Below are positions 1-64,000 of a stretch of DNA of 64,000 nucleotides, in pieces; within the stretch, counting starts at the first letter, position 1; the number at the start of each line of letters is the position of its first letter. The stretch covers positions 19,906,991-19,970,990 of the forward strand of contig CP136061.1 in NCBI GenBank assembly GCA_032622095.1, given 5' to 3'. Below the pieces are notes generated by a model, which saw nothing but the letters and a program-made list of their open reading frames with translations, had not been told where the DNA came from and searched no databases. Origin of the DNA: Siphonodentalium dalli (Eukaryota > Mollusca > Scaphopoda > Gadilida > Siphonodentaliidae). The position numbers and the translations under genes were made by a program.

Positions 1-150
1 GTGTGTTGTGTAAGACCTCTATGGTATCAGATTTCCAAATACACGAAATAGCAAGGTTCAAACAGTTTTCTGTTATCTCATACTAGCCGGGGAATCTGGT
101 GTTGCTCGTGTAAAGGCGATTATAAACAACTTGGAAGTGTTTTTACATAT

Positions 151-355
151 AGCTGCTCGACGGGTTGTCGTGTGAGTGCGAGCACCTTTTAGTCGAGCTT
201 GATGTTCGTGTGGGTCTCAGCTGCTCGACGGGTTGTCATGTGAGTGCGAGCACATTTTAGTCGAGCCTGATGTTCGTGTGGGATTCAGCTGCTCGACGGG
301 TTGTCATGTGAGTGCGAGCACATTTTAGTCGAGCCTGATGTTCGTCCGGGGTCTC
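151..355. repeat. 68-bp tandem repeat, three units
   Basis: Three head-to-tail units start at 151, 219 and 287 (spacing 68, 68, then 69). Each begins AGCTGCTCGACGGG and carries the inverted words GAGTGCGAGCAC and TTTAGTCGAGC. Units 2 and 3 are nearly identical and unit 1 has a few substitutions. It lies just outside the 67-bp monomers that precede a LINE 5' fragment, so it may belong to the same element. No coding function is seen. Confidence 0.85.
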
Positions 356-452
356 AGCTGTCCGTGATTATAAACCTCTGTGTCATTTGTGGTCTTTCTT
401 CTTGCGAACTTGAAGCCTTTGGAGGTATGGTGTAACAGTACACTGCGTACAT

Positions 453-702
453 ATCGTTCACTGTTGATCTATTCCTGATCTAGTATTGATAAATAGCGTT
501 CTGTTCGCTTGTGCTAAATCACGGCACTGTGTGACATTGAGTGTGGTCCTGTCGGGGGTAACAATAACGAGCGTTCACTGTTGATCTATTCCTGATATGG
601 TATGGATAAAGAGCGTTATGTTCGCTTATGCTAAAGAGCGTTCATTGTTGATCTATGCCTGATATGGTATGGGTAATGAGCGTTATGTTCGCTTATGCTA
701 AT
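453..702. repeat. 67-bp monomers with GAGCGTT motif
   Basis: Two clear units start at 569 and 636 (67-bp spacing), each reading GAGCGTTCA, TGTTGATCTAT, CCTGATATGG, then GAGCGTTATGTTCGCTTATG. A degenerate unit occupies about 453-520. The words ATATGG and AAAGAGCGTT recur at 1020-1050 and, inverted, at 36300-36370 next to a LINE. This organisation resembles promoter monomers of a LINE 5' end. That reading is inference. Confidence 0.7.
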
Positions 703-1112
703 CGGTATAAAGATAACACTGATTTACGTCGATGTAAGTTTGCCTTATAGTCTTCAAAATATAGTGGACTTTAAAGGTACGGTTGGCCTTGGCGGTGGGT
801 ATCCTGTGAAAATATTTCCACCCGTCAAAAACCGCCACAAACAGAAAGAACAACAAAATGTAGATAGACTTTGTCCGTATACAAATAAGAAACATCGCAT
901 AAACAGTATGTTATTGTCATATATTTGACCATTGTTATGTAAACAAAAGCATAAAAAGTTTACTTTTCTGGTGTTTGTTTATATTATGATGGTAAACATA
1001 AATAGCGTTCTTTGTTTGTGAATTCCTGATATGGAACGAATAAAGAGCGTTTATGCCATTTGTGTTTGATTAGCCAGCAGCATTGTGCTGTCTTCTGTAA
1101 CACAATCAGGCT
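690..1112 (-). mobile_element. LINE 5'-region fragment (paralog of 36216-36560)
   Basis: The reverse complement of this stretch matches 36216-36560, just upstream of and across the first codons of the frameshifted LINE at 36478. Shared words include GACAATAACATACT, GGCGGTTTTTGACG and ATACCCACC. The conceptual peptide VAVFDGWKYFHRIPT here parallels MAVFDGAEYFNSIPT there. Similarity stops around position 745, so only the 5' leader and the first ~25 codons survive. No endonuclease or reverse transcriptase follows. It is most simply a truncated or recombined copy of the same LINE family in opposite orientation. Confidence 0.6.
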
Positions 1113-1559
1113 CTTGCTTAGGTAAAATGTAGTAAATCTTTATGATAACATGCTGTTTACGCGATGGTCATGGTATATATGAACGAATCTGTATGCGTTT
1201 TAATGTTTTTCTGTTTACGGTGATTGGAACAAATATGAATATTTTCGACAACTAAGGCCTCACGTGCCTTTAAGCGTAAATCTAGCGCTCAGTATCCTCT
1301 TCCGCAGACGGCGGAAGCGTTACGTCGTGGACTTGCACGAAACAGTGAGCGGAGAATCTGAGCCAGAAACGATATTAAAATCACCGGCTCATAACGGTAA
1401 TAAAATGTCACCATGTATTCTGAGAGTAACAAGGTTTATTCCATGTAGAATAAAAAAAAATTTAATCTCCAAAAGAATTTACATAACTTCAAAAGAATAC
1501 GAACTCAAATATTTGTCCTCGCGAACTTCCGTGTAGTTAACAGTTTGGGGCAAGGTGGA
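1113..1559. other. No assigned feature; short ORF 1264-1536 only
   Basis: A 90-codon plus-strand ORF at 1264-1536 has a basic run (RRRRKR) followed by an acidic/serine stretch, but no recognisable domain. I see no promoter, splice pattern or paralog that supports it as a gene. Confidence 0.4.
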
Positions 1560-2383
1560 CTTTCTTCCCTGGTGAAGATCCCCCGATGATTCCCGAGGCC
1601 ATTCGGTATGTTTCGGAAATACACAATAATAAAAAAAATTGCCGCTGCAGTTTTGAAATTGTTTTAACATTTCCTCGACACGTGTTTCACATTAAAGGAG
1701 ATTGCACAGTACAATACATTAATAACTATAATGCTCAATCCGATCAACCATCACAGAGAAAACGGAGTAATAGAGACTGATAGTGATAGTGATTGAAATT
1801 GAAATTCGCAATGTGGGCGCTTCAAAACAACATTTATGAATGAACTGTGACGTCACATGGAATCGCGTGCAAACATTCCAACGTATATTCATGCGCACTA
1901 TAACAAAATATTTCCTAGTTTGTATCATTATTTGAATGCCCCCCCCCCCCCATGGTAGATAATACGATAAAACATTTCAGAAAGTAACTACTATATATGT
2001 TGAGTATTTTAGTATATAAAAAACACAGGTGTTGGAGATTTTGTCCATACAAATTCAATTTTTGTTAGACATAAGTATGCGCGTGCCGTTGCAGGTTATG
2101 AGAATTTAGCAAATCGAGTTAATCGTGTGATACAAACAAACTTGCAGGTTGGGACAATTTACTCAAGAAAACTAATCCAATAATTTTGGCTTTAAAAAAA
2201 ACCTCTTACATTACAATGACATGGATTCGGTCACACGAATGGTAGATAACGTGTTATATGCACAGTGTGCTTGTACCAAGAATCTCCGTCGCAGTTTCGG
2301 TAGTGATGTTCGGGAATCTTCGGGGGATCTTCACACCGAGTGATGATCGGGAATCTTCGGGGGATCTTCACCAGGGAAGAAAG
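1560..2383. repeat. Possible element with 37-bp inverted ends
   Basis: The 37 bases at 1560-1596, starting CTTTCTTCCCTGGTGAAG, reappear inverted at 2347-2383 with one mismatch. A second partial copy of the right end sits at 2309-2340, so the right end is a short direct duplication (about 37-bp step). The interior contains a poly-C run at about 1939-1950 and no ORF above 70 codons. This could be a MITE of about 0.8 kb or two independent fragments. The flanks do not show a clear duplication. Confidence 0.45.
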
Positions 2384-3255
2384 ACCAAAATGCCAGTTTG
2401 GGTCCTATCTAGACTTGTAATACGACCCTGCCTAACTATGCTTAAAAGCCATGTCCTGATTGGCCAGTGGCCCGAGTTACCATGGCTATCTCGTTCCAGT
2501 TTTGTGGTACAATTCTACTTTTTCCAATTGTACCACGAAAAAAAATCGGTTTATTCAGATCGCCGCACGCGACTTTTCCCGTCTTTTCTAACTCCGCGCA
2601 AACGGGGCATCAACGGAGTACACCCGCACCCGTAACTCTTTGAATTAATTTGCTACATCTTGACAATCTTGCGAATTTTCTAGCGATTTTTCGCTTGAAA
2701 CCAGTTTGGTTGCCAATGAATATGGTCCAAATGATGTTATTATATACTGATATATGTTACGACCAAAGAAAGTTACTTAATAAGTATATTAAATGACAAA
2801 ATAAATCCGGGCTGTGCATTCGTCGATTCGAATCTCGATCATATTCGATATTTCGGAATCAAGTTGAAAATGAAAGCGCTTGTTCACCAGTACAGAAGGG
2901 GAATAAGATTAGTTTAGTAAACTAGATCATTTAGATCGCTTTGTGTAAGGAAAATGGTCCATAGTCGATGATAATATTCATGTTGTCCCAACAACGTTCA
3001 ACACAGAAATGACAGCAATCGTATTTCCTGTACAATTTAAATGAAAGACACGGGCGCCGCTGAAAACACATCGTTTTTTAGCCAATCACAACGATTATTC
3101 ACGCCAACAAATTACTGGAGTACTCCATGCAAAGAATCTAGTACGCCCAATACGAATTACACCACGAAATGTTTTCTCACCTGAGACCGAAAAAGCGCAG
3201 TATTTCGTTGACTATTCAGTCGAATTGTGACCATAAACTTTCAGTCGTATTACAA
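2384..3255. other. No assigned feature
   Basis: I find no ORF of interest, RNA gene or paralogous block. Around 2498-2540 the words TTGTGGTACAA and TTGTACCAC echo the arms of the hairpin at 3256, so a decayed relative of that element may be present. Confidence 0.4.
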
Positions 3256-3402
3256 AAGAAATAAATACACGGTGTATCGGTGTGTATGGTCAAGTTGTAC
3301 CACAAAAAACTTATTGTAGGACTCCGCTACGCGTCGTCCTACAATCAGTTTTTTGTGGTACAACTTGACCATACACACCTCTACACCGTGTATTTATTTC
3401 TT
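3256..3402. mobile_element. 147-bp fold-back hairpin element
   Basis: Two arms of about 66 bases pair with only a few mismatches around a short GC-rich loop near 3322-3335. The outer arm begins AAGAAATAAATACACGG and the inner arm contains TTGTACCACAAAAAACTT. Such a near-perfect hairpin without an ORF is typical of a small fold-back or MITE-type element. Superfamily cannot be assigned: no unambiguous target duplication is visible. Confidence 0.7.
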
Positions 3403-3967
3403 AATTAAACAAACTGTTCAAATAGGGAGGTTACTCCTAATTACACGTCATATTCTGTGCGTAATTTAACACAACAGTTATACACCATTAAGCCGGTAAG
3501 ATATCACTCTTTCCGATAAACGTAGCACTTTGTATTCCGCCATAGAAGAGTAGGGCAACCATAATTCGACGTATAATACAGTATTATCCATATCGAATTC
3601 ACTAGCTGGTTTACGTCGCTATCATGCAATATCAACGATAACCAAATTTAAAAATGAACGTTGATGTTGATGATTATTCCACATCAGCAGAATATCGTAA
3701 GTATGTTATTAAAAATACAACTGTGTTTTATGTCTTGTGTCGCCCAAATGTCTCCACGAGTCGATGTTAAATCATACAAGTGTGCCTCTGAATGCCGGAA
3801 TCAATGTAGGATCATTATCTGGACATTTATGTCAGAAATTAAAATTCGATCGCCATGCATGCAGCCGCCATTTTAAATTTGATCTTTCGTTTAAAAAGAG
3901 ATCACGTATAGTGTTTCGATGTGGTTTCAGCCAACCGTATGGAAGAATGCACAAACCGCATAATCTC
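3403..3967. other. No assigned feature
   Basis: Two overlapping plus-strand ORFs (3661-3876 and 3737-3979) show no recognisable domain. They end next to the 3' end of a LINE fragment. I see no evidence that they are genes. Confidence 0.35.
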
Positions 3968-4430
3968 ATAGATAGATAGATTTATTAGCATAAAGACGCT
4001 CGTGAGAACCGTATGCATGTATACATAATCGTGACATAACAATATGCAAAATAACACATTTTAACACAAGACATATATACATTTATACAATAACTATTTG
4101 GTTGGTATTAAGTCAGTAGTGCCAGTTGGTGTTTGAAAGATTGAGTATTATCTAACTTCAGCTGTTAGTAGTCTCCCGTGCTATGAAAAAGTTGCTTATA
4201 GCTTTGCTGATCACATCACTGGATTGCTCCTCATCGTTTCGCATGATATATATAAATTTCTCCAAGCCGCTGGCTTCTGTGAACATAACGTTTATCGCTG
4301 ATAGTTTCTCGAAAAGGTCTTTTCTCAATTCGACATATTTTTGACAATAAAGAACGAAATGTTTTTCATCTTCAATGGACCCTGAGTCACAATATTTGCA
4401 TACTCGTTCATTAACGGGCGTGGGGGGCCG
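3968..4430 (-). mobile_element. LINE 3' fragment: C-terminal zinc finger of ORF2
   Basis: Read on the minus strand, about 4425 down to 4158 encodes the C-terminus of a non-LTR retrotransposon ORF2. It has a CCHC-like finger (VCKYCDSG, then DEKHFVLYC) and a helical tail ending at a TGA at 4160-4158. The spacing matches the fingers at about 39960 (CSACGEGLGDEYHF) and about 61680 (CLKCRTG, YYFIMEC). The 3' end carries a (CTAT)n-like tail at 3968-3985 and TTTATTAGCATAAA, paralleling the 3' end at 61285. The element is heavily 5'-truncated and inactive. Where homology ends upstream is uncertain. Confidence 0.75.
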
Positions 4431-5384
4431 CTTATATCTTATATATGATACACTCTGCTCGAATCAAACTCTGCCCAATGAGAGACAAAGTGCTTCCCAC
4501 GAGAGGCTATATCTACCTCTCGAAATAACGATCCCTCCAATCTGTACACTCTTCTATTTGGTGTAAAACTTGGAGATAAAATGCGCACAGCTTCCCACAT
4601 CTTAGGGGTGCATGTGCACACACACCATTAGCGTGACTGCTCTCTGTAAACTTGCGTTCAAGTCACTACCGACCCTCTCGATAACTGCTGAATGTTTCAA
4701 CCAAATAGACCTCACGGGAGCATGCATGATTAAGGCAGGAACCAATTCGCATAATGTAAACTATTGGGAACGACACGCTATTCTTCATTCGGTTCGCTGT
4801 GGAATAAATGGTGAATTTGCTGAGCACGAACACCAGTTGTGCAATGTGTACATCAGACTATTTGAGCGCACAGTTCGCCGAAATATCACATCCGATAGTC
4901 ATCAACATTAGCTACACGTACCGCTACCTCAAATCTTTATTTTCCAATTAAGAGGGAGGTAAAGTAGCAGCATTTAAATGGGGAATTCAGTGTGTCATGA
5001 TTACAAACCTTAGAATAATACTTAATGTCTTGTTGGAATGTTTGAGCATATTTCTAGTGACAAGGCAAAGCAGATTTTTCATTTTATGTTTTGTTTTGTG
5101 ACATTTGATGGAAATATTATAAACAATGATTAACAATGGTGACCTACTTTTTAATAATGTCCAATAATATCAAACCTTGGATGAAAATCAAAATTCGGTT
5201 TCGCTTTTTTATTAGTTAAGTCATCGAAATTTCCAAAAAGGTATGATATGGTTACCCGCGCTTTGTAAAGTTTGATCAATCTTTTCTAAAAAATTAACCC
5301 TGAATTCCCCATTCAATGTTGCCATTTATCTCCCTATGAATGCACAAGTGCATCTTTATGCACAACACTTGGGCCAAAACAGTG
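4431..5384. other. No assigned feature
   Basis: ORFs at 4439-4621 (minus) and 4612-4911 (plus) have no recognisable domain. The first might be decayed LINE sequence continuous with the fragment at 3968-4430, but no RT motif is visible. The rest is AT-rich and holds nothing I can name. Confidence 0.35.
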
Positions 5385-5500
5385 CCTCTGTTTCGGACTG
5401 TTGTGCGAAACGACTGCGTTTAACAAAACAAAATATTTAAAATATGGAATTGTTATAAGACCCGATAGAACATACATCGTGTATCTGATAATCCATATAT

Positions 5501-5892
5501 CCCTTTACCCAACAAACCGGCCAAAACCGGCCAAATAAAGCTTCAACAGCCTAAAATATCTTCGGTCTGTCTCAATAGAACCATACAAATATGGATATCA
5601 TTGGAACCGGCTCCTTGACCACATTGTGATAGTTACAGTTATGCCCTGTGCCAATGCATTCTCTTATATATGCGAGTCGACCATAGGTCGCCTCGCATAT
5701 ATAAGAGAATGCATTGGCCTAAAAAAAATCTGTTTTTAACACTTTTTACCATTTTTTCTTACATTCTTTAACAATTTTATAATTTTTAATGTGTTAAGCC
5801 AATGCATTCTCTTATATATGCGAGGCGACCTATGGTCGACTCGCATATATAAGAGAATGCATTGGCACATGACCCTTCTGTTGGGTAAAGGG
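5501..5892 (+). mobile_element. Hairpin MITE A, TIR CCCTTTACCCAACA, TTAA-type
   Basis: Left end CCCTTTACCCAACA and right end TGTTGGGTAAAGGG are inverted; the right flank is TTAA (5893-5896) and the left flank has decayed to ATAT. Inside are two 69-bp hairpins (5650-5718 and 5798-5866) that are reverse complements of one another, separated by an AT-rich spacer. The long arm (5515-5643) contains two AAACCGGCCAA words. It is noncoding. Paralog R-A copy 2 reads straight across this site near 22065. TTAA plus CCCTTT ends suggest mobilisation by a piggyBac-like transposase; this is inference. Confidence 0.8.
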
Positions 5893-6392
5893 TTAAATCA
5901 TATAATCCTACTATTTCTTGAATAAGAAGGAACGTCTAATTACGAACAAAGCAGAAGATATATTAATTCAGGTTCACGTGAATCCGGTCACTGATGACGT
6001 TATTCGTCGAGTTTCGTTGAAATCGACATGCGTGGGGGTGATATTTTATGTATGGAAATGATGAAATGAAAATGATGAAATTGACAAGTTTCGCCATCAA
6101 GCGAAGTGCCCCCCCCCCCCCCAATCAGCGTTACTATCAATAATGGCTAATTTCAGTAAAATTCTCCATGTTTACCATCGACACTACAAATATGTCCCCG
6201 TATTTTAAATACTTTGGATCGTTTTGGATCGTTTATAATCTGCAATAATTTGTAATCAATGTACGGTTTCTTATGTTTTATTGGGGTTTTAAAACTGCTA
6301 TGTGGGGAAATCTCGGTTTGTTTAGATAATTATTGTTCTGATTCCGATTACGGAATCAGAATCAGAATAAGATTACCACGTGCTATGATTAA

Positions 6393-6753
6393 CCCTTTAC
6401 CCAACAGAAGGGCCCTGTGCCAATGCATTCTCTTATATATGCGAGTCGACCATAGGTCGCCTCGCATATATAAGAGAATGCATTGGCTTAACACATTAAA
6501 AATTATAAAATTGTTAAAGAATGTAAGAAAAAATGGTCAATGCATTTTCTTATTTATGCGAGGCGACCTATGGTCGACTCGCATATATAAGAGAATGCAT
6601 TGGCACAGGGCATAACTGTAACTATCACAATATGGTCAAGGAGCCGGTTCCAATGATATCCGTATTTGTATGGTTCTATTGAGACAGACCGAAGATATTT
6701 TAGGCTGTTGAAGCTTTATTTGGCCGGTTTTGGCCGGTTTGTTGGGTAAAGGG
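6393..6753 (-). mobile_element. Hairpin MITE B, same family as A, inverted
   Basis: Perfect TTAA duplications flank it (6389-6392 and 6754-6757). Ends are CCCTTTACCCAACA and TGTTGGGTAAAGGG. It is copy A turned around: the short arm is on the left and the long arm with the AAACCGGCCAA words is on the right. Hairpin 1 is 6419-6487 and hairpin 2 is 6536-6604 with a few substitutions (TGCATTTTCTTATTTATG). The spacer is shorter than in A. A and B therefore form a large inverted repeat about 500 bp apart. Noncoding. Confidence 0.85.
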
Positions 6754-7105
6754 TTAAGGTCTGGACGTTTATGGAACCATATTGTACGGAATTGTACGGA
6801 GTGTAACCAGTAATCAATACTCGGAATAAAATCACGAAATAACGCATCTGGGGAGAGTCGTTTCCATAAGTTTCATAACGTGTACTTTTGAAAAAAAGAG
6901 TATGTTTTACAGAAGTTCTTGGTATCTGAAAATAGTGAAATTTAAAATATTTTTCATGCCATAAAAGTGAAATAAATGTGGTTCTTAATTATTGTGTTAT
7001 AGTAATCGCTTGTACCAAATTTCACAAAGAAATTGCTGACAGATTTTGAGAAAATCCATTTTGTTATACCAGATCATTTTGGTAAAACGTGCCTCTGACC
7101 CTTAA

Positions 7106-7585
7106 AGGTACTCAATCCGAACAGAGGGTCCCCATCTCAACAGATTCCAACAACAACAACAATCCGATCAGAGGGTCCTATATTACTATTTCTTTGGCTT
7201 TGGGGGTAAAAAATATTTGATTCGAGTCGAGGAACCCACAAAACAAAGCTCAGAGTTATTAGATATTGATTTTTGAAATTTGTTATTTACTCGAGATGAG
7301 TACTAATAATTGCCTTCGACTGCCGTAATCTGCTCGGGATGTGTACTCCAAAATCTATTAAAACAGACAAGGATGGATAACTCTAAAATCAAGTGGTAAT
7401 AATAACGCAATTTTGACTGAGTTCTGGGCCAGAAAGTATTCCCGATAATGAAAAATAATAGATTTCTAAAATCGATATCTAACAAATCTGAGCTTTGATG
7501 GGTGACTTCCTCGACTCGAATCAAATATTTTTGACCCCCGAAGCCATTGAAATAGTAATTGAGAGTTTTATCGGATTGAGTACCT
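7106..7585. mobile_element. TTAA MITE, TIR AGGTACTCAATCCGA, copy 1
   Basis: TTAA at 7102-7105 and 7586-7589 flanks inverted ends AGGTACTCAATCCGA and TCGGATTGAGTACCT. Both arms carry the same inner module, GGGGGTAAAAAATATTTGA, TCGAGTCGAGGAA and CAAAGCTCAGAG on the left and its inverse on the right, so the element can fold over roughly 150-bp arms. The minus-strand ORF 7303-7608 is just the arm read through and is not a gene. Three relatives are at 18546, 33716 and 43373. Confidence 0.85.
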
Positions 7586-7869
7586 TTAATGTAAAGAATA
7601 ATACACACTTTATTTTACATTTTGTTTGCTGACTACATCATTATATGTAAACGAAGATTGACATCGACTTCGTCGGGAGATATTTGGCTCCTGTGTGTCC
7701 GGTGACTCAGTCGGTAAGGTCCACAGCACACTGGATCACCATATGTTGTCCAGCTGTAGCAACTCTATCTGGTATTATTCACACAAAGCTCGAATTATGG
7801 GCTCAAGCTGAGGGGTGCCAATCTGTTTGTATTTGTGGCGATATTAACAATCTGTGAAGTCTTTCATGT

Positions 7870-8070
7870 GCGTAAAAATAACGTCACGATTAAACCTTTC
7901 TATATTAAATGGATCATCCCACTCAGTTATAAAATAATACATTGGAACAGTCTATTATTCGTCTGGAGGGATTTCATGAAATATAAACACGTCAGATAAT
8001 ACAAGTACAGAAGGAGTCATATTTATGGAGGTAAATGTTCAGATAATAAGTTCAACAACAGACCTGGTTT
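7870..8070. repeat. Dispersed repeat, paired with 25470-25655
   Basis: Shared blocks with 25470-25655 include AGATAATACAAGT, GGAGTCATATTTAT, GGAAATGTTC-like words and TTCAACAAC in the same order and orientation. No ORF. Just upstream, 7690-7720 has a tRNA A-box-like stretch (TGACTCAGTCGGTAAGG) without a convincing B box, so a decayed SINE is possible. Identity is otherwise unknown. Confidence 0.5.
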
Positions 8071-8575
8071 GTTGAACAATTTCTAAGGGATATCATCAGT
8101 GAGTATTTAGTATAGAAAGTATTAATCTATGGGACAATCTTGTTGAAACCAGACTAAAGATTGAACAGCTGCGCCTTCGATAGTCTGCATTCACAAACAA
8201 CAGGGAATCCCATTACTTTCAAAAAGTATTACGTCAATGTCAGCCAACCATAAATTACGGACATTCGCGGCGGGAATCAGTCGGAGCCAATCAAAAGATC
8301 ACCACGCCGAAATGCTAATGAGAAGCGCGGTTGTGACGTCACACTGTGATGGAAGCCCTGTATAGTGTTGGTAATAGAAAGGATGTCAGAGTGTGTCCAG
8401 ACAATCGAGCGCGTATACATAACTGTTATATGGTCTGGTTTCGCTCAAAGTTCTATGAAGCTGGAGCGATATGGCTCGTATTCACCCACTGGGTTATTTA
8501 ATAAACCTGATGGTATTTTATTTTGTAGCTACTAAACGCACAATATGTACCATCGGCAAGTTCGCTAGCGATTAC

Positions 8576-8945
8576 CACTATAAAAATGGTGACCTGGCTC
8601 GAGGGCAACAGGGTGACTATCCGCAATGTTGCCCTCGATCCAGGTCACCATTGTTTTTATTATACCGAATAACCATGTCAGCAGTTCAGCAGCGAATCAC
8701 TTCGATTTGACACCGGCATCCATGATGTTTACTTTGAAGAATGCGGAAGTCGTCTGAATCGTGACGATTTGGGGTTTCCGGTTTGAATGTCACGGTCAAA
8801 ATACGTCATAAATTACGTTCGGGTGCTTCCGTGAACATGTTCGGGCTCTTTCGGTCGGAGCGGTAAACATTACCAAAAAATTGTAAAATCACACCCAATG
8901 GGAAATTAACATAGGCTTTTAATATGAGGTATAATAGTCCCTATT
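8576..8945 (-). pseudogene. Truncated copy of Crypton/ZMYM-like repeat
   Basis: This is a deleted copy of 60606-61254. It keeps the left hairpin arm (ATGGTGACCTGGCTCGAGGG), loses most of the hairpin interior and most of the coding part, then keeps the leader to the shared end at GAGGTATAATAGTCCC. On the minus strand the frame begins MDAGVKSK and meets TGA at codon 9, where the other copy reads arginine. It is therefore a dead copy. It shows that the 60.6-kb sequence is repetitive, not a single-copy gene. Confidence 0.7.
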
Positions 8946-10833
8946 GACGATATGATTGACACAATCTATCAGATTTTCTATTTTGTCAATAACCACGACC
9001 TCACGACTAAATCGCGAACAGTCACCTGATACAATTATCGTGTTTCTTACACATAACGTTAACGGTCAAAATTTTGAAGATATTATTCCTTTTGTCAGTG
9101 GTGTGTTTGAAAACGACTATCAACAACAGTGAAATCCCGTTGTTTATATAATCATATACAGCGGCGATCATTGATTGGATAATCCTATACAGCGTCGATC
9201 CATTGATAGGATAATCCTATGCAGTGACGATGTCTCTCAGATCGACGACCACATATATATTCGCGTTGAGCCACGCGGTATAAACTACCTGGACTATATT
9301 TAAACACAGTTGGTGAATGCGAGCCCTGGAATATAAAGTTTCTCCACCAGACGATCCTCGCAAGAGCAATACTATAGCAACACATCTTACATATCATATG
9401 TATATACGCGTAACTCGACCTCCCCATTTATAATACGTATAATGTATAATCAGCATAATCGATGTCACTTTATTCAACCTTCATTGTGTGTGAATCGGTT
9501 GATAAATAAGTCACCGCTCCAAAGATAGCTCCATGTCCTTGTATTGTATTGTTTGTAGAGATAACCAAGTGAGTTATAACCAATACACATTGTTGTCGGG
9601 TTTGGTTTCCCCACCAGGAAATCGAAAACTTATCCTGTGGCTTCACTAATCTTAAGTGCTTCGATCCGTGTGAGTATATTTGGATCAACAAAGCCTTTCA
9701 TTGAAACATATGACGTTGGCACGACTTCGGACCTAATTGGTTTCGCATCATGACAGCGGTCCGCAGTGATTGTTTTTATCATTCATCAATGTATTGAATT
9801 CTCTGGACGCAACATTTCTTTGTCCACTATTTTTTACCCAAATGGTATTTTATTATCTGAACTGAATCAACTCCGTTGTTGTTGTTATTGTTGTTGTTGT
9901 TGCTGCTGCTGTTGGTGTTGTCCTCCGATAATCTATAAATATGCAATGACCGGGAGTGCATCAGTGGGTGGTCATAGTAAGCTGAATATATACATGTATA
10001 TATGATGTTACATTCAATTACGTATTATTCATTTATGTATTGTTACTAACATTATACATGTGTGTCTATATATATTTATACCATGACTCCATATTGTACT
10101 GTGTACAAACATGCTATATAATATATTTGTGCTGTACACCCTACTGTGTGTGAACAGGAGTCCGACCGTGGGTAACACGTTTCTACTGTGGGTAACACGT
10201 TTGAATGGCATTTCAATGATTAAAGTTTATACCCATAGTAGAACTACATCCGAGTTGACATTTCGTTAACCTTCCGTGATCTCGATCAAAATGACTCTAT
10301 TTTTAAAAGGTAGCGCCTCGCGATGAAAACAATTTGATATTTTCGATTCAATTGAATAGTATACTCACTAATGCGATAAAAACGAACAGTTTATTCCGTG
10401 GAAATCACATCCAGATCAACAAATTGAACATATATTTAAGAAATAGACGTAACAAACTCGAACAACAAACGGTGGATTTCAAAATGACTTTCGTGGTTTC
10501 CTGTTGACTGTCCGGCAGAGAAAAAAAAATTCCCGCAATGGGTTATATTTATATTCATTAAATTCATATTCCCAAATATATTCATGTTGTTTATTTATGG
10601 TTTATTGTGAATTGACTATACACTGATGCCATATTCGTACAATTGAGTGTTGACCTAATTCAATGTATCAATACGCCTGATCAGCTGTGATAGTGTACGT
10701 CGATGTACGGCCAAGTGTGGGGAACACAACGGGTATGATTGTGAATGGTGCGACAGAATCGTCTTAATTTAAGTGGGTTTATTTCGATTTCATAGCATTT
10801 TTTTACTCTTGTACCGGTCATGGTATAAACAAA
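8946..10833. other. No gene; short tandem and trinucleotide runs
   Basis: At 9158-9235 there is a degenerate ~30-bp tandem (GATTGGATAATCCTATACAG-like, two to three copies). At 9878-9925 a TTG/CTG-type trinucleotide run occurs. Between 10141 and 10205 GGGTAACACGTTT is repeated twice. ORFs at 9185-9427, 9470-9691 and 9766-10005 show no recognisable domain. Confidence 0.5.
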
Positions 10834-10979
10834 ATACACACGTAGTGTTTCTGAATACCAAATTTACACAACTCGTGTGATTGATGATTGACCACACTCG
10901 CTAAAGCTCGTGTGGTAAATCATCAATCCCACTCGTGGTGTAAATTTGGTATTCAGAAACACTACGTGCACATGTATTC
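10834..10979. mobile_element. Fold-back hairpin element with ~65-bp arms
   Basis: The left arm reads ACACGTAGTGTTTCTGAATA, then CCAAATTTACAC, then GATTGATGATT; the right arm repeats these in inverted order. The loop near 10902-10910 is CTCGCTAAAGCTCG. There is no ORF and no clear target duplication. It is similar in design to the hairpin at 3256 but unrelated in sequence. Confidence 0.7.
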
Positions 10980-12475
10980 TATATATATTATGCCACTCAC
11001 TTGATTATGTATGCTCTCTTATCACAAATGTGAAGAGAGAGATATAATGAATGATGATTAAACTAAAGCAACAAAATATTCATTGCATGTTTGTTGAATG
11101 AGAGCTCTGTTGCAACAACTTGCAAGCGTTTGCGGTAGAAAAGCATATAACTGCCTTTTGACGTCGCAATGGAAATAAAGTACAATTTGTTTCCAATTTA
11201 TCGGCGACAATGCTCATCATAGAACATACATAATTTGACATTTTGTCAATCAGTCAACGAGAAAGCGACATAAAATCTATTAGATTAGCTAACCATGATT
11301 GGCAACTGCGACGGAATACCAAACGCATGTGAGTGGCATTGCCCAACGGGAACGTAACCTTAAAATGGTATTAATATGGTATTATGCTGGAAATATTCAG
11401 ACGGTTTGATTATATTATCAACGCCTTAACGGCCAGACGCACGTATTGGCAACATGTCCTGATATTTCAAAATGGTTATTCTCAAAATCTGTTTAGAATT
11501 TCTTTTTGAAACTTAGTGCAAACCATTATTGTGACACAATATTTAAGAACCATTAACCGGTTGGAAATTACAATCCCATTTACTATTCTTTCATGGTTCA
11601 AAAACTATTTTTCTTGATTCAAGAAATTAAATAATTATATTCATTTAGAAAGACAGCCAGCCATAAATGATTTTCTATAATTTAGAATTTTCATGTCATG
11701 CCTGTTGAGCAATGAAATATTAGGCTGATATGAGTTGTATATCATTGGTCCATATCCAAATCCTAGCTGACCACTACATGTATATCTAAATACTGTGGAA
11801 TATTTACAGTTGATTGCTTCCTGCTTGAGTGGACCAAACTGTATACCAGCATTTGTTTTCATTGGGCTGAAATATTGGTGGCGCTTTATTTTCATTTGTA
11901 ATATATGGATGTATGCTGTTATATCATGCAATAAACAATTTAATGCAACTTTATGACGCAAACGATGTTCCCTCTCAGAGATCCTAGACAATAAGCTATT
12001 TGGTGAATGGATTGTTATGTGAAATTATTAATTATTCTAGCAGTCCTTGGTACCTAAAAGGCCGGACACATGAAAGAGAATGGTCAAACTCTCAAATGTA
12101 TTAATATCCATTGTGTTGGTCATATCTTAATAGTCTAATCGATTTAACCAATTTCGGGGTCGAACCCGGAAGAAATTGTTACTGAAGCGATATTGCTGTC
12201 ATTCGACGCGGGGAACACTGTATGGGAATTTTTATAATTCAAATGGCATCCAGCATGGTTTTGGATATCGCATGTTGTCTTAAATATGAGCATAGCATGA
12301 ACATCTGTAATGGCAAATGCGCATTTACGTTCGAGTGTATTCAACATGAGAAGTGGAATATATTGCCCGTAGATGGCTGCCAAAATGGCTCTCAAAATGG
12401 CCGAAATCTAATGAAATTTTACAATGGCAGAAAAAGTCTGAATATTCCACCGAGTTAATAAGAACGAATTATATA
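10980..12475. other. No assigned feature
   Basis: The 116-codon minus-strand ORF at 11641-11991 and the opposed ORFs at 12144-12395 and 12222-12458 carry no recognisable domain. The stretch GGGGTCGAACCC at 12157 resembles a tRNA B box on the minus strand, but no A box or cloverleaf accompanies it. I see no support for a gene. Confidence 0.4.
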
Positions 12476-12934
12476 TGTGACCCGCCATATCAAATCCAGT
12501 CGTAAGTCGGGATTTTTTTTACCCTGTGCCAATGCATTCTCTTATATATGCGAGTCGACCATAGGTCGCCTCGCATATATAAGAGAATGCATTGGCCTAA
12601 CAATTTTTTACATTTTTAATATTCTGTTCTTGTATTCTTTAACAAATTTTTAATTTCACCCATACAGAGCCCCAGACAAATATGAGCAGAGGACACTCTT
12701 CTATATGCTTCTATATATGTGTGGGGCTCCCTGCAGGGTAATGGATGTTTTTTATTTTATGTCCTAAAAATTGTAAAAAACATTTATTTAAAAAAAATGA
12801 TAAAAAATTGTTAGGCCAATGCATTCTCTTATATATGCGAGGCGACCTATGGTCGACTCGCATATATAAGAGAATGCATTGGCACAGGGTAAAAAATTCC
12901 CGACTTACGACTGGATTTGATATGGCGGGTCACA
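12476..12934 (+). mobile_element. Nested hairpin MITE C, TIR TGTGACCCGCCATATC
   Basis: Outer ends TGTGACCCGCCATATC and its inverse extend about 37 bp (through CCAGTCGTAAGTCGGGA) and are flanked by TATA (12472-12475, 12935-12938), so a TA-type target is likely. Inside are the same 69-bp hairpins as in MITEs A and B (12528-12596, 12815-12883). Inside those is a third palindromic block bounded by GAGCCCC (12667) and GGGGCTC (to 12729). The ORF at 12745-12939 is hairpin read-through. Element G at 56514 is the same element in the other orientation. Confidence 0.85.
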
Positions 12935-13114
12935 TATAATCGTCTGCCCCTAAAAGATAGAAACGTCATTCACACATATCCATCTGAAGGATTTGCTTAA
13001 TATATCGGCTACACGAAATGAAATAAACAATAAACATAAACAAAAGCAATGTTATATTACAGTATATTACGTAAATAATGTGCGATAAGGAAAACACTCG
13101 ACACTGGGGAGACC

Positions 13115-13198
13115 ACAATAAGAGAACTTTGGTTAAAACTGCCACCATGTTTTTGATGACCCCAAATAAGAGAACTGTGGTTAAAACTGCCACCATAT
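13115..13198. repeat. ~46-bp tandem duplication
   Basis: Two copies of AATAAGAGAACT, TGGTTAAAACTGCCACCAT follow each other. The overlapping minus-strand ORF (MVAVLT repeated twice) is a by-product. Confidence 0.75.
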
Positions 13199-13506
13199 AT
13201 GTTACAACATACCGTTATAGCGCTCGATAATCCTCCCCAAGCAATACTTCGGTGTTGAATGGGTCACCGCGAATCAATCTCCCAAAAATCGCCACAGTTT
13301 TCAGGGTTTTGCTTATCGCACACTCTTTATGTGATGTATATAAATACACGCTCGGCTCACACAAGTGTGTTTTGCGGATAATATCGTATTCATACTATCA
13401 GTATACTGTACTATTAATATATTTTTGAGGAATTGTTCATAAGTTGGTAACTTTTAATCTTTTATTTCTAAATTATAACATACAACCAAGGCCAGCTGTG
13501 TCTTTA

Positions 13507-13916
13507 ATCTGGTAATGTCGCGCGATGTCATGGTCCGTGCCTTTAATATGGTAATGTCGCGCGATGTCATGGTCTATGCCTTTAATCTGGTAATGTCGCG
13601 CGATGTCATGGTCTGTACCTTTAATCTGGTAATGTCGCGCGATGTCATGGTCTGTGCCTTTAATCTGGTAATGTCGCGCGATGTCATGGTCTGTGCCTTT
13701 AATCTGGTAATGTCGCGCGATGTCATGGTCTGTGCCATTAATCTGGTAATGTCGCGCGATGTCATGGTCTGTGCCTTTAATCTGGTAATGTCGCGCGATG
13801 TCATGGTCTGTGCCTTTAATCTGGCAATGTCGCGCGATGTCATGGTATGTGCCTTTAATCTGGTAATGTCGCGCGATGTCATGGTCTGTGTCTTTAATCT
13901 GGTAATGTCGCGCGAT
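13507..13916. repeat. 39-bp minisatellite, left block (~10.5 units)
   Basis: Units of 39 bp contain GGTAATGTCGCGCGATGTCA followed by TGGTCTGTGCCTTTAATCT. The period is divisible by three and the unit lacks stops in at least three frames, giving ORFs on both strands (13515-13931 plus, 13574-13882 minus). The first units carry markers (TTTAATATGG, GTCTATGCC) that recur together at 17455-17510 in the right block, showing an internal segment duplication. The block ends at GTCGCGCGAT where a LINE is inserted. Confidence 0.95.
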
Positions 13917-16900
13917 AGTTTTTTAGTTTAAACATATTTATTTGTCTGATTTCAATAACACATATAGGAAATGATACATACATTTTTATATAGACAATGG
14001 GATTGGAGGACAAGTGCTTACTCACTTATGAGTACCTCCTCTCCCATTTGCTATTACACTGAAAAATAAATCAAGAATAATGGTATTGCAACATGACTAC
14101 CAAAGGCAAGTTGAACTTATATACATGTACATATCACCGGTCGTTTCCCGCCCCCGAGTCAGTCTTTTGTTTATACATGAATTACTTGGAAGTCGTCTTT
14201 GATTGAGTCATTTGCTGGCTTGTATATGTATTTGCTAGACTTGGTCAATAGCATCTAGTTTTGTCTCACGGATGAATGATTGTACAGCTAAGAAAAAAAT
14301 TTCATTGTCGCAATCGGGTAGAGCAGGGTCTCCAAATAGCAGAATTTTTAGTGAGTAAATATTATAAGGAAGTAATTTATTCAATAGGCGAATTCTTGGG
14401 ATCGAATGTAGGCAACAATCAAAGAAATAATGGAAGGCATTTTCTTCTCCATTTCCACATGAGCAGTCTTTGCAACTTGCAATGTAATTTTGAACCTTAT
14501 CTGATAGGAGGTTGCTACATTCACATCGTAATCTGCAGTGATATATATTTTCAGTCCGCTTTCCTACATTGTAATATTTGGAGGGTTTGGGTATTTCTGG
14601 TTTAAATGTGTTTAGATAACATTGTAGGTTAAGATCTCGAGTCTTAGTTTTGGTTGCATTCCAATTTTTTACACACGTGGGCATGAATGTTGACTCCATT
14701 CTTTTTGTATTAGGTTTAAAATGTATAAAGTTTGATGCAAATCTAGTATCGTGGTCGCTTATATCGGAGAATTTTGGGGGAAGTAAGTCAACTAAATATT
14801 TGGGCACTTTGTGATTGACAATGTTATGAAAAAGTGAAAGTCTTTTTGTTTGTCTTCTTTCTGAAAGTGTTTCCCAACCCATTTCGGTTAGTATTCGTTT
14901 GCGAGGTACAGATCTCGTACAGCCACTTATAATGCGTGCGGCTTCATATTCTACATCATCTAGTTGTTTGAGTAACTTGTCTGGTGCTCCAGCCCAGACA
15001 CTACTTGCATATTCCATGATTGGGCGTACGTGTGACAAATAGAGGATTTCAAGAGTTTTGCGGTTTAAAAGATACTTGAGTCTTCGTAGTTGGGATAATT
15101 TAGCATAAGCTCTGGCACATACATTTTCTATATAACTGTCCCATGTTAAGTCGTCATCTATTTCCATGCCTAGATGCCTGTGCTGTTTAGAGTAATCAAG
15201 TCTCAATCCATCAAAGGTTATGAGCGGTCTCTCAAGGTTTTGAGAACTTGTGAAAAATAGTAATTTTGTCTTAGAATTATTAAATTTAACTATCCATGTG
15301 TCCGCCCACTTTCTTATTTTCTCCATGTCGTTATTTACACTATGTTCAAGGCTTTGTATGTCCCTATCGGATTTTATGAGGCATGTGTCATCGGCGTATA
15401 GTCTGGTTTGTGATTCTATGTTGTCAGCAATATCGTTTATATAGATTAAAAATAGCAGCGGGCCGACTACGGACCCCTGGGGGACCCCTGCTGTTACTGG
15501 CGAATATTTAGAAAAGCTAGAATTTATTTGCACCCTTTGTTGCCGTCCGTCAAGATAATTTGTGAACCATTTATGCAAGTTGTCTGTTATTCCATAGTGT
15601 TTTAATTTGAGTAACAGACCTTGGTGCCATACTTTGTCAAACGCTTTCGAGATGTCACAGAAAACAGCACACGTGCTTTGTTCATTGTCTACAGCGTGGT
15701 GTATTCTATGAAAAATTTCAACAAGTTGGAGTTCGGTACTGTGGCCTGGTATAAAACCGGATTGGTATTTATATAGTAAGTTGTTTGTATTTAAATGATT
15801 AAAGACTTTGTTGAATACCACTTTTTCTAATATTTTACCAATACAGCTTATTAGTGAGATGGGGCGATAGTTATTTGGATCACTGCGGTCACCATTTTTA
15901 AATATTGGTATTATGTTTGCTCTTTTCCATGCCACAGGGAAACAACAGCTCTTAAAAGATTTATTAAAAATATAATATAAGGGTTTACTGATGGAGCTGC
16001 ATGTTTCCCTGAGCAATTTATTGTTTATCCCATCAGGACCGTTTGCCTTCTTAACAGGAAGGCATTTTAGAATGTCAAATATTTCTTTCTCATTTGTTTT
16101 AATTTCTTTTAAAAACTTATTGGTTCTATCTGCAAAGGTCGGGGGCTCCATTTTATTGGTTTCTAGTGTGCCATGTTTAGTGAATATCTCATTGAGGAGT
16201 TCTGCCTTTTGAATCTCATCTTCAATATCCGTATTACCTGATTTCAGTATAGGTATTGTATTGTCGGTCGAAAAATTGTTGAGAAGTTGTTTTACAGTGT
16301 GCCAGAATTGTTTTGGTTTAGTATTCACACTTAAGTTTTCGTCTAGATCGCTCATGTATCTTTCCTTTGCTGCTTTTTTTAAATTGTTAACTTTGTTTCG
16401 AACACACTTGTATTTGTTCCAATCAGACTCCATATTTCTACGAACTGCCAGTTTTTTCAGTCGGTCGCGTTTTCGGATATGTTTTCTGATGATACCGTCA
16501 AACCAGGGTTTATCACGATTTCGGATTGTTATCTCATGGTATGGGATATGTTTTTTGGAGACCTCTAAGAAGGTTTCAGTGAATTTGTCAACCATTTTAT
16601 CTATATGCGTCGAGTCGGCTTCGGTATGTAACATTTGTTTCCAGTCGATATTGAAGAGTTCCATGTTTAATCTCTCATAGTTGCCCTTTGAATAATTCCA
16701 AACAGAACGTTTGTAGGATTTTGGTTTATATATTGGGACACACACTTCAACCGACGTTGCAAGGTGGTCTGATACTCCGAGATCATAAGTAGAGGGGTTC
16801 ATTGATTTAATGGTGTCACTTATTATGATCGGGTCTAATAAAGTTTCCGAGTTTCCTGCTATTCTAGTTGGTCCGCTTATGACATTTTTTAGAGTAAATT

Positions 16901-17170
16901 TTGTCATGATTGACTGAAGAGGACCTGATCTTTTCAGCAAATCGCAATTTAAATCGCCTACTATCACCAGCGAAGAATTTATGGACAAGGCACGTTCGAT
17001 CGCTTCATCTAGTTTTTTCCAATATGTCTCAATACATTCGTTATCTGAACGGTAAGTTACGCAAAGAATAAATTTGTGCTTGGTTCCCACCTCAAACCAT
17101 AAAATCTCATCTTCAAAACATAAAAAGTCTAGCAATTTAAAGGTGATATGAGTCGAGAAATATACGGCGA
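13917..17170 (-). mobile_element. 5'-truncated LINE inserted in the 39-bp minisatellite
   Basis: The element reads right to left. Its 3' end (AAACTAAAAAACT, at 13917) abuts the left array, and its 5' break is at 17170, inside the endonuclease domain. The array overlaps itself by exactly 10 bp at the two junctions (GTCGCGCGAT at 13907-13916 and 17171-17180), consistent with a target-site duplication. In a tandem array this can only be read as phase overlap modulo 39. The 3' UTR (about 13917-14234) is shared with the small copy at 22486-22869. The remaining ~979 codons are uninterrupted, which suggests a recent insertion. RT and tail look like the CR1/Jockey group; finer class is uncertain. Confidence 0.9.
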
Positions 17171-17903
17171 GTCGCGCGATGTCATGGTCTGTGCCTTTAA
17201 TCTGGTAATGTCGCGCGATGTCATGGTCTGTGCCATTAATCTGGTAATGTCGCGCGATGTCATGGTCTGTGCCTTTAATCTGGTAATTTCGCGCGATGTC
17301 ATTGTATGTGCCTTTAATCTGGTAATGTCGCGCGATGTCATGGTCTGTGCCTTTAATCTGGTAATGTCGCGCGATGTCATGGTCTGTGTCTTTAATCTGG
17401 TAATGTCGCGCGATGTCATGGTCTGTGTCTTTAATCTGGTAATGTCGCGCGACGTCATGGTCTGTGCCTTTAATATGGTAATGTCGCGCGATGTCATGGT
17501 CTATGCCTTTAATCTGGTAATGTCGCGCGATGTCATGGTCTGTGCCTTTAATCTGGTAATGTCGCGCGATGTCATGGCCTGTGCCTTTAATCTGGTAATG
17601 TCGCGCGATGTCATGGTCTGTGCCTTTAATCTGGTAATGTCGCGCGATGTCATGGTCTGTTCCTTTAATCTGGTAATGTCGCGCGATGTCATGGTCTGTG
17701 CCTTTAATCTGGTAATGTCGCGCGATGTCATGGTCTGTGCCTTTAATCTGGTAATGTCGCGCGATGTCATGGTCTGTGCCTTTAATCTGGTAATGTCGCG
17801 CGATGTCATGGTCTGTGCCTTTACTCTGGTAATGTCGCGCGATGTCATGGTCTGTGCGAAAGTAGAGCTTTTGTTTGGACACAATCTCATCCTCAGGTGT
17901 CAA
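14235..17903 (-). CDS. 1,222-codon ORF: minisatellite fused to LINE ORF2
   Basis: Codons 1 to ~244 are translated minisatellite (13-residue unit TDHDIARHYQIKG, about 17 copies). From ~245 the frame runs into LINE ORF2: partial APE endonuclease (LAVYFS, GDLNCDL near 315, SDH near 379), a linker, then reverse transcriptase (GPDGINNKLL near 620, DISKAFDKV, GVPQGSVVGPLLF, YADDT near 836-840). It ends in a Cys/His-rich tail (CKDCSCGNGEENAFHYFFDC) and stop. The N-terminal catalytic Asn and Glu of the endonuclease are lost by truncation, so autonomous target cutting is unlikely. The ATG at 17903 lies in sequence right of the array. Translation is not shown; the fusion frame follows from the period being a multiple of three. 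Confidence 0.8.
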   Translation of the reverse strand: MTPEDEIVSKQKLYFRTDHDIARHYQSKGTDHDIARHYQIKGTDHDIARHYQIKGTDHDIARHYQIKGTDHDIARHYQIKGTDHDIARHYQIKGTDHDIARHYQIKGTGHDIARHYQIKGTDHDIARHYQIKGIDHDIARHYHIKGTDHDVARHYQIKDTDHDIARHYQIKDTDHDIARHYQIKGTDHDIARHYQIKGTYNDIARNYQIKGTDHDIARHYQINGTDHDIARHYQIKGTDHDIARLAVYFSTHITFKLLDFLCFEDEILWFEVGTKHKFILCVTYRSDNECIETYWKKLDEAIERALSINSSLVIVGDLNCDLLKRSGPLQSIMTKFTLKNVISGPTRIAGNSETLLDPIIISDTIKSMNPSTYDLGVSDHLATSVEVCVPIYKPKSYKRSVWNYSKGNYERLNMELFNIDWKQMLHTEADSTHIDKMVDKFTETFLEVSKKHIPYHEITIRNRDKPWFDGIIRKHIRKRDRLKKLAVRRNMESDWNKYKCVRNKVNNLKKAAKERYMSDLDENLSVNTKPKQFWHTVKQLLNNFSTDNTIPILKSGNTDIEDEIQKAELLNEIFTKHGTLETNKMEPPTFADRTNKFLKEIKTNEKEIFDILKCLPVKKANGPDGINNKLLRETCSSISKPLYYIFNKSFKSCCFPVAWKRANIIPIFKNGDRSDPNNYRPISLISCIGKILEKVVFNKVFNHLNTNNLLYKYQSGFIPGHSTELQLVEIFHRIHHAVDNEQSTCAVFCDISKAFDKVWHQGLLLKLKHYGITDNLHKWFTNYLDGRQQRVQINSSFSKYSPVTAGVPQGSVVGPLLFLIYINDIADNIESQTRLYADDTCLIKSDRDIQSLEHSVNNDMEKIRKWADTWIVKFNNSKTKLLFFTSSQNLERPLITFDGLRLDYSKQHRHLGMEIDDDLTWDSYIENVCARAYAKLSQLRRLKYLLNRKTLEILYLSHVRPIMEYASSVWAGAPDKLLKQLDDVEYEAARIISGCTRSVPRKRILTEMGWETLSERRQTKRLSLFHNIVNHKVPKYLVDLLPPKFSDISDHDTRFASNFIHFKPNTKRMESTFMPTCVKNWNATKTKTRDLNLQCYLNTFKPEIPKPSKYYNVGKRTENIYHCRLRCECSNLLSDKVQNYIASCKDCSCGNGEENAFHYFFDCCLHSIPRIRLLNKLLPYNIYSLKILLFGDPALPDCDNEIFFLAVQSFIRETKLDAIDQV
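17171..17858. repeat. 39-bp minisatellite, right block (~17.6 units)
   Basis: Same unit as 13507-13916; together they form one array of about 28 units split by the LINE. Variant units (GCCATTA, GTGTC, GACGTC) mark register. Open frames occur on plus (17148-17972) and minus (17129-17497, 17501-17890). Confidence 0.95.
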
Positions 17904-18545
17904 TCGGCTAACCGATTTTCACATCTGTTACAAGAACGAATGAAAAACGTGCTGTCTCTGGTTATCTGCTAAATTAACCTAAATATCACCGCTGAACTGC
18001 AATGAGCGTGACACGTGACACATGCGCAGTAGAACCATTGAACCAAACTCCATGCAGCGCCCTCTACGTTATCACTGCGATGTAATACTGCCACAAGGAT
18101 GGTACTTTGCGGACCGATACATCTATTTTTACATATCGTCGGAACTATATTTAGTCACCTATTATCTTATTTTGACCAAAAGTTTGCAATAATTGTAATT
18201 CTTTTGGTATTGATAAGAACAATATAGACAGACAATAGCCAGACATAGACAATTTTATTCCTAAAACATAAAACTAAGAACACGCACGAAATCCTTACCA
18301 AATGTCCTTATGGCAGTGATATATCAGCGGAGCAATGGGAGATAACTCTGCCTGGAGTTTGCCATTGAACATATCAAATGCTGCTGAACCGGTTGTTGCA
18401 TGCGCATCTGATATGTGGGGTCATTCATATAATGGAATTGGAATTTATAGGCAAATAGTCCCACGCACATCCGACATTTATTTTGGGAACCTTATCACAT
18501 ACGATCGGTTATAAACATGATTATATTAATATCGTGACCATTTAA
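17859..18545. other. No assigned feature
   Basis: Unique-looking AT-rich flank of the minisatellite up to the next MITE. No ORF above 65 codons, RNA gene or paralog noticed. Confidence 0.4.
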
Positions 18546-18982
18546 AATGGAATAATCCGAATTAACACTCCCAATTTTCTTTGGCTTCGGGGGTAAAATT
18601 TTTTGATTCGAGTCGAGGAACTCACCCATATCAAAGCTCAGAGTGATCAGATATGGATTTTTAAATTTGTTATTTCTCGAGATGTGCAATTTTAACAGCC
18701 TGGTAAAAAGTCGCTGGACCGACAGTCTCGGACCAAATTGCGGATGAAGATGGATAACTCTAAAATCAAGTGGCTTTAGATATCAACAATTTGACAATCC
18801 GGCCAGATTTCGTTGAACAAAATGTTAGTAAATAACATGTTTTGGGCAATTTTATACTATATAGTTGACTGTGGTTACCATTATTTTTGGGCAACTAATC
18901 GATTCTGATAACCGAAGCGGCTAAAAAAGTTGTTGTTGTGAAATTTGATGATATGGAGACCATCGAATCGGATAGAGTACCT
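18546..18982. mobile_element. TTAA MITE, TIR family AGGTACTC, copy 2
   Basis: TTAA flanks (18542-18545, 18983-18986). Ends are AATGGAATAATCCGA, a diverged form of AGGTACTCAATCCGA, and TCGGATAGAGTACCT. The left arm has CTTCGGGGGTAAAATTTTTTGA, interrupted by few substitutions relative to copy 1, and TCGAGTCGAGGAA. Noncoding. The 27-bp minisatellite begins 64 bp beyond its right end. Confidence 0.75.
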
Positions 18983-19049
18983 TTAATTTTGATGTCAAAA
19001 ATTTACAAGAATAATGTAAAACCCAGTGCTTTAACAATTGTAACGTCGA

Positions 19050-21062
19050 AATCCACGAGAGGTTACCGACCCGGATAATCCACGAGAGGTTACCGACCCT
19101 GATAATCCACGAGAGGTTACCGACCCTGATAATCCACGAGAGGTTACCGACCCTGATAATCCACGAGAGGTTACCGACCCTAATAATCCACGAGAGGTTA
19201 CCGACCCTGATAATCCACGAGAGGTTACCGACCCTAATAATCCACGAGAGGTTACCGACCCTGATAATCCACGAGAGGTTACCGACCCTAATAATCCACG
19301 AGAGGTTACCGACCCTGATAATCCACGAGAGGTTACCGACCCTGATAATCCACGAGAGGTTACCGACCCTAATAATCCACGAGAGGTTACCGACCCTGAT
19401 AATCCACGAGAGGTTACCGACCCTGATAATCCACGAGAGGTTACCGACCCTGATAATCCACGAGAGGTTACCGACCCTAATAATCCACGAGAGGTTACCG
19501 ACCCTGATAATCCACGAGAGGTTACCGACCGTAATAATCCACGAGAGGTTACCGACCCTGATAATCCACGAGAGGTTACCGACCCTAATAATCCACGAGA
19601 GGTTACCGACCCTGATAATCCACGAGAGGTTACCGACCCTGATAATCCACGAGAGGTTACCGACCCTAATAATCCACGAGAGGTTACCGACCCTGATAAT
19701 CCACGAGAGGTTACCGACCCTAATAATCCACGAGAGGTTACCGACCCTGATAATCCACGAGAGGTTACCGACCCTAATAATCCACGAGAGGTTACCGACC
19801 CTGATAATCCACGAGAGGTTACCGACCCTAATGATCCACGAGAGGTTACCGACCCTGATAATCCACGAGAGGTTACCGACCCTGATAATCCACGAGAGGT
19901 TACCGACCCTGATAATCCACGAGAGGTTACCGACCCTGATAATCCACGAGAGGTTACCGACCCTGATAATCCACGAGAGGTTACCGACCCTGATAATCCA
20001 CGAGAGGTTACCGACCCTGATAATCCACGAGAGGTTACCGACCCTGATAATCCACGAGAGGTTACCGACCCTGATAATCCACGAGAGGTTACCGACCCTG
20101 ATAATCCACGAGAGGTTACCGACCCTGATAATCCACGAGAGGTTACCGACCCTGATAATCCACGAGAGGTTACCGATCCTGATAATCCACGAGAGGTTAC
20201 CGACCCTGATAATCCACGAGAGGTTACCGACCCTGATAATCCACGAGAGGTTACCGACCCTGATAATCCACGAGAGGTTACCGACCCTGATAATCCACGA
20301 GAGGTTACCGACCCTAATAATCCACGAGAGGTAAACGACCATGATAATCCACGAGAGGTTACCGATCCTGATAATCCACGAGAGGTTACCGACCCTGATA
20401 ATCCACGAGAGGTTACCGACCCTGATAATCCACGAGAGGTTACCGACCCTGATAATCCACGAGAGGTTACCGACCCTGATAATCCACGAGAGGTTACCGA
20501 CCCTGATAATCCACGAGAGGTTACCGACCCTGATAATCCACGAGAGGTTACCGACCCTGATAATCCACGAGAGGTTACCGACCCTAATAATCCACGAGAG
20601 GTTACAGACCCTGATAATCCACGAGAGGTTACCGACCCTGATAATCCACGAGAGGTTATCGACCCTGATAATCCACAAGAGGTGACCGACCCTGATAATC
20701 CACGAGAGGTTACCGACCCTTATAATCCACGAGAGGTTACCGACCCTGATAATCCACGAGGGGTTACCGACCCTGATAATCCACGAGAGGTTACCGACCC
20801 TGATAATCCACGAGAGGTTACCGACCCTGATAATCCACGAGAGGTTACCGACCCTGATAATCCACGAGAGGTTACCGACCCTGATAATCCACGAGAGGTT
20901 ACCGACCCTGATATCCACGAGAGGTTACCGACCCTGATAATCCACGAGAGGTTACCGACCCTAATAATCCACGAGAGGTTACCGACCCTGATAATCCACG
21001 AGAGGTTAGCGACGCTGATAATCCACGAGGGGTTACCGACCCTGATAATCCACGAGGGGTTT
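19050..21062. repeat. 27-bp minisatellite, ~74 units
   Basis: The unit begins GATAATCCACGAGAGG and continues TTACCGACCCT. It is very homogeneous. From about 19075 to 19860 units with CTGATAAT and CTAATAAT interleave, often alternating; from about 19860 onward nearly all are CTGATAAT. One unit near 20911 lost a base. The period (9 codons) leaves long stop-free frames: minus 18921-20918 (WIIRVGNLS repeated), plus 19831-20334, 20341-20685 and 20682-21110. These ORFs track the repeat and have no unique coding sequence beyond short flanks, so I do not call a gene. Confidence 0.97.
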
Positions 21063-21429
21063 AATAGCGACGTTGATAGAACATGGTTTGATCATTGCTT
21101 TAAATTATAATTGCTGACATGTAATCAAATCATGTATCAATTGAATCCTTTTTTAATTGGGCCAGCAGTACTTTTCCTGCTAACAAATATCGATTTTTGT
21201 GAAATTTACAGCGGTTGTTCGGTCGTGGGGTGGATAATCCCGGTTTAATGGTGTATAATTCAAACTTAGGTAGGTTAAAAGGCATCAGGTAATCTATGTC
21301 CATGTTGTCCACTCCTACCCCTCTAAATCACGAATAACAGTTATCAGAGAGGGGGTCAATTCTGCGTAAAAGTTAAGCAAATGTCAAATAAATTACATAT
21401 TTTATATGCTACCCATTGAATGGTGGGAA

Positions 21430-22200
21430 ATTTCCATGGCGAAAAGAACGCTTTATCAATCGCCTGAGGCGTTATTTCGCTAAAATCCCGATTCAGAATC
21501 TGGATTCAGATTACAGATTGGTCCCCGTACGACTTGGATCGGCAAAAGAACAGACCAGAAATTGGCAGAATCAGTAAACGAACAGACCGTAATCTCAATC
21601 TCGTGGTAATCCGAATCTGGATTGGACTCAAATGTTCGTAATGTAAACAAACCGAGATTTCGCCACCTCGGAGTTTAAAAACACAATAAAACATAAGAAT
21701 CCGTCTCTTGTGTACAAATAATTGCAGAATATAAACGATCTATATATATCAAAGAATTTTAAATGCGGAGACAAATTTGTTTTATTGAATGTAAACTGGG
21801 AGAATATTACTGAAATTAGCCAAATAATAACGCTATTGATAGTAGCGCTGGGGGAGCACTTCGGTTGATGGCGAAGCAAATCATTGTTGATTGTCACTTT
21901 CATATGTCCATTTCATAATTCCATCCATAAAATACCGCCCGAACGCATGTCGATTTCGAATTCGGCGGATACGTCACCATTGACCGAATTCATATGAACC
22001 TGCATGGATATGTATTATGCTGTGTTCGTTATTATAATGTTTCTTCTTATTCAAGAAATAGTAGGATTATATGATATCGATGGATTATCAGATACACGTG
22101 TGTACTATCATCTAGTCTTATAGCAATTTCATGTTTAAAATGTTTTGTTTCGTTAAATGCAGTCGTTTTGCACAATAGTCTCTGTATAAACAACAGACAC
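21430..22200 (-). repeat. Interspersed repeat R-A, copy 2 (no MITE)
   Basis: The reverse complement aligns to 5385-6880 across its length but lacks both hairpin MITEs. At the MITE A site it reads AATCCATCGATATCATATAA straight through. At the MITE B site it reads TTACGGTCTG where copy 1 has TTAA then GGTCTG. It thus supplies approximate empty sites. ORFs at 21506-21694 and 21628-21903 are read-through of the repeat. Confidence 0.7.
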
Positions 22201-22206
22201 ATGTTC

Positions 22207-22932
22207 TAGGGACGTGGCTAGAAGTTTCCTCAAATTTCCGGCCAACTGCACCCCCCCCCCCCCCCCATTGAACCAAACATCAATCTCACAGGTTCGCAGA
22301 ATTCCATTTGCTCCCCTTGGAAATATCCAACCTGACAAACACTAAGATTGGAAAATTACCAACTTTTACTGGTTGAAAAAAATCAAACAATGAGAACAAT
22401 GCCAACCTATATATGGTGTCAAATTAATGTCCAACTAATACTGTGTCATGCATGAAATTTCCGACTGCTGGAATGTACCAAAGTTTAGTTTAGATATATT
22501 TATTTCAAATATATGTCAAATTTAGATAACACATGATATATAACACTTACATTTGTTTATACATACAAAGGAATTGGGGGACAAGTGCTGACTCACTTAA
22601 GGGTACCCCCTCTCCCATATGTTATTACACTGAAAAAATAAATAATTAGTAATGGCAAAGCAACATGACTACCAAAACAAGTTGAACATATATACAGATC
22701 ACTGGACACCCCCTCTCCCGAGTTAGTCATAAGTTTGTATATGTATTTATTTAAAATCGGGTTTGTTTGTTTGTTTCGTTTGCTGGCTTGTACGTATCAT
22801 TATTTGGAACAGTTAGTCAAAATAATCCTGATTTTCCTCACGTATGAATGACTGCACAGCTAAGCAAATTGTACCAAAGTTCGGGGTGGGGGTCGAGACA
22901 CCCAACCAACCCCTGTCGTCACGTCCCTGTTC
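22207..22932. mobile_element. Element with AGGGACGTG ends (E1), split by LINE
   Basis: Left end CTAGGGACGTGGCTAGAAG and right end GTCGTCACGTCCCTG are inverted over about 9-10 bp. The interior words CCTGACAA, CCAACTTTT and ACCAAAGTT, with GGGGTGGGGG and CACCCCTGTCGTC-type words near the right end, parallel the element at 42461-42902. It carries a poly-C tract at about 22249-22266 and a LINE insertion (22486-22869). CAGGGAC-type ends suggest a hAT-like MITE, but an 8-bp duplication is not visible. Confidence 0.5.
22486..22869 (-). mobile_element. Dead-on-arrival copy of the 14-kb LINE (3' end only)
   Basis: This 384-bp insert matches the 3' UTR and last codons of the LINE at 13917-17170 (shared CCCTCTCCCAT, TTATTACACTGAAAAA, CAACATGACTACCAAA, TTTGCTGGCTTGTA). 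On the minus strand it still encodes LAVQSFIRE, the conserved end of ORF2. It is flanked by a 12-bp direct repeat TGTACCAAAGTT (22474-22485 and 22870-22881). The related element at 42847 reads GACCAAAGTTGGGG uninterrupted, giving an approximate empty site. The severe 5' truncation is typical of target-primed reverse transcription. Confidence 0.9.
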
Positions 22933-22934
22933 AA

Positions 22935-23600
22935 CTGACAAGTTTCGTGTGTTCTTCACAACATTTTCGGAATTTGATTCAGGAGGCCTAGAGCTGTCAC
23001 GTTTAGATATGCTTGCCCTCATCAATAAACACACTTTAACTTGAAAAAAAGATGCGATTAAGTCGGATTGGCAGCAAATTATGTGCCGTTTATATACACA
23101 TAGAAGAAAAGCATGACTTTCACAACAAACTTGAACTTTATAAATATAAGATACAAATGATACTTGTGTCAAATACATGAGTCATGTTTGACGCTGGGAG
23201 AACATTTCTGGACACTAGGCGCATATTTTGGGTGGTTCACAATTTTTCCTGGCCCCGTAATTTTTTTTTCTTTTTCCTGGAGTCATTTTTCTTCCAAATA
23301 ATGGAACAAAATTTATTAAGAATGCTTCTATTATGTAATAGGTAAGCACTTAACTCGGACGTATAAACTGAAGATGACGAATCCGTGAACAAGAGTATCG
23401 CTGGAGCGTAGTTAAATATGCGCGTTATATAGTTTACTTGTAAATTGTTCTTAAATCAGGTTAATTAAGTTGAAAAAGGGTCGTAAATCATGTACAAATA
23501 ATTGGATAATTTGGCCCGTTAAACAATATGTGGCCTGTTATGTGAGCTTATTGTTTAGGGGCACATGTCAAGTTCGAATATGGTTGAGGTCCGTCCGTTA
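22935..23600. other. No assigned feature
   Basis: Flank of element E1. The minus ORF 22813-23178 joins LINE tail, E1 and this flank and is not a gene. Nothing else recognised. Confidence 0.4.
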
Positions 23601-24450
23601 TGGTCCTTGTCGATTATATTTGTTTCCGGATGATAACGTTAGTTATAGTTATCCGATTGTTTTCAAATTTGATATATGGATTACTCACGTGAGTAATTTT
23701 GAATCCGGATTCGATCAACTCATTATTATTGGAGTTATGATCCTTAATTGTTGACCGACTATATTGATTTCCGAATGATAATTTCGTGACGCAGCCAAAT
23801 TCCACTCTGGTCGCGTTCCGATGAAATTTGACGGAGTTATGCCCCCTTTTTTATACTTAGAAATAGCAGTTTTTGGTTTTTCTGGATGATAACTTGGGCA
23901 ATATTTAACAGAATTCCTTGATATTTGGTTCACATTTAAGAAGACGCAAGCCAAGTTAGATTGTTGATTTGATTGATTGATTGATTGGAGTTTAACGTCG
24001 TTATAGCATCAAAGCCATATCACGACGAGTTAGATTGTATTCACCCGTCATGGTCCGATGCATGTTAACGGAGTTATGGCCATTTTTTTTTTACTTAGAA
24101 ATCGCAATTTAGTTAGCTGTCCGGATGATAACTTGAGCAATATTCAACAGAATTGCTTTATATATGGTTCACATTTGAGAAGACACAACTCATTGTCGAC
24201 TTTGGTCATGGCCACGTGATTTTTTACGGAGTTATGTCCCTTTTCGACTCAGAAATAATTAATTTTTGGGTTGTCCGCGGATGATAATTTTGAATGGTCA
24301 ACAAAGTTTCTTGATATTTGATAAATTGTTCTGAAAACATAATTTGGTCACGGTCCAATTTTAATGGATTTATGCGCCTTTGTTCGACTTAGAATTAATT
24401 ATTTTTCAGTTTTCTAAATGATAACTTGAGCAATCTTCAAAATAATCTGA
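23600..24450. repeat. Degenerate ~110-165 bp tandem repeat (GGATGATAACTT)
   Basis: GATAA anchors at about 23632, 23777, 23888, 24127, 24293 and 24420 mark six units. Each reads approximately GATGATAACTTGAGCAAT, ATTTGGTTCACATTTGAGAA, GGTCACGGTCC, ACGGAGTTATGGCC, TTAGAAATAATTATTTTT. The 239-bp gap falls to about 165 once the 64-bp SINE-like insert at 23964 is removed. Related single units occur inverted at 28250-28420 and 29480-29605. No coding function. Confidence 0.75.
23964..24027 (-). mobile_element. SINE/LINE 3'-tail insert with 10-bp duplication
   Basis: AGTTAGATTG occurs at 23954-23963 and 24028-24037, bracketing 64 bp. On the minus strand the insert reads GACGTTAAACTCCAATCA followed by ATCA repeats, the kind of 3' tail found on molluscan SINEs and their LINE partners. 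Only the tail is present; no tRNA-like head remains. It interrupts one unit of the degenerate tandem repeat. Confidence 0.7.
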
Positions 24451-24699
24451 TATTTGGTTTGTGGTTCACTTTTGAGAAAATGCAGGTCATCTTTGTTCTT
24501 AATGCCAAAGCCCAAAAAAACACCTCGTGTGGTCTGCGACCTTTTTCTTTTATCTAACATTCGGGTCTGCAAGTACTGAATATCGCGCACATGGAAAATT
24601 TTGCAGAATGCATTCATAGGAAAATATGAAAAAAAATGTTAGACTCTTAGTTTGTGTCATTCTAGCGTGCCAAGTACCTATAACATAACTTTTACCAAG

Positions 24700-24840
24700 C
24701 GGCAAGACAGAGTTAAGTCCCCTCGCTACGCTGGTCTGCAAGACAGAGTTCAGTCCCCTCGCTACGCTGGTCTGACCGCTGCCATCATGTATATAGAATT
24801 CAGTCCCCTCGCTACGCTGGTCTGACCGCGGACATCATGT
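24700..24840. repeat. Short tandem of CCCCTCGCTACGCTGGTCTG
   Basis: Three copies of AGTCCCCTCGCTACGCTGG at about 24716, 24749 and 24801, the last two followed by ACCGC and CATCATGTATAT. The word AAGACAGAGTT before units 1 and 2 returns inverted at about 24908. Confidence 0.75.
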
Positions 24841-26560
24841 ATATTTTCATAATTAAATCTAAACAAATATTATTTCAGTGTTTTGATCTAGCCAATTGAA
24901 TATCCGAACTCTGTCTTGCAGTTTGAACTTTTAGCTCCATATTTTAACCTCAATACAAATCCAAACTAGGTATTATATCTATTTTAACCCACATGTGTGG
25001 TGCTCCCCATATATAAAGGAGGGATATCCATAACATAATCTATGTACGCCGATATCCTTAAAACAGGTTCACATGGACCTATATATACCAATAAATTAAA
25101 GGATACTATTGAAAGCAGTTTGTGCCAATCTATCATGTCATGTAATGGGTTCCTCTTACGTTATCGAAGAGTTCATCTGACCAAACACATCAATAATAGT
25201 TACTCATTAAAGCAGTTAAGCACTATAGTGAGCCATTCACTAATGATTAATGGTTTGAGCTTACTGATGGCCTTCTTATAAACATCAATATCAAAGTAAT
25301 ATGCTTTATTAAATTAAAGCCATTGACAGTTTATATGCACAACTCTAATGATGTGCACCAGGAATAATTACTATTGATTACATGACGTTCGCGCGATGTC
25401 AGTCACATCATTTGATTACTACTTAATGTTTAAACACATCACTCATAATGTCATTGGGTTGCACTGAATCTTTAACCCTCTATTTGCTAAATGGCGTCTC
25501 CCAATCAGTCATAAAAGTATATACTGGAATGGGCTATTGTTAATCAGGAATGGTGGTGTTCAGGGAAATTGTGCAGACGACAGATAATACAAGTGCAGGA
25601 GGAGTCATATTTATTGGATGGAAATGTTCCGCTAAGAACTTCAACAACGTGTGTTACCATAAGAAATATGCAATATAAAAACAGCACAACCCTAACATCG
25701 ATCAAAAAGATAAATAATATTTGCAACACAAATGAGATAAACCCATAACTTCGATGAGCAGTAAGATGCTAAATGGGTGAACATTATACGCCCTAATATA
25801 TTCCGAGCAACAACCATCTAATACAACTGAAACCTAACATGATTCGCCTAATATGGCCGAGTTAAGATTTGCTGACTGGACACTGCTTTGTGACGCTTTA
25901 TCGTGACACCCATCGCAGTGTAATGACTTACGTTCACGTAACTCCATACAGTCAGCGTCTTGTCAGAGGGAATATGATTTGACAGAATCGTGTCCTCCAG
26001 CGACGACGAAGCCATATTATGCACCGGAGTAGTAAAGATGGTTGTCGTGTATTCTGGTACGTATCCGATATCATAAGGATAAAGATCGAATTTCGCATCA
26101 GTGTTAAACGAAAGATTGTGATATTCCCCGCCTTTTGATCAAGATAATAAGGTAATTTCAAAAACCAGTGGTTAAACTAACTTCAAACATGGAGATTGCG
26201 TAGAACGAAAACGCCGCGAACGAAAATAAAACAAAGTTCGCGCAAAGGTTTCCTGCCTTACCATTCTCAACGAATCGTCCATTTCCAATTTGCTCGGAAA
26301 TAACCTCTTCCACATAAAGAAACCATATTCGTGCAATGCTACGATACACGGCCCTGGTCATACAAGGCGATGATCTTGACTCGTTGACGCTATAATATGT
26401 GAATGGAGCAGAATGTATTCGCTGAACGGCAGTATACCAAAAGTGATTAAGCATTAAATAGTAATAAATAAGACAATTAGTTCTCAGTGAACAGACGTAT
26501 TTCCCGGTAGTATGCGCATGATCAATCACGCATTGAAATAGTCGGCAGATATGATTTCTA
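24841..26560. other. Mostly unassigned; dispersed repeat at 25470-25655
   Basis: 25470-25655 is the partner of 7870-8070. The remaining sequence has ORFs of 60-123 codons (for example minus 26158-26529) with no recognisable domain and no paralog noted. Confidence 0.4.
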
Positions 26561-26635
26561 TCTATGGAAGAGGTTACTTATGGGCGAAGCGGAAATGGCC
26601 GAGTCGTTGATAATGCTGCTGCATTAAAATTATTG

Positions 26636-26815
26636 CCCAAACCAGACCACTCCAGACCAGACCACTCCAAACCAAACCAGTCCAATTCAGACCAGTCCAA
26701 CCCAAGCCTGTCCAAACCAAACCAGTCCAAACCAGACCACTCCAAAACAGACCACTCCAAACCAAATCAGACCACTCCAAACCAGACCACTCCAAAACAG
26801 ACCACTCCAAACGCG
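26636..26815. repeat. 15-bp AC-rich minisatellite
   Basis: Repeated ACCAGACCACTCCAA words at 5- to 15-bp steps. Read as KPDHS/KPNQS on plus and WSGLVWSGL on minus; the ORFs 26564-26836 and 26574-26810 derive from it. Confidence 0.85.
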
Positions 26816-26924
26816 ATAATCAAAGAATATCATTAGTTCATTATTAATGTATTAATATAAACATTTCAGCTGAGGGTTCGGTTGGAATTAACAGGCTACA
26901 TTCCCTGCACAAAAGTGTCACGAG

Positions 26925-27065
26925 AAACAAAACAAAGAACCATTATTTTGTTCTTGTTGACATTTTTGGTTCTGTCAAGGAGATAAATTATAGAGCCTAA
27001 CATTGTTAATTTGGTTCTTTGTAGCTCAAGAAACAGTTCTTTGAAATCTGTTACCAAGTTGAAGA
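26925..27065. repeat. GGTTCT-rich dispersed repeat, copy 1
   Basis: Shares TTTTTGGTTCTGTC, GAGCCTAACATT and GGTTCTTTG in order with 28030-28140. Further GGTTCTA words occur at 27690-27750, 28125-28235 and 28970-29030, so this region is built of several decayed units. Class unknown. Confidence 0.45.
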
Positions 27066-28029
27066 AATTCTTTATGTTCACCCCAGTTTTAGAACATAAA
27101 ACACAAACAAACATAAACGTATTTTCAAGCAGAAACAGTCAAAATATGAAGCATATCATTCGCATCTTTGACATCCCAGCTCTGGTTTGGCGACACCTCA
27201 TCGCAGGATCGATCTGCGGCTTTGATACCCGAAATTATGGTGGGTACCTACACTTGGACGCATATAGTATTTTTGCAAACCGCTCTGCAGGCTAGACAAT
27301 TTTATGGTTAATTAAACATATATTTTTCTATTGATACAAGCATTATCCGCCATCTATGACTGATAATTATGTTTCAAACGAACTACCTAACGTCAAAAAT
27401 GTCTACTATTTATGATAAAATCGGAAATGAGTCAGAATTTCTATTTATCGGCGTGAGAGCAAGATATGGTCGCTATCCAATTGAGGGAACATTCCGCTTT
27501 GCGAAATTATGTTTTGAATAGTAGATATCACCATTTAACTGGAAGATATATAGCTTCATATGAGGGAAGATATGTTCATTTATCAAAACCGAAATTCTCT
27601 GGTTTGGTGATACCATCGGGTTTGGCAATACCACGTACACGGGTGTGATTTTGGTCTTCGCTATTATGCGATATAGAACAAACTGGTTCTAGGTTTGGTT
27701 CCAACTATTGGTTCCGACATTGAAACAGTTTATGGAACCAAATAAGGTTCATCGCCACGGGGCGCATAAACTTACGTGATTTCCACTTAAAACGCGATGA
27801 CCGTGAACGATTGTTCGACGTGATTTCCACTCTAAACGCGATGAGGCTGTAAACGAATGGTCGAACTTGGTAACTGATATGATAAAATGCTGAATCAAAG
27901 CCTCAACGAGTATTATCCCCATGGGCACTATATTTAGCAGTCAATTGTCATTGACGTTTTAATAGTGATATGAAACATCGCACATTTATCTTCCCTACCC
28001 ATATATATGGGTGAATGCAGTGATTGTTT

Positions 28030-28140
28030 TTATTCTTCATTTGGTTCTGTCGTGGAGACAAATTAGAGAGCCTAACATTTTAATCAGGTTCTTTGTCGCG
28101 CAAGTACCAGTTCCTAGTTGAACTAATTTGTTCTTTGTTT
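28030..28140. repeat. GGTTCT-rich dispersed repeat, copy 2
   Basis: Partner of 26925-27065 (TTTGGTTCTGTC, GAGCCTAACATTTT, GGTTCTTTG). It is followed by a ~48-bp tandem of GGTTCTACGCGCTAAATG at about 28140-28205. Confidence 0.45.
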
Positions 28141-28249
28141 GGTTCTACGCGCTAAATGTTGTGTAGAACCAATTGGTTCGATGTTTGGTTCTACGCGCTA
28201 AATGTTTATGGTTCGAGTTTTGGTTCCACATAATTTCAACAAAAACAAG

Positions 28250-28420
28250 AGCATGGCTTAGGGCGTGGTAAAAATTCGCAAAATATGACCGTGGGTCCAC
28301 CTTGACCAGGGTTTTGTGGTAGTAAATCCACATACCAAATTTCAATCCATTCAGTTCTGACATACTAAAGTTATCATCCGGAAACCAAAAAAAGCGGACG
28401 GGTTGATAGACGGACGACAA
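28250..28420 (-). repeat. Inverted unit of the GGATGATAAC repeat
   Basis: Contains AAAGTTATCATCCGGAAACC and a proximal GACCGTGGGTCCACCTTGACC block. The minus strand matches the unit structure at 23600-24450. A similar inverted unit lies at 29480-29605 (AATTATCATCCGGAAACC). Confidence 0.5.
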
Positions 28421-28453
28421 ATAACCAGTCAATAACGACCAGTAACAGTAAGA

Positions 28454-28917
28454 AGAAGTGGTATATCGAGGCGCGGCTTTGTTGCGATATTGAGCGCTTT
28501 TAATTTCGAAAAAGGCGCGATTATAGCGCAATACCAAAAATCTGATGGCGCTTATTATTGCGATATTGAGCCCAAAATATAGCGTTATTAAGCGCGCAAA
28601 ATTTCATACAGACCCGATAGTGTTATATTTATATTAGATAAATACTGTGCGTATAGTGTACATATAGTGCACATATAGCATTTACAAAAATAATTATATA
28701 CAAATCTAAAACATTGTCTCTATTTATGCAATAAACAATATAGAATAAGCAACAATTTGCTCTAAATGTCGCAATATTAAGCGCGAAATATTGCGATATT
28801 ATATAAGCACAAAATATTGCAATAATATCGTAAGCGGCGCGCTTATAAGCGTTTCCAGTTGCAATATAATATTGCGATATTGGGCGCAATAGCGCGCTTA
28901 ATATACCACTTCTTTTG
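28454..28917. mobile_element. MITE-like element with AAGTGGTATAT ends
   Basis: Left AAGAAGTGGTATATCGAGG and right CTTAATATACCACTTCTT are inverted; the next 30 bp (GCGATATTGAGCGC-type words) also correspond. The interior is full of GCGATATT, GCGCTTA and AAGCGCG words, so it can fold extensively. No ORF belongs to it. Flanking CCAGTNA-like words on both sides might extend the TIR; target duplication is unclear. Confidence 0.6.
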
Positions 28918-29479
28918 ACTGGTACTGTATACGTCGTTTTTTTTCTTCAAAACGGGCGTATAAAAAGAGGGTTCTATGGTCGCAAAGAACTTATTATGTT
29001 TGTTCCGCTATTGAGACCGTTCATAGAACCAAATAAAGTATGTTTTGTTCGATTATTTTTGTTGTTGTGCCAGCATTGTGGTATAGATAATCTCATTTGC
29101 TCCGGTTGAAATCGGAAACAGGCTATCGAAAATTCTCAATAGAAATCTCTACGATATCATAGGGTATATATGTTTATTTCGGACACTTGATTCGTTTATT
29201 CAACATTTCAAGGATAATATGAGCATTTTCTGACCGGTAAATGTTTAGCATTAAAGTTAGTGATGCTTAAAACGTGTAGTCTGAGCACGAAAATTAAATA
29301 CTGAAAAAATTAAAATGTTTTCAATATTATACACATATTGCCTGCCTTCGGTGGAATAGCGATAACTATTTTCCCGATTTGTCTCGGCATGCCGCGTCGG
29401 TCAATAGCCATGCTTGCTGTTCAGAAGACACAATCTATGTGGACTAAATCCAAAACAAAACAAAACTCCGCTAAAAATA

Positions 29480-29605
29480 TATAGGCGGACGGACCCACAT
29501 TCGAACTTGACCTACTTCTCTATTGTCATGTGAGCAATCCATAAACAAAATTGAAAACATTCGGATAACTGTAACTAAAATTATCATCCGGAAACCATCC
29601 GGAAC
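29480..29605 (-). repeat. Inverted unit of the GGATGATAAC repeat
   Basis: GGACGGACCCACATTCGAA, GAAAACATTCGGATAACTG and AATTATCATCCGGAAACC match, in inverse, the first unit at 23575-23670. Confidence 0.5.
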
Positions 29606-29619
29606 GCGCATGTCATTGT

Positions 29620-29870
29620 GTAAAGTCGGATTCATCGTGCACCGACACGCTATTTACGATTCGTGCACGATTTTTTCGAGATTAACGACCTTGAGAAGTG
29701 AACATGTTCTCGTTTTTTTACGTCGGCCATTTTGCAATCGTTCTGTCATCATTCTGCAAACGATGCTTTATCGTGGAATGCGGGGAAAACAAGTAGTGCA
29801 TGGTGACCGACGGTGGAATGGCAGTGCTTACTTAAAAGCACATCTCACCCGCATATATCTTTAATACCTC
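29620..29870. repeat. Dispersed repeat R-C, copy 1
   Basis: Shares GATTCGTGCACGATTTT-like, TTTACGTCGGCCATTTTGCAA-like (TTTACGTCAGC elsewhere), CTGTCATC, CTGCAAACG, TGCTTTATCGTG and TGGTGGAATG-type words with 33515-33711 and 35430-35660, all in the same orientation. No ORF is conserved among the three copies as far as I can see. Confidence 0.6.
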
Positions 29871-30059
29871 CTCTGTGGAGAGTCAGCTTATATACACTGT
29901 ACACGTATAGAAACTACAATATATACACAAGGATACATAACAAATACAAGCGGAACGCATGCGAAAGAACGCACTGAATTAGAAGCGAGTGCCCCGCAAA
30001 ATGTTGCACGCGTGTGGAAGGAACACAGCGGCGTCAATGATCAGTTCCCCGGAGTTAGA

Positions 30060-30620
30060 ACAACATCTATCCATTCACACAGGGTAGCACTTCTAGTGGA
30101 GCGGACGGAACCGATTTCAGAAAGTTTACTCCATCGGGACCACACACAAGCTTGTAATACATCATTTTGAAGGTTATGACATTTCGCAGCGGGTAGGACC
30201 CGGTGTGAAATATACAGATGATGCAAAAGATGATTTTTAGCTGATTAAGTGCCAAAATTCAGCAAAAATCCCTGTTTTTGTAAAATTCGGCAAAATGAGA
30301 AATAAAAGTATAGAAACGCGAACATTTTGCGCTAAAATATTGTAGTCTACATACCTCTAGATATTTACTATGATAATGGTACGATTTCTCTGATATAACG
30401 AAGATTTATTCTAGATTTATTGTAAAAATAGACAAAACAGCGCATTTTTTCATTTTTTTTGCCTCACTTAATGGGCGATAGATCAATATGTTTTTGACCA
30501 GGGATATCGTATATAGTCTAGAAATGTGCGGATATATATACCGCATTCGACAGTATGCTGAGTATGTCATCATATTTAACACGTGATGTGTTATGTAAGA
30601 TTTTTTCACCCCTCACCAGG
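30060..30620 (-). repeat. Inverted copy of the ~369-bp repeat block
   Basis: The reverse complement matches 32840-33340: shared words include ACGTGATGTGTTATGTAAGA, CATACTGTCG (mirrored), GCCCATTAAGTGAGGC, TTTGTCTATTTTTACAATAA, ATCAGAGAAATCGTACCA and TTTTTGCTGAATTTTGGC. Outside it, GGTGTGAAATATACA and AAGGTTATGACATT also correspond. With the plus copy it forms an inverted repeat with arms of about 550 bp, separated by about 2.2 kb. Ends in CCCCTCACC and a poly-G run. Confidence 0.75.
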
Positions 30621-30709
30621 GGGGGGGGGGGGGGTCGGAAAAAAGTGCCATGACATTAGGCTGAAAAAACTTTTTTCCGGCTCTTGGGTACCCACCACCC
30701 CCCTATTTT

Positions 30710-30925
30710 AAGGAAAAAATATTTTTGTATCATCTAACTCATCGGAAACTCTGCCAGATATAATATCTTCTCGTCACTTGTCAGAGCACATCAACACAAA
30801 TTCCCCAGAAGGAATTGGAACTATTGAAACTGAGGATCGCGAGCCCACTTATACCGCGATAAGCAGTACGGATCAGGCACCAGCTATGGTAGAGAACACA
30901 GATATTGGCAGAATATGCCATATGT
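30710..30925 (+). other. Stop-free stretch, possible exon remnant
   Basis: Without a start codon, the frame through TCATCGGAAACTCTG stays open for about 70 codons (SSETLPDIISSRH, then INTNSPEGIGTIETEDREP, ending RICHM) to a TGA at about 30925. The composition is polar and protein-like, unlike the surrounding AT-rich repeats. A shifted frame (30915-31127) continues beyond. I do not recognise a family. It could be an exon remnant or chance. Confidence 0.2.
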
Positions 30926-31127
30926 GACTCCTGGAAGGTCTGGAAATTCACAAATGCTCAGAAAGCTCAACGAACCTATTATGGGTCTCTATGATCACAT
31001 GGCAATACAGCAGTGCTACCATAATATTACGGCATCTGTTCCTCATCATATTCCAAGAGATATGGCCCAACCCAGAAACGGCACCATGGTACCCCAAAGG
31101 GGGGGGGGGTTCAAGGACGATAGATAG

Positions 31128-32159
31128 AATTAAAGAACATCGCAAGGTTGATGACAAGGTTTGATGATTTGATGGCTGTGACCAAGAAGGTCGTGACGCA
31201 TTAAAACCCCAAATACTGTGGGAAGGTCCCCATAGGGCAAAGTCGTGGGTGATGACTACCAGATAGGATAGCCACAGAAATACAGTTTATATACTGTTTG
31301 TACAGTATTGTTGATGTAAAACAAATATTCTATTATATGATTAAAGGGGAGTGTCAGCCATGGGGGAACATCAAGTCCCTTGTGGCTGCGGGTTCAGTCC
31401 AAACACGACCCCTTGGCTCAACTTGCAGGGTTGAGCCACGAATAGATGTGGTGAGATCGCGAGCTCACCTTAATGGCTGTGCCGTCTCGTGGGTAGTTCA
31501 TGCCCATTGTTCGCTAAAAACCCTCTATGTGTATCGAAGAAGAGTAGGCTATGCGACCGCATTGGAGCACATTTCTGCACACAGATACAAACAAACTTTG
31601 GCTTCCATCGGTTCCAGGGTGCAGAAGACCTACGGTATGTAAAGGAAGTCGTACCAACAACCCATTTGGGAAAAGTAACGGCGTGGTCACCGCTGCTGAA
31701 GAATTTAACAAAAGTTCACTAAGCACATGTTCGTCGATTGATATAAAGATTGGACACCCCTCTGATACACATTTCGCTGCACATTTGACACAAAACGTCT
31801 AAACGGTTGTTTGATGGTGTACGTGCAAGCGGAATGGTCATGTCAGTCAGATGATTTCGTTGGTAATATCAACACACGTTACAAGTTACATGTACTGTGG
31901 CTGAACCTGGTTATTAACAATCACTAAACCTCTCAATACGTATGATGTTATACAACTGTGAAGCTATATTATGCGAAGTAAACATATACAATGATGTAAT
32001 TTCTTCAACTCAAGTAACTATCAAACGCCTCAGCTTGATAATGTATGTGTATAATGCATTTGTGTATAGGAATATTCCGTGTTTGTCTCATCTTTTAATG
32101 TATTCTATTGTTGGGCGATGGGTGCAATAACGTAACCAAACAAATACGACAGAAGATGA
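31128..32159. other. No assigned feature
   Basis: Overlapping ORFs at 31298-31642, 31489-31722 and 31551-31802 have no recognisable domain. The word GGGTTCAGTCC at about 31389 resembles a Pol III B box but no A box was found. Confidence 0.35.
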
Positions 32160-33340
32160 TACAATCCGAAAACATTCATATGCGTTATGTGTCTCGTCAA
32201 CTCTTGAGAGTTTGTCCTGGATTATTGTTCAAAATGGAATTGAATTATCACCCATGTAGAGGGGCAAAACAAGTTTATATTTCACGATTTTCGGTCTACT
32301 TTCATCAGAAAACTCAGAAATGTTGCCATCTGTAAATGATACCATGGCGTTATCATAATGTATATCTCGAAGTGGGTAGAGTTCAATATAATAGCACAAA
32401 ATAATCGGAGTTCTGCTTTTGTATTCTGCCATAACGAAATTTCTAAAACTGATTTTGTTTCTTCTGAATTTTGGTGTGGGGGCACGGTGACACAATCTAC
32501 CACCACATATCATATATGGCAAAGAATGACATCCTTATCCTACAAACATATGCAGTATATATTTCCACAAGTTTATGTATTATATACGGGATCTTCATTC
32601 AATGCAATACTGAACAAACGCCTATTAAGAGGGGCGAAACAACTGAAAATGAATGATTTTTTGTCTATTTTCCACGTAAATTTAAGAAATATTTACGTCT
32701 ATCACCGCAATCATGGCATTTCATTACTTTGTATTTGTAAGTGTGTAACCTGCTATATCGTAGCACAAACATATCCCGAATACCTGTGCTTGTGTATTCA
32801 TTTGTGCCGAATTTCCTTAAAACAGTGACTTTTTGCTGAATTTTGGCGTGAGGGGTGAAATAATCTTACATAACACATCACGTGTTAAATATGATGATAT
32901 ATTCAGCATACTGTCGTATGCGGTATATATATTCGCACTTTTCTAGACCATATACGATATCCTTCGTCAAAACAATATTGATATATCGCCCATTAAGTGA
33001 GGCAAAAAAAAATGAAAAATTGCGCTGTTTTGTCTATTTTTACAATAAATCTAAAAATAATCTTCGTTATATCAGAGAAATCGTACCACTATCATAGTAA
33101 ATATCTAGAGGTATATAGACTACAATATTTTAGCGCAAAATGTTTGCGTTTTTATACTTTTATTTCTCATTTTGCCGAATTTTACAAAAACAGGGATTTT
33201 TGCTGAATTTTGGCACTTAATCAGCTAAAAATCATCTTTTGCATCATTTGTATATTTCACACCGGGTCCTACCCGATGCGGAATGTCATAACCTTCAAAA
33301 TGATGTATCACAAGCCCGTGTGTGGTGCCGATGGACTAAA
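32160..33340 (+). repeat. ~369-bp degenerate tandem repeat, about three units
   Basis: The anchor TGCTGAATTTTGG recurs near 32463, 32833 and 33201 (steps ~370 and ~368). Each unit also carries AGAGGGGC or AAGTGAGGC followed by AAAC/AAAA, a TATTTTCCAC/TATTTTTAC block, and TAGCACAAA/TAGCGCAAA. Units are strongly diverged. The last unit plus its right flank is the one found inverted at 30060-30620. ORFs such as 32358-32828 run across the repeats and are not called genes. Confidence 0.6.
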
Positions 33341-33514
33341 CTCCTACTTCTAGTGAGCTTTTTGAGTTTGTCCGCTCTACTATTCCTAGAAGTAGCGCCG
33401 TTAAGTTCAAATATGACAGGGATTGCAGGCGATCGAAACCCGGATCCCGAATATGTCAATAATTCTCTCCAAGAAGATATCTCGTAGATGTATTAAAACG
33501 CCAGCATTGCAGCG

Positions 33515-33711
33515 CGTGAGTAATCTCACCTTGAGAACTGACAAAATCCTCGTTTTTTACGTCAGCCATTCAATCGCCCTGTCATCATTCTGCAAACGGT
33601 GCTTTACCGTGAAATGCGCCACGGGGTAAACAAGTGCATGCATGGTGACAGACGGTGCATGGTGACAGACGGTGACAGACGGTGCATGGTGACAGACGGT
33701 GGAATGCTTAC
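33515..33711. repeat. Dispersed repeat R-C, copy 2
   Basis: Matches 29620-29870 and 35430-35660 (TTTTTTACGTCAGCCATT, CTGTCATCATTCTGCAAACG, TGCTTTACCGTG). It has gained a 15-18-bp tandem of GCATGGTGACAGACGG at 33640-33700 that the other copies show once. Confidence 0.65.
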
Positions 33712-33715
33712 TTAA

Positions 33716-34017
33716 AGGTACTCAATCCGATCAGAAGCTCCTAAATTACTGTTTGGATTCGGGGGTAAAAAATATTTGATTCGAGTCGAGGAACACACCC
33801 ATCAAAGCTCAGAGGTATCAGATATCGATTTTTGAAGTTTGTTATTTCACGAGACGTGTAATAATATGTGACCCAGAAATACGTGGTCAAACGGAAGTTC
33901 TCGGACAAAATTACGGATGAAGTGGATAACACTAAAATCAATTGGTAATATGGTCAAATTTCGTGATACTTTAGTGATAATACAACATCAGACAACAAAA
34001 AATATCGGATAGGACCA
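33716..34017. mobile_element. TTAA MITE, TIR family AGGTACTC, copy 3 (right end decayed)
   Basis: Left TTAA (33712-33715) then AGGTACTCAATCCGA, TTCGGGGGTAAAAAATATTT and TCGAGTCGAGGAA as in copy 1. The right end is only suggested by ATATCGGATAGGACC at about 34003-34017, without TTAA, so it is decayed or truncated. Its left end sits directly on repeat R-C copy 2. Confidence 0.65.
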
Positions 34018-34434
34018 GCAGAGTAAGGGACCACCAATTCATTGATTCGTTCAATGAACATACGCTAATTTTACTGATGGAACACGTTCAGCTATCAGAT
34101 TAGTAATATCTTAAACATGTATCCTGAGTATGAATTCAGCACTGAAATTTTATAAAGCTACTCCCAACAGCATATGTTATTATTGCATCATATATACTGA
34201 TCAGTAGAATGTACTTATACGCACGTTCTACATATTATGGGATGGATATAGTAAGGCATAATGCCCATACATTTGCAAAGCGTGTAAATCAATTTTTTGA
34301 ATTATGCGTCAAGTTCACATATGCTCACATCTGTCCAGCTTAATATCGCTTAGCTGAGAAAATAAGCTGAAGAATATCACAAACTTGCTTCACGTAGAGT
34401 GAATATAGGTATTTATTAATTATATGTGACATTT

Positions 34435-34610
34435 TTGCCCAGAACTGCTTGCCGTCGAACTATTTTTGCCCAGAACTGCTTGTCGTCGAACTATATCGCT
34501 TCAATTTGCCCTCAAACCGAGTAATATAATTTTACGACATCACCAATCCGAGTAATATCATTTTACGACATCACAAATCCGAGTAATATGATTTTACGAC
34601 ATGTCGTAAC
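34435..34610. repeat. Two small tandems (29 bp x2, 31 bp x3)
   Basis: TTTTTGCCCAGAACTGCTTG occurs twice (about 29-bp step). CCGAGTAATAT followed by ATTTTACGACATCAC occurs three times at about 34516, 34547 and 34578 (31-bp step). Confidence 0.85.
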
Positions 34611-34964
34611 TCTATCTCACAGCTAAATACACTCGACACACGCTCGTTCAAGTCGGACATTTCACTTCGAATTAGGCGACAATTTCAGATAAAGTGAGTT
34701 CCGATTGTGCTAAATAATGTGTAGACATAGATTTTTGTGATGTCACTCATTTGAGTTTTCGATATTACATTGTTACTAAGAGGCGATCTAATTAATAAAT
34801 AGGATATTACTTGGTTGGTTTGATATTATTGGCCTGATATCAGCCATTAAGCCTTCGGTAACCTCGTATCAGCCTTCGATATCAGCCTTTGATATGGTGT
34901 TTCCTCGGGCTGCTATCGGGCATAATATCAAACAAACCAATTAAATACATATTATGGACTTGTT

Positions 34965-35335
34965 CGGGTACGTTAAATTGATCAGTTAGAACTCAGGTGC
35001 TGTGTCAACCTGTGGAATGTAGCATTCTGCTAACATCGCCGAAAATTTTAAAGAAATCGACAATACCACCCTATAGAAAACATCATCTGAACTACGCCCA
35101 ATTGTAAAACATATTTACATCTTAATTCAGGACGCAACTATTGGCGATAATCTAACACAAATGATTTCGCCATTGAGAGTCATTGCATTTAATTAATATA
35201 TGAGAATAGAATGACAGTGTGTATAGTCAATTTGGATTAATATTCATAACAAATAACTACTTCGAGCAAGATTATTCTCAATTTCTATTTGATCACCCTA
35301 CCAGAGTGTTTCACATCACTTTAATATCCTCTAAA
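34965..35335 (+). repeat. Interspersed repeat R-B, copy 1 (uninterrupted)
   Basis: Runs from ATGGACTTGTTCGGGT through GGAATGTAGCATTCT and GATTTCGCCATT to TACCAGAGTGTTTCACATCA. Copy 2 (41812-42050 plus 44346-44478) has the same order but is split. Here the junction reads TTTAATTAATATATGAGAAT uninterrupted, so this copy is the empty site for the 2,295-bp insertion. No ORF; class unknown. Confidence 0.8.
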
Positions 35336-35429
35336 TACAGCTGCAATTGATTGTCACACTTGTGTTACCAAACACATGCAATACCAAAAAAAACATGAGC
35401 ACCGGAACATGTGTAACATTGGATTTTTC

Positions 35430-35660
35430 GTTCACCGACATGGAATTTCCGATTCATGCACGATTTTAGGAGATTAATGACGTTCAGAACTGAGCATACT
35501 CGTTATTTACGTCAGCTATTTTGCAACCGTCCTGTCATCTGCAAACGGTGCTTCGCCGTGAAAAGCGCCCTGAGGAATAGAAGTGGTGACAGATGGTGGA
35601 ATGGTAGTACTCACTTAATCGCGCCTCTCATCCAGCTTGACACCATAACGGGCATATCGA
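35430..35660. repeat. Dispersed repeat R-C, copy 3
   Basis: Third copy of the 29620 and 33515 repeat (ATTCATGCACGATTTTAGG, TTTACGTCAGC, CTGTCATCTGCAAACG, GACAGATGGTGGAATGG). The ORF 35456-35860 is read-through. Confidence 0.6.
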
Positions 35661-35803
35661 TTCCACAACGCAGGATGCATCGCCTCCGAACATCGATGTG
35701 TAGCTATATAAACCAAATCCACAAGGACCGTATATCTCATATCGTTATGTGCACACGATTCATTTCAACACGATTATCACCCTTTGCATGCTTTCGGTCA
35801 ATC

Positions 35804-35900
35804 TCACTACTGAAAGTATACCATAGTACATGCAGTTGCAGGCCAGAGTGTCACTACTGAAAGTATGTCATAGTACATGCAGTGGCAGGCCAGAGTTATA
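35804..35900. repeat. 47-bp tandem duplication
   Basis: TCACTACTGAAAGTAT followed by CATAGTACATGCAGT and GGCAGGCCAGAGT-type words occurs twice with a 47-bp step. Confidence 0.85.
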
Positions 35901-36215
35901 CAGAGAATATTTTTGAGAGAATCCATTCAGTAAAGAAAGGGCTAACTTTAGACTTGGAGATTGTGAACAGCTTGATTTAATAAAATGAATCATTTCCTGG
36001 TGCATGATATATTACACTACATAATCGCTGTATGATGTTGAATCACAGATGTATTAAAGGCACGGGCGGCGTTCGTTGCAAAATATTCATATTTGTTCAA
36101 ATCGCCATCAACGGAAGGAATATTAATATATATAGTTTTGTTCATATGCCAAACATAATCAGCGGGTAAATAGTATATTGTCGTCAAGACGTACGATTGT
36201 GTACGTAGACAAGAT

Positions 36216-36477
36216 CCTTCTTGTGTTACAGAAGTTTTGCTTCTGTTTACACAACACACCGCAATTATATTTGTTAATCACATACAAATGATATAAACGC
36301 TCTTTATTATTTCCATATCAGAAACACAGTAACAAATACGCTCTTTATGTTTACCATATCGGGATCTAAACAAAAGCCAGGTTCTGTAACGTTTTTTGAC
36401 AATAACATACTCTTTATGCCATATTTCTGATTGGTATAAGAACAAAGCCTGTCTATATTGTACAATTCTTTCTCTTT
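36216..36477 (+). mobile_element. 5' leader of the 36-40 kb LINE
   Basis: Contains three spaced ACGCTCTTTAT / ATACTCTTTATG words and matches the reverse complement of 745-1112. It directly precedes the first ATG of the LINE frame (CTTTATGGCGGTTTTTGACG). Likely the 5' UTR/internal promoter region; promoter function is inferred, not seen. Confidence 0.55.
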
Positions 36478-39400
36478 ATGGCGGTTTTTGACGGAGCTGA
36501 ATATTTTAACAGCATACCCACCACCAACTCCGCCCGTATCTTTAATATTATTATTGGGGATTTCGGATTTGACCCGAATGATTTGGAAAGCGGCAATGCC
36601 GAAAACAATTTATATGAACCCCTGAATCCGAAATCAGATGAACACCAATCGTCAGGGTCAGGTCATTCAACCGCGAAATCACGAATTTTAGCACTGAACG
36701 TGTGTGGGTTAGAAAAGCGACTTCGATATCCAGATTTTGTCCAAATGTTAGATGAATACGACATATTATGCTTGTCAGAAATAAAGCCTTTAAGGAAGAT
36801 GAATTAGACATGCCAAATTTTGACATCCGTGTCTCGAGAGGCAAGAAGATTGGTTCAGGGAAACGGTGCGGTGGTATTCTCTTGGCTTCTAGATCGTCAC
36901 TAAATTGCGATATATCTATTGTCGACTCTGAATGCTCTAATGTTGTGTGGGCGAGATTAATTATCAATTCACACACTAGTTTGCTCATTGGGTCGGTGTA
37001 TGTACCACCGTCCGGTACTAGGTACGCAAACGATGATTGGGGTACTCAGTTGGAAAACGAAGTTCGTCGGGTGAGAACAGATTCAGATGCCGTTATACTA
37101 GCGGGCGATTTTAACGCACGGACAAAGACATTGGACGACGTTTTCCGACCATATGACGTGGATGCACTAGGGCACTTGTTTGAATCCATGAATTCGGAGT
37201 CACTGTTAGATTACATTCTCGATTGTTCTACGGCGAGCGGTGATCCTAACGGTGACTTAACTATGAGGTGTTCGCAAGACATGGGAAAGCCCACTAGCTA
37301 CGGTTACAAATTGATCGCGTTATGCATGAGCACTAATATATACATTATAAATGGTAGGTATGGTGAAGACAATGGAATTGGTAAATTAACTTGTAATGAT
37401 TGTAGTGTAGTTGATTATTTTCTCGGGTCAAAGAATGTCCTTAACATGATATCTAATTTCAGAGTGAACGACTTTTCCCCCCTAAATTCTGATATTCACA
37501 GTTCGTTGTTTTTGGAACTCTGCATACCTGATGTTAGTTTACTTCCAAACGAACCTAACGACGATGCACCACACTCAAATGTTGACAAATCTGTGGGATA
37601 CCCCAGGAGATGGGCCCCAGCGAAAGGGAATGCATTCGTTGATAATATTGACCGCACCTTATTGATCGAGCTTAACCGAGATTTGGAAAAACTGTCTTTG
37701 AAGGAATTTGAAAACGCATCCAAATCTGTATGCACACGCATAGTAAATATATTAATGGGCGCTGGTATTGAAACATTTGGAAAAGTTAATGTCAATAAGA
37801 ATTGGAAAGAAAAACGCGAAACAAATAAGTCATGGTTTGACAAAGATTGCAAACATATGCGAAAACAATTTCACTTGGCGAAGCGCGCATACAAGAAGTG
37901 TAGAAGCGCCGACAATAAAATAAAAATGAGAGAATCCGGGAAACGTTTCAGACAAACGATGGATTCAAAAATTAAATGTGAGCGAAAAAATATTGTGGAA
38001 GAATTGAAATCATTAAGCCGAACATCTAGCAAAGAATTTTGGAAAACTCTAGTCAAACATTCTAAATCTAGCCGAATTAGGAAACAAGAATGTAAAATTC
38101 CGTTAGACACATTATATGGTCATTTTAAGGGCCTCAGCTTACCTGACGACCTAATGACAAACTTGGGAACAAAATCAATGAAATCTATGACGAACGATTT
38201 TCTGGCCCCTTAAACGATCCGATAACTGAAGAAGAAATTAGAGTGGCTTCTGCGAATTTGAAAGCAAATAAATCTCCAGGAATTGATCTCATACCCAATG
38301 AATATTTGAAAGCATCAATTGACATCATGACACCATTATATTGCAAACTATTTAACTTTATCCTAAATACTGGGTGCTTCCCAGATGACTGCATGGGCTA
38401 TTGGGATGATTAAACCTATTTACAAAAAATCAGGAGATCGTGATAACCCAGATTCGTACCGTGGGATAACATTGTTAAGCTGTATAGCTAAGATGTTCAC
38501 TTCTATCATGAACAAAAGATTAACTAACTTTTCCGATGAAAAGCATTTAATCAACGAGTATCAAACGGGTTTCCGGCGTAAACACTCTACTATTGATAAC
38601 ATATATGTCCTACAGACTATCATCGATATGTATTTATCTAGTGGGAAAAAACTTTACTGTACTTTCATTGATTTCCGAAAGGCTTTTGATAGTGTCTGGA
38701 GAGATGGACTCTGGGTTAAATTATTGGAACGAAATATCAATGGTAAACTGTTTAATGTCGTCAGAGGTATGTATGGCAAGATAAATTCATGTGTAAAAAG
38801 CAACGAGGGTTTGTCAGATTTCTTTTCGAGCAACGTAGGTTTATTTCAAGGTGAACTTATGTCCCCTCTCCCATTTTCCCTCTATATTGGTGATATTAGC
38901 GACTCTTTATCTGACTGTGCTATAGACGGTTTGACATACTTGAGTGATCTTTTTCAAGAGAATATTGGAATATATGTTAAATTATTATGTATGTTATATG
39001 CTGATGACACTGTATTTATGGCTGATAACGAAAGTAGTATGCATCGCGCACTCCAAGCATTTGCTGACTATTCAGATGCATGGAAACTCGAAAATAATAC
39101 AAAGAAAACAAAAGTTGTAATTTTTTGCAAAAAAATGCAAAAAAATCTTCCGATATTTATATTTAAAGAACATACACTAGAAATGACGAAGGAATTCACA
39201 TATTTAGGCGTTAAATTTTTCTACAATGGTCGTTTCTGTAGATCTATTAAAGAAAACAAGAACATTGCCCTGAAAGCAATGTATGCTTTATTTAATAAGG
39301 TGAGATCACTAAATCTCCCTTTAGATATGATGTTAACTCTCTTTGATTACAAAATAGCCCCCATATTGCTATATGGTAGTGAGGTATGGTGTTATGAGCC

Positions 39401-40166
39401 CACCAAGGACATCGAATTCGTCCACTTAAAATTTTGCTCAATTCTACTTGGTATGAAGTCCAGTACACCGAATTACATGGTGTACGGAGAAACAGGACGA
39501 CACCCACTTGGAATTGAGATCAAATGCCGTGCACTGGCATTTTGGTCAAGAACCGTTTCTAAATATGGTTCAAATCTAGTGAAGAAACTATATAAATTGT
39601 CGCGAGTGTTATCTGAGTCTCCCGGTACTTATTTGAAATGGTTTGAATTTATACAGGTGATTTTCGAAGAGGTAAATGCCAAAAGTTCATGCTCAGCTAA
39701 CTCACCCTTGTCTAAGGGGACCATCAGACAATTTAAAATGGACATGACAAGTCAATTTGAATTAGAATGGCGCCAAAATATTCTTTCTTCGTCAAAGGGT
39801 ATCCTTTACAACGAAATAAAGTCCGACCTTAAACTGAGTGGCTATTTGCTAAAATTGCCTACATATCTGGAAGAATACATGACAAAGATTAGAACAACAA
39901 ACCATCGTTTGGCCATTGAGAGTGGTAGATGGAAAGTCGTGCCACGAGAACAAAGACTCTGCTCCGCATGTGGGGAGGGTCTCGGTGATGAATATCATTT
40001 TATTATCGTATGCAAAAGATTCCAGGTTATCAGAGAGAAATTCTTACCATCGTATTATTGGGAGCTTCCCAACCTTGATAAATTTATTGGTCTTCTGTCC
40101 ATTGATAATCTAGAAATTATGAAGAGGGTATGTATATTTATTAAACAGGCACTGTGTGACACATGA
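36478..40166 (+). pseudogene. LINE ORF2 (endonuclease, RT, zinc finger), 3 frameshifts
   Basis: One ancestral frame of about 1,230 codons is broken at about 36782, 38180 and 38388. Part 1 (36478-36807) has an N-terminal region and the start of an APE endonuclease (ILALNVCGL, ILCLSE). Part 2 (36768-38213) continues it (GDFNAR; SDIH as the usual SDxH) and a basic linker. A short segment in the other frame (38170-38390: KANKSPGIDLIPNEYLK) begins the reverse transcriptase. Part 3 (38385-40166) has DSYRGITLLSC, DFRKAFDSVW, GLFQGELMSPL, YADDT at about 38995-39009, and a finger CSACGEGLGDEYHF near 39960. Not autonomous as it stands. No separate ORF1 was found. Subfamily not assigned. Confidence 0.88.
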
Positions 40167-40575
40167 GACTGTCGTGAAGATTACATTCGACACATTGTAT
40201 TACACCGTATGCACACAGTTACATAGTTTTAACTTGGTATTTAACATATGCGTCTATACACGATGAGAATATAATTAGATTATCAACGAAATTATATTAT
40301 AAGTCCAAATTGAAAATGGAAATCATTTAATGCTTTCTGCCCGTCGCAACTTAAGACATTGGACAGAGTATACGGCATATATATCAATAGCATGGCATGA
40401 CATTATGCATTGTTTATATCATGTCTATACACGCATAGGTGGACTTAGCGTTTAAATATGTATGTATATAAAACCAACTAATTCATTAAGTTATTAATAT
40501 ATATTATGTTTACTAATGTTTACTAATGTACTTTTGTTCTGTGATAAACAGCAAAGAAATAATAAAACATTACAA
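40167..40575 (+). mobile_element. Probable 3' UTR of the LINE
   Basis: AT-rich sequence after the stop at 40164-40166, ending near AAGAAATAATAAAACATTAC. No matching 3' end elsewhere in the window defines the exact terminus, so the right border is approximate. Confidence 0.4.
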
Positions 40576-41811
40576 CAGGAACTTTGGAAGTTTATGGTGG
40601 GATTACAAACGGTTATACATTTAAATAATCATGAACATAATTTGAAATTATTTCTTCTTCTTTGAATCACAGATGTACATCTCAAATACATTTTTATAAG
40701 TTATCGATAGCAGAGCATTTTCAACTGTATACTTTATATTCAGATCTAACGAAGATTTAACCAGGAAACAAAGGTAATTCATTGCAATTAAATTTCAGAG
40801 AAACCCTACAAACCTTAAAATGCAATTGAAGATGTCGCATATGGTTGGGAAGTGTATAATAAGGCCGCCACACCGCGTTATTCTGTCACGAAATTCCTTC
40901 CATCAACATTCATTTCCGCTTTAGTATAATGACATTAGTTCCTGTGTTAGGAGAGAAATTTCGTATTGGAGCGGGGTTTTTTGTGACACTTTTCTCATAA
41001 CACGTACTGGGCCTGAGCGTAAATAATGAATTATCACGTGGACAACGAATTACTTTCACAATAGAGAACAACAACAAATGGTAACAAATCTATTATTATA
41101 AGTACCCCTGGCATCGAGACCCTGTCATCCAACCTATACCACCAATATAATTAATGAAACAATAAATATCTAATAGTATACCAAATAAATTATCTATTTG
41201 ATATATCACGAATGGGTTGCAGCTACCGTTGTGTCGTGGATCGTGCCCAATCTTCCATATTATTTCAAATAAACATGCTCTATGTCCACGACACCTTATA
41301 TAGATGATGACAGAATGTTCGAATGAAGTGTGTGAGACTGAGAGATTGCGAGTGGCTGATAGTTGCCATCCCCTACCTTGCAATATCTGATGCTAATTTA
41401 TATGTGTGATGTATCACATGAAACCCCTATTTGATCATTTAAAAAGCCATTACATATTTCCTTATCTCTCACTAGTTACATATCACTTGGCATCACGCCA
41501 AAAAATTGACCGCGCGTCTTTTCATTGATTCAAGCGGATTAATATACTATTTCGAAAAACCTCACATGACACCAACACCAGATAATGCAAAATGATTGCT
41601 TTGTTCATTGAAGTTTATTTTTTGTCCAACTTCGTTGCACTAAAGACAATAGACCAACACAAACAAAGAGGCACATTGGGGGGGGGACTATATTTTCCGC
41701 CAGCCCAGAGCGCGCAATACGGTCGTACACGGTTGTGAAGCGTCTCAGCCAACGCTTTACATGTATGCATTTTGCAGCTTCTTTTAAGGATTTTTATTAG
41801 TTAAAGATATA
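40576..41811. other. No assigned feature
   Basis: AT-rich; one minus ORF (41096-41383) without a recognisable domain; a G9 run near 41678. No paralog noticed. Confidence 0.4.
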
Positions 41812-42460
41812 TTATGTACTTGTTCGGGTGCGTAAAACTGATAAGTTAGTATTCAGGTGTTATGCCAACTGGAGGAATGTAGCATTCTACTAACATCACA
41901 GAAAATCTCAAGCAAATCGACCGTACCACTCCATAGTAAACATTGTCTGAACTAAATTGTAAATATTTACTACTCGAATCGGGACGCTTCTATCGGCGAT
42001 AAACTAACGAAAACGATTTCGCCATCGGCAGTCACTGCATTTAATTAATAGCGAGTTTGCGATACCCGTTCGACGGGAACGGGTACGGGTAAATATGTGA
42101 ACATCGTCACGGTCACTTGGGTACTTTCAATGCAGCACATAAAGCGATAGCGAATTGAAACGGGTAGATTTGTCCCATTGACCGGTAGCCTTTCACTACG
42201 ATTTTCTCACTCAAAGGTCCATGAATTCCATGAAATTCCAGTCAGCTATTCATTAACCTATTTATTGAAAGATTTCATGGGCAAATATTATTGATAAAAT
42301 TGTCATTTTAACCCAGGATTTGTGTTCGAATTCTCGAGGCGGCTTCTAGCACTTAGATAAATACGGAAGGCCGATTTTTTTTCACTAACAACTTTGTTCA
42401 CTGCATTAATGACAGGTTGTGATTAATAGAGTGAGTAGATGGTGCTATAGACGCCCATTG

Positions 42461-42902
42461 CAGGGACATGGCTATAGATGGTCTGTGCGTTAGGAACGGT
42501 GTCCACCTTCGAATTTCTAACTACACATCTCGAACCATATCACAAGTTCACAAGTTTACGCGTAAATCCCCCCCTCCCCCCTTGGCTGGCATCAAGCTTT
42601 CCAATTGTTGGAAATTTTGAGACCTGACAAGCTTGAACAATTTCCAACTATTTCTGACAGCCATTGCAGTCCAAATTTTGTTACCAAAAATAGGGAAATA
42701 TGCAAATGTTGGTCTAAAAACTACAAATTATCCACTAATAAATTGTTCGAAAATCAAACTACGAAAACAATTTCAACCTATTGTTTGTGTGAAATTTCCA
42801 ACAAATGTTGTTTCAGGTATATCAAATTTCCAAATGTTGAACATTTGACCAAAGTTGGGGAGGGGGAGTTAAGACACCCCTGTCGTCGCGTCCCTGTCTC
42901 AA
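42461..42902. mobile_element. CAGGGAC-ended element (E2), nested
   Basis: Ends CAGGGACATGGC and GCGTCCCTG are inverted. It is related to E1 at 22207 (ACCTGACAA, CCAACT, ACCAAAGTT, GACACCCCTGTCGTC words). CCCATTG occurs at 42454-42460 and 42903-42909, a possible 7-bp duplication if the right end includes TCTCAA. The ORF 42605-42922 spans it; no domain recognised. hAT-like origin is a guess from the CAGGGAC ends. Confidence 0.5.
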
Positions 42903-43372
42903 CCCATTGTACAAGGGCATAAATATATCGTGGACTTATCTATGCATTGCACATTTGAATACAATTACCGTTTAGTTACCTTATCGTATGTAGGTGGGGA
43001 CTGATTTCTCATTTTAATATATATTTACTATCTGAACGGACAATACCTGTGTATACTGTAGTGGGGATAATATAGGTAGCCAAATACACGAAATACCTAT
43101 ACATACTCTACAAAATCTAAGCATATAAGCAGAACGAGTTTCAGCTGTTTTCTGTGTTTCGCACAGAAGTGAAGCAAACGCTCTTTATTCAATCCGTATA
43201 ATAAACAGACTACATTTTGACACCTTTTTTGTTACCAAGTTAAACATTTCAACCTACCTCCGGGTTGAGATCCCGACAACAATCCCAATTCTTGGGATAA
43301 ATATTCCCTTGCCCTGACGGGCCGGGCCGACCCTTCGATCTGTTGAAAGATTCCAAACAAGGGTTTACTTAA

Positions 43373-43758
43373 AGCTACTCAAACCGATCAGACGGTCCCA
43401 ATATCATAAAGTTACAACAAGAACATTTCTTCAAAATACGCTTTTGTTATCAGAATCGATTAATTACAACAAAATAATGCTAACTGCTGTCAACTATAGT
43501 ATAAATTTTTGGCCGCATTACCCCTTGATTTTAGAGTTAAGCATCTACGTCCGCAATTTTGTCCGAGACCGTCGGTTTGATGACTCTTTTCTGGGCCACA
43601 AATAATTACACAATTCAAGAAATAACAATCTTCAAAAATCGATATCTGATCACTCTGCGCTTTGATGGTGGGTTCCTCGATTCGAATCAAATATTTAGTT
43701 TTACCCCCGAAGCCAAACAAAATAGTAACTTGGGAGCGTTAATTCGGATTATGCAGCT
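43373..43758. mobile_element. TTAA MITE, TIR family AGGTACTC, copy 4, nested
   Basis: TTAA flanks (43369-43372, 43759-43762). Ends are AGCTACTCAAACCGA and TCGGATTATGCAGCT. The right arm carries CTCGATTCGAATCAAATATT and TTTTACCCCCGAAGCC, inverse of the module in copies 1-3. It lies within the 2,295-bp element, so it inserted after that element formed. Confidence 0.8.
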
Positions 43759-44644
43759 TTAATATGACTAAATATTCCCCAACTAAAATAAGGGACAAAT
43801 GCGGTATTATATCGAACTGAAAGTACATGTAGGACAATATTAGACCCTTGGTCTAAAACAATACATTTTACACCGAATATTGGTTGGACATTTTAACTAT
43901 ATATAACGTAATTGTATATTTGAGCTATCATAATCTATTTTCTAAGTTTAAAAATTCCAACCGATTTATTGTCAACACTCGATCGGTCTATGACTTGTAG
44001 AATCCAATTGTTGAAAATGTTACCAATATGAGTGAAAGAAGAGCAACGTCCTCTTCCAACTGCCACCTAGCTCGTCCTTGATGAAAGCAACTGATTATCA
44101 TGGGGCTCATCTAATCTAAATACATATATCCAACAACCCATAACGCTAAGTATAACATAGGCCAATAACGCGAATAACAATCTATATCATAATATCGTTT
44201 TTGTTGCAGTTGGCTCACCATACATTACCAGTCGATGTGATGAATTCTACCGGTAAAACAGTTTGAGATTTCAAAACGTGTACCGGTACGGGTAGCTACC
44301 CGTACGCGTACCGGTACCCGTACCGGTTTGAAATCGCAAACTCGCTAATATATAAGAATGACGGTGTGTGTGTTGTCGATACAGATAAAATGTGTATAAA
44401 AATAACTACTTTGAACAAGATTATTCTCCATTTCTATTTGATCACCCTACCAGAGTGTTTCACATCACTTTAAAGGCATAAAGCTCTAGTTTTTGTCACG
44501 TGATATACAAGACCTTTAACTCGTTGTGTTGGGATATAAAATTTTATGAAACTCGTTTCATAAATTGGATTCACAACTCGTCTACGACTCCTTGTGAATC
44601 AAATCTATCATACTTGTTTCATAAAAACTGATTTCACAACATAA

Positions 44645-45470
44645 CATGTAGCTTCGCGTCTGTTGATAGTGCCTCTGATCATAGTTACTGTAGCATCAAC
44701 ACAGAGCATGCGACTCTTCGTGATATTACCTCTGATCACAGGTACTGTGGCATCAACACATAGCATGCGACTCTTCGTGATAGTGCCTCTGATCATAGGT
44801 ACTGTAGCATCAACACAGAGCATGCGACTCTTCGTGATAGTGCCTCTGATCACAGGTACTGTGGCATCAACACATAGCATGCGACTCTTCGTGATAGTGC
44901 CTCTGATCACAGGTACTGTAGCATCAACACAGAGCCTGCGACTCTTCGTGATAGTGCCTCTGATCACAGGTACTGTAGCATCAACACAGAGCATGCGACT
45001 CTTCGTGATAGTGCCTCTGATCACAGGTACTGTGGCATCAACACATAGCATGCGACTCTTCGTGATAGTGCCTCTGATCACATGTACTGTAGCATCAACA
45101 CATAGCATGCGACTCTTCGTGATAGTGCCTCTGATCACAGGTACTGTAGCATCAACACAGAGCATGCGACTCTTCGTGATAGTGCCTCTGATCATAGGTA
45201 CTGTGGCATCAACACATAGCATGCCACTCTTTGTGATAGTGCCTCTGATCATAGGTACTGTAGCATCAACACATAGCATGCCACTCTTTGTGATAGTGCC
45301 TCTGAACACATGTACTGTGGCATCAACACAGAGCATGCGACTCTTCGTGATAGTGCCTCTGATCATAGGTACTGTAGCATCAACACAGAGCATGCTACTC
45401 TTCGTGATAGTCCCTCTGATCATAGGTACTGTGGCATCAACACAGAGCATGCCACTCTTTGTGATAGTGA
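44645..45470. repeat. 57-bp minisatellite, ~14 units
   Basis: Unit of 57 bp: GATAGTGCCTCTGATCA, AGGTACTGTAGCATCAACAC, GAGCATGCGACTCTTCGT. Variant sites (CACAG/CACAT, CATAGG/CACAGG, TTCGT/TTTGT) differ between units. The period is 19 codons and the unit is open in frames on both strands (minus 44608-45450, plus 44663-45496). It begins about 170 bp right of R-B copy 2. Not called a gene. Confidence 0.95.
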
Positions 45471-45837
45471 TTTCTGCGAAATATTCTATAAACTAGCAAC
45501 CGCACAATAACATCCGGGAGCTAATGGCATGGGCATGCTCCGACAATGCATGGTGTTAGTAATTATAGTCCCGTTGATAAAACATATTGTAATAATACTG
45601 ATTATCTAAACCGCAGCCCAAATACCTGGCAAATTGACCGATAAATGTTATCAGATGGTTATTGTATAAACTAGGAATTTTAAAGGGGGGCTGTACACTA
45701 AATCCGGACATTTATGGGACCATCTCACTTTATACTCAACAGAATATAAACAACAACGGAATGAATTTGAGTCATGGTTTAGTGCATGTGCTCTATGCAC
45801 GATGCAACTAACATAGTAATTATGATGAAAATGAGTT

Positions 45838-45950
45838 TACCTTTACCCAACAGAACGGCCCTGTGCCAATGCATTCTCTTATATATGCGAGTCGACCTAT
45901 GGTCGACTCGCATATATAAGAGAATGCATTGGCACAGGGCATAACTGTAA
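45838..45950. mobile_element. Solo perfect hairpin (D) from MITE A/B family
   Basis: Bases 45858-45940 are two perfect 40-bp arms around a 3-base loop (TAT). The centre GAGTCGACCTATGGTCGACTC-type sequence combines the left half of hairpin 1 and the right half of hairpin 2 found in A, B, C and G. The left flank CTTTACCCAACAGAAC and right flank CATAACTGTAA match MITE B, so this is that MITE with the spacer deleted and the long arm truncated. It lies in the left arm of the 8.27-kb element. Confidence 0.85.
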
Positions 45951-46299
45951 GTTGTTTGCACTAATGCATGGCTCATATTCATTCTTTTGTTGCACATATT
46001 TTGTTGAAAATAATAGGAGATAGTATGGAATAATATTGCCGCTTCCCAATGGCGCTTTCGGCGCGCGCCGAAAGGGACAAAAAGTGCGATATTAGCGCAT
46101 GTTAAGCGACAAAATGTGTGCTGTAATGGCGCACTTTTTGTCGCTTTCGGCGCGCGCCGAAAGCGCCGAAAGCGACAAAACGTGCGCCGTTACAAAAAGT
46201 GCGCCATTAGCGCATATTTCGGAGCGCACCGAAAGCGACACAAGCGACGAAATGTGCGACTAGTGGCACATGTTTTGGCGCTTGTGTCACAAAAATTGG

Positions 46300-47340
46300 G
46301 TATCGCCAGGGGCTTGCTTCACTCATAATTGATGTAGCAGTACTTATATACTTGAAATTGGCCCAAAAAACACATATTTTCATGTCATCAGCATCCATGT
46401 CCCATGAATGTGTGTCTCCATCCCGGATCTCTAGTATATTTGATTAACGGGGCATCTCCTGCACATATATATACATATCCACGTTAATAAAAAGGGAATT
46501 AAGGGTCCCTGTGCGCTTGCTTCCCTCATATGGTTTACTTATTGACTTATGAGTTATTGGTGGACTGCTTCCCGCATATGGTGGGCCTATATAGACTCGA
46601 AATTTGAATAAAAAACATGTTTCCAATTGTATATCAGCATCGGTGCCCAATTAATGTGTCTCCAGTAAAGGGACATCTCCTGCAGTTATATACAATTTAG
46701 ATGATCATAGAAAGGAATGAGGGGTCCCTGTGGGCTTGCTTCCCACATATGGTGTACTTATTGACTTAAAATTTGTTAAAACCCCCTATTTTCATATCAT
46801 CAGCATCCATTCCCCATGACTGTCTCTCCACCCTGGAGCTCTACTGTATTTGATTAAAGGGGCATCTCCTGCACAGTTACATACAATACCATTGGTCATA
46901 CAAATGGAATTAGGGGTCCCTGTGGGCTTGCTTCCCTCATATGGTGTTCTAATTGACTTAAAATTAGGTTTTAAAAAACCCATATTTTCATATAATCAGC
47001 GTCCTTGCCCCACGAATGAGTGTCTTTATCCCAGAGCTCTAGTATATTTAAGTAAAGTGACATCTCCTGCACAGATCTGTACCATAAAATGGTAATTAGG
47101 GGTTACTGCATGGGGGCTTGCTTCCCTCATATGATTGGCCTATATCGACTCGAAAAATGAAGAAAAACCCTCTTTGCATATATATGTATATTATCAACAT
47201 CCCGATCCCAAGAATTGATGTCTCAATCCCGGAGCGCTACTATTTTTGTTATTAAAGTGACATAAAGTTCACATACCTATACCATTTCTAATGTCATAAA
47301 AAGGGAATTAGCGGTCGCTAGGGGCTTTATTCCCTCTTGA
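46300..47340. repeat. ~200-bp degenerate tandem repeat in left arm, ~5 units
   Basis: The anchor CATCTCCTGCA recurs at 46453, 46674, 46863 and 47061, with a decayed form at 47261 (steps 221, 189, 198, 200). Each unit has GTATATTTGATTAA, GGGGTCCCTGTGGGCTTGCT, TTCCCTCATATGGT and CATATTTTCAT. The right arm keeps only about one unit (53540-53740, inverted). Confidence 0.85.
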
Positions 47341-49057
47341 GATGTATGCGCATAATTAAAAAGATAAATATTCAAATATGTGAATATATTGGACTTATTT
47401 GATTCTGAACTAATCCCTCAGAGCACGTAAACACGTTATTCCGCTGGATGGCTCCGTTCACAATGAAGCCAGTATAAAGACCGTTCATAATTGTGGTATG
47501 TCGTGAGTTGGTTTATTCGTGTTATTTTCCAGTCTGTTTTCTTAAAAATAAGCAAAATACGTGCTTATTTCATAAATCAATATTTCTAAATGGGGCTGTT
47601 TAAATAAACAGAGTTTAGGTCCATATATAGAGCGTACTTGAGTTTTCAAATAACGCCAATATGAATTGATCTCGCGCAAATTTAAAAAGTCGAATTGCGG
47701 TTATTTTCTCGAGAAAAGGCTTGATTTTACAGCCTGTTCTTGTGAAAAGAAGTACATAACGTGATTTTTTTTTAATGTTGCGATTTAGGCCCACATATAG
47801 AGTATTTGATAAAAAAAAAAACGCTCAGATGGATGTAAAACGCAGCGTTCAATATAAGCTGATATGGGCTTAGTTCAATAATAAATAAGCCCATATTGGC
47901 ACTATTTGTTCTACTTTTTCATCAATACGAGAACCTGTGTGAATATATAGGTACAATTTGAACATATTGGTACGATGATATGTTAGGAATTTTAGATGGA
48001 CTGGTGGCACAATAAGAATCCACAATCATTATGTAGACCCGTGCCTGTTGTATTTATATGTCCAAAGAGGCGATTTAGCAGCAAAAAATTACATATTATT
48101 CAGCCATACACGACATTTGAACAGGCAGCTGCATGGGTGTACATGACCTTCACTGTGATGTTTAGAGGGACTATGATTGCAGGCACAATAATACTCGACA
48201 GGGATAGCACCGTGGTTGTATTGGGTATGCATACAGAGGTGATTTAGTAACGAAAAGTTATTTACGCCCAATTTGTGAACAGCTGAAAGGGAATAAACGT
48301 GTAGATGGAACAGTGGCAGAACAAGAATCCACAAGGATAACCCCGCCGTTGCTGTGGTAATTCAGCATTATTTTGAGTCGAAAATGTGCTGAAATTTGGA
48401 ACATTAGTCATATTATCGACTCACAATGAGGCGCTTCTAGTTAGATTATGTGCGGACATTGACAAAGGTATAAGCAAACTCACGACTTTTCGTGTATTTA
48501 CTCTTTAACATGTGTTTTCACTATGGCCCGCGCCATAAAACGAACTAACGGATATGAGTTAATTTACCTGCTTATTTTAGAATCAAATAATCACATTATA
48601 TAGCCATTTCACATTATAGGTCGATTATGTGCCTATTTGTGCGAGGATATGTTGGGTTATTTGTCTACATAAGCGATTGAGCAACTGACTTATGCTAAAT
48701 GTTTGAACAGCTGTATGGGCATATATGATCTGGTTTGGGATTTTTCGATGAACTAGTGGTGGCACAAGACAATTCCACAAGGAGAGCTTCGTGGCTGCTA
48801 TGGTTCCGCGTAAAAGTGCGCTTATGCAACGAAAAATTGCAGTTTTCCCCAGTATTTTGACCCAACGAACGACTAACGACCAATGTTTTAAACAGCTGGA
48901 CGGGCACACATAATATTGTTTGTAATTTTCAACATATATTCGTACAAATGGGTTCACATTGGACCGAATTAATCACATAGGTTTATTTTGAACACGCAAT
49001 AAAACGAACGTACACCTATAGTAATATAAGTCGTGAGTTGGCTTATCGTGTTATTTT

Positions 49058-49868
49058 TATACCCCCACTTTCGAAGAAAATGGGGGTATACTGGATTGAC
49101 TGCGTCCGTCCGCCCGTCCGCCCGTCCGCCCGTCCGTCCGTCACCCTTTATCCATCCGTGCGTCCGTCCTTCCGTCCGTCCGTCCGTCCGTTCGTCCGTC
49201 CGTCCGACGTCATAACTCGAACAACTATGAACCGATTTCAATAATTTTTTGAATGCAATCTCCTTAGGACTGCCTCTCCGCATGATGCTAATTGCGACTT
49301 TTTTTTAAAGTTACGCCTCATTTTCGACTTATTTTGACTTTGAAAATTCTGTCCGACTTAATAACTTTAATAAATATGAACCGATTTCAATAATTTTTGG
49401 TATACATGCTTCTCACAATACCCTCTCTACATGGTGCGGCTAGGGATTGGCTCAGACTGTTTTTCGTAATATTATACTTCATTTTCGACTTATTTTGACT
49501 TAGAAAATTCTGTCCGACTTAATAACTTTAACAAATATGAACCGATTTCAATAATTTTTGGTATACATGCTTCTCACAATACCCTCTCTACATGGTGCGG
49601 CTAGGGATTGGCTCAGACTGTTTTTCGTAATATTATACTTCATGTTCGACTTATTTTGACTTAGAAAATTCTGTCCGACTTAATAACTTTAACAAATATG
49701 AACCAATTTGAATATTTTTTTCTGTACAAGCTTCTTGTGACACCATATCGATATAATTAGTCCGAATTTTTCTTTAAAGTTAAAAATCTTTTTTGTTGGG
49801 TTTACAGATAATGCGGGTTGAATTTGCCACGGTGGGGGTATGCCAGCACTCGAGTGCACACCTCTTGT
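49058..49868 (-). mobile_element. Pearl/Helentron-associated type element, 811 bp
   Basis: Starts TATACCCCCAC within a short palindrome (ATACCCCCACTTTC ... GGGGGTAT, 49059-49089). A (CCGT)n tract follows at 49105-49205, then 161-bp core repeats (49200-49735). It ends in a hairpin GCACTCGAGTGC and CACCTCTTGT. On the minus strand this is core repeats, (ACGG)n, end: the pearl architecture described from bivalves. Copies of the host module without it (51776-51792) read GTTGGAAAATAACACG across the site, giving exact borders and no target duplication, as expected for Helitron-like insertion. ORFs through the CCGT tract are artefacts. Confidence 0.82.
49200..49735. repeat. 161-bp core repeats of the pearl-like element
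   Basis: GTCCGACTTAATAACTTTAA begins units at 49351, 49512 and 49673 (161-bp steps), with a more diverged first unit from about 49198 (GTCCGACGTCATAACTCG). The second and third full units are almost identical over CATGCTTCTCACAATACC and GGTGCGGCTAGGGATTGG; the last is cut short near 49735. Confidence 0.9.
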
Positions 49869-50809
49869 CCAACGTGTTCTCGTCGAAACAAGCACACTAC
49901 GGACTTATTTCATTTTGAAATAGTCCAATATAGGGCTGTTTTAATAATCAGAGTAATTATGCCCATATAGAGCGTATTTCAGCTTTCAAATAATGCAAAT
50001 ATGAGCTTATTTTGCTGCAATTATAAAATAAGGTCGTTTTTTTTGCAAAAATAGCCTGCTCTCGTGAAAAGATGCACAATGTGAGCTTATTTTTAATATT
50101 GCATTTAGGCCCATATAGAGCGTATATATTTGTGAAAAATAGGCTCTATATCCTGTCTATATACGGGCATAAAACGCGGCGTTCAAAATAAGCATGGTAT
50201 GCTTCTTTCAATACAAAGTATGCCATTATTGGCACTATTTAATCTACTTTTTCATCGATACGACTTTTGCACGCTCTTCATATTATGTATTTTCCTTGCG
50301 ACCTGCCCCATTCAATGGGTATACGTTTAATAGGCTTATTTCATAAAAAATAAGTCCGATGTCAACTTTTGTGAATAGATAGGCCCAATTTGAACCTATT
50401 GACACGAGGGTTGGAATTTTTAGATGGAACAAGTGCAGCCCGGCCGTTCCCCCGAAAATCCGCACACTATCTGCTTACATAATTGGTCTTAGTTAGATAA
50501 TCTGCTTAGAATTGCCTCATTTTGAGTCGATAATAAACTGAAAAAGAGAGCTTATACGGGCTTATATTTAATTGGGCGAAATAAGCTGATATTGGCATTA
50601 TTTGAATCTCAAATACGCTCTATATAACCTAATTACTCTGCTTATTAAAAGAGTCCTACATGGGACTATTTAGATATGAAATAAGCCAGAAGTGCTCTTA
50701 TGTTCACGGCAACACGCTGGAAAATAACACGAATAAGCTAACTCGTGACTTACCAGATTTACGTTCTATATTTTTCGTTTTCACTGTGGCCCTTGTCATG
50801 CAACGGAAT

Positions 50810-51125
50810 ACGTCCAATATAAACCTATGTGAATATTTAAGTCCAATATGAACCTATATGAATATTTAGGTCCAATATGAACCTATTTGCACGTGGATAT
50901 GTTGAAAATTATAAACAATGCTGTGTATATCCGTCCAGCTGTTTAAAACAGTGGGCGTAAGTCGTTCGTGGGGGGTCAAAACAGTACTTAAAAATGCAGT
51001 GTTCGTTGCTAAATCACAGAAGCCGCGATGCTCTCCAGATTACATGCTTAGCACCACTCCATATTACATGCTTAGCACCACTCCATATTACATGCTTAGC
51101 ACCACTCCATATTACATGCTTACCC
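50810..51125. repeat. Small tandems in the centre of the fold-back
   Basis: GTCCAATATGAACCTAT followed by TGAATATTTA occurs three times at about 31-bp steps (50812-50890). ATATTACATGCTTAGC followed by ACCACTCC occurs about 3.5 times at 24-bp steps (51040-51125). A ~95-bp block at 50452-50545 (CCGAAAATCCGCACACTATC) is repeated directly at 51124-51220. Confidence 0.85.
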
Positions 51126-52400
51126 CGAAAATCCGCACACTATCTGCTTATATAATTGGTCTTAGTTAGATAATCTGCTTAGAATTGCCTCACTTTGAGT
51201 CGATAATAAACTGAAAAAGAGAGCGTTTTAGTCACATTATCGACTCATAATGATTCGGTCAATCGAGTCGAGGAACAAGTATATCAAATAGTGTCAGTAT
51301 GGGATTATGGGATTGTCATGTGTGATGTGTATATTTGAGTGGCTACATGGCCATGGCTGTGGCGAATATGTATACAGGAAGTGGCCGTATGGCAATGGTG
51401 GATCGAATATGTATACAAGGCGTGACTGTATGGTAATAAATGTGGTGTATGATTGTCATAATATATACGCTCTATATGGGCCTAAACGCAACATAATACG
51501 CTCTATAATACGCTCTATATGGGCCTAAACGCAACATTAAATATAAACCCGTAGTACAGCGTAGTATGCTTCTTTTCACGAGAGCAGGTTGTTTTTGAAA
51601 AAATGAGCACAATACGGACTTATTTTATAATAGCAGCAAAATAAGCTCATATTTGCATTATTTGAAAGCTGAATACGCTCTGTATGGGCATAATTACTCA
51701 GATTATCAAAACAGCCGTATACTGGACTATTTCAATATGAAATAAGTCCGTAGTCCGCTTGTTTCCACGAGAAGACGTTGGAAAATAACACGATAAGCCA
51801 ACTCACTACTTACTATATAGGTGTACGTTCGTTTTATTGCGTCTTCCCGGTGGCCCGTGAGAATCAAAGAAATTCAAAATAAACCCAGTGATTAATTTGG
51901 TCCAATGTGAACCCATTTGTACGAAAATATGTTGAAAATTACAAACAATATTATGTTTAAAACATTGATCGTAAGTCGTTCGTTGGGTCAAAATATTCGG
52001 GAAAAATGCTATTTTTCGTTACATAAGCGCACTTTGACGCGGAACCATAGCAGCCACGAAGCTCTCCTTGTGGACTTTTCTTGTGCCACCACTAGTTCAT
52101 CGAAAAATCCCAAACCAGATCATATATGCCAATAGAGCTGTTCAAACATTTATGATAAGTCAGTTGCTAAATCGCCTATGTAGACAAATAACCCAACATA
52201 TCCTCGCACATAATCGACCTATAATGTGAAATGGCTACATAATGTGATTATTTGATTCTAAAATAAGCAGGTAATAATGAACCCGTTATTTCTTTTTATG
52301 GCGCGGGCCATAGTGAAAACACATATTAAAGAGTAAATACATGAAAAGTCGTGAGTTGGCTTACTTTTGTCATTGTCCGCACATAATCTGCCTATAGAAT

Positions 52401-53536
52401 CGCCTCATTGTGAGTCGATAATGTGACTAAAACGTTCCAAATTTCAGCACATTTTCGACTCAATATGAGCGACTCTAAGCAAATTATCTGTCTAAAATAT
52501 GTTCTATTCTAAGCCGATAATGTGCGGCTTTTGGGACAACAGGCTGAATTACCACAGCAACAACGGGGTTATCCTTGTGGATTCTGTTCTGCCACTGTTC
52601 CATCTACACGTTTATTCCCTTTCAGCTGTTCACAAATTGGGCGTAAATAACTTTTCGTTACTAAATCACCTCTGTATGCATACCCAATATAACCAGGGTG
52701 CTATCCCTGTCGATTATTATTGTGCCTGCAATTATAGTCCCTCTAAACATCACAGTGAAGGTCATGTACACCCATGCAGTTGCGTGTTCAAATATTGTGC
52801 CATCAGTCCATCTAAAATTCCTAACATATCATCGTACCAGTAGGTTCAAATTGGACCTATATATTCACATAGGATCTCGTATTGATGAAAACCCCCTAAT
52901 TCCCTTTTTATGACATGTGACACGTTTATATATCTTCAAATTTTTAGCAGTGTAGAAGCGCCTCATTGTGAGTCGATAATGTGACTAAAATGTTCCAAAT
53001 TTCAGCACATTTTCGACTCAATATGAGCGACTCTAAGCAGATTATCTGTCTAAAATATGTTCTATTCTAAGCCGATAATGTGCGGCTTTTGGGACAACAG
53101 GCTGAATTACCACAGCAACAACGGGGTTATCCTTGTGGATTCTGTTCTGCCACTGTTCCATCTACACGTTTATTCCCTTTCAGCTGTTCACAAATTGGGC
53201 GTAAATAACTTTTCGTTACTAAATCACCTCTGTATGCATACCCAATATAACCACGGTGCTATCCCTGTCGATTATTATTGTGCCTGCAATTATAGTCCCT
53301 CTAAACATCACAGTGAAGGTCATGTACACCCATGCAGTTGCGTGTTCAAATGTCATGTATGGCTGAATAATATGCAATTTTTTGCTGCTAAATCGACTCT
53401 TTGGACATATATAAATACATCAGGCAGTCTATATAATGATTGTGGATTCGTATTGTGCCACCAGTCCATCTAAAATTCCTAACATATCATCGTACCAGTA
53501 GGTTCAAATTGGACCTATATATTCACATAGGATCTC
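52401..53536. repeat. 568-bp tandem duplication in right arm
   Basis: CGCCTCATTGTGAGTCGATA begins copies at 52401 and 52969. Both contain ACAACAGGCTGAATTACC and CCATCTACACGTTTATTCCC. The first copy lacks about 100 bp (GTCATGTATGGCTG to CAGGCAGTC) present in the second and in the left arm (48000-48130, inverted). Frames 52499-52843 and 53057-53473, and minus 48089-48334 in the left arm, encode the same ~80-residue peptide with few changes. Confidence 0.85.
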
Positions 53537-54124
53537 GTATTGATGAAAACCCCCTAATTCCCTTTTTATGACCGTGGATATGTATATATCTGTGCAGGAG
53601 ATGTCTCGTTAATCAAATATACTAGAGATCCGGATGGAGACATGCATTCATGGGATATGGATGCTGATGACATGAAAATAGGTGTTTTTGGGCCAATTTC
53701 AAGTAAATAAGTACTGGTACATCAATTATGAGTGAAGCAAGCCCTTGGCGATACCCAATTTTTGTGACACAAGCTCCAAAACATGTGCCATTAGTCACAC
53801 ATTTCATCGCTTGTGTCGCTTTCGGTGCGCGCCGAAACATGCGCTAATATCTAACCTTTTTTCCCTTTCGGCGCGCGCGCCGACAGCGCCGTAACGGCGC
53901 ACACTTTGTCGCTTTCGGCTCTTTCGAGTGTCCGAATTTAGTGTACAGTACCCCTTTAAAAGTAAGACGAAAACTGTTCTGTAACCATTGAAATTCCTAA
54001 TACGAGGTCATTTCTTGAGTTCCGCAGCTCAATAGTAAGAGAGAACGACTCGTAATCGCTGTCAACGCAGGATATATATATGAGCTCTCGATACGATCAA
54101 CATTAGTCTATAGAAAAATATAAG

Positions 54125-54321
54125 TAACCCTTTCATAGCTGGTGCAGCATTAAATACCCTGTGCCAGTGCAATCACTCCCTCTGCTTCTTCTTATATATG
54201 CGAGTCGACCATATAGGTCGCCTCGCAAATATACGAGAATGCACTGGCTTACACGACCTATAAGAGAATGCATTGGCACAGGGTTTTCGCAAAGATTCAG
54301 GAAGCTCCCGTCATGAAAGGG
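54125..54321. mobile_element. Degenerate hairpin MITE E, TIR CCCTTTCAT, TTAA-like
   Basis: Left AACCCTTTCAT and right ATGAAAGGGTTAAC are inverted. Inside, CCCTGTGCCAGTGCA ... GCATTGGCACAGGG is a decayed form of the 69-bp hairpin (hairpin core ATGCGAGTCGACC at about 54198). The right arm TTTTCGCAAAGATTCAGGAA is also found at 58587-58607. The outer ends differ from those of MITEs A/B and C/G. Confidence 0.65.
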
Positions 54322-54344
54322 TTAACAAATATTAGCCTTCGGTA

Positions 54345-54575
54345 CATGCTAATATCGCATGCCAATCTGATGCTCTGACATGCAAAAATGGCTTCACTAC
54401 AGCCAAACAAGTAAATACATGCTAATATCGCATGCCAATCTGATGCTCTGACATGCAAAAATGGCTTCACTACAGCCAAACAAGTAAATACATGCTAATA
54501 TCGCATGCCAATCTGATGCTCTGACATGCAAAACATGCAAAAATGGCTTCACTACAACAAAACAAGTACTGCTTG
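54345..54575. repeat. 73-bp tandem repeat, three units
   Basis: CATGCTAATATCGCATGCCA starts units at 54345, 54418 and 54491 (73-bp steps); each ends GGCTTCACTACAGCCAAACA. The third unit has a small internal duplication of ACATGCAAA. Confidence 0.9.
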
Positions 54576-54659
54576 ATAATGGGATGCCAGACTTTCTTCG
54601 CTACGACCAACGCGCTGATTCACGTCCACGATATGTTTAACACGCCGTCAGAATCGTCA

Positions 54660-54665
54660 TCGCCA

Positions 54666-54699
<34 letters not shown>

Positions 54700-54726
54700 G
54701 CGCTCTCTCTCTCTCTCTCTCTCGCG

Positions 54727-54772
<46 letters not shown>

Positions 54773-54870
54773 CTCCCTCTCTCTCTCTCTCTCTCTCATC
54801 TATTTCTCTCGCTCTCTCACCCCTATATCTATCACTCTCTCTTCTCTCCCGCTATCTCCATCTCTCGCTC
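54660..54870. repeat. (CT)n microsatellite
   Basis: About 200 bp of CT with CG interruptions, then degenerate CTCTC words. The ORF 54543-54899 (Ser-Leu-rich) is an artefact. Confidence 0.97.
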
Positions 54871-55288
54871 TCAACTTTTCGATTACGAATTCTGTTTAGC
54901 TTTGATCCGACGAAAACGTGATATCATTGCAAATAATACTTCCCGAGAGCCTCGTGATTGGGAAACGAGTGTTCCCCTCTGGGTATTAGTAACACAGTAG
55001 TAGCGTTTTGAAATTGCGCGTCCGCTGCCATTTCACGTTGTCATATCGGTGCATCCTTTTTGCGAATTGAACACTGCAACAGCAATACGAATCAAAACAC
55101 ATGATCAAATTGCTAATCGATTTTAATCTCGTGTCTGCCCTAAGGTCTCTGCTCATACGCGTGAGGATTCTATTCAGGACCAGGTCACGTTCACCCTTGA
55201 ATTCAGGTCTGTGAGTTAGCTTCTTCGGCACCAAGGCTCGCGATAGCACAGGAATCACTGAACTAAATGGTTTCCCATAAGCGATTTT
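54871..55288. other. No assigned feature
   Basis: Flank between the microsatellite and MITE F. The ORF at 54986-55303 has no recognisable domain and runs into the MITE. Confidence 0.4.
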
Positions 55289-55675
55289 TTTACCCTGTGC
55301 CAATGCATTCTCTTATATATGCGAGTCGACAATAGGTCGCCTCGCATATATAAGAGAATGCATTGGCCTAACAATTTTTTATAATTTTTATAATTGTTTC
55401 TTGTATTCTTTAACAATTTTATAATTTCACCCATACAGAGCCCCAGACAAACATGAGCAGACGACACTCTTATATATGCTTCTATATATGTGTGGGGCTC
55501 CCTGCAGGGTAATGGATGTTTTTTTTATTTTATGTCCTAACAATTGTAAGAAACATTTATTTAAAAAAATGATAAAAAATTGTTAGGCCAATGCATTCTC
55601 TTATATATGCGAGGCGACCTATGGTCGACTCGCATATATAAGAGAATGCATTGGCACAGGGTAAAAACAGTGTTA
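55289..55675 (+). mobile_element. Hairpin MITE F without the outer TGTGACCC ends
   Basis: Ends are TTTTTTACCCTGTGCC and GGCACAGGGTAAAAA. Hairpins are 55309-55377 and 55587-55655; the inner GAGCCCC...GGGGCTC block is at about 55438-55500. Interior order is as in C, but the TGTGACCC outer arms are absent, so the module from ACCCTGTG inward can exist alone. Confidence 0.8.
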
Positions 55676-56513
55676 ACGTTTCGGCCAAATTCACCGAGTT
55701 GAAGCCTACAGCCCACTCCATTGATGTTTACCCAGCTAGATTGACACCAGTTGATCACGAAAATGCAAGAAAAATCATAGGTCATGTGTTTAATTTTTAA
55801 AATAAATCCCCAAGTGTACGACAGGGCTATCCCACAGCCAAGTTTGATATGGAAAAACCCAGAACTACAGCATGTAGTTAAATGAATTTCCCTCTCCCAA
55901 AAACCCATTCCCCCCATTAATTCACCAGTTTAAATTATTTAGATATGATGTACAAATCAACTAAACGTGATGTCATCCTTTAATAACGTGTCACATGTAT
56001 CAGGTGAAGGTCATTCTTCAGTTAAAATTCCCCTCTAGAGTTCCACGGTGTACTCGCTCCCCGACGCTGGAACACATTTAGCTCCCTGGTTGCCATAGTG
56101 ATGGCTCCTACTAGTGAACTATTTCCACAGTCCATAAATAACGGGAGTCCAATATATATATATTTTCGATTTGATTTTGAATTTTTCTTGGTTCGCAAAT
56201 AGTATGTTATAAATACCAAAGTTGTGTAAATAAAAATATATACGGTACATTGCTTCACTCCCCTCTTTCATTTTGGCCAACGTAATATATGGTATGAAAT
56301 ACCAATTAACTTGACAAACGTTCTTCCTTCCTGCACTCTATCCATCTACCCCCTCCTAGAACAATATTTTTTTCGGATCTATAATATGTTATCCCCGTCT
56401 GCTAAATTCACCCTATATGGTATCAGTTCTGATACCAAGGGTAACTTTATTCCGAGGAAAAGACTGAATAAAAGCCCTTCAGGCTTGTTGTCTTATCCCC
56501 GTTTTTGAACATA
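55676..56513. other. No assigned feature
   Basis: Unique-looking sequence between MITEs F and G. ORFs 55561-55917 and 56022-56258 show no recognisable domain; the former is partly hairpin read-through. Confidence 0.4.
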
Positions 56514-56954
56514 TGTGACCCGCCATATCAAATCCAGTCGTAAGTCGGGATTTTTGTACCCTCTGCCAATGCATTCTCTTATATATGCGAGTCGACCATA
56601 GGTCGCCTCGCATATATAAGAGAATGCATTGGCCTAACAATTTTTTTATCATTTTTTTTAAATAAATGTTTCTTACAATTTTTAGGACATAAAATAAAAA
56701 AAACATCCATTACCCTGCAGGGAGCCCCACACATATATAGAAGCATATAGAAGAGTGTCGTCTGCTCATGATTGTCTGGGGCTCTGTATGGGTGAAATTA
56801 TAAAATTGTTAAAAAATTATAAAAAATTGTTAGGCCAATGCATTCTCTTATATATGCGAGGCGACCTATGGTCGACTCGCATATATAAGAGAATGCATTG
56901 GCACAGGGTAAAAAAAATCCCGACTTGCGACTGGATTTGATATGGCGGGTCACA
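56514..56954 (-). mobile_element. Nested hairpin MITE G (C in reverse orientation)
   Basis: Outer ends TGTGACCCGCCATATC and inverse, TA on both sides. Hairpins 56565-56633 and 56834-56902; the inner GAGCCCC...GGGGCTC block at 56722-56784 is reversed relative to C and F. Since hairpin 2 is the reverse complement of hairpin 1, this equals the whole element lying in the other orientation. ORFs here are hairpin read-through. Confidence 0.85.
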
Positions 56955-57129
56955 TATGTGTTTTGTAACATTATGTCAATTTGTTTGTATGTGCTGAATG
57001 TTGTGTTCGAAAATAAAATATTGTTTACACTAATATATGACTCGAAGATAAATTTTTTCAATTTACCCATGACTTCATCGCCACGATAGTGTTCTTTAAA
57101 AAGAAACATTATGGATTTATATACTTCAG

Positions 57130-58172
57130 TGAATAAAAACGATAAGTTGGTATCCAAACACTATCTACACTGGAAGAATGTAGCAACGAACTAAGATTAT
57201 TGAAAATTCCAATCACATTGACTGTATATAGTGGAATGTTTGTGAATGACAGAATGCGTTCTATGCCAGTGCTAGTGTGTAATGATGTGTATGGGTTCCG
57301 AGAGAGAACGTTTACTTCTACAAATAAGATACGTTATGCCATTTGTAATTCTGATTTGTTCATATTTATTTCGTCATTGGAATAACCTACTTCATATATA
57401 GTTTATAATAGACTTTTTATTGTAATGGATAACATATATGCTAAATTGTGATATTATTATATGGGCGATATATGCCCTAAACAAATAAACAGATATATTT
57501 GTATATGTACCATTTCAGAGAACACAACGTTTGAACTACGTACAACTTTAAATAGTCACTAGTTTATTCGGGACGAAATGTTGCGCATAAACATACCAGT
57601 GATTCATAAACATACCAGTGATTCATAAACATACCAGTGATTCATAAACATACCAGTGATTCATAAACATACCAGTGATTCATAAACATACCAGTGATTC
57701 ATAAACATACCAGTAATTCATAAACATACCAGTGATTCATAAACATACCAGTGATTCATAAACATACCAGTGATTCATAAACATACCAGTGATTCATAAA
57801 CATACCAGTGATTCATAAACATACCAGTGATTCATAAACATACCAGTGATTCATAAACATACCAGTGATTCATAAACATACCAGTGATTCATAAACATAC
57901 CAGTGATTCATAAACATACCAGTGATTCATAAACATACCAGTGATTCATAAATATACCAGTGATTCATAAACATACCAGTGATTCATAAACATACCAGTG
58001 ATTCATAAACATACCAGTGATTCATAAATATACCAGTGATTCATAAACATACCAGTGATGCTGTTTTCTGCCTATTCTGATATCAAATTGGTGAACATAA
58101 TTTATTTTGGCATGATTCTTTGTTATTCCGTTCTGAACAGCTCATCAGAGTGTTTCAAAACACTTTAGTGAA
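57130..58172 (+). repeat. Possible diverged R-B copy 3 with internal minisatellite
   Basis: 57140-57240 resembles the start of R-B (GATAAGTT, TGGAAGAATGTAGCA, CATTGACTGTAT) and 58135-58172 resembles its end (CATCAGAGTGTTTCAAAACA). A 19-bp minisatellite occupies the middle. Similarity is weak and was judged by eye. Confidence 0.35.
57586..58059. repeat. 19-bp minisatellite, ~25 units
   Basis: Unit CATAAACATACCAGTGATT, nearly uniform with rare variants (AATATA, GTAATT). Period 19 is not a multiple of three and gives no ORF. Confidence 0.97.
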
Positions 58173-59779
58173 CGTTCTTTCCAGTCACGATTTTTACGGA
58201 CACACGACTGCGATTACGTCGCAATTGGATGAATCCAACGATACGCCACGCTTTCAAATCTAAAATCAAACAGTGCTTGATATTATATTTTGACTTGCGA
58301 TATTGACGTGAGCATGGGCAGTCAAACTAACGTTTACTTTCTACGACGGAAATCCTTCCACTTACGATTGACTCGTGCATGGTCGTCTGAACGTTCACTT
58401 AAAGACATATCAAGATTCAAGATTTCAAGATTTTTGAAGGCAATATCAAGATAATGATGTCTCTCACATACCATACAATACAATACAAAATAGAAACATA
58501 GATAAATAGCAGCTCTCGATACCACATGCATTAAGATTTATTATATACATAATATACACACGGGGGTTAAGGGCAAGCCAGTATTTTCGCAAAATTTCAG
58601 GAAACTCGAGTCATGGAATTGTTAATCGTTGTTGAATTCGGCTTCTAGCAATCAAGCCAAGCGATGGCGGAGTGCTTATAGGAATAAAATGGCAGAAAAG
58701 TTGAGTCGAGTCGCGGAGAAGGGATACATTATATTGTTTGACTTTTGTAATACATCTATGGACTGTTACACTCTTAATTGAATTAACGATGATTCACACT
58801 TATGAACGTAACTTGACTCAAATTCAATACAACTTGGCAAATTTTGTAAGACTTGAAAATAACAGGATTATACCATTACTAGATGTCTATATACAAAGTC
58901 TGGTCGATGATAGGTATGACCAAGAAGAAGAAAATTGGACTACGTTGGTTTCTATTCTATTTTAAAGGGGAATATATCCTCTATAACGTATCCCAAATCC
59001 GCTAGTATCCGCTTTAAGCAAATTGTTTTAGAGAGATTTAAAAAATGACAATTCCGGCCTTGGGAAGTATAGGTTTTTCTGCAATATACCTCATCGGCGA
59101 CACCAGAAGGGCTTGAATTAACGGCTATCACTGGAGGTTAAAGGTGTATAAACAGTACGCCATTTTCAATAAATTCCCGGTGATAACAACGATCTATTAT
59201 CGATAATATATAAAAAAAACTAAGTAATTTGAGTCGAAGATGTATTCTGTAAACGTTCAGGTTAATAGGTTATCTTAAAATCAAAGTTAATAATTTGATA
59301 TAAATTTAATTTATGGCTGGAGCCATAAATTAAATTACGAATTTTCGTGTACAAGACGTAATCAAAAATAGTGGATGGGGCAACGCGTGGCACACAGGAT
59401 CGTGTAAAAAATTATGTTGATACGGGGCGTAAACTCAAGCCACTCACTGACTAGTGACTATCCAAATGACTTAAATTAGTATGTGGGACTAGTATGCATA
59501 TAATATAACATTTATTTGAAACATTTGCTTGAAAACAGTTACTGTCCAAAAATTACCCGACAACGACAATTGGTAGTTTTGCATTCCGGCTAATCTGCCA
59601 CCCGTAACATTACTTCGTACTCAACATAATTTCTAATAATGGAAATCTGGTTACCGTATTCTACGACTCAGAGACTATAGAAACCAACAACAACATTTGA
59701 GTACAGTATCCCTTTAACGCCGTGCACGATGTGTATATTGCTAGCTCTTACATATCAAGCAATATTCGCGTATCAAAGG
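58173..59779. other. Mostly unassigned; hairpin and possible TTAA ends
   Basis: 58559-58625 holds TTTTCGCAAAATTTCAGGAA, a relic of the right arm of MITE E. ORF 58738-58965 (75 codons) has no recognisable domain. 59303-59336 is a hairpin with perfect 16-bp arms (AATTTAATTTATGGCT, 2-base loop). TTTTAAAGGGG at 58961 and CCCTTTAAC at 59709 could be ends of a ~750-bp TTAA element centred on that hairpin, but similarity beyond 10 bp is absent. Confidence 0.35.
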
Positions 59780-60108
59780 AGGACCATGCAATTTCAATGA
59801 AGATGACGTTGATACAACCTTTTTCCTACGCATGAGGATGCAGATAACCCTATACGCATCGACGCGTTGGATCTCATTTTACGTCCAAATCGGCTTGGGT
59901 CAGAAATATACTCCCACACATTAAGGATAATATGACATGGGCATCATTTAATAGTGCTTCTTTCAATTGAGGCAACGCTGTATGGCAGTGCGCAAAATCC
60001 CCACCCACGCAGGTTGTTTTAATCGGATCTCGATCATCTCCCCTTACTTGCAAATCGGCTCGAGTGATAGGTACACCTCCCACGTCAATGATTTTCTCAC
60101 TGGTAATA

Positions 60109-60236
60109 TGTGACCCGCCATATCAAATCCAGTCGTAAGTCGGGATTTTTTTTACCCTGTGCCAATGCATTCTCTTATATATGCGAGTCAACCACAGGTA
60201 GCCTCGCATATATAAGAGAATGCATTGGCCTAACAA
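60109..60236 (+). mobile_element. Hairpin MITE H, right half deleted
   Basis: TGTGACCCGCCATATC outer end, ACCCTGTGCC, then one 69-bp hairpin (60161-60229) with two centre substitutions (GAGTCAACCACAGG). It stops after CCTAACAA, where tandem repeat sequence (CGTGGGCAGC) resumes. Same family as C and G. Confidence 0.8.
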
Positions 60237-60605
60237 CGTGGGCAGCCTCTAACTGGTGCCAACATAGCAACCACTTTCAATTTAGTTAACTTTCTATGCC
60301 TGTTATTCATTGCCAGTGGGTTACGTGAATCCCCATCGAGACAGGCTGTATGAACTGATCTCTTACATGTACATACATATCAGCTCGGTCAAAGATACAC
60401 TCCAACATGTCAAGGATTTTCTCACTGATAAAATGACGTCGACAGACTCCCAATTTTTCCAACATAACCACTTTAGGTAATTTAGGTAATGCTTTATGCG
60501 AGTTATTCTTCCAGCGATGATGGGGTATACCTGTAATTCCCATCCACGCGTACATGTATATATCAGCGATCACTCTTACTTACAAATCGGCTCGGTCAAA
60601 AAATA

Positions 60606-61254
60606 CACTATAAAAATGGTGACATGGCTCGAGGGCAACATTGCGGATTGTCTCCCCGAGGAACCAATGTCTCCCGAGGCGGAGCCGAGGGAGACCTTGG
60701 TTCCAAGGGGAGACTATCCACAATGTTGCCCTCGAGCCAGGTCACCATTGTTTTTATTATACCGAATAACCATGTCAGCAGTTCTGAAAATTTAAAAATA
60801 AATTCATCTCCGGTTTTGATAAACATTTCAAGTCCGTATTTGTTCCGTTTCCGACCAGAAAGTCATCAAACATACGCTTGCTGCTTGCGATACATCTCTT
60901 CGTGCTGTTACTGTCTTTTTCGTCTATAAGTTTCGAAATATCATCGGGTGAAACATCCGCGAATCGCTTCGATTTGACACCGGCATCCATGATGTTTACT
61001 TTGAAGAATGCGGAAGTCGTCTGAATCGTGACGATTTGGGGTTTCCGGTTTGAATGTCATGGTCAAAATACGTCATAAAATTTCGTTCGGGTACTTCCGT
61101 GAACATGTTCGGGCTCTTTCGGTCGGAGCGGCAAACATTGCAAAAAAATGGTGACCGGCAATGTTTCATGGGCGGGAAACATTGCAAATTGTAAAATCAC
61201 ACCCTATGGGAAATTAACATAGGCTTTTAATATGAGGTATAATAATCCCAATTG
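60606..61254 (-). mobile_element. Repeat with Crypton/ZMYM-like N-terminus and hairpin
   Basis: Minus-strand ORF 60990-60775 (71 codons) reads MDAGVKSKRFADVSPDDI, SKLIDEKDSNSTKRCIASSK, RMFDDFL and DLKCLSKPEMN. This is the N-terminal pattern (VS..DI..LI.EKDS.NTK, F..FL, LS..E) of the ZMYM/QRICH1/KCTD1-like family, whose recombinase-like domain derives from Crypton transposons. The domain itself is absent. Downstream is a long hairpin (60616-60755; ATGGTGACATGGCTCGAGGG paired with its inverse, arms also sharing GTCTCCCC/GGGGAGAC). The leader has another hairpin (GCAATGTTTC/GGAAACATTGC, ~61162-61189). A deleted copy is at 8576. Probably a truncated element carrying a 5' exon. Family call by recollection of pattern, not search. 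Confidence 0.55.
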
Positions 61255-61284
61255 CATGCGTCAAGTATTTTCTCACTGGTAATA

Positions 61285-61938
61285 CGATACGATACGATTT
61301 ATTTGCATAAACACCAATAAAGGCAGTATGCTAACAATACAATTCATAATAAAACAACAAACAAGTAATAAACAATTACATGTGAACATGGTGTGTCTAG
61401 CTATATGTATTTTATTGTGTGATGGCAAGCATAATATTCATTCAGAGCGCTTATCAAAGAAACGCCGGACCACGTTGTTGATTTTGCTGCTTATTTCAGG
61501 GTTATCATTTTTCATTATAAGATTAAATTTATGATCGTTTGACATACTTGTAAAATTACTGTGATATCTATACCAACACTTTGGAAAAGTTCATCTCTGA
61601 GATCGCAATATTGTGGACATTCCATAATGAAATAATACTCATTTTCTATATCAGAACCGGTCCTGCATTTAAGGCACAGTCTCTTCCCCTCCTTAATTAT
61701 AGGCTGATGATGTGTACCTTTTTCAATAGCGAGTTTGTGATCACTAACACGGAGTTTTGTAAAACTGATCTGAGTTTATTTGTATGGCCATCTCGTTTAG
61801 AGACATCAAATATAGATATCTTGAATTCTTTCACATGTTCTTCCTGGAGCTTACACTTGAGATTTCTAATGATACTATATGTCTGGTTATTTAATGGAAC
61901 CTGTATATGTTTACAGCCAAATGCGTTTATATAATCAT
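61285..61938 (-). mobile_element. LINE 3' fragment, frameshifted, 6-bp duplication
   Basis: GTAATA flanks it (61279-61284, 61939-61944) within the tandem array. The 3' end is a (CGTAT)n tail then TTTATTTGCATAAAC. On the minus strand it encodes the ORF2 C-terminus: RVSDHKLAIEKGTHHQP, finger CLKCRTG with YYFIMECP, and NNVVRRFFDKRSE to a TGA at 61440-61438. At least two frameshifts (near 61735 and 61555) break it. Same broad LINE group as 36478-40166 and 3968-4430. Confidence 0.82.
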
Positions 61939-62080
61939 GTAATATGACGTGGACAGCATCTAAACGCTGTCAGATAACCACGTTCATTTTGGTAACACAT
62001 TATTTCAGTTATTCCTTTCCTATGAGGTACACAATAGTCCCATTGACGCAGGTGGTTGTATACTTACAAATCTTATACGC

Positions 62081-64000
62081 AAAAAAAAAAACGTAAAGAA
62101 AAATAAATCGCAGGCAATTCAACTAATCTTGGTGGGTATGTATTTATGATTATAACGAACCAAAGCCGGACGCTTTGGGTCGTATATAGACTATATCTGA
62201 TTTTGTGACGTCACCAATTATTATCTAATACGACGCTGCTGTTTTGAATTTTGCTAGCACTTTTGTAGCTCAGTAGATCGGTGGGCTTAAAGCATAATGT
62301 CGTAATCGGGAAATCTTGTTACTGTGTCTGTCGATTACTGGTATTGCAAATGAAAATTATGAATAGTGAATTACAATGTAAGTTCATTCGTAGGGTTAGT
62401 TTACCTTTTATTGAGAAAATAAGAAACATAAATAACGACACTATAGTAAGTACAGCCTACACACATCGGGGCGAATGAAAAGTGATCGAAATTCCTGATG
62501 TGAAATATAATAAGAATGTCATCACGAATTTACGTTCTACTGTGCGAATGTGGGCATTTAATGTACATCACTTGGTACTGTGCGAAACGAAATAACATAT
62601 ATTTAGTAAGGAATTAAGTGTTATCATAAGACTATATAGTACATACATGCATGTGATAATCCAAAAATATACTATTTTCTGGAATCGAAAGGAAACATAT
62701 ATATAATTATAACAAAGCAGAAGATACATTCGTGCATGTTCAAGCGAACTCGGTCAATGGGGAAAGCTACACGATGACGTTGTTCGTCAAGAAAAGAAAT
62801 AAATTGGTTAAATTCATTAAAGATGTTCCCGTTCCCCTCTCGACAAGGTATAACTATTTTCACTTTGATTTTGGTACTGGTAGTTTATAACCATGAATAG
62901 TCTAGCTGTCGATCAAGAATACCCGGAAGTACGATTTGCCTAATTTATACTCGAAATTACGTTTGGGGTCCATTCATTCGACGAATCCAGGAAATATAGC
63001 CTTATGTGAATCTTATTTGGAGGGAATACCAGGGAATCTATAAACTGATTTTGATAAAAAATAAAAAAAATAAAAAAGCCGCAGCTACCCTCATGTAAGT
63101 GGTTTTGCTTTGGTTCGTTAATTACGCTAGCGTATGATCATATTAACAAATAGTCCGACAGGACTGACAAGAATATGACGTATAAATGAGACTGAAAATA
63201 AAAATGTACACATTAAAAATTCATACGCGTACAGATGCATGACACAATATTATATCACCCAAATTATATACCCACTGAGCCGACCCATGTGAAGGACCAA
63301 CCCGCACCGGATATATATATATAGAGAATTATCATGACTGCATGGTAGCACACGAAACTAACGGACAAGGTTTTAAGTCAGCATCCTTTGCTTTGATAGT
63401 ATGCCGAATCCACTTATTCCGCCAATTTGTAACACATGACTGTCACATGTTCTGTATGTCTATTTAGTACATGATCCTACCATTATTAGTGTCGGCGCAC
63501 ACGATCACGGTTGTCCCCGGTTTACCCGACTGCGGTGTAAATCGGGCCCGGTAAAATCGGGGGGTTCAGCGCACACGAGTCCGATTTTCACTCCGGTCAT
63601 ATGCATGCTATGCCTACGCTCACTGTAGTAAATAGCCAACTGGTGTGGTCAGCCGATCTAGACATTTACTATAGCTAGTCATGGTGATTTATATTAATAT
63701 GTATTTCTAAAGACTAATATTTATTAATAATAAACTGAATGAATATATAATATTAATAATAATATATTGAATTTGAGGTCACGGGCAATACTGTGAATAC
63801 TGCCAATAGCCGTACATTGGCGTAAACTACCTTTCCACAGCTACCGCCTACTTGTTGCGATTACTATATACGGGCACCTATTTTCTGCCCATAGGTCTAC
63901 CAGCAGTTGTTACTTGTCGATGGATCAGAATTCTTGACATCATTTTCGAATAGCGGTCGCTGCTAACTATTCCGACATTTTGAATGATGTTTTGGTCATG
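62081..64000. other. Unassigned; R-A fragment at 62690-62800
   Basis: 62690-62800 shares AACAAAGCAGAAGATA, CACGATGACGTTGTTCGTC-like and related words with 5945-6010 (R-A). TGTAGCTCAGTAGATCGGTGGG at about 62263 looks like the A-box end of a tRNA-related SINE but no B box or body was confirmed. 63480-63600 is GC-richer (GTTTACCCGACTGCGG, CCCGGTAAAATCGG) without a recognised feature. Confidence 0.4.

Follow-up and report, generated by a model that had tools for sequence, protein, structure and literature searches.

The DNA analysed here, called the window throughout, is a stretch of 64,000 nucleotides from Siphonodentalium dalli (assembly GCA_032622095.1, contig CP136061.1, positions 19,906,991 to 19,970,990, forward strand). 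It contains 26 matches to one hairpin arm at up to 3 mismatches, making up 13 hairpins of 69 bases; these lie where a first-pass annotation had placed them, the copy in element E being rearranged, and a chance origin is ruled out by the 0.03 matches expected from shuffled sequence. The elements concerned are listed below in window coordinates, together with one decayed end that the annotation did not include.

5498..5649, plus strand: element A, TTAA-1 long arm (CCCTTTACCCAACAAACCGG...CAGTTATGCCCTGT)
5650..5718, plus strand: element A, hairpin 1 (arm matches, fold)
5719..5797, plus strand: element A, AT-rich spacer S1
5798..5866, minus strand: element A, hairpin 2 (arm matches)
5867..5896, minus strand: element A, short arm with TTAA at its end
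6389..6757, minus strand: element B, TTAA-1; short arm, hairpins at 6419-6487 and 6536-6604, shortened spacer, long arm
12476..12934, plus strand: element C, TA frame; hairpins at 12528-12596 and 12815-12883, spacer S2, block X (GAGCCCC) at 12657-12744, spacer S3
45840..45950, plus strand: element D; TTAA-1 short arm, one fully palindromic hairpin at 45865-45933, 17 bp of long arm
54124..54325, minus strand: element E; TTAA-3 ends, hairpins rearranged
55285..55667, plus strand: element F, bare core; T7-ACCCTGT-hairpin-S2-X-S3-hairpin-ACAGGGT-A5
56514..56954, minus strand: element G, TA frame; hairpins at 56565-56633 and 56834-56902, block X at 56707-56794 reversed
58584..58625, minus strand: decayed TTAA-3-like end without a hairpin
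60109..60229, plus strand: element H; TA arm and one hairpin (60161-60229), cut off just past this first hairpin

Elements A (approximately 5498-5896) and B (6389-6757) are members of a single asymmetric TTAA family and face opposite ways: in either element a long arm of 153 bp lies on one side and a short arm of 30 bp on the other, an asymmetry which rules them out as symmetric nested MITEs; the left end of A reads ATAT in place of the expected TTAA. TA is duplicated at both sides of C and of G, and the ends of E represent a third TTAA family, sampled copies of which mostly have an older hairpin loop.

Fold prediction, which the first-pass annotation had proposed, gave very stable structures for four window hairpins: -54.3 kcal/mol for three of them (z -13.7 to -14.3) and -59.4 kcal/mol for the solo hairpin of element D. 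There are about a quarter of a million copies in the genome (261,673 and 261,560 matches to the arm at up to 2 mismatches, against 5 and 3 for a reversed control); three hairpins were counted in 20 stretches of 3 kb placed arbitrarily on C2-C9, or one per 20 kb, the average being one per 8.5 kb. The unit has a constant polarity, CCCTGT-hairpin-CTAA/TTAA, exact in 145 of 198 cases, and the same T/C mismatch recurs in 174 of 187 hairpins. Hairpins are often broken: of 425 arm readings, 85 end before position 66, and 65 of these before position 42. The count takes in point changes, the edges of loci and the two sides of a single break alike, and so points only weakly to breakage at the hairpin centre.

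Such a stable fold would suit a hairpin kept by selection as RNA, either as a small-RNA source or as a structured transcript, in which case its sharing would reflect function. In 17 TTAA-1 copies the stems do diverge less than the long arm (20/1693 versus 57/2137 sites, p = 0.001), although subfamily differences within the long arm inflate the arm's count, and between the older and newer loops two stem positions show paired changes, which keep the stem in TTAA-3. Stem changes outside the TTAA-3 type are, however, almost all one-sided, and the window has no Rfam match at gathering scores; judged from sequence, selection as RNA seems very improbable. Another idea considered was that the two arms of a hairpin correct each other; double changes that restore pairing are hardly seen outside the TTAA-3 type.

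As the first-pass annotation had noticed from the differing outer ends, the hairpin is common to frames with different terminal repeats and target duplications. Four end-frames hold it: three TTAA frames, and one, the TA frame, with a 2-bp target duplication that may be TA, TT or AA. TTAA lies on each side of 37 of the 42 TTAA-1 elements for which both ends were found, while TTAA-2 and TTAA-3 ends were searched with TTAA inside the pattern, so that their TTAA is not an independent count. The TTAA frames are probably piggyBac-like: they share with piggyBac-type MITEs the TTAA duplication (as counted in TTAA-1), ends starting CCCTTT, no coding capacity seen and the presence of piggyBac transposases in the same genome. 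They are unlike such MITEs in that three TTAA families share an internal hairpin module which also occurs in a family with another duplication, and in that no autonomous element sharing their ends came to light. The genome has 128 matches to the piggyBac transposase family. Eighteen piggyBac loci, some of them near-identical copies, were inspected and all lacked the hairpin; a search of 15 of them for paired ends flanked by TTAA gave no matching pair. Two of these loci (L140 and L142) have the same TTAACCCTTTATCTGC beside the transposase and two others (L144 and L147) hold TTAACTCTTT, each agreeing with the frames over only about 10 bases.

A 2-bp duplication is present in 18 of 21 TA-type elements (TA in 11, TT in 4, AA in 3) and sits between A and T in the matching rows, read by eye. 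This is not the strict TA duplication expected of a Tc1/mariner MITE, since TT and AA also occur. The ISL2EU group of PHIS transposons duplicates AT, in the context A|AT|T (PMC4482050); the TA frame resembles it in having 2 bp duplicated between A and T, but duplicates TA, TT or AA and has no transposase linked to it. One candidate autonomous TA element (L067, ends 4.3 kb apart) proved to be two short neighbouring elements.

Further places were taken by pattern search among the matches listed, which lie within the opening tens of megabases of C1, with 20 regions per list of 100. Most regions were taken as they came, and some were chosen for unusual end spacing, which should favour empty or odd copies; these include L063, L065, L066, L067, L068 and L070 (TA), L074 and L079 (TTAA-1) and L098 and L113 (TTAA-2), and L057 was chosen since L031 had looked odd. 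Among loci picked by their terminal repeats, the hairpin or a recognisable part of it was found in 76 of 80 (TTAA-1 20/20, TA 20/20, TTAA-2 19/20, TTAA-3 17/20), and mutual copies (L114/L115, L104/L105, L100/L116, L030/L034, L068/L070) are retained in this count and in that of the 119 parsed elements below. The only hairpin-less TTAA-2 copy, L098, looks like a deletion. The hairpin-less junction of the TA and TTAA-2 types, CCCTGT|CTAACAATTTTT, gave 2 and 2 matches at 1 mismatch against 0 and 2 for the control, which is background, and TA arms closed directly on each other had no exact match. The junction and closed-arm tests thus gave no otherwise equal frames with and without the hairpin. With the hairpin or part of it in 76 of 80 loci, single hairpins therefore appear not to hop into ready-made frames, and one of the two first-pass alternatives, jumping of the hairpin into other MITEs, is not supported as a free process. 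Solo hairpins within TTAA-1 arms were seen in element D and in L079; a solo-type centre occurred in none of 100 rows among the matches listed, so hairpin-to-hairpin loss looks rare.

Parsing of 119 two-ended elements gave the same family at both ends in 116 and mixed ends in 3, of which two are clear chimeras that mix frames across hairpins. In L058 a TTAA-1 long arm is followed by the hairpin pair, a TA arm and a TTAA-1 end. In L065 a TTAA-3 end is followed by an old hairpin with its linker, and then by a new-loop hairpin with a TA arm; the third mixed element, L003, is a partial match spanning a 151-bp gap. One-ended mixtures also occur, L046 having a TTAA-2 end and hairpin followed by the TA-type block X, and L132 a TTAA-3 end with a new-loop hairpin and AT spacer. 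Block X, the GAGCCCC block, is a second shared module besides the hairpin, and is homologous to a separate repeat unit that L127 and L128 have next to TTAA-type ends; the two align with a score of 57, whereas 1000 shuffles reached no more than 24.

These mixtures bear on the idea, raised in the first-pass annotation, that all outer contexts are diverged versions of one ancestral element, without exchange. All three TTAA frames share TTAACCCTTT, CCCTGT and the hairpin polarity, and descent from a single ancestor is thus likely for them; the paired changes between old and new loops also fit divergence. Such descent does not explain the TA frame, whose terminal repeats are unrelated to those of the TTAA frames and which has a 2-bp duplication; two chimeras mix the frames, moreover, and block X is common to a different repeat unit, and for the four frames together we consider a single ancestor improbable.

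Element F, which had been described as lacking outer ends, is a 383-bp insertion into another repeat, without a frame or clear target duplication. It interrupts the host repeat at GCGA|CAGTG, one A being assignable to either side, and its joined flanks, representing the empty site, match 40 scored places without a net gap, the 18 that were read all lacking the insert; F is thus one hairpin pair for which both insertion and empty site are observed. Loss of arms after insertion is ruled out, since the host repeat continues undamaged as far as the T/A run on each side. L041 is bounded on both sides by T-run and A-run ends like these, and TA-type outer arms in L001-L051 and the window (n = 26) fall into 6 that are bare (score at most 11) and 20 that are armed (at least 64), with none between. 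The core, comprising hairpin pair, spacers, block X and ends T5-8ACCCTGT, may itself be mobile without target duplication, the TA frame being a core fused to new arms, a reading that we regard as possible but unlikely. It was found with one empty site only, however, a separate census gave 0 of 24 TA-type arms bare, and no transposase was linked to its ends. A TA element would also yield the same product through template switching or an insertion of the repair type, and at the left junction of F a GA in common with the TA arm is visible by eye. Spy, another group of PHIS transposons, is not known to duplicate its target and inserts at AAA|TTT; F, a single element, is alike in lacking a clear duplication and unlike in its target. 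A core that moved on its own, inserting without target duplication through its T-run and A-run ends, would amount to a selfish hairpin that had repeatedly borrowed other transposons' ends and was now multiplied by different transposases, a reading that we likewise hold possible but unlikely.

The explanation that we favour, with confidence and doubt evenly balanced, is that recombination or template switching assembles composite MITEs, which end-specific transposases then multiply. The hairpin would be an inherited building block in a group of such MITEs, the block being CCCTGT-hairpin-CTAA plus an AT-rich spacer, and copies from different elements would recombine or template-switch at or beside the palindrome, an exchange through which the block would acquire new frames on the outside and new blocks on the inside. 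Successful combinations would be multiplied whole by transposases reading the outer ends, putatively piggyBac-like enzymes for the TTAA frames and another enzyme for the 2-bp-duplication frame; what is observed is the shared polarity, the block in nearly all sampled loci that have a frame, the chimeras and the single frameless insertion with its empty site, and what we infer is the manner of the frame swaps and the identity of these transposases. Exchange of hairpin modules, as first suggested, accordingly stands in so far as frames are mixed across hairpins and one pair has its empty site, but not as free jumping into ready-made MITEs. Against assembly by recombination, the clean T-run and A-run ends of F, which was inserted without a frame, and the similar ends of L041 are not predicted by general recombination, there are two clear chimeras only among the 119 parsed elements, and no piggyBac locus examined had the hairpin or, among the 15 searched for them, matching ends.

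Composite MITEs are already known; what is found here is one small palindrome common to four end-frames, in very many copies, in one genome. A literature search within one library's listings found the module in no title or abstract, and no paper with its three signature strings. Chimeras, solo forms and a frameless copy with its empty site all occur in this one genome, a natural case of transposons built from exchangeable parts, and large numbers of breakpoints around the palindrome are open to mapping, making the assembly of new MITE families directly testable. MER6 (PMC6887750), a composite MITE in which mariner ends enclose a SINE V domain, is alike in carrying a conserved block of one element kind inside DNA transposon ends; here, one near-perfect hairpin block lies in four end-frames of one genome. 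Foldback/Galileo elements likewise have long inverted repeats and varied module combinations, which in Galileo are put down to template switching and ectopic recombination (PMC2955051, PMC4168063); their modules vary within one family, whereas here they cross between families with different duplications. The repetitive hairpin-forming elements of sponge mitochondria are also short hairpins multiplied across a genome (PMC2800124), whereas those described here are nuclear, far more numerous and placed inside transposon frames.

The system is real, large and orderly, consisting of composite MITEs arranged around one hairpin. Its arm, GCCAATGCATTCTCTTATA, is repeated across the window as the first-pass annotation had claimed, with 26 matches at up to 3 mismatches where 0.03 were expected; these represent 13 hairpins, that of element E (54124-54325) being rearranged. 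A search of the genome (2.227 Gb in 9 contigs, with the window on C1) that allowed up to 2 mismatches placed the arm 261,673 times on the forward and 261,560 times on the reverse strand; the reversed arm pattern, run as a control, matched 5 and 3 times. Because each whole hairpin yields one match per strand, roughly 260,000 hairpins are present. An exact search for the centre of the new loop type, three of its bases being left free, gave 122,008 sites, and the outer arms CCCTGTGCCAATGCATTC, with A, C or T at -17, have 75,070 + 74,713 matches. Fold prediction, a check proposed in that annotation, was run on four window hairpins, three of which fold at -54.3 kcal/mol (z about -14) and the fourth, the solo copy D (45840-45950), at -59.4 kcal/mol.

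Classification of the outer flanks resolved four frames plus a bare type, listed below with sampled loci outside the window denoted by L-numbers.

Outer ends around the shared hairpin
TTAA-1: a hairpin pair separated by an AT-rich spacer, with a long arm on one side and a short arm on the other; 52,988 + 53,062 ends at up to 1 mismatch
TTAA-2: TTAACCCTTTSAGTGCCAGG ends, usually a single hairpin (30/32); 21,931 + 21,810 ends
TTAA-3: TTAACCCTTYCATGACTGGAG ends, often older hairpins linked by a 27-base linker; 20,373 + 20,127 ends, some of them in tandem arrays built solely of the end unit
TA frame: TGTGACCCGCCATATC...GGGA, T-run, ACCCTGT, with a hairpin pair enclosing block X, the inner GAGCCCC block; 14,209 + 14,279 ends at up to 2 mismatches
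Bare type: ends T5-8ACCCTGT without a frame; F (55285-55667) and L041 on both sides, L018 and L040 on one side each

TTAA flanks both sides of 37 of 42 TTAA-1 elements, and the older hairpins of TTAA-3 extend to tandem arrays (L009). Of 21 TA-frame elements, 18 show a 2-bp duplication (TA in 11, TT in 4, AA in 3), flanked by A and T when read by eye; the duplication of ISL2EU likewise lies between A and T (PMC4482050), although the dinucleotide is not the same. Among the outer arms listed as matches, the first 100 were classified by frame; two large tandem arrays on contig C1 were set aside, and the 83 arms that remained comprised 24 TA, 35 TTAA-1 (18 long, 17 short), 14 TTAA-2 and 10 TTAA-3 arms, the last by a loose match that includes one atypical flank in two copies. 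No arm of the 83 (0/24 TA-type) was bare. Large tandem arrays at about 735-926 kb of C1, repeating about every 14.56 kb and 11.17 kb, carry TTAA-1/TTAA-2 hairpin elements. The sampled loci lie mostly near the start of C1 and include some mutual duplicates; on C2-C9, 3 hairpins turned up in 20 sampled 3-kb stretches, at two loci whose frames are TTAA-1 and TTAA-3.

Of the hairpins taken from the window and the sampled loci, 198 in all, 145 have outer CTGT and inner CTAA/TTAA exactly; 187 have the 69-base length, and 174 of these keep positions 28 and 42 as a T/C mismatch. This common polarity and common asymmetric defect argue for a single origin of the hairpin across all frames. Most TTAA-3 copies have an older loop, CTCCCATAGGGAG, and this type shows paired base changes at stem pairs 30/40 and 31/39 (19 and 22 copies); in hairpins outside TTAA-3, nearly all stem changes are on one side only. 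In 17 end-selected TTAA-1 elements, stems differ from the consensus at 20/1693 sites and the long arm at 57/2137 (p = 0.001), a contrast that is weak evidence for constraint because the long arm carries subfamily differences. TTAA-1 copies are young, at about 1-3% off consensus. Three other long palindromes in the window (3256-3402, 10824-10983 and 60612-60752; arms of 69-79 bases, 82-93% complementary, 2-3 bases between) have no match to the shared arm.

One alternative first suggested was that the hairpin jumped into ready-made MITEs, in which case empty frames should be found. From the end matches of each type, twenty regions were sampled, some because their ends were unusually spaced, a choice that should enrich for empty copies. 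The hairpin or recognisable parts of it were present in 20/20 TTAA-1, 20/20 TA (with half hairpins only in L057), 19/20 TTAA-2 and 17/20 TTAA-3 regions; the sole hairpin-less TTAA-2 copy, L098, looks like a deletion, and the hairpin-less TTAA-3 regions (L123, L125, L131) are arrays of the TTAA-3 end. The junction of CCCTGT with CTAACAATTTTT, expected in TA/TTAA-2 copies from which the hairpin was always absent or had been cleanly lost, gave 2 + 2 matches at 1 mismatch against 0 + 2 for the control, and TA arms joined directly, with 0-12 bases between, gave zero exact matches in a search without mismatches. With hairpins in nearly all end-selected loci and the hairpin-less junctions searched for scarce, sampled frames are almost never empty; the hairpin is an integral part of the frames, multiplying with them, and jumping into ready-made MITEs is not supported. 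In L123, L125, L131 and C1:6612362-6612547 a 33- to 37-base unit of the TTAA-3 end stands in tandem without hairpins, a satellite derived from a transposon end. In L057 (C1:4495900-4497780), the TA arms enclose a hairpin whose centre is occupied by a CGG-/GC-rich inverted-repeat insert of about 1.2 kb; L032, at a distance of about 53 kb, begins like this GC-rich element, and L031 was also noted.

An empty site for the hairpin pair, also sought, was found for the bare copy F. Its joined flanks matched 40 scored places (668 candidates) at 93-96% identity with zero net gap, in alignments spanning query 44-53 to 164-166 across the junction at 85. Eighteen of the 40 were read and have CATAGGCGA followed by CAGTGTTAACG with no insert between (one-base differences in L159, L168 and L169). 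F itself reads CATAAGCGA, T7ACCCTGT...ACAGGGTA5, CAGTGTTAACG; the insert is 383 bp, and no target base is doubled or lost save one A assignable to either side. TA-type outer arms in L001-L051 and the window (n = 26) comprise 6 bare, 20 armed and no intermediates. The empty site, demonstrated for this one bare copy, and the bare arms thus indicate that the hairpin pair, together with the sequence it encloses, can be inserted in the absence of a frame, which may reflect a mechanism of its own or repair and template switching. An independently mobile pair would be the stronger claim, with one good case in its favour. The bare element L041 lies near what by eye we take to be a rabenosyn-like protein exon; this candidate exon has no Pfam match.

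Exchange of parts between frames is seen in two clear mixed-frame elements. Parsing loci against a module library gave 119 two-ended elements: 44 TTAA-1, 32 TTAA-2, 25 TA, 15 TTAA-3 and 3 mixed. L058 has TTAA-1 on both outer sides, yet a TA arm follows its second hairpin and then CATAAC, the start of the TTAA-1 long arm beyond its hairpin; this would fit a TA element inserted there and a later hairpin-to-hairpin deletion. L065 has a TTAA-3 end, old hairpin and linker, and from there on carries a new-loop hairpin with a TA arm. L003, the remaining mixed case, is doubtful, and L046 and L132 are mixtures with one end only. A unit alternating with TTAA-3 ends in L127 and L128 is homologous to block X (score 57 against a maximum of 24 in 1000 shuffles). 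Solo hairpins are seen in D, whose hairpin is fully palindromic, and in L079; the solo-type centre was absent from the 100 matches listed in the new-loop centre search. Hairpins are often broken: of 425 arm readings, 85 end before position 66, 65 of these before 42. Because the count pools the two sides of a break with locus edges and point changes, it is no proof of breakage at the centre.

The piggyBac transposase family has 128 genome matches, many in open frames and some being two pieces of one copy. No hairpin was seen at 18 piggyBac loci (some near-identical), and no matching end pair in 15 searched, so it is by inference only that we link these enzymes to the TTAA frames. A TTAACCCTTTATCTGC sequence, shared by L140 and L142 next to the transposase, is probably an end; L144 and L147 contain TTAACTCTTT. 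No transposase could be linked to the TA-frame ends. Our best explanation, that composite MITEs were assembled by recombination or template switching at or beside the palindrome and then multiplied by end-specific transposases, is put no higher than an even chance because the evidence for centre breakage and for matching piggyBac ends is weak.

The window also holds two non-LTR retrotransposons: the second (36756-40166) has a clear reverse transcriptase frame, broken between 38213 and 38367, and a weak endonuclease match under the Pfam cut-off. A 39-base tandem repeat occurs twice (13496-13916 and 17171-17857), one copy beside and one within the start of the reverse transcriptase frame at 14235-17918 (minus strand). 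At 19050-21061 lies a tandem array of about 75 copies of a 27-base unit, in which several reading frames are open.
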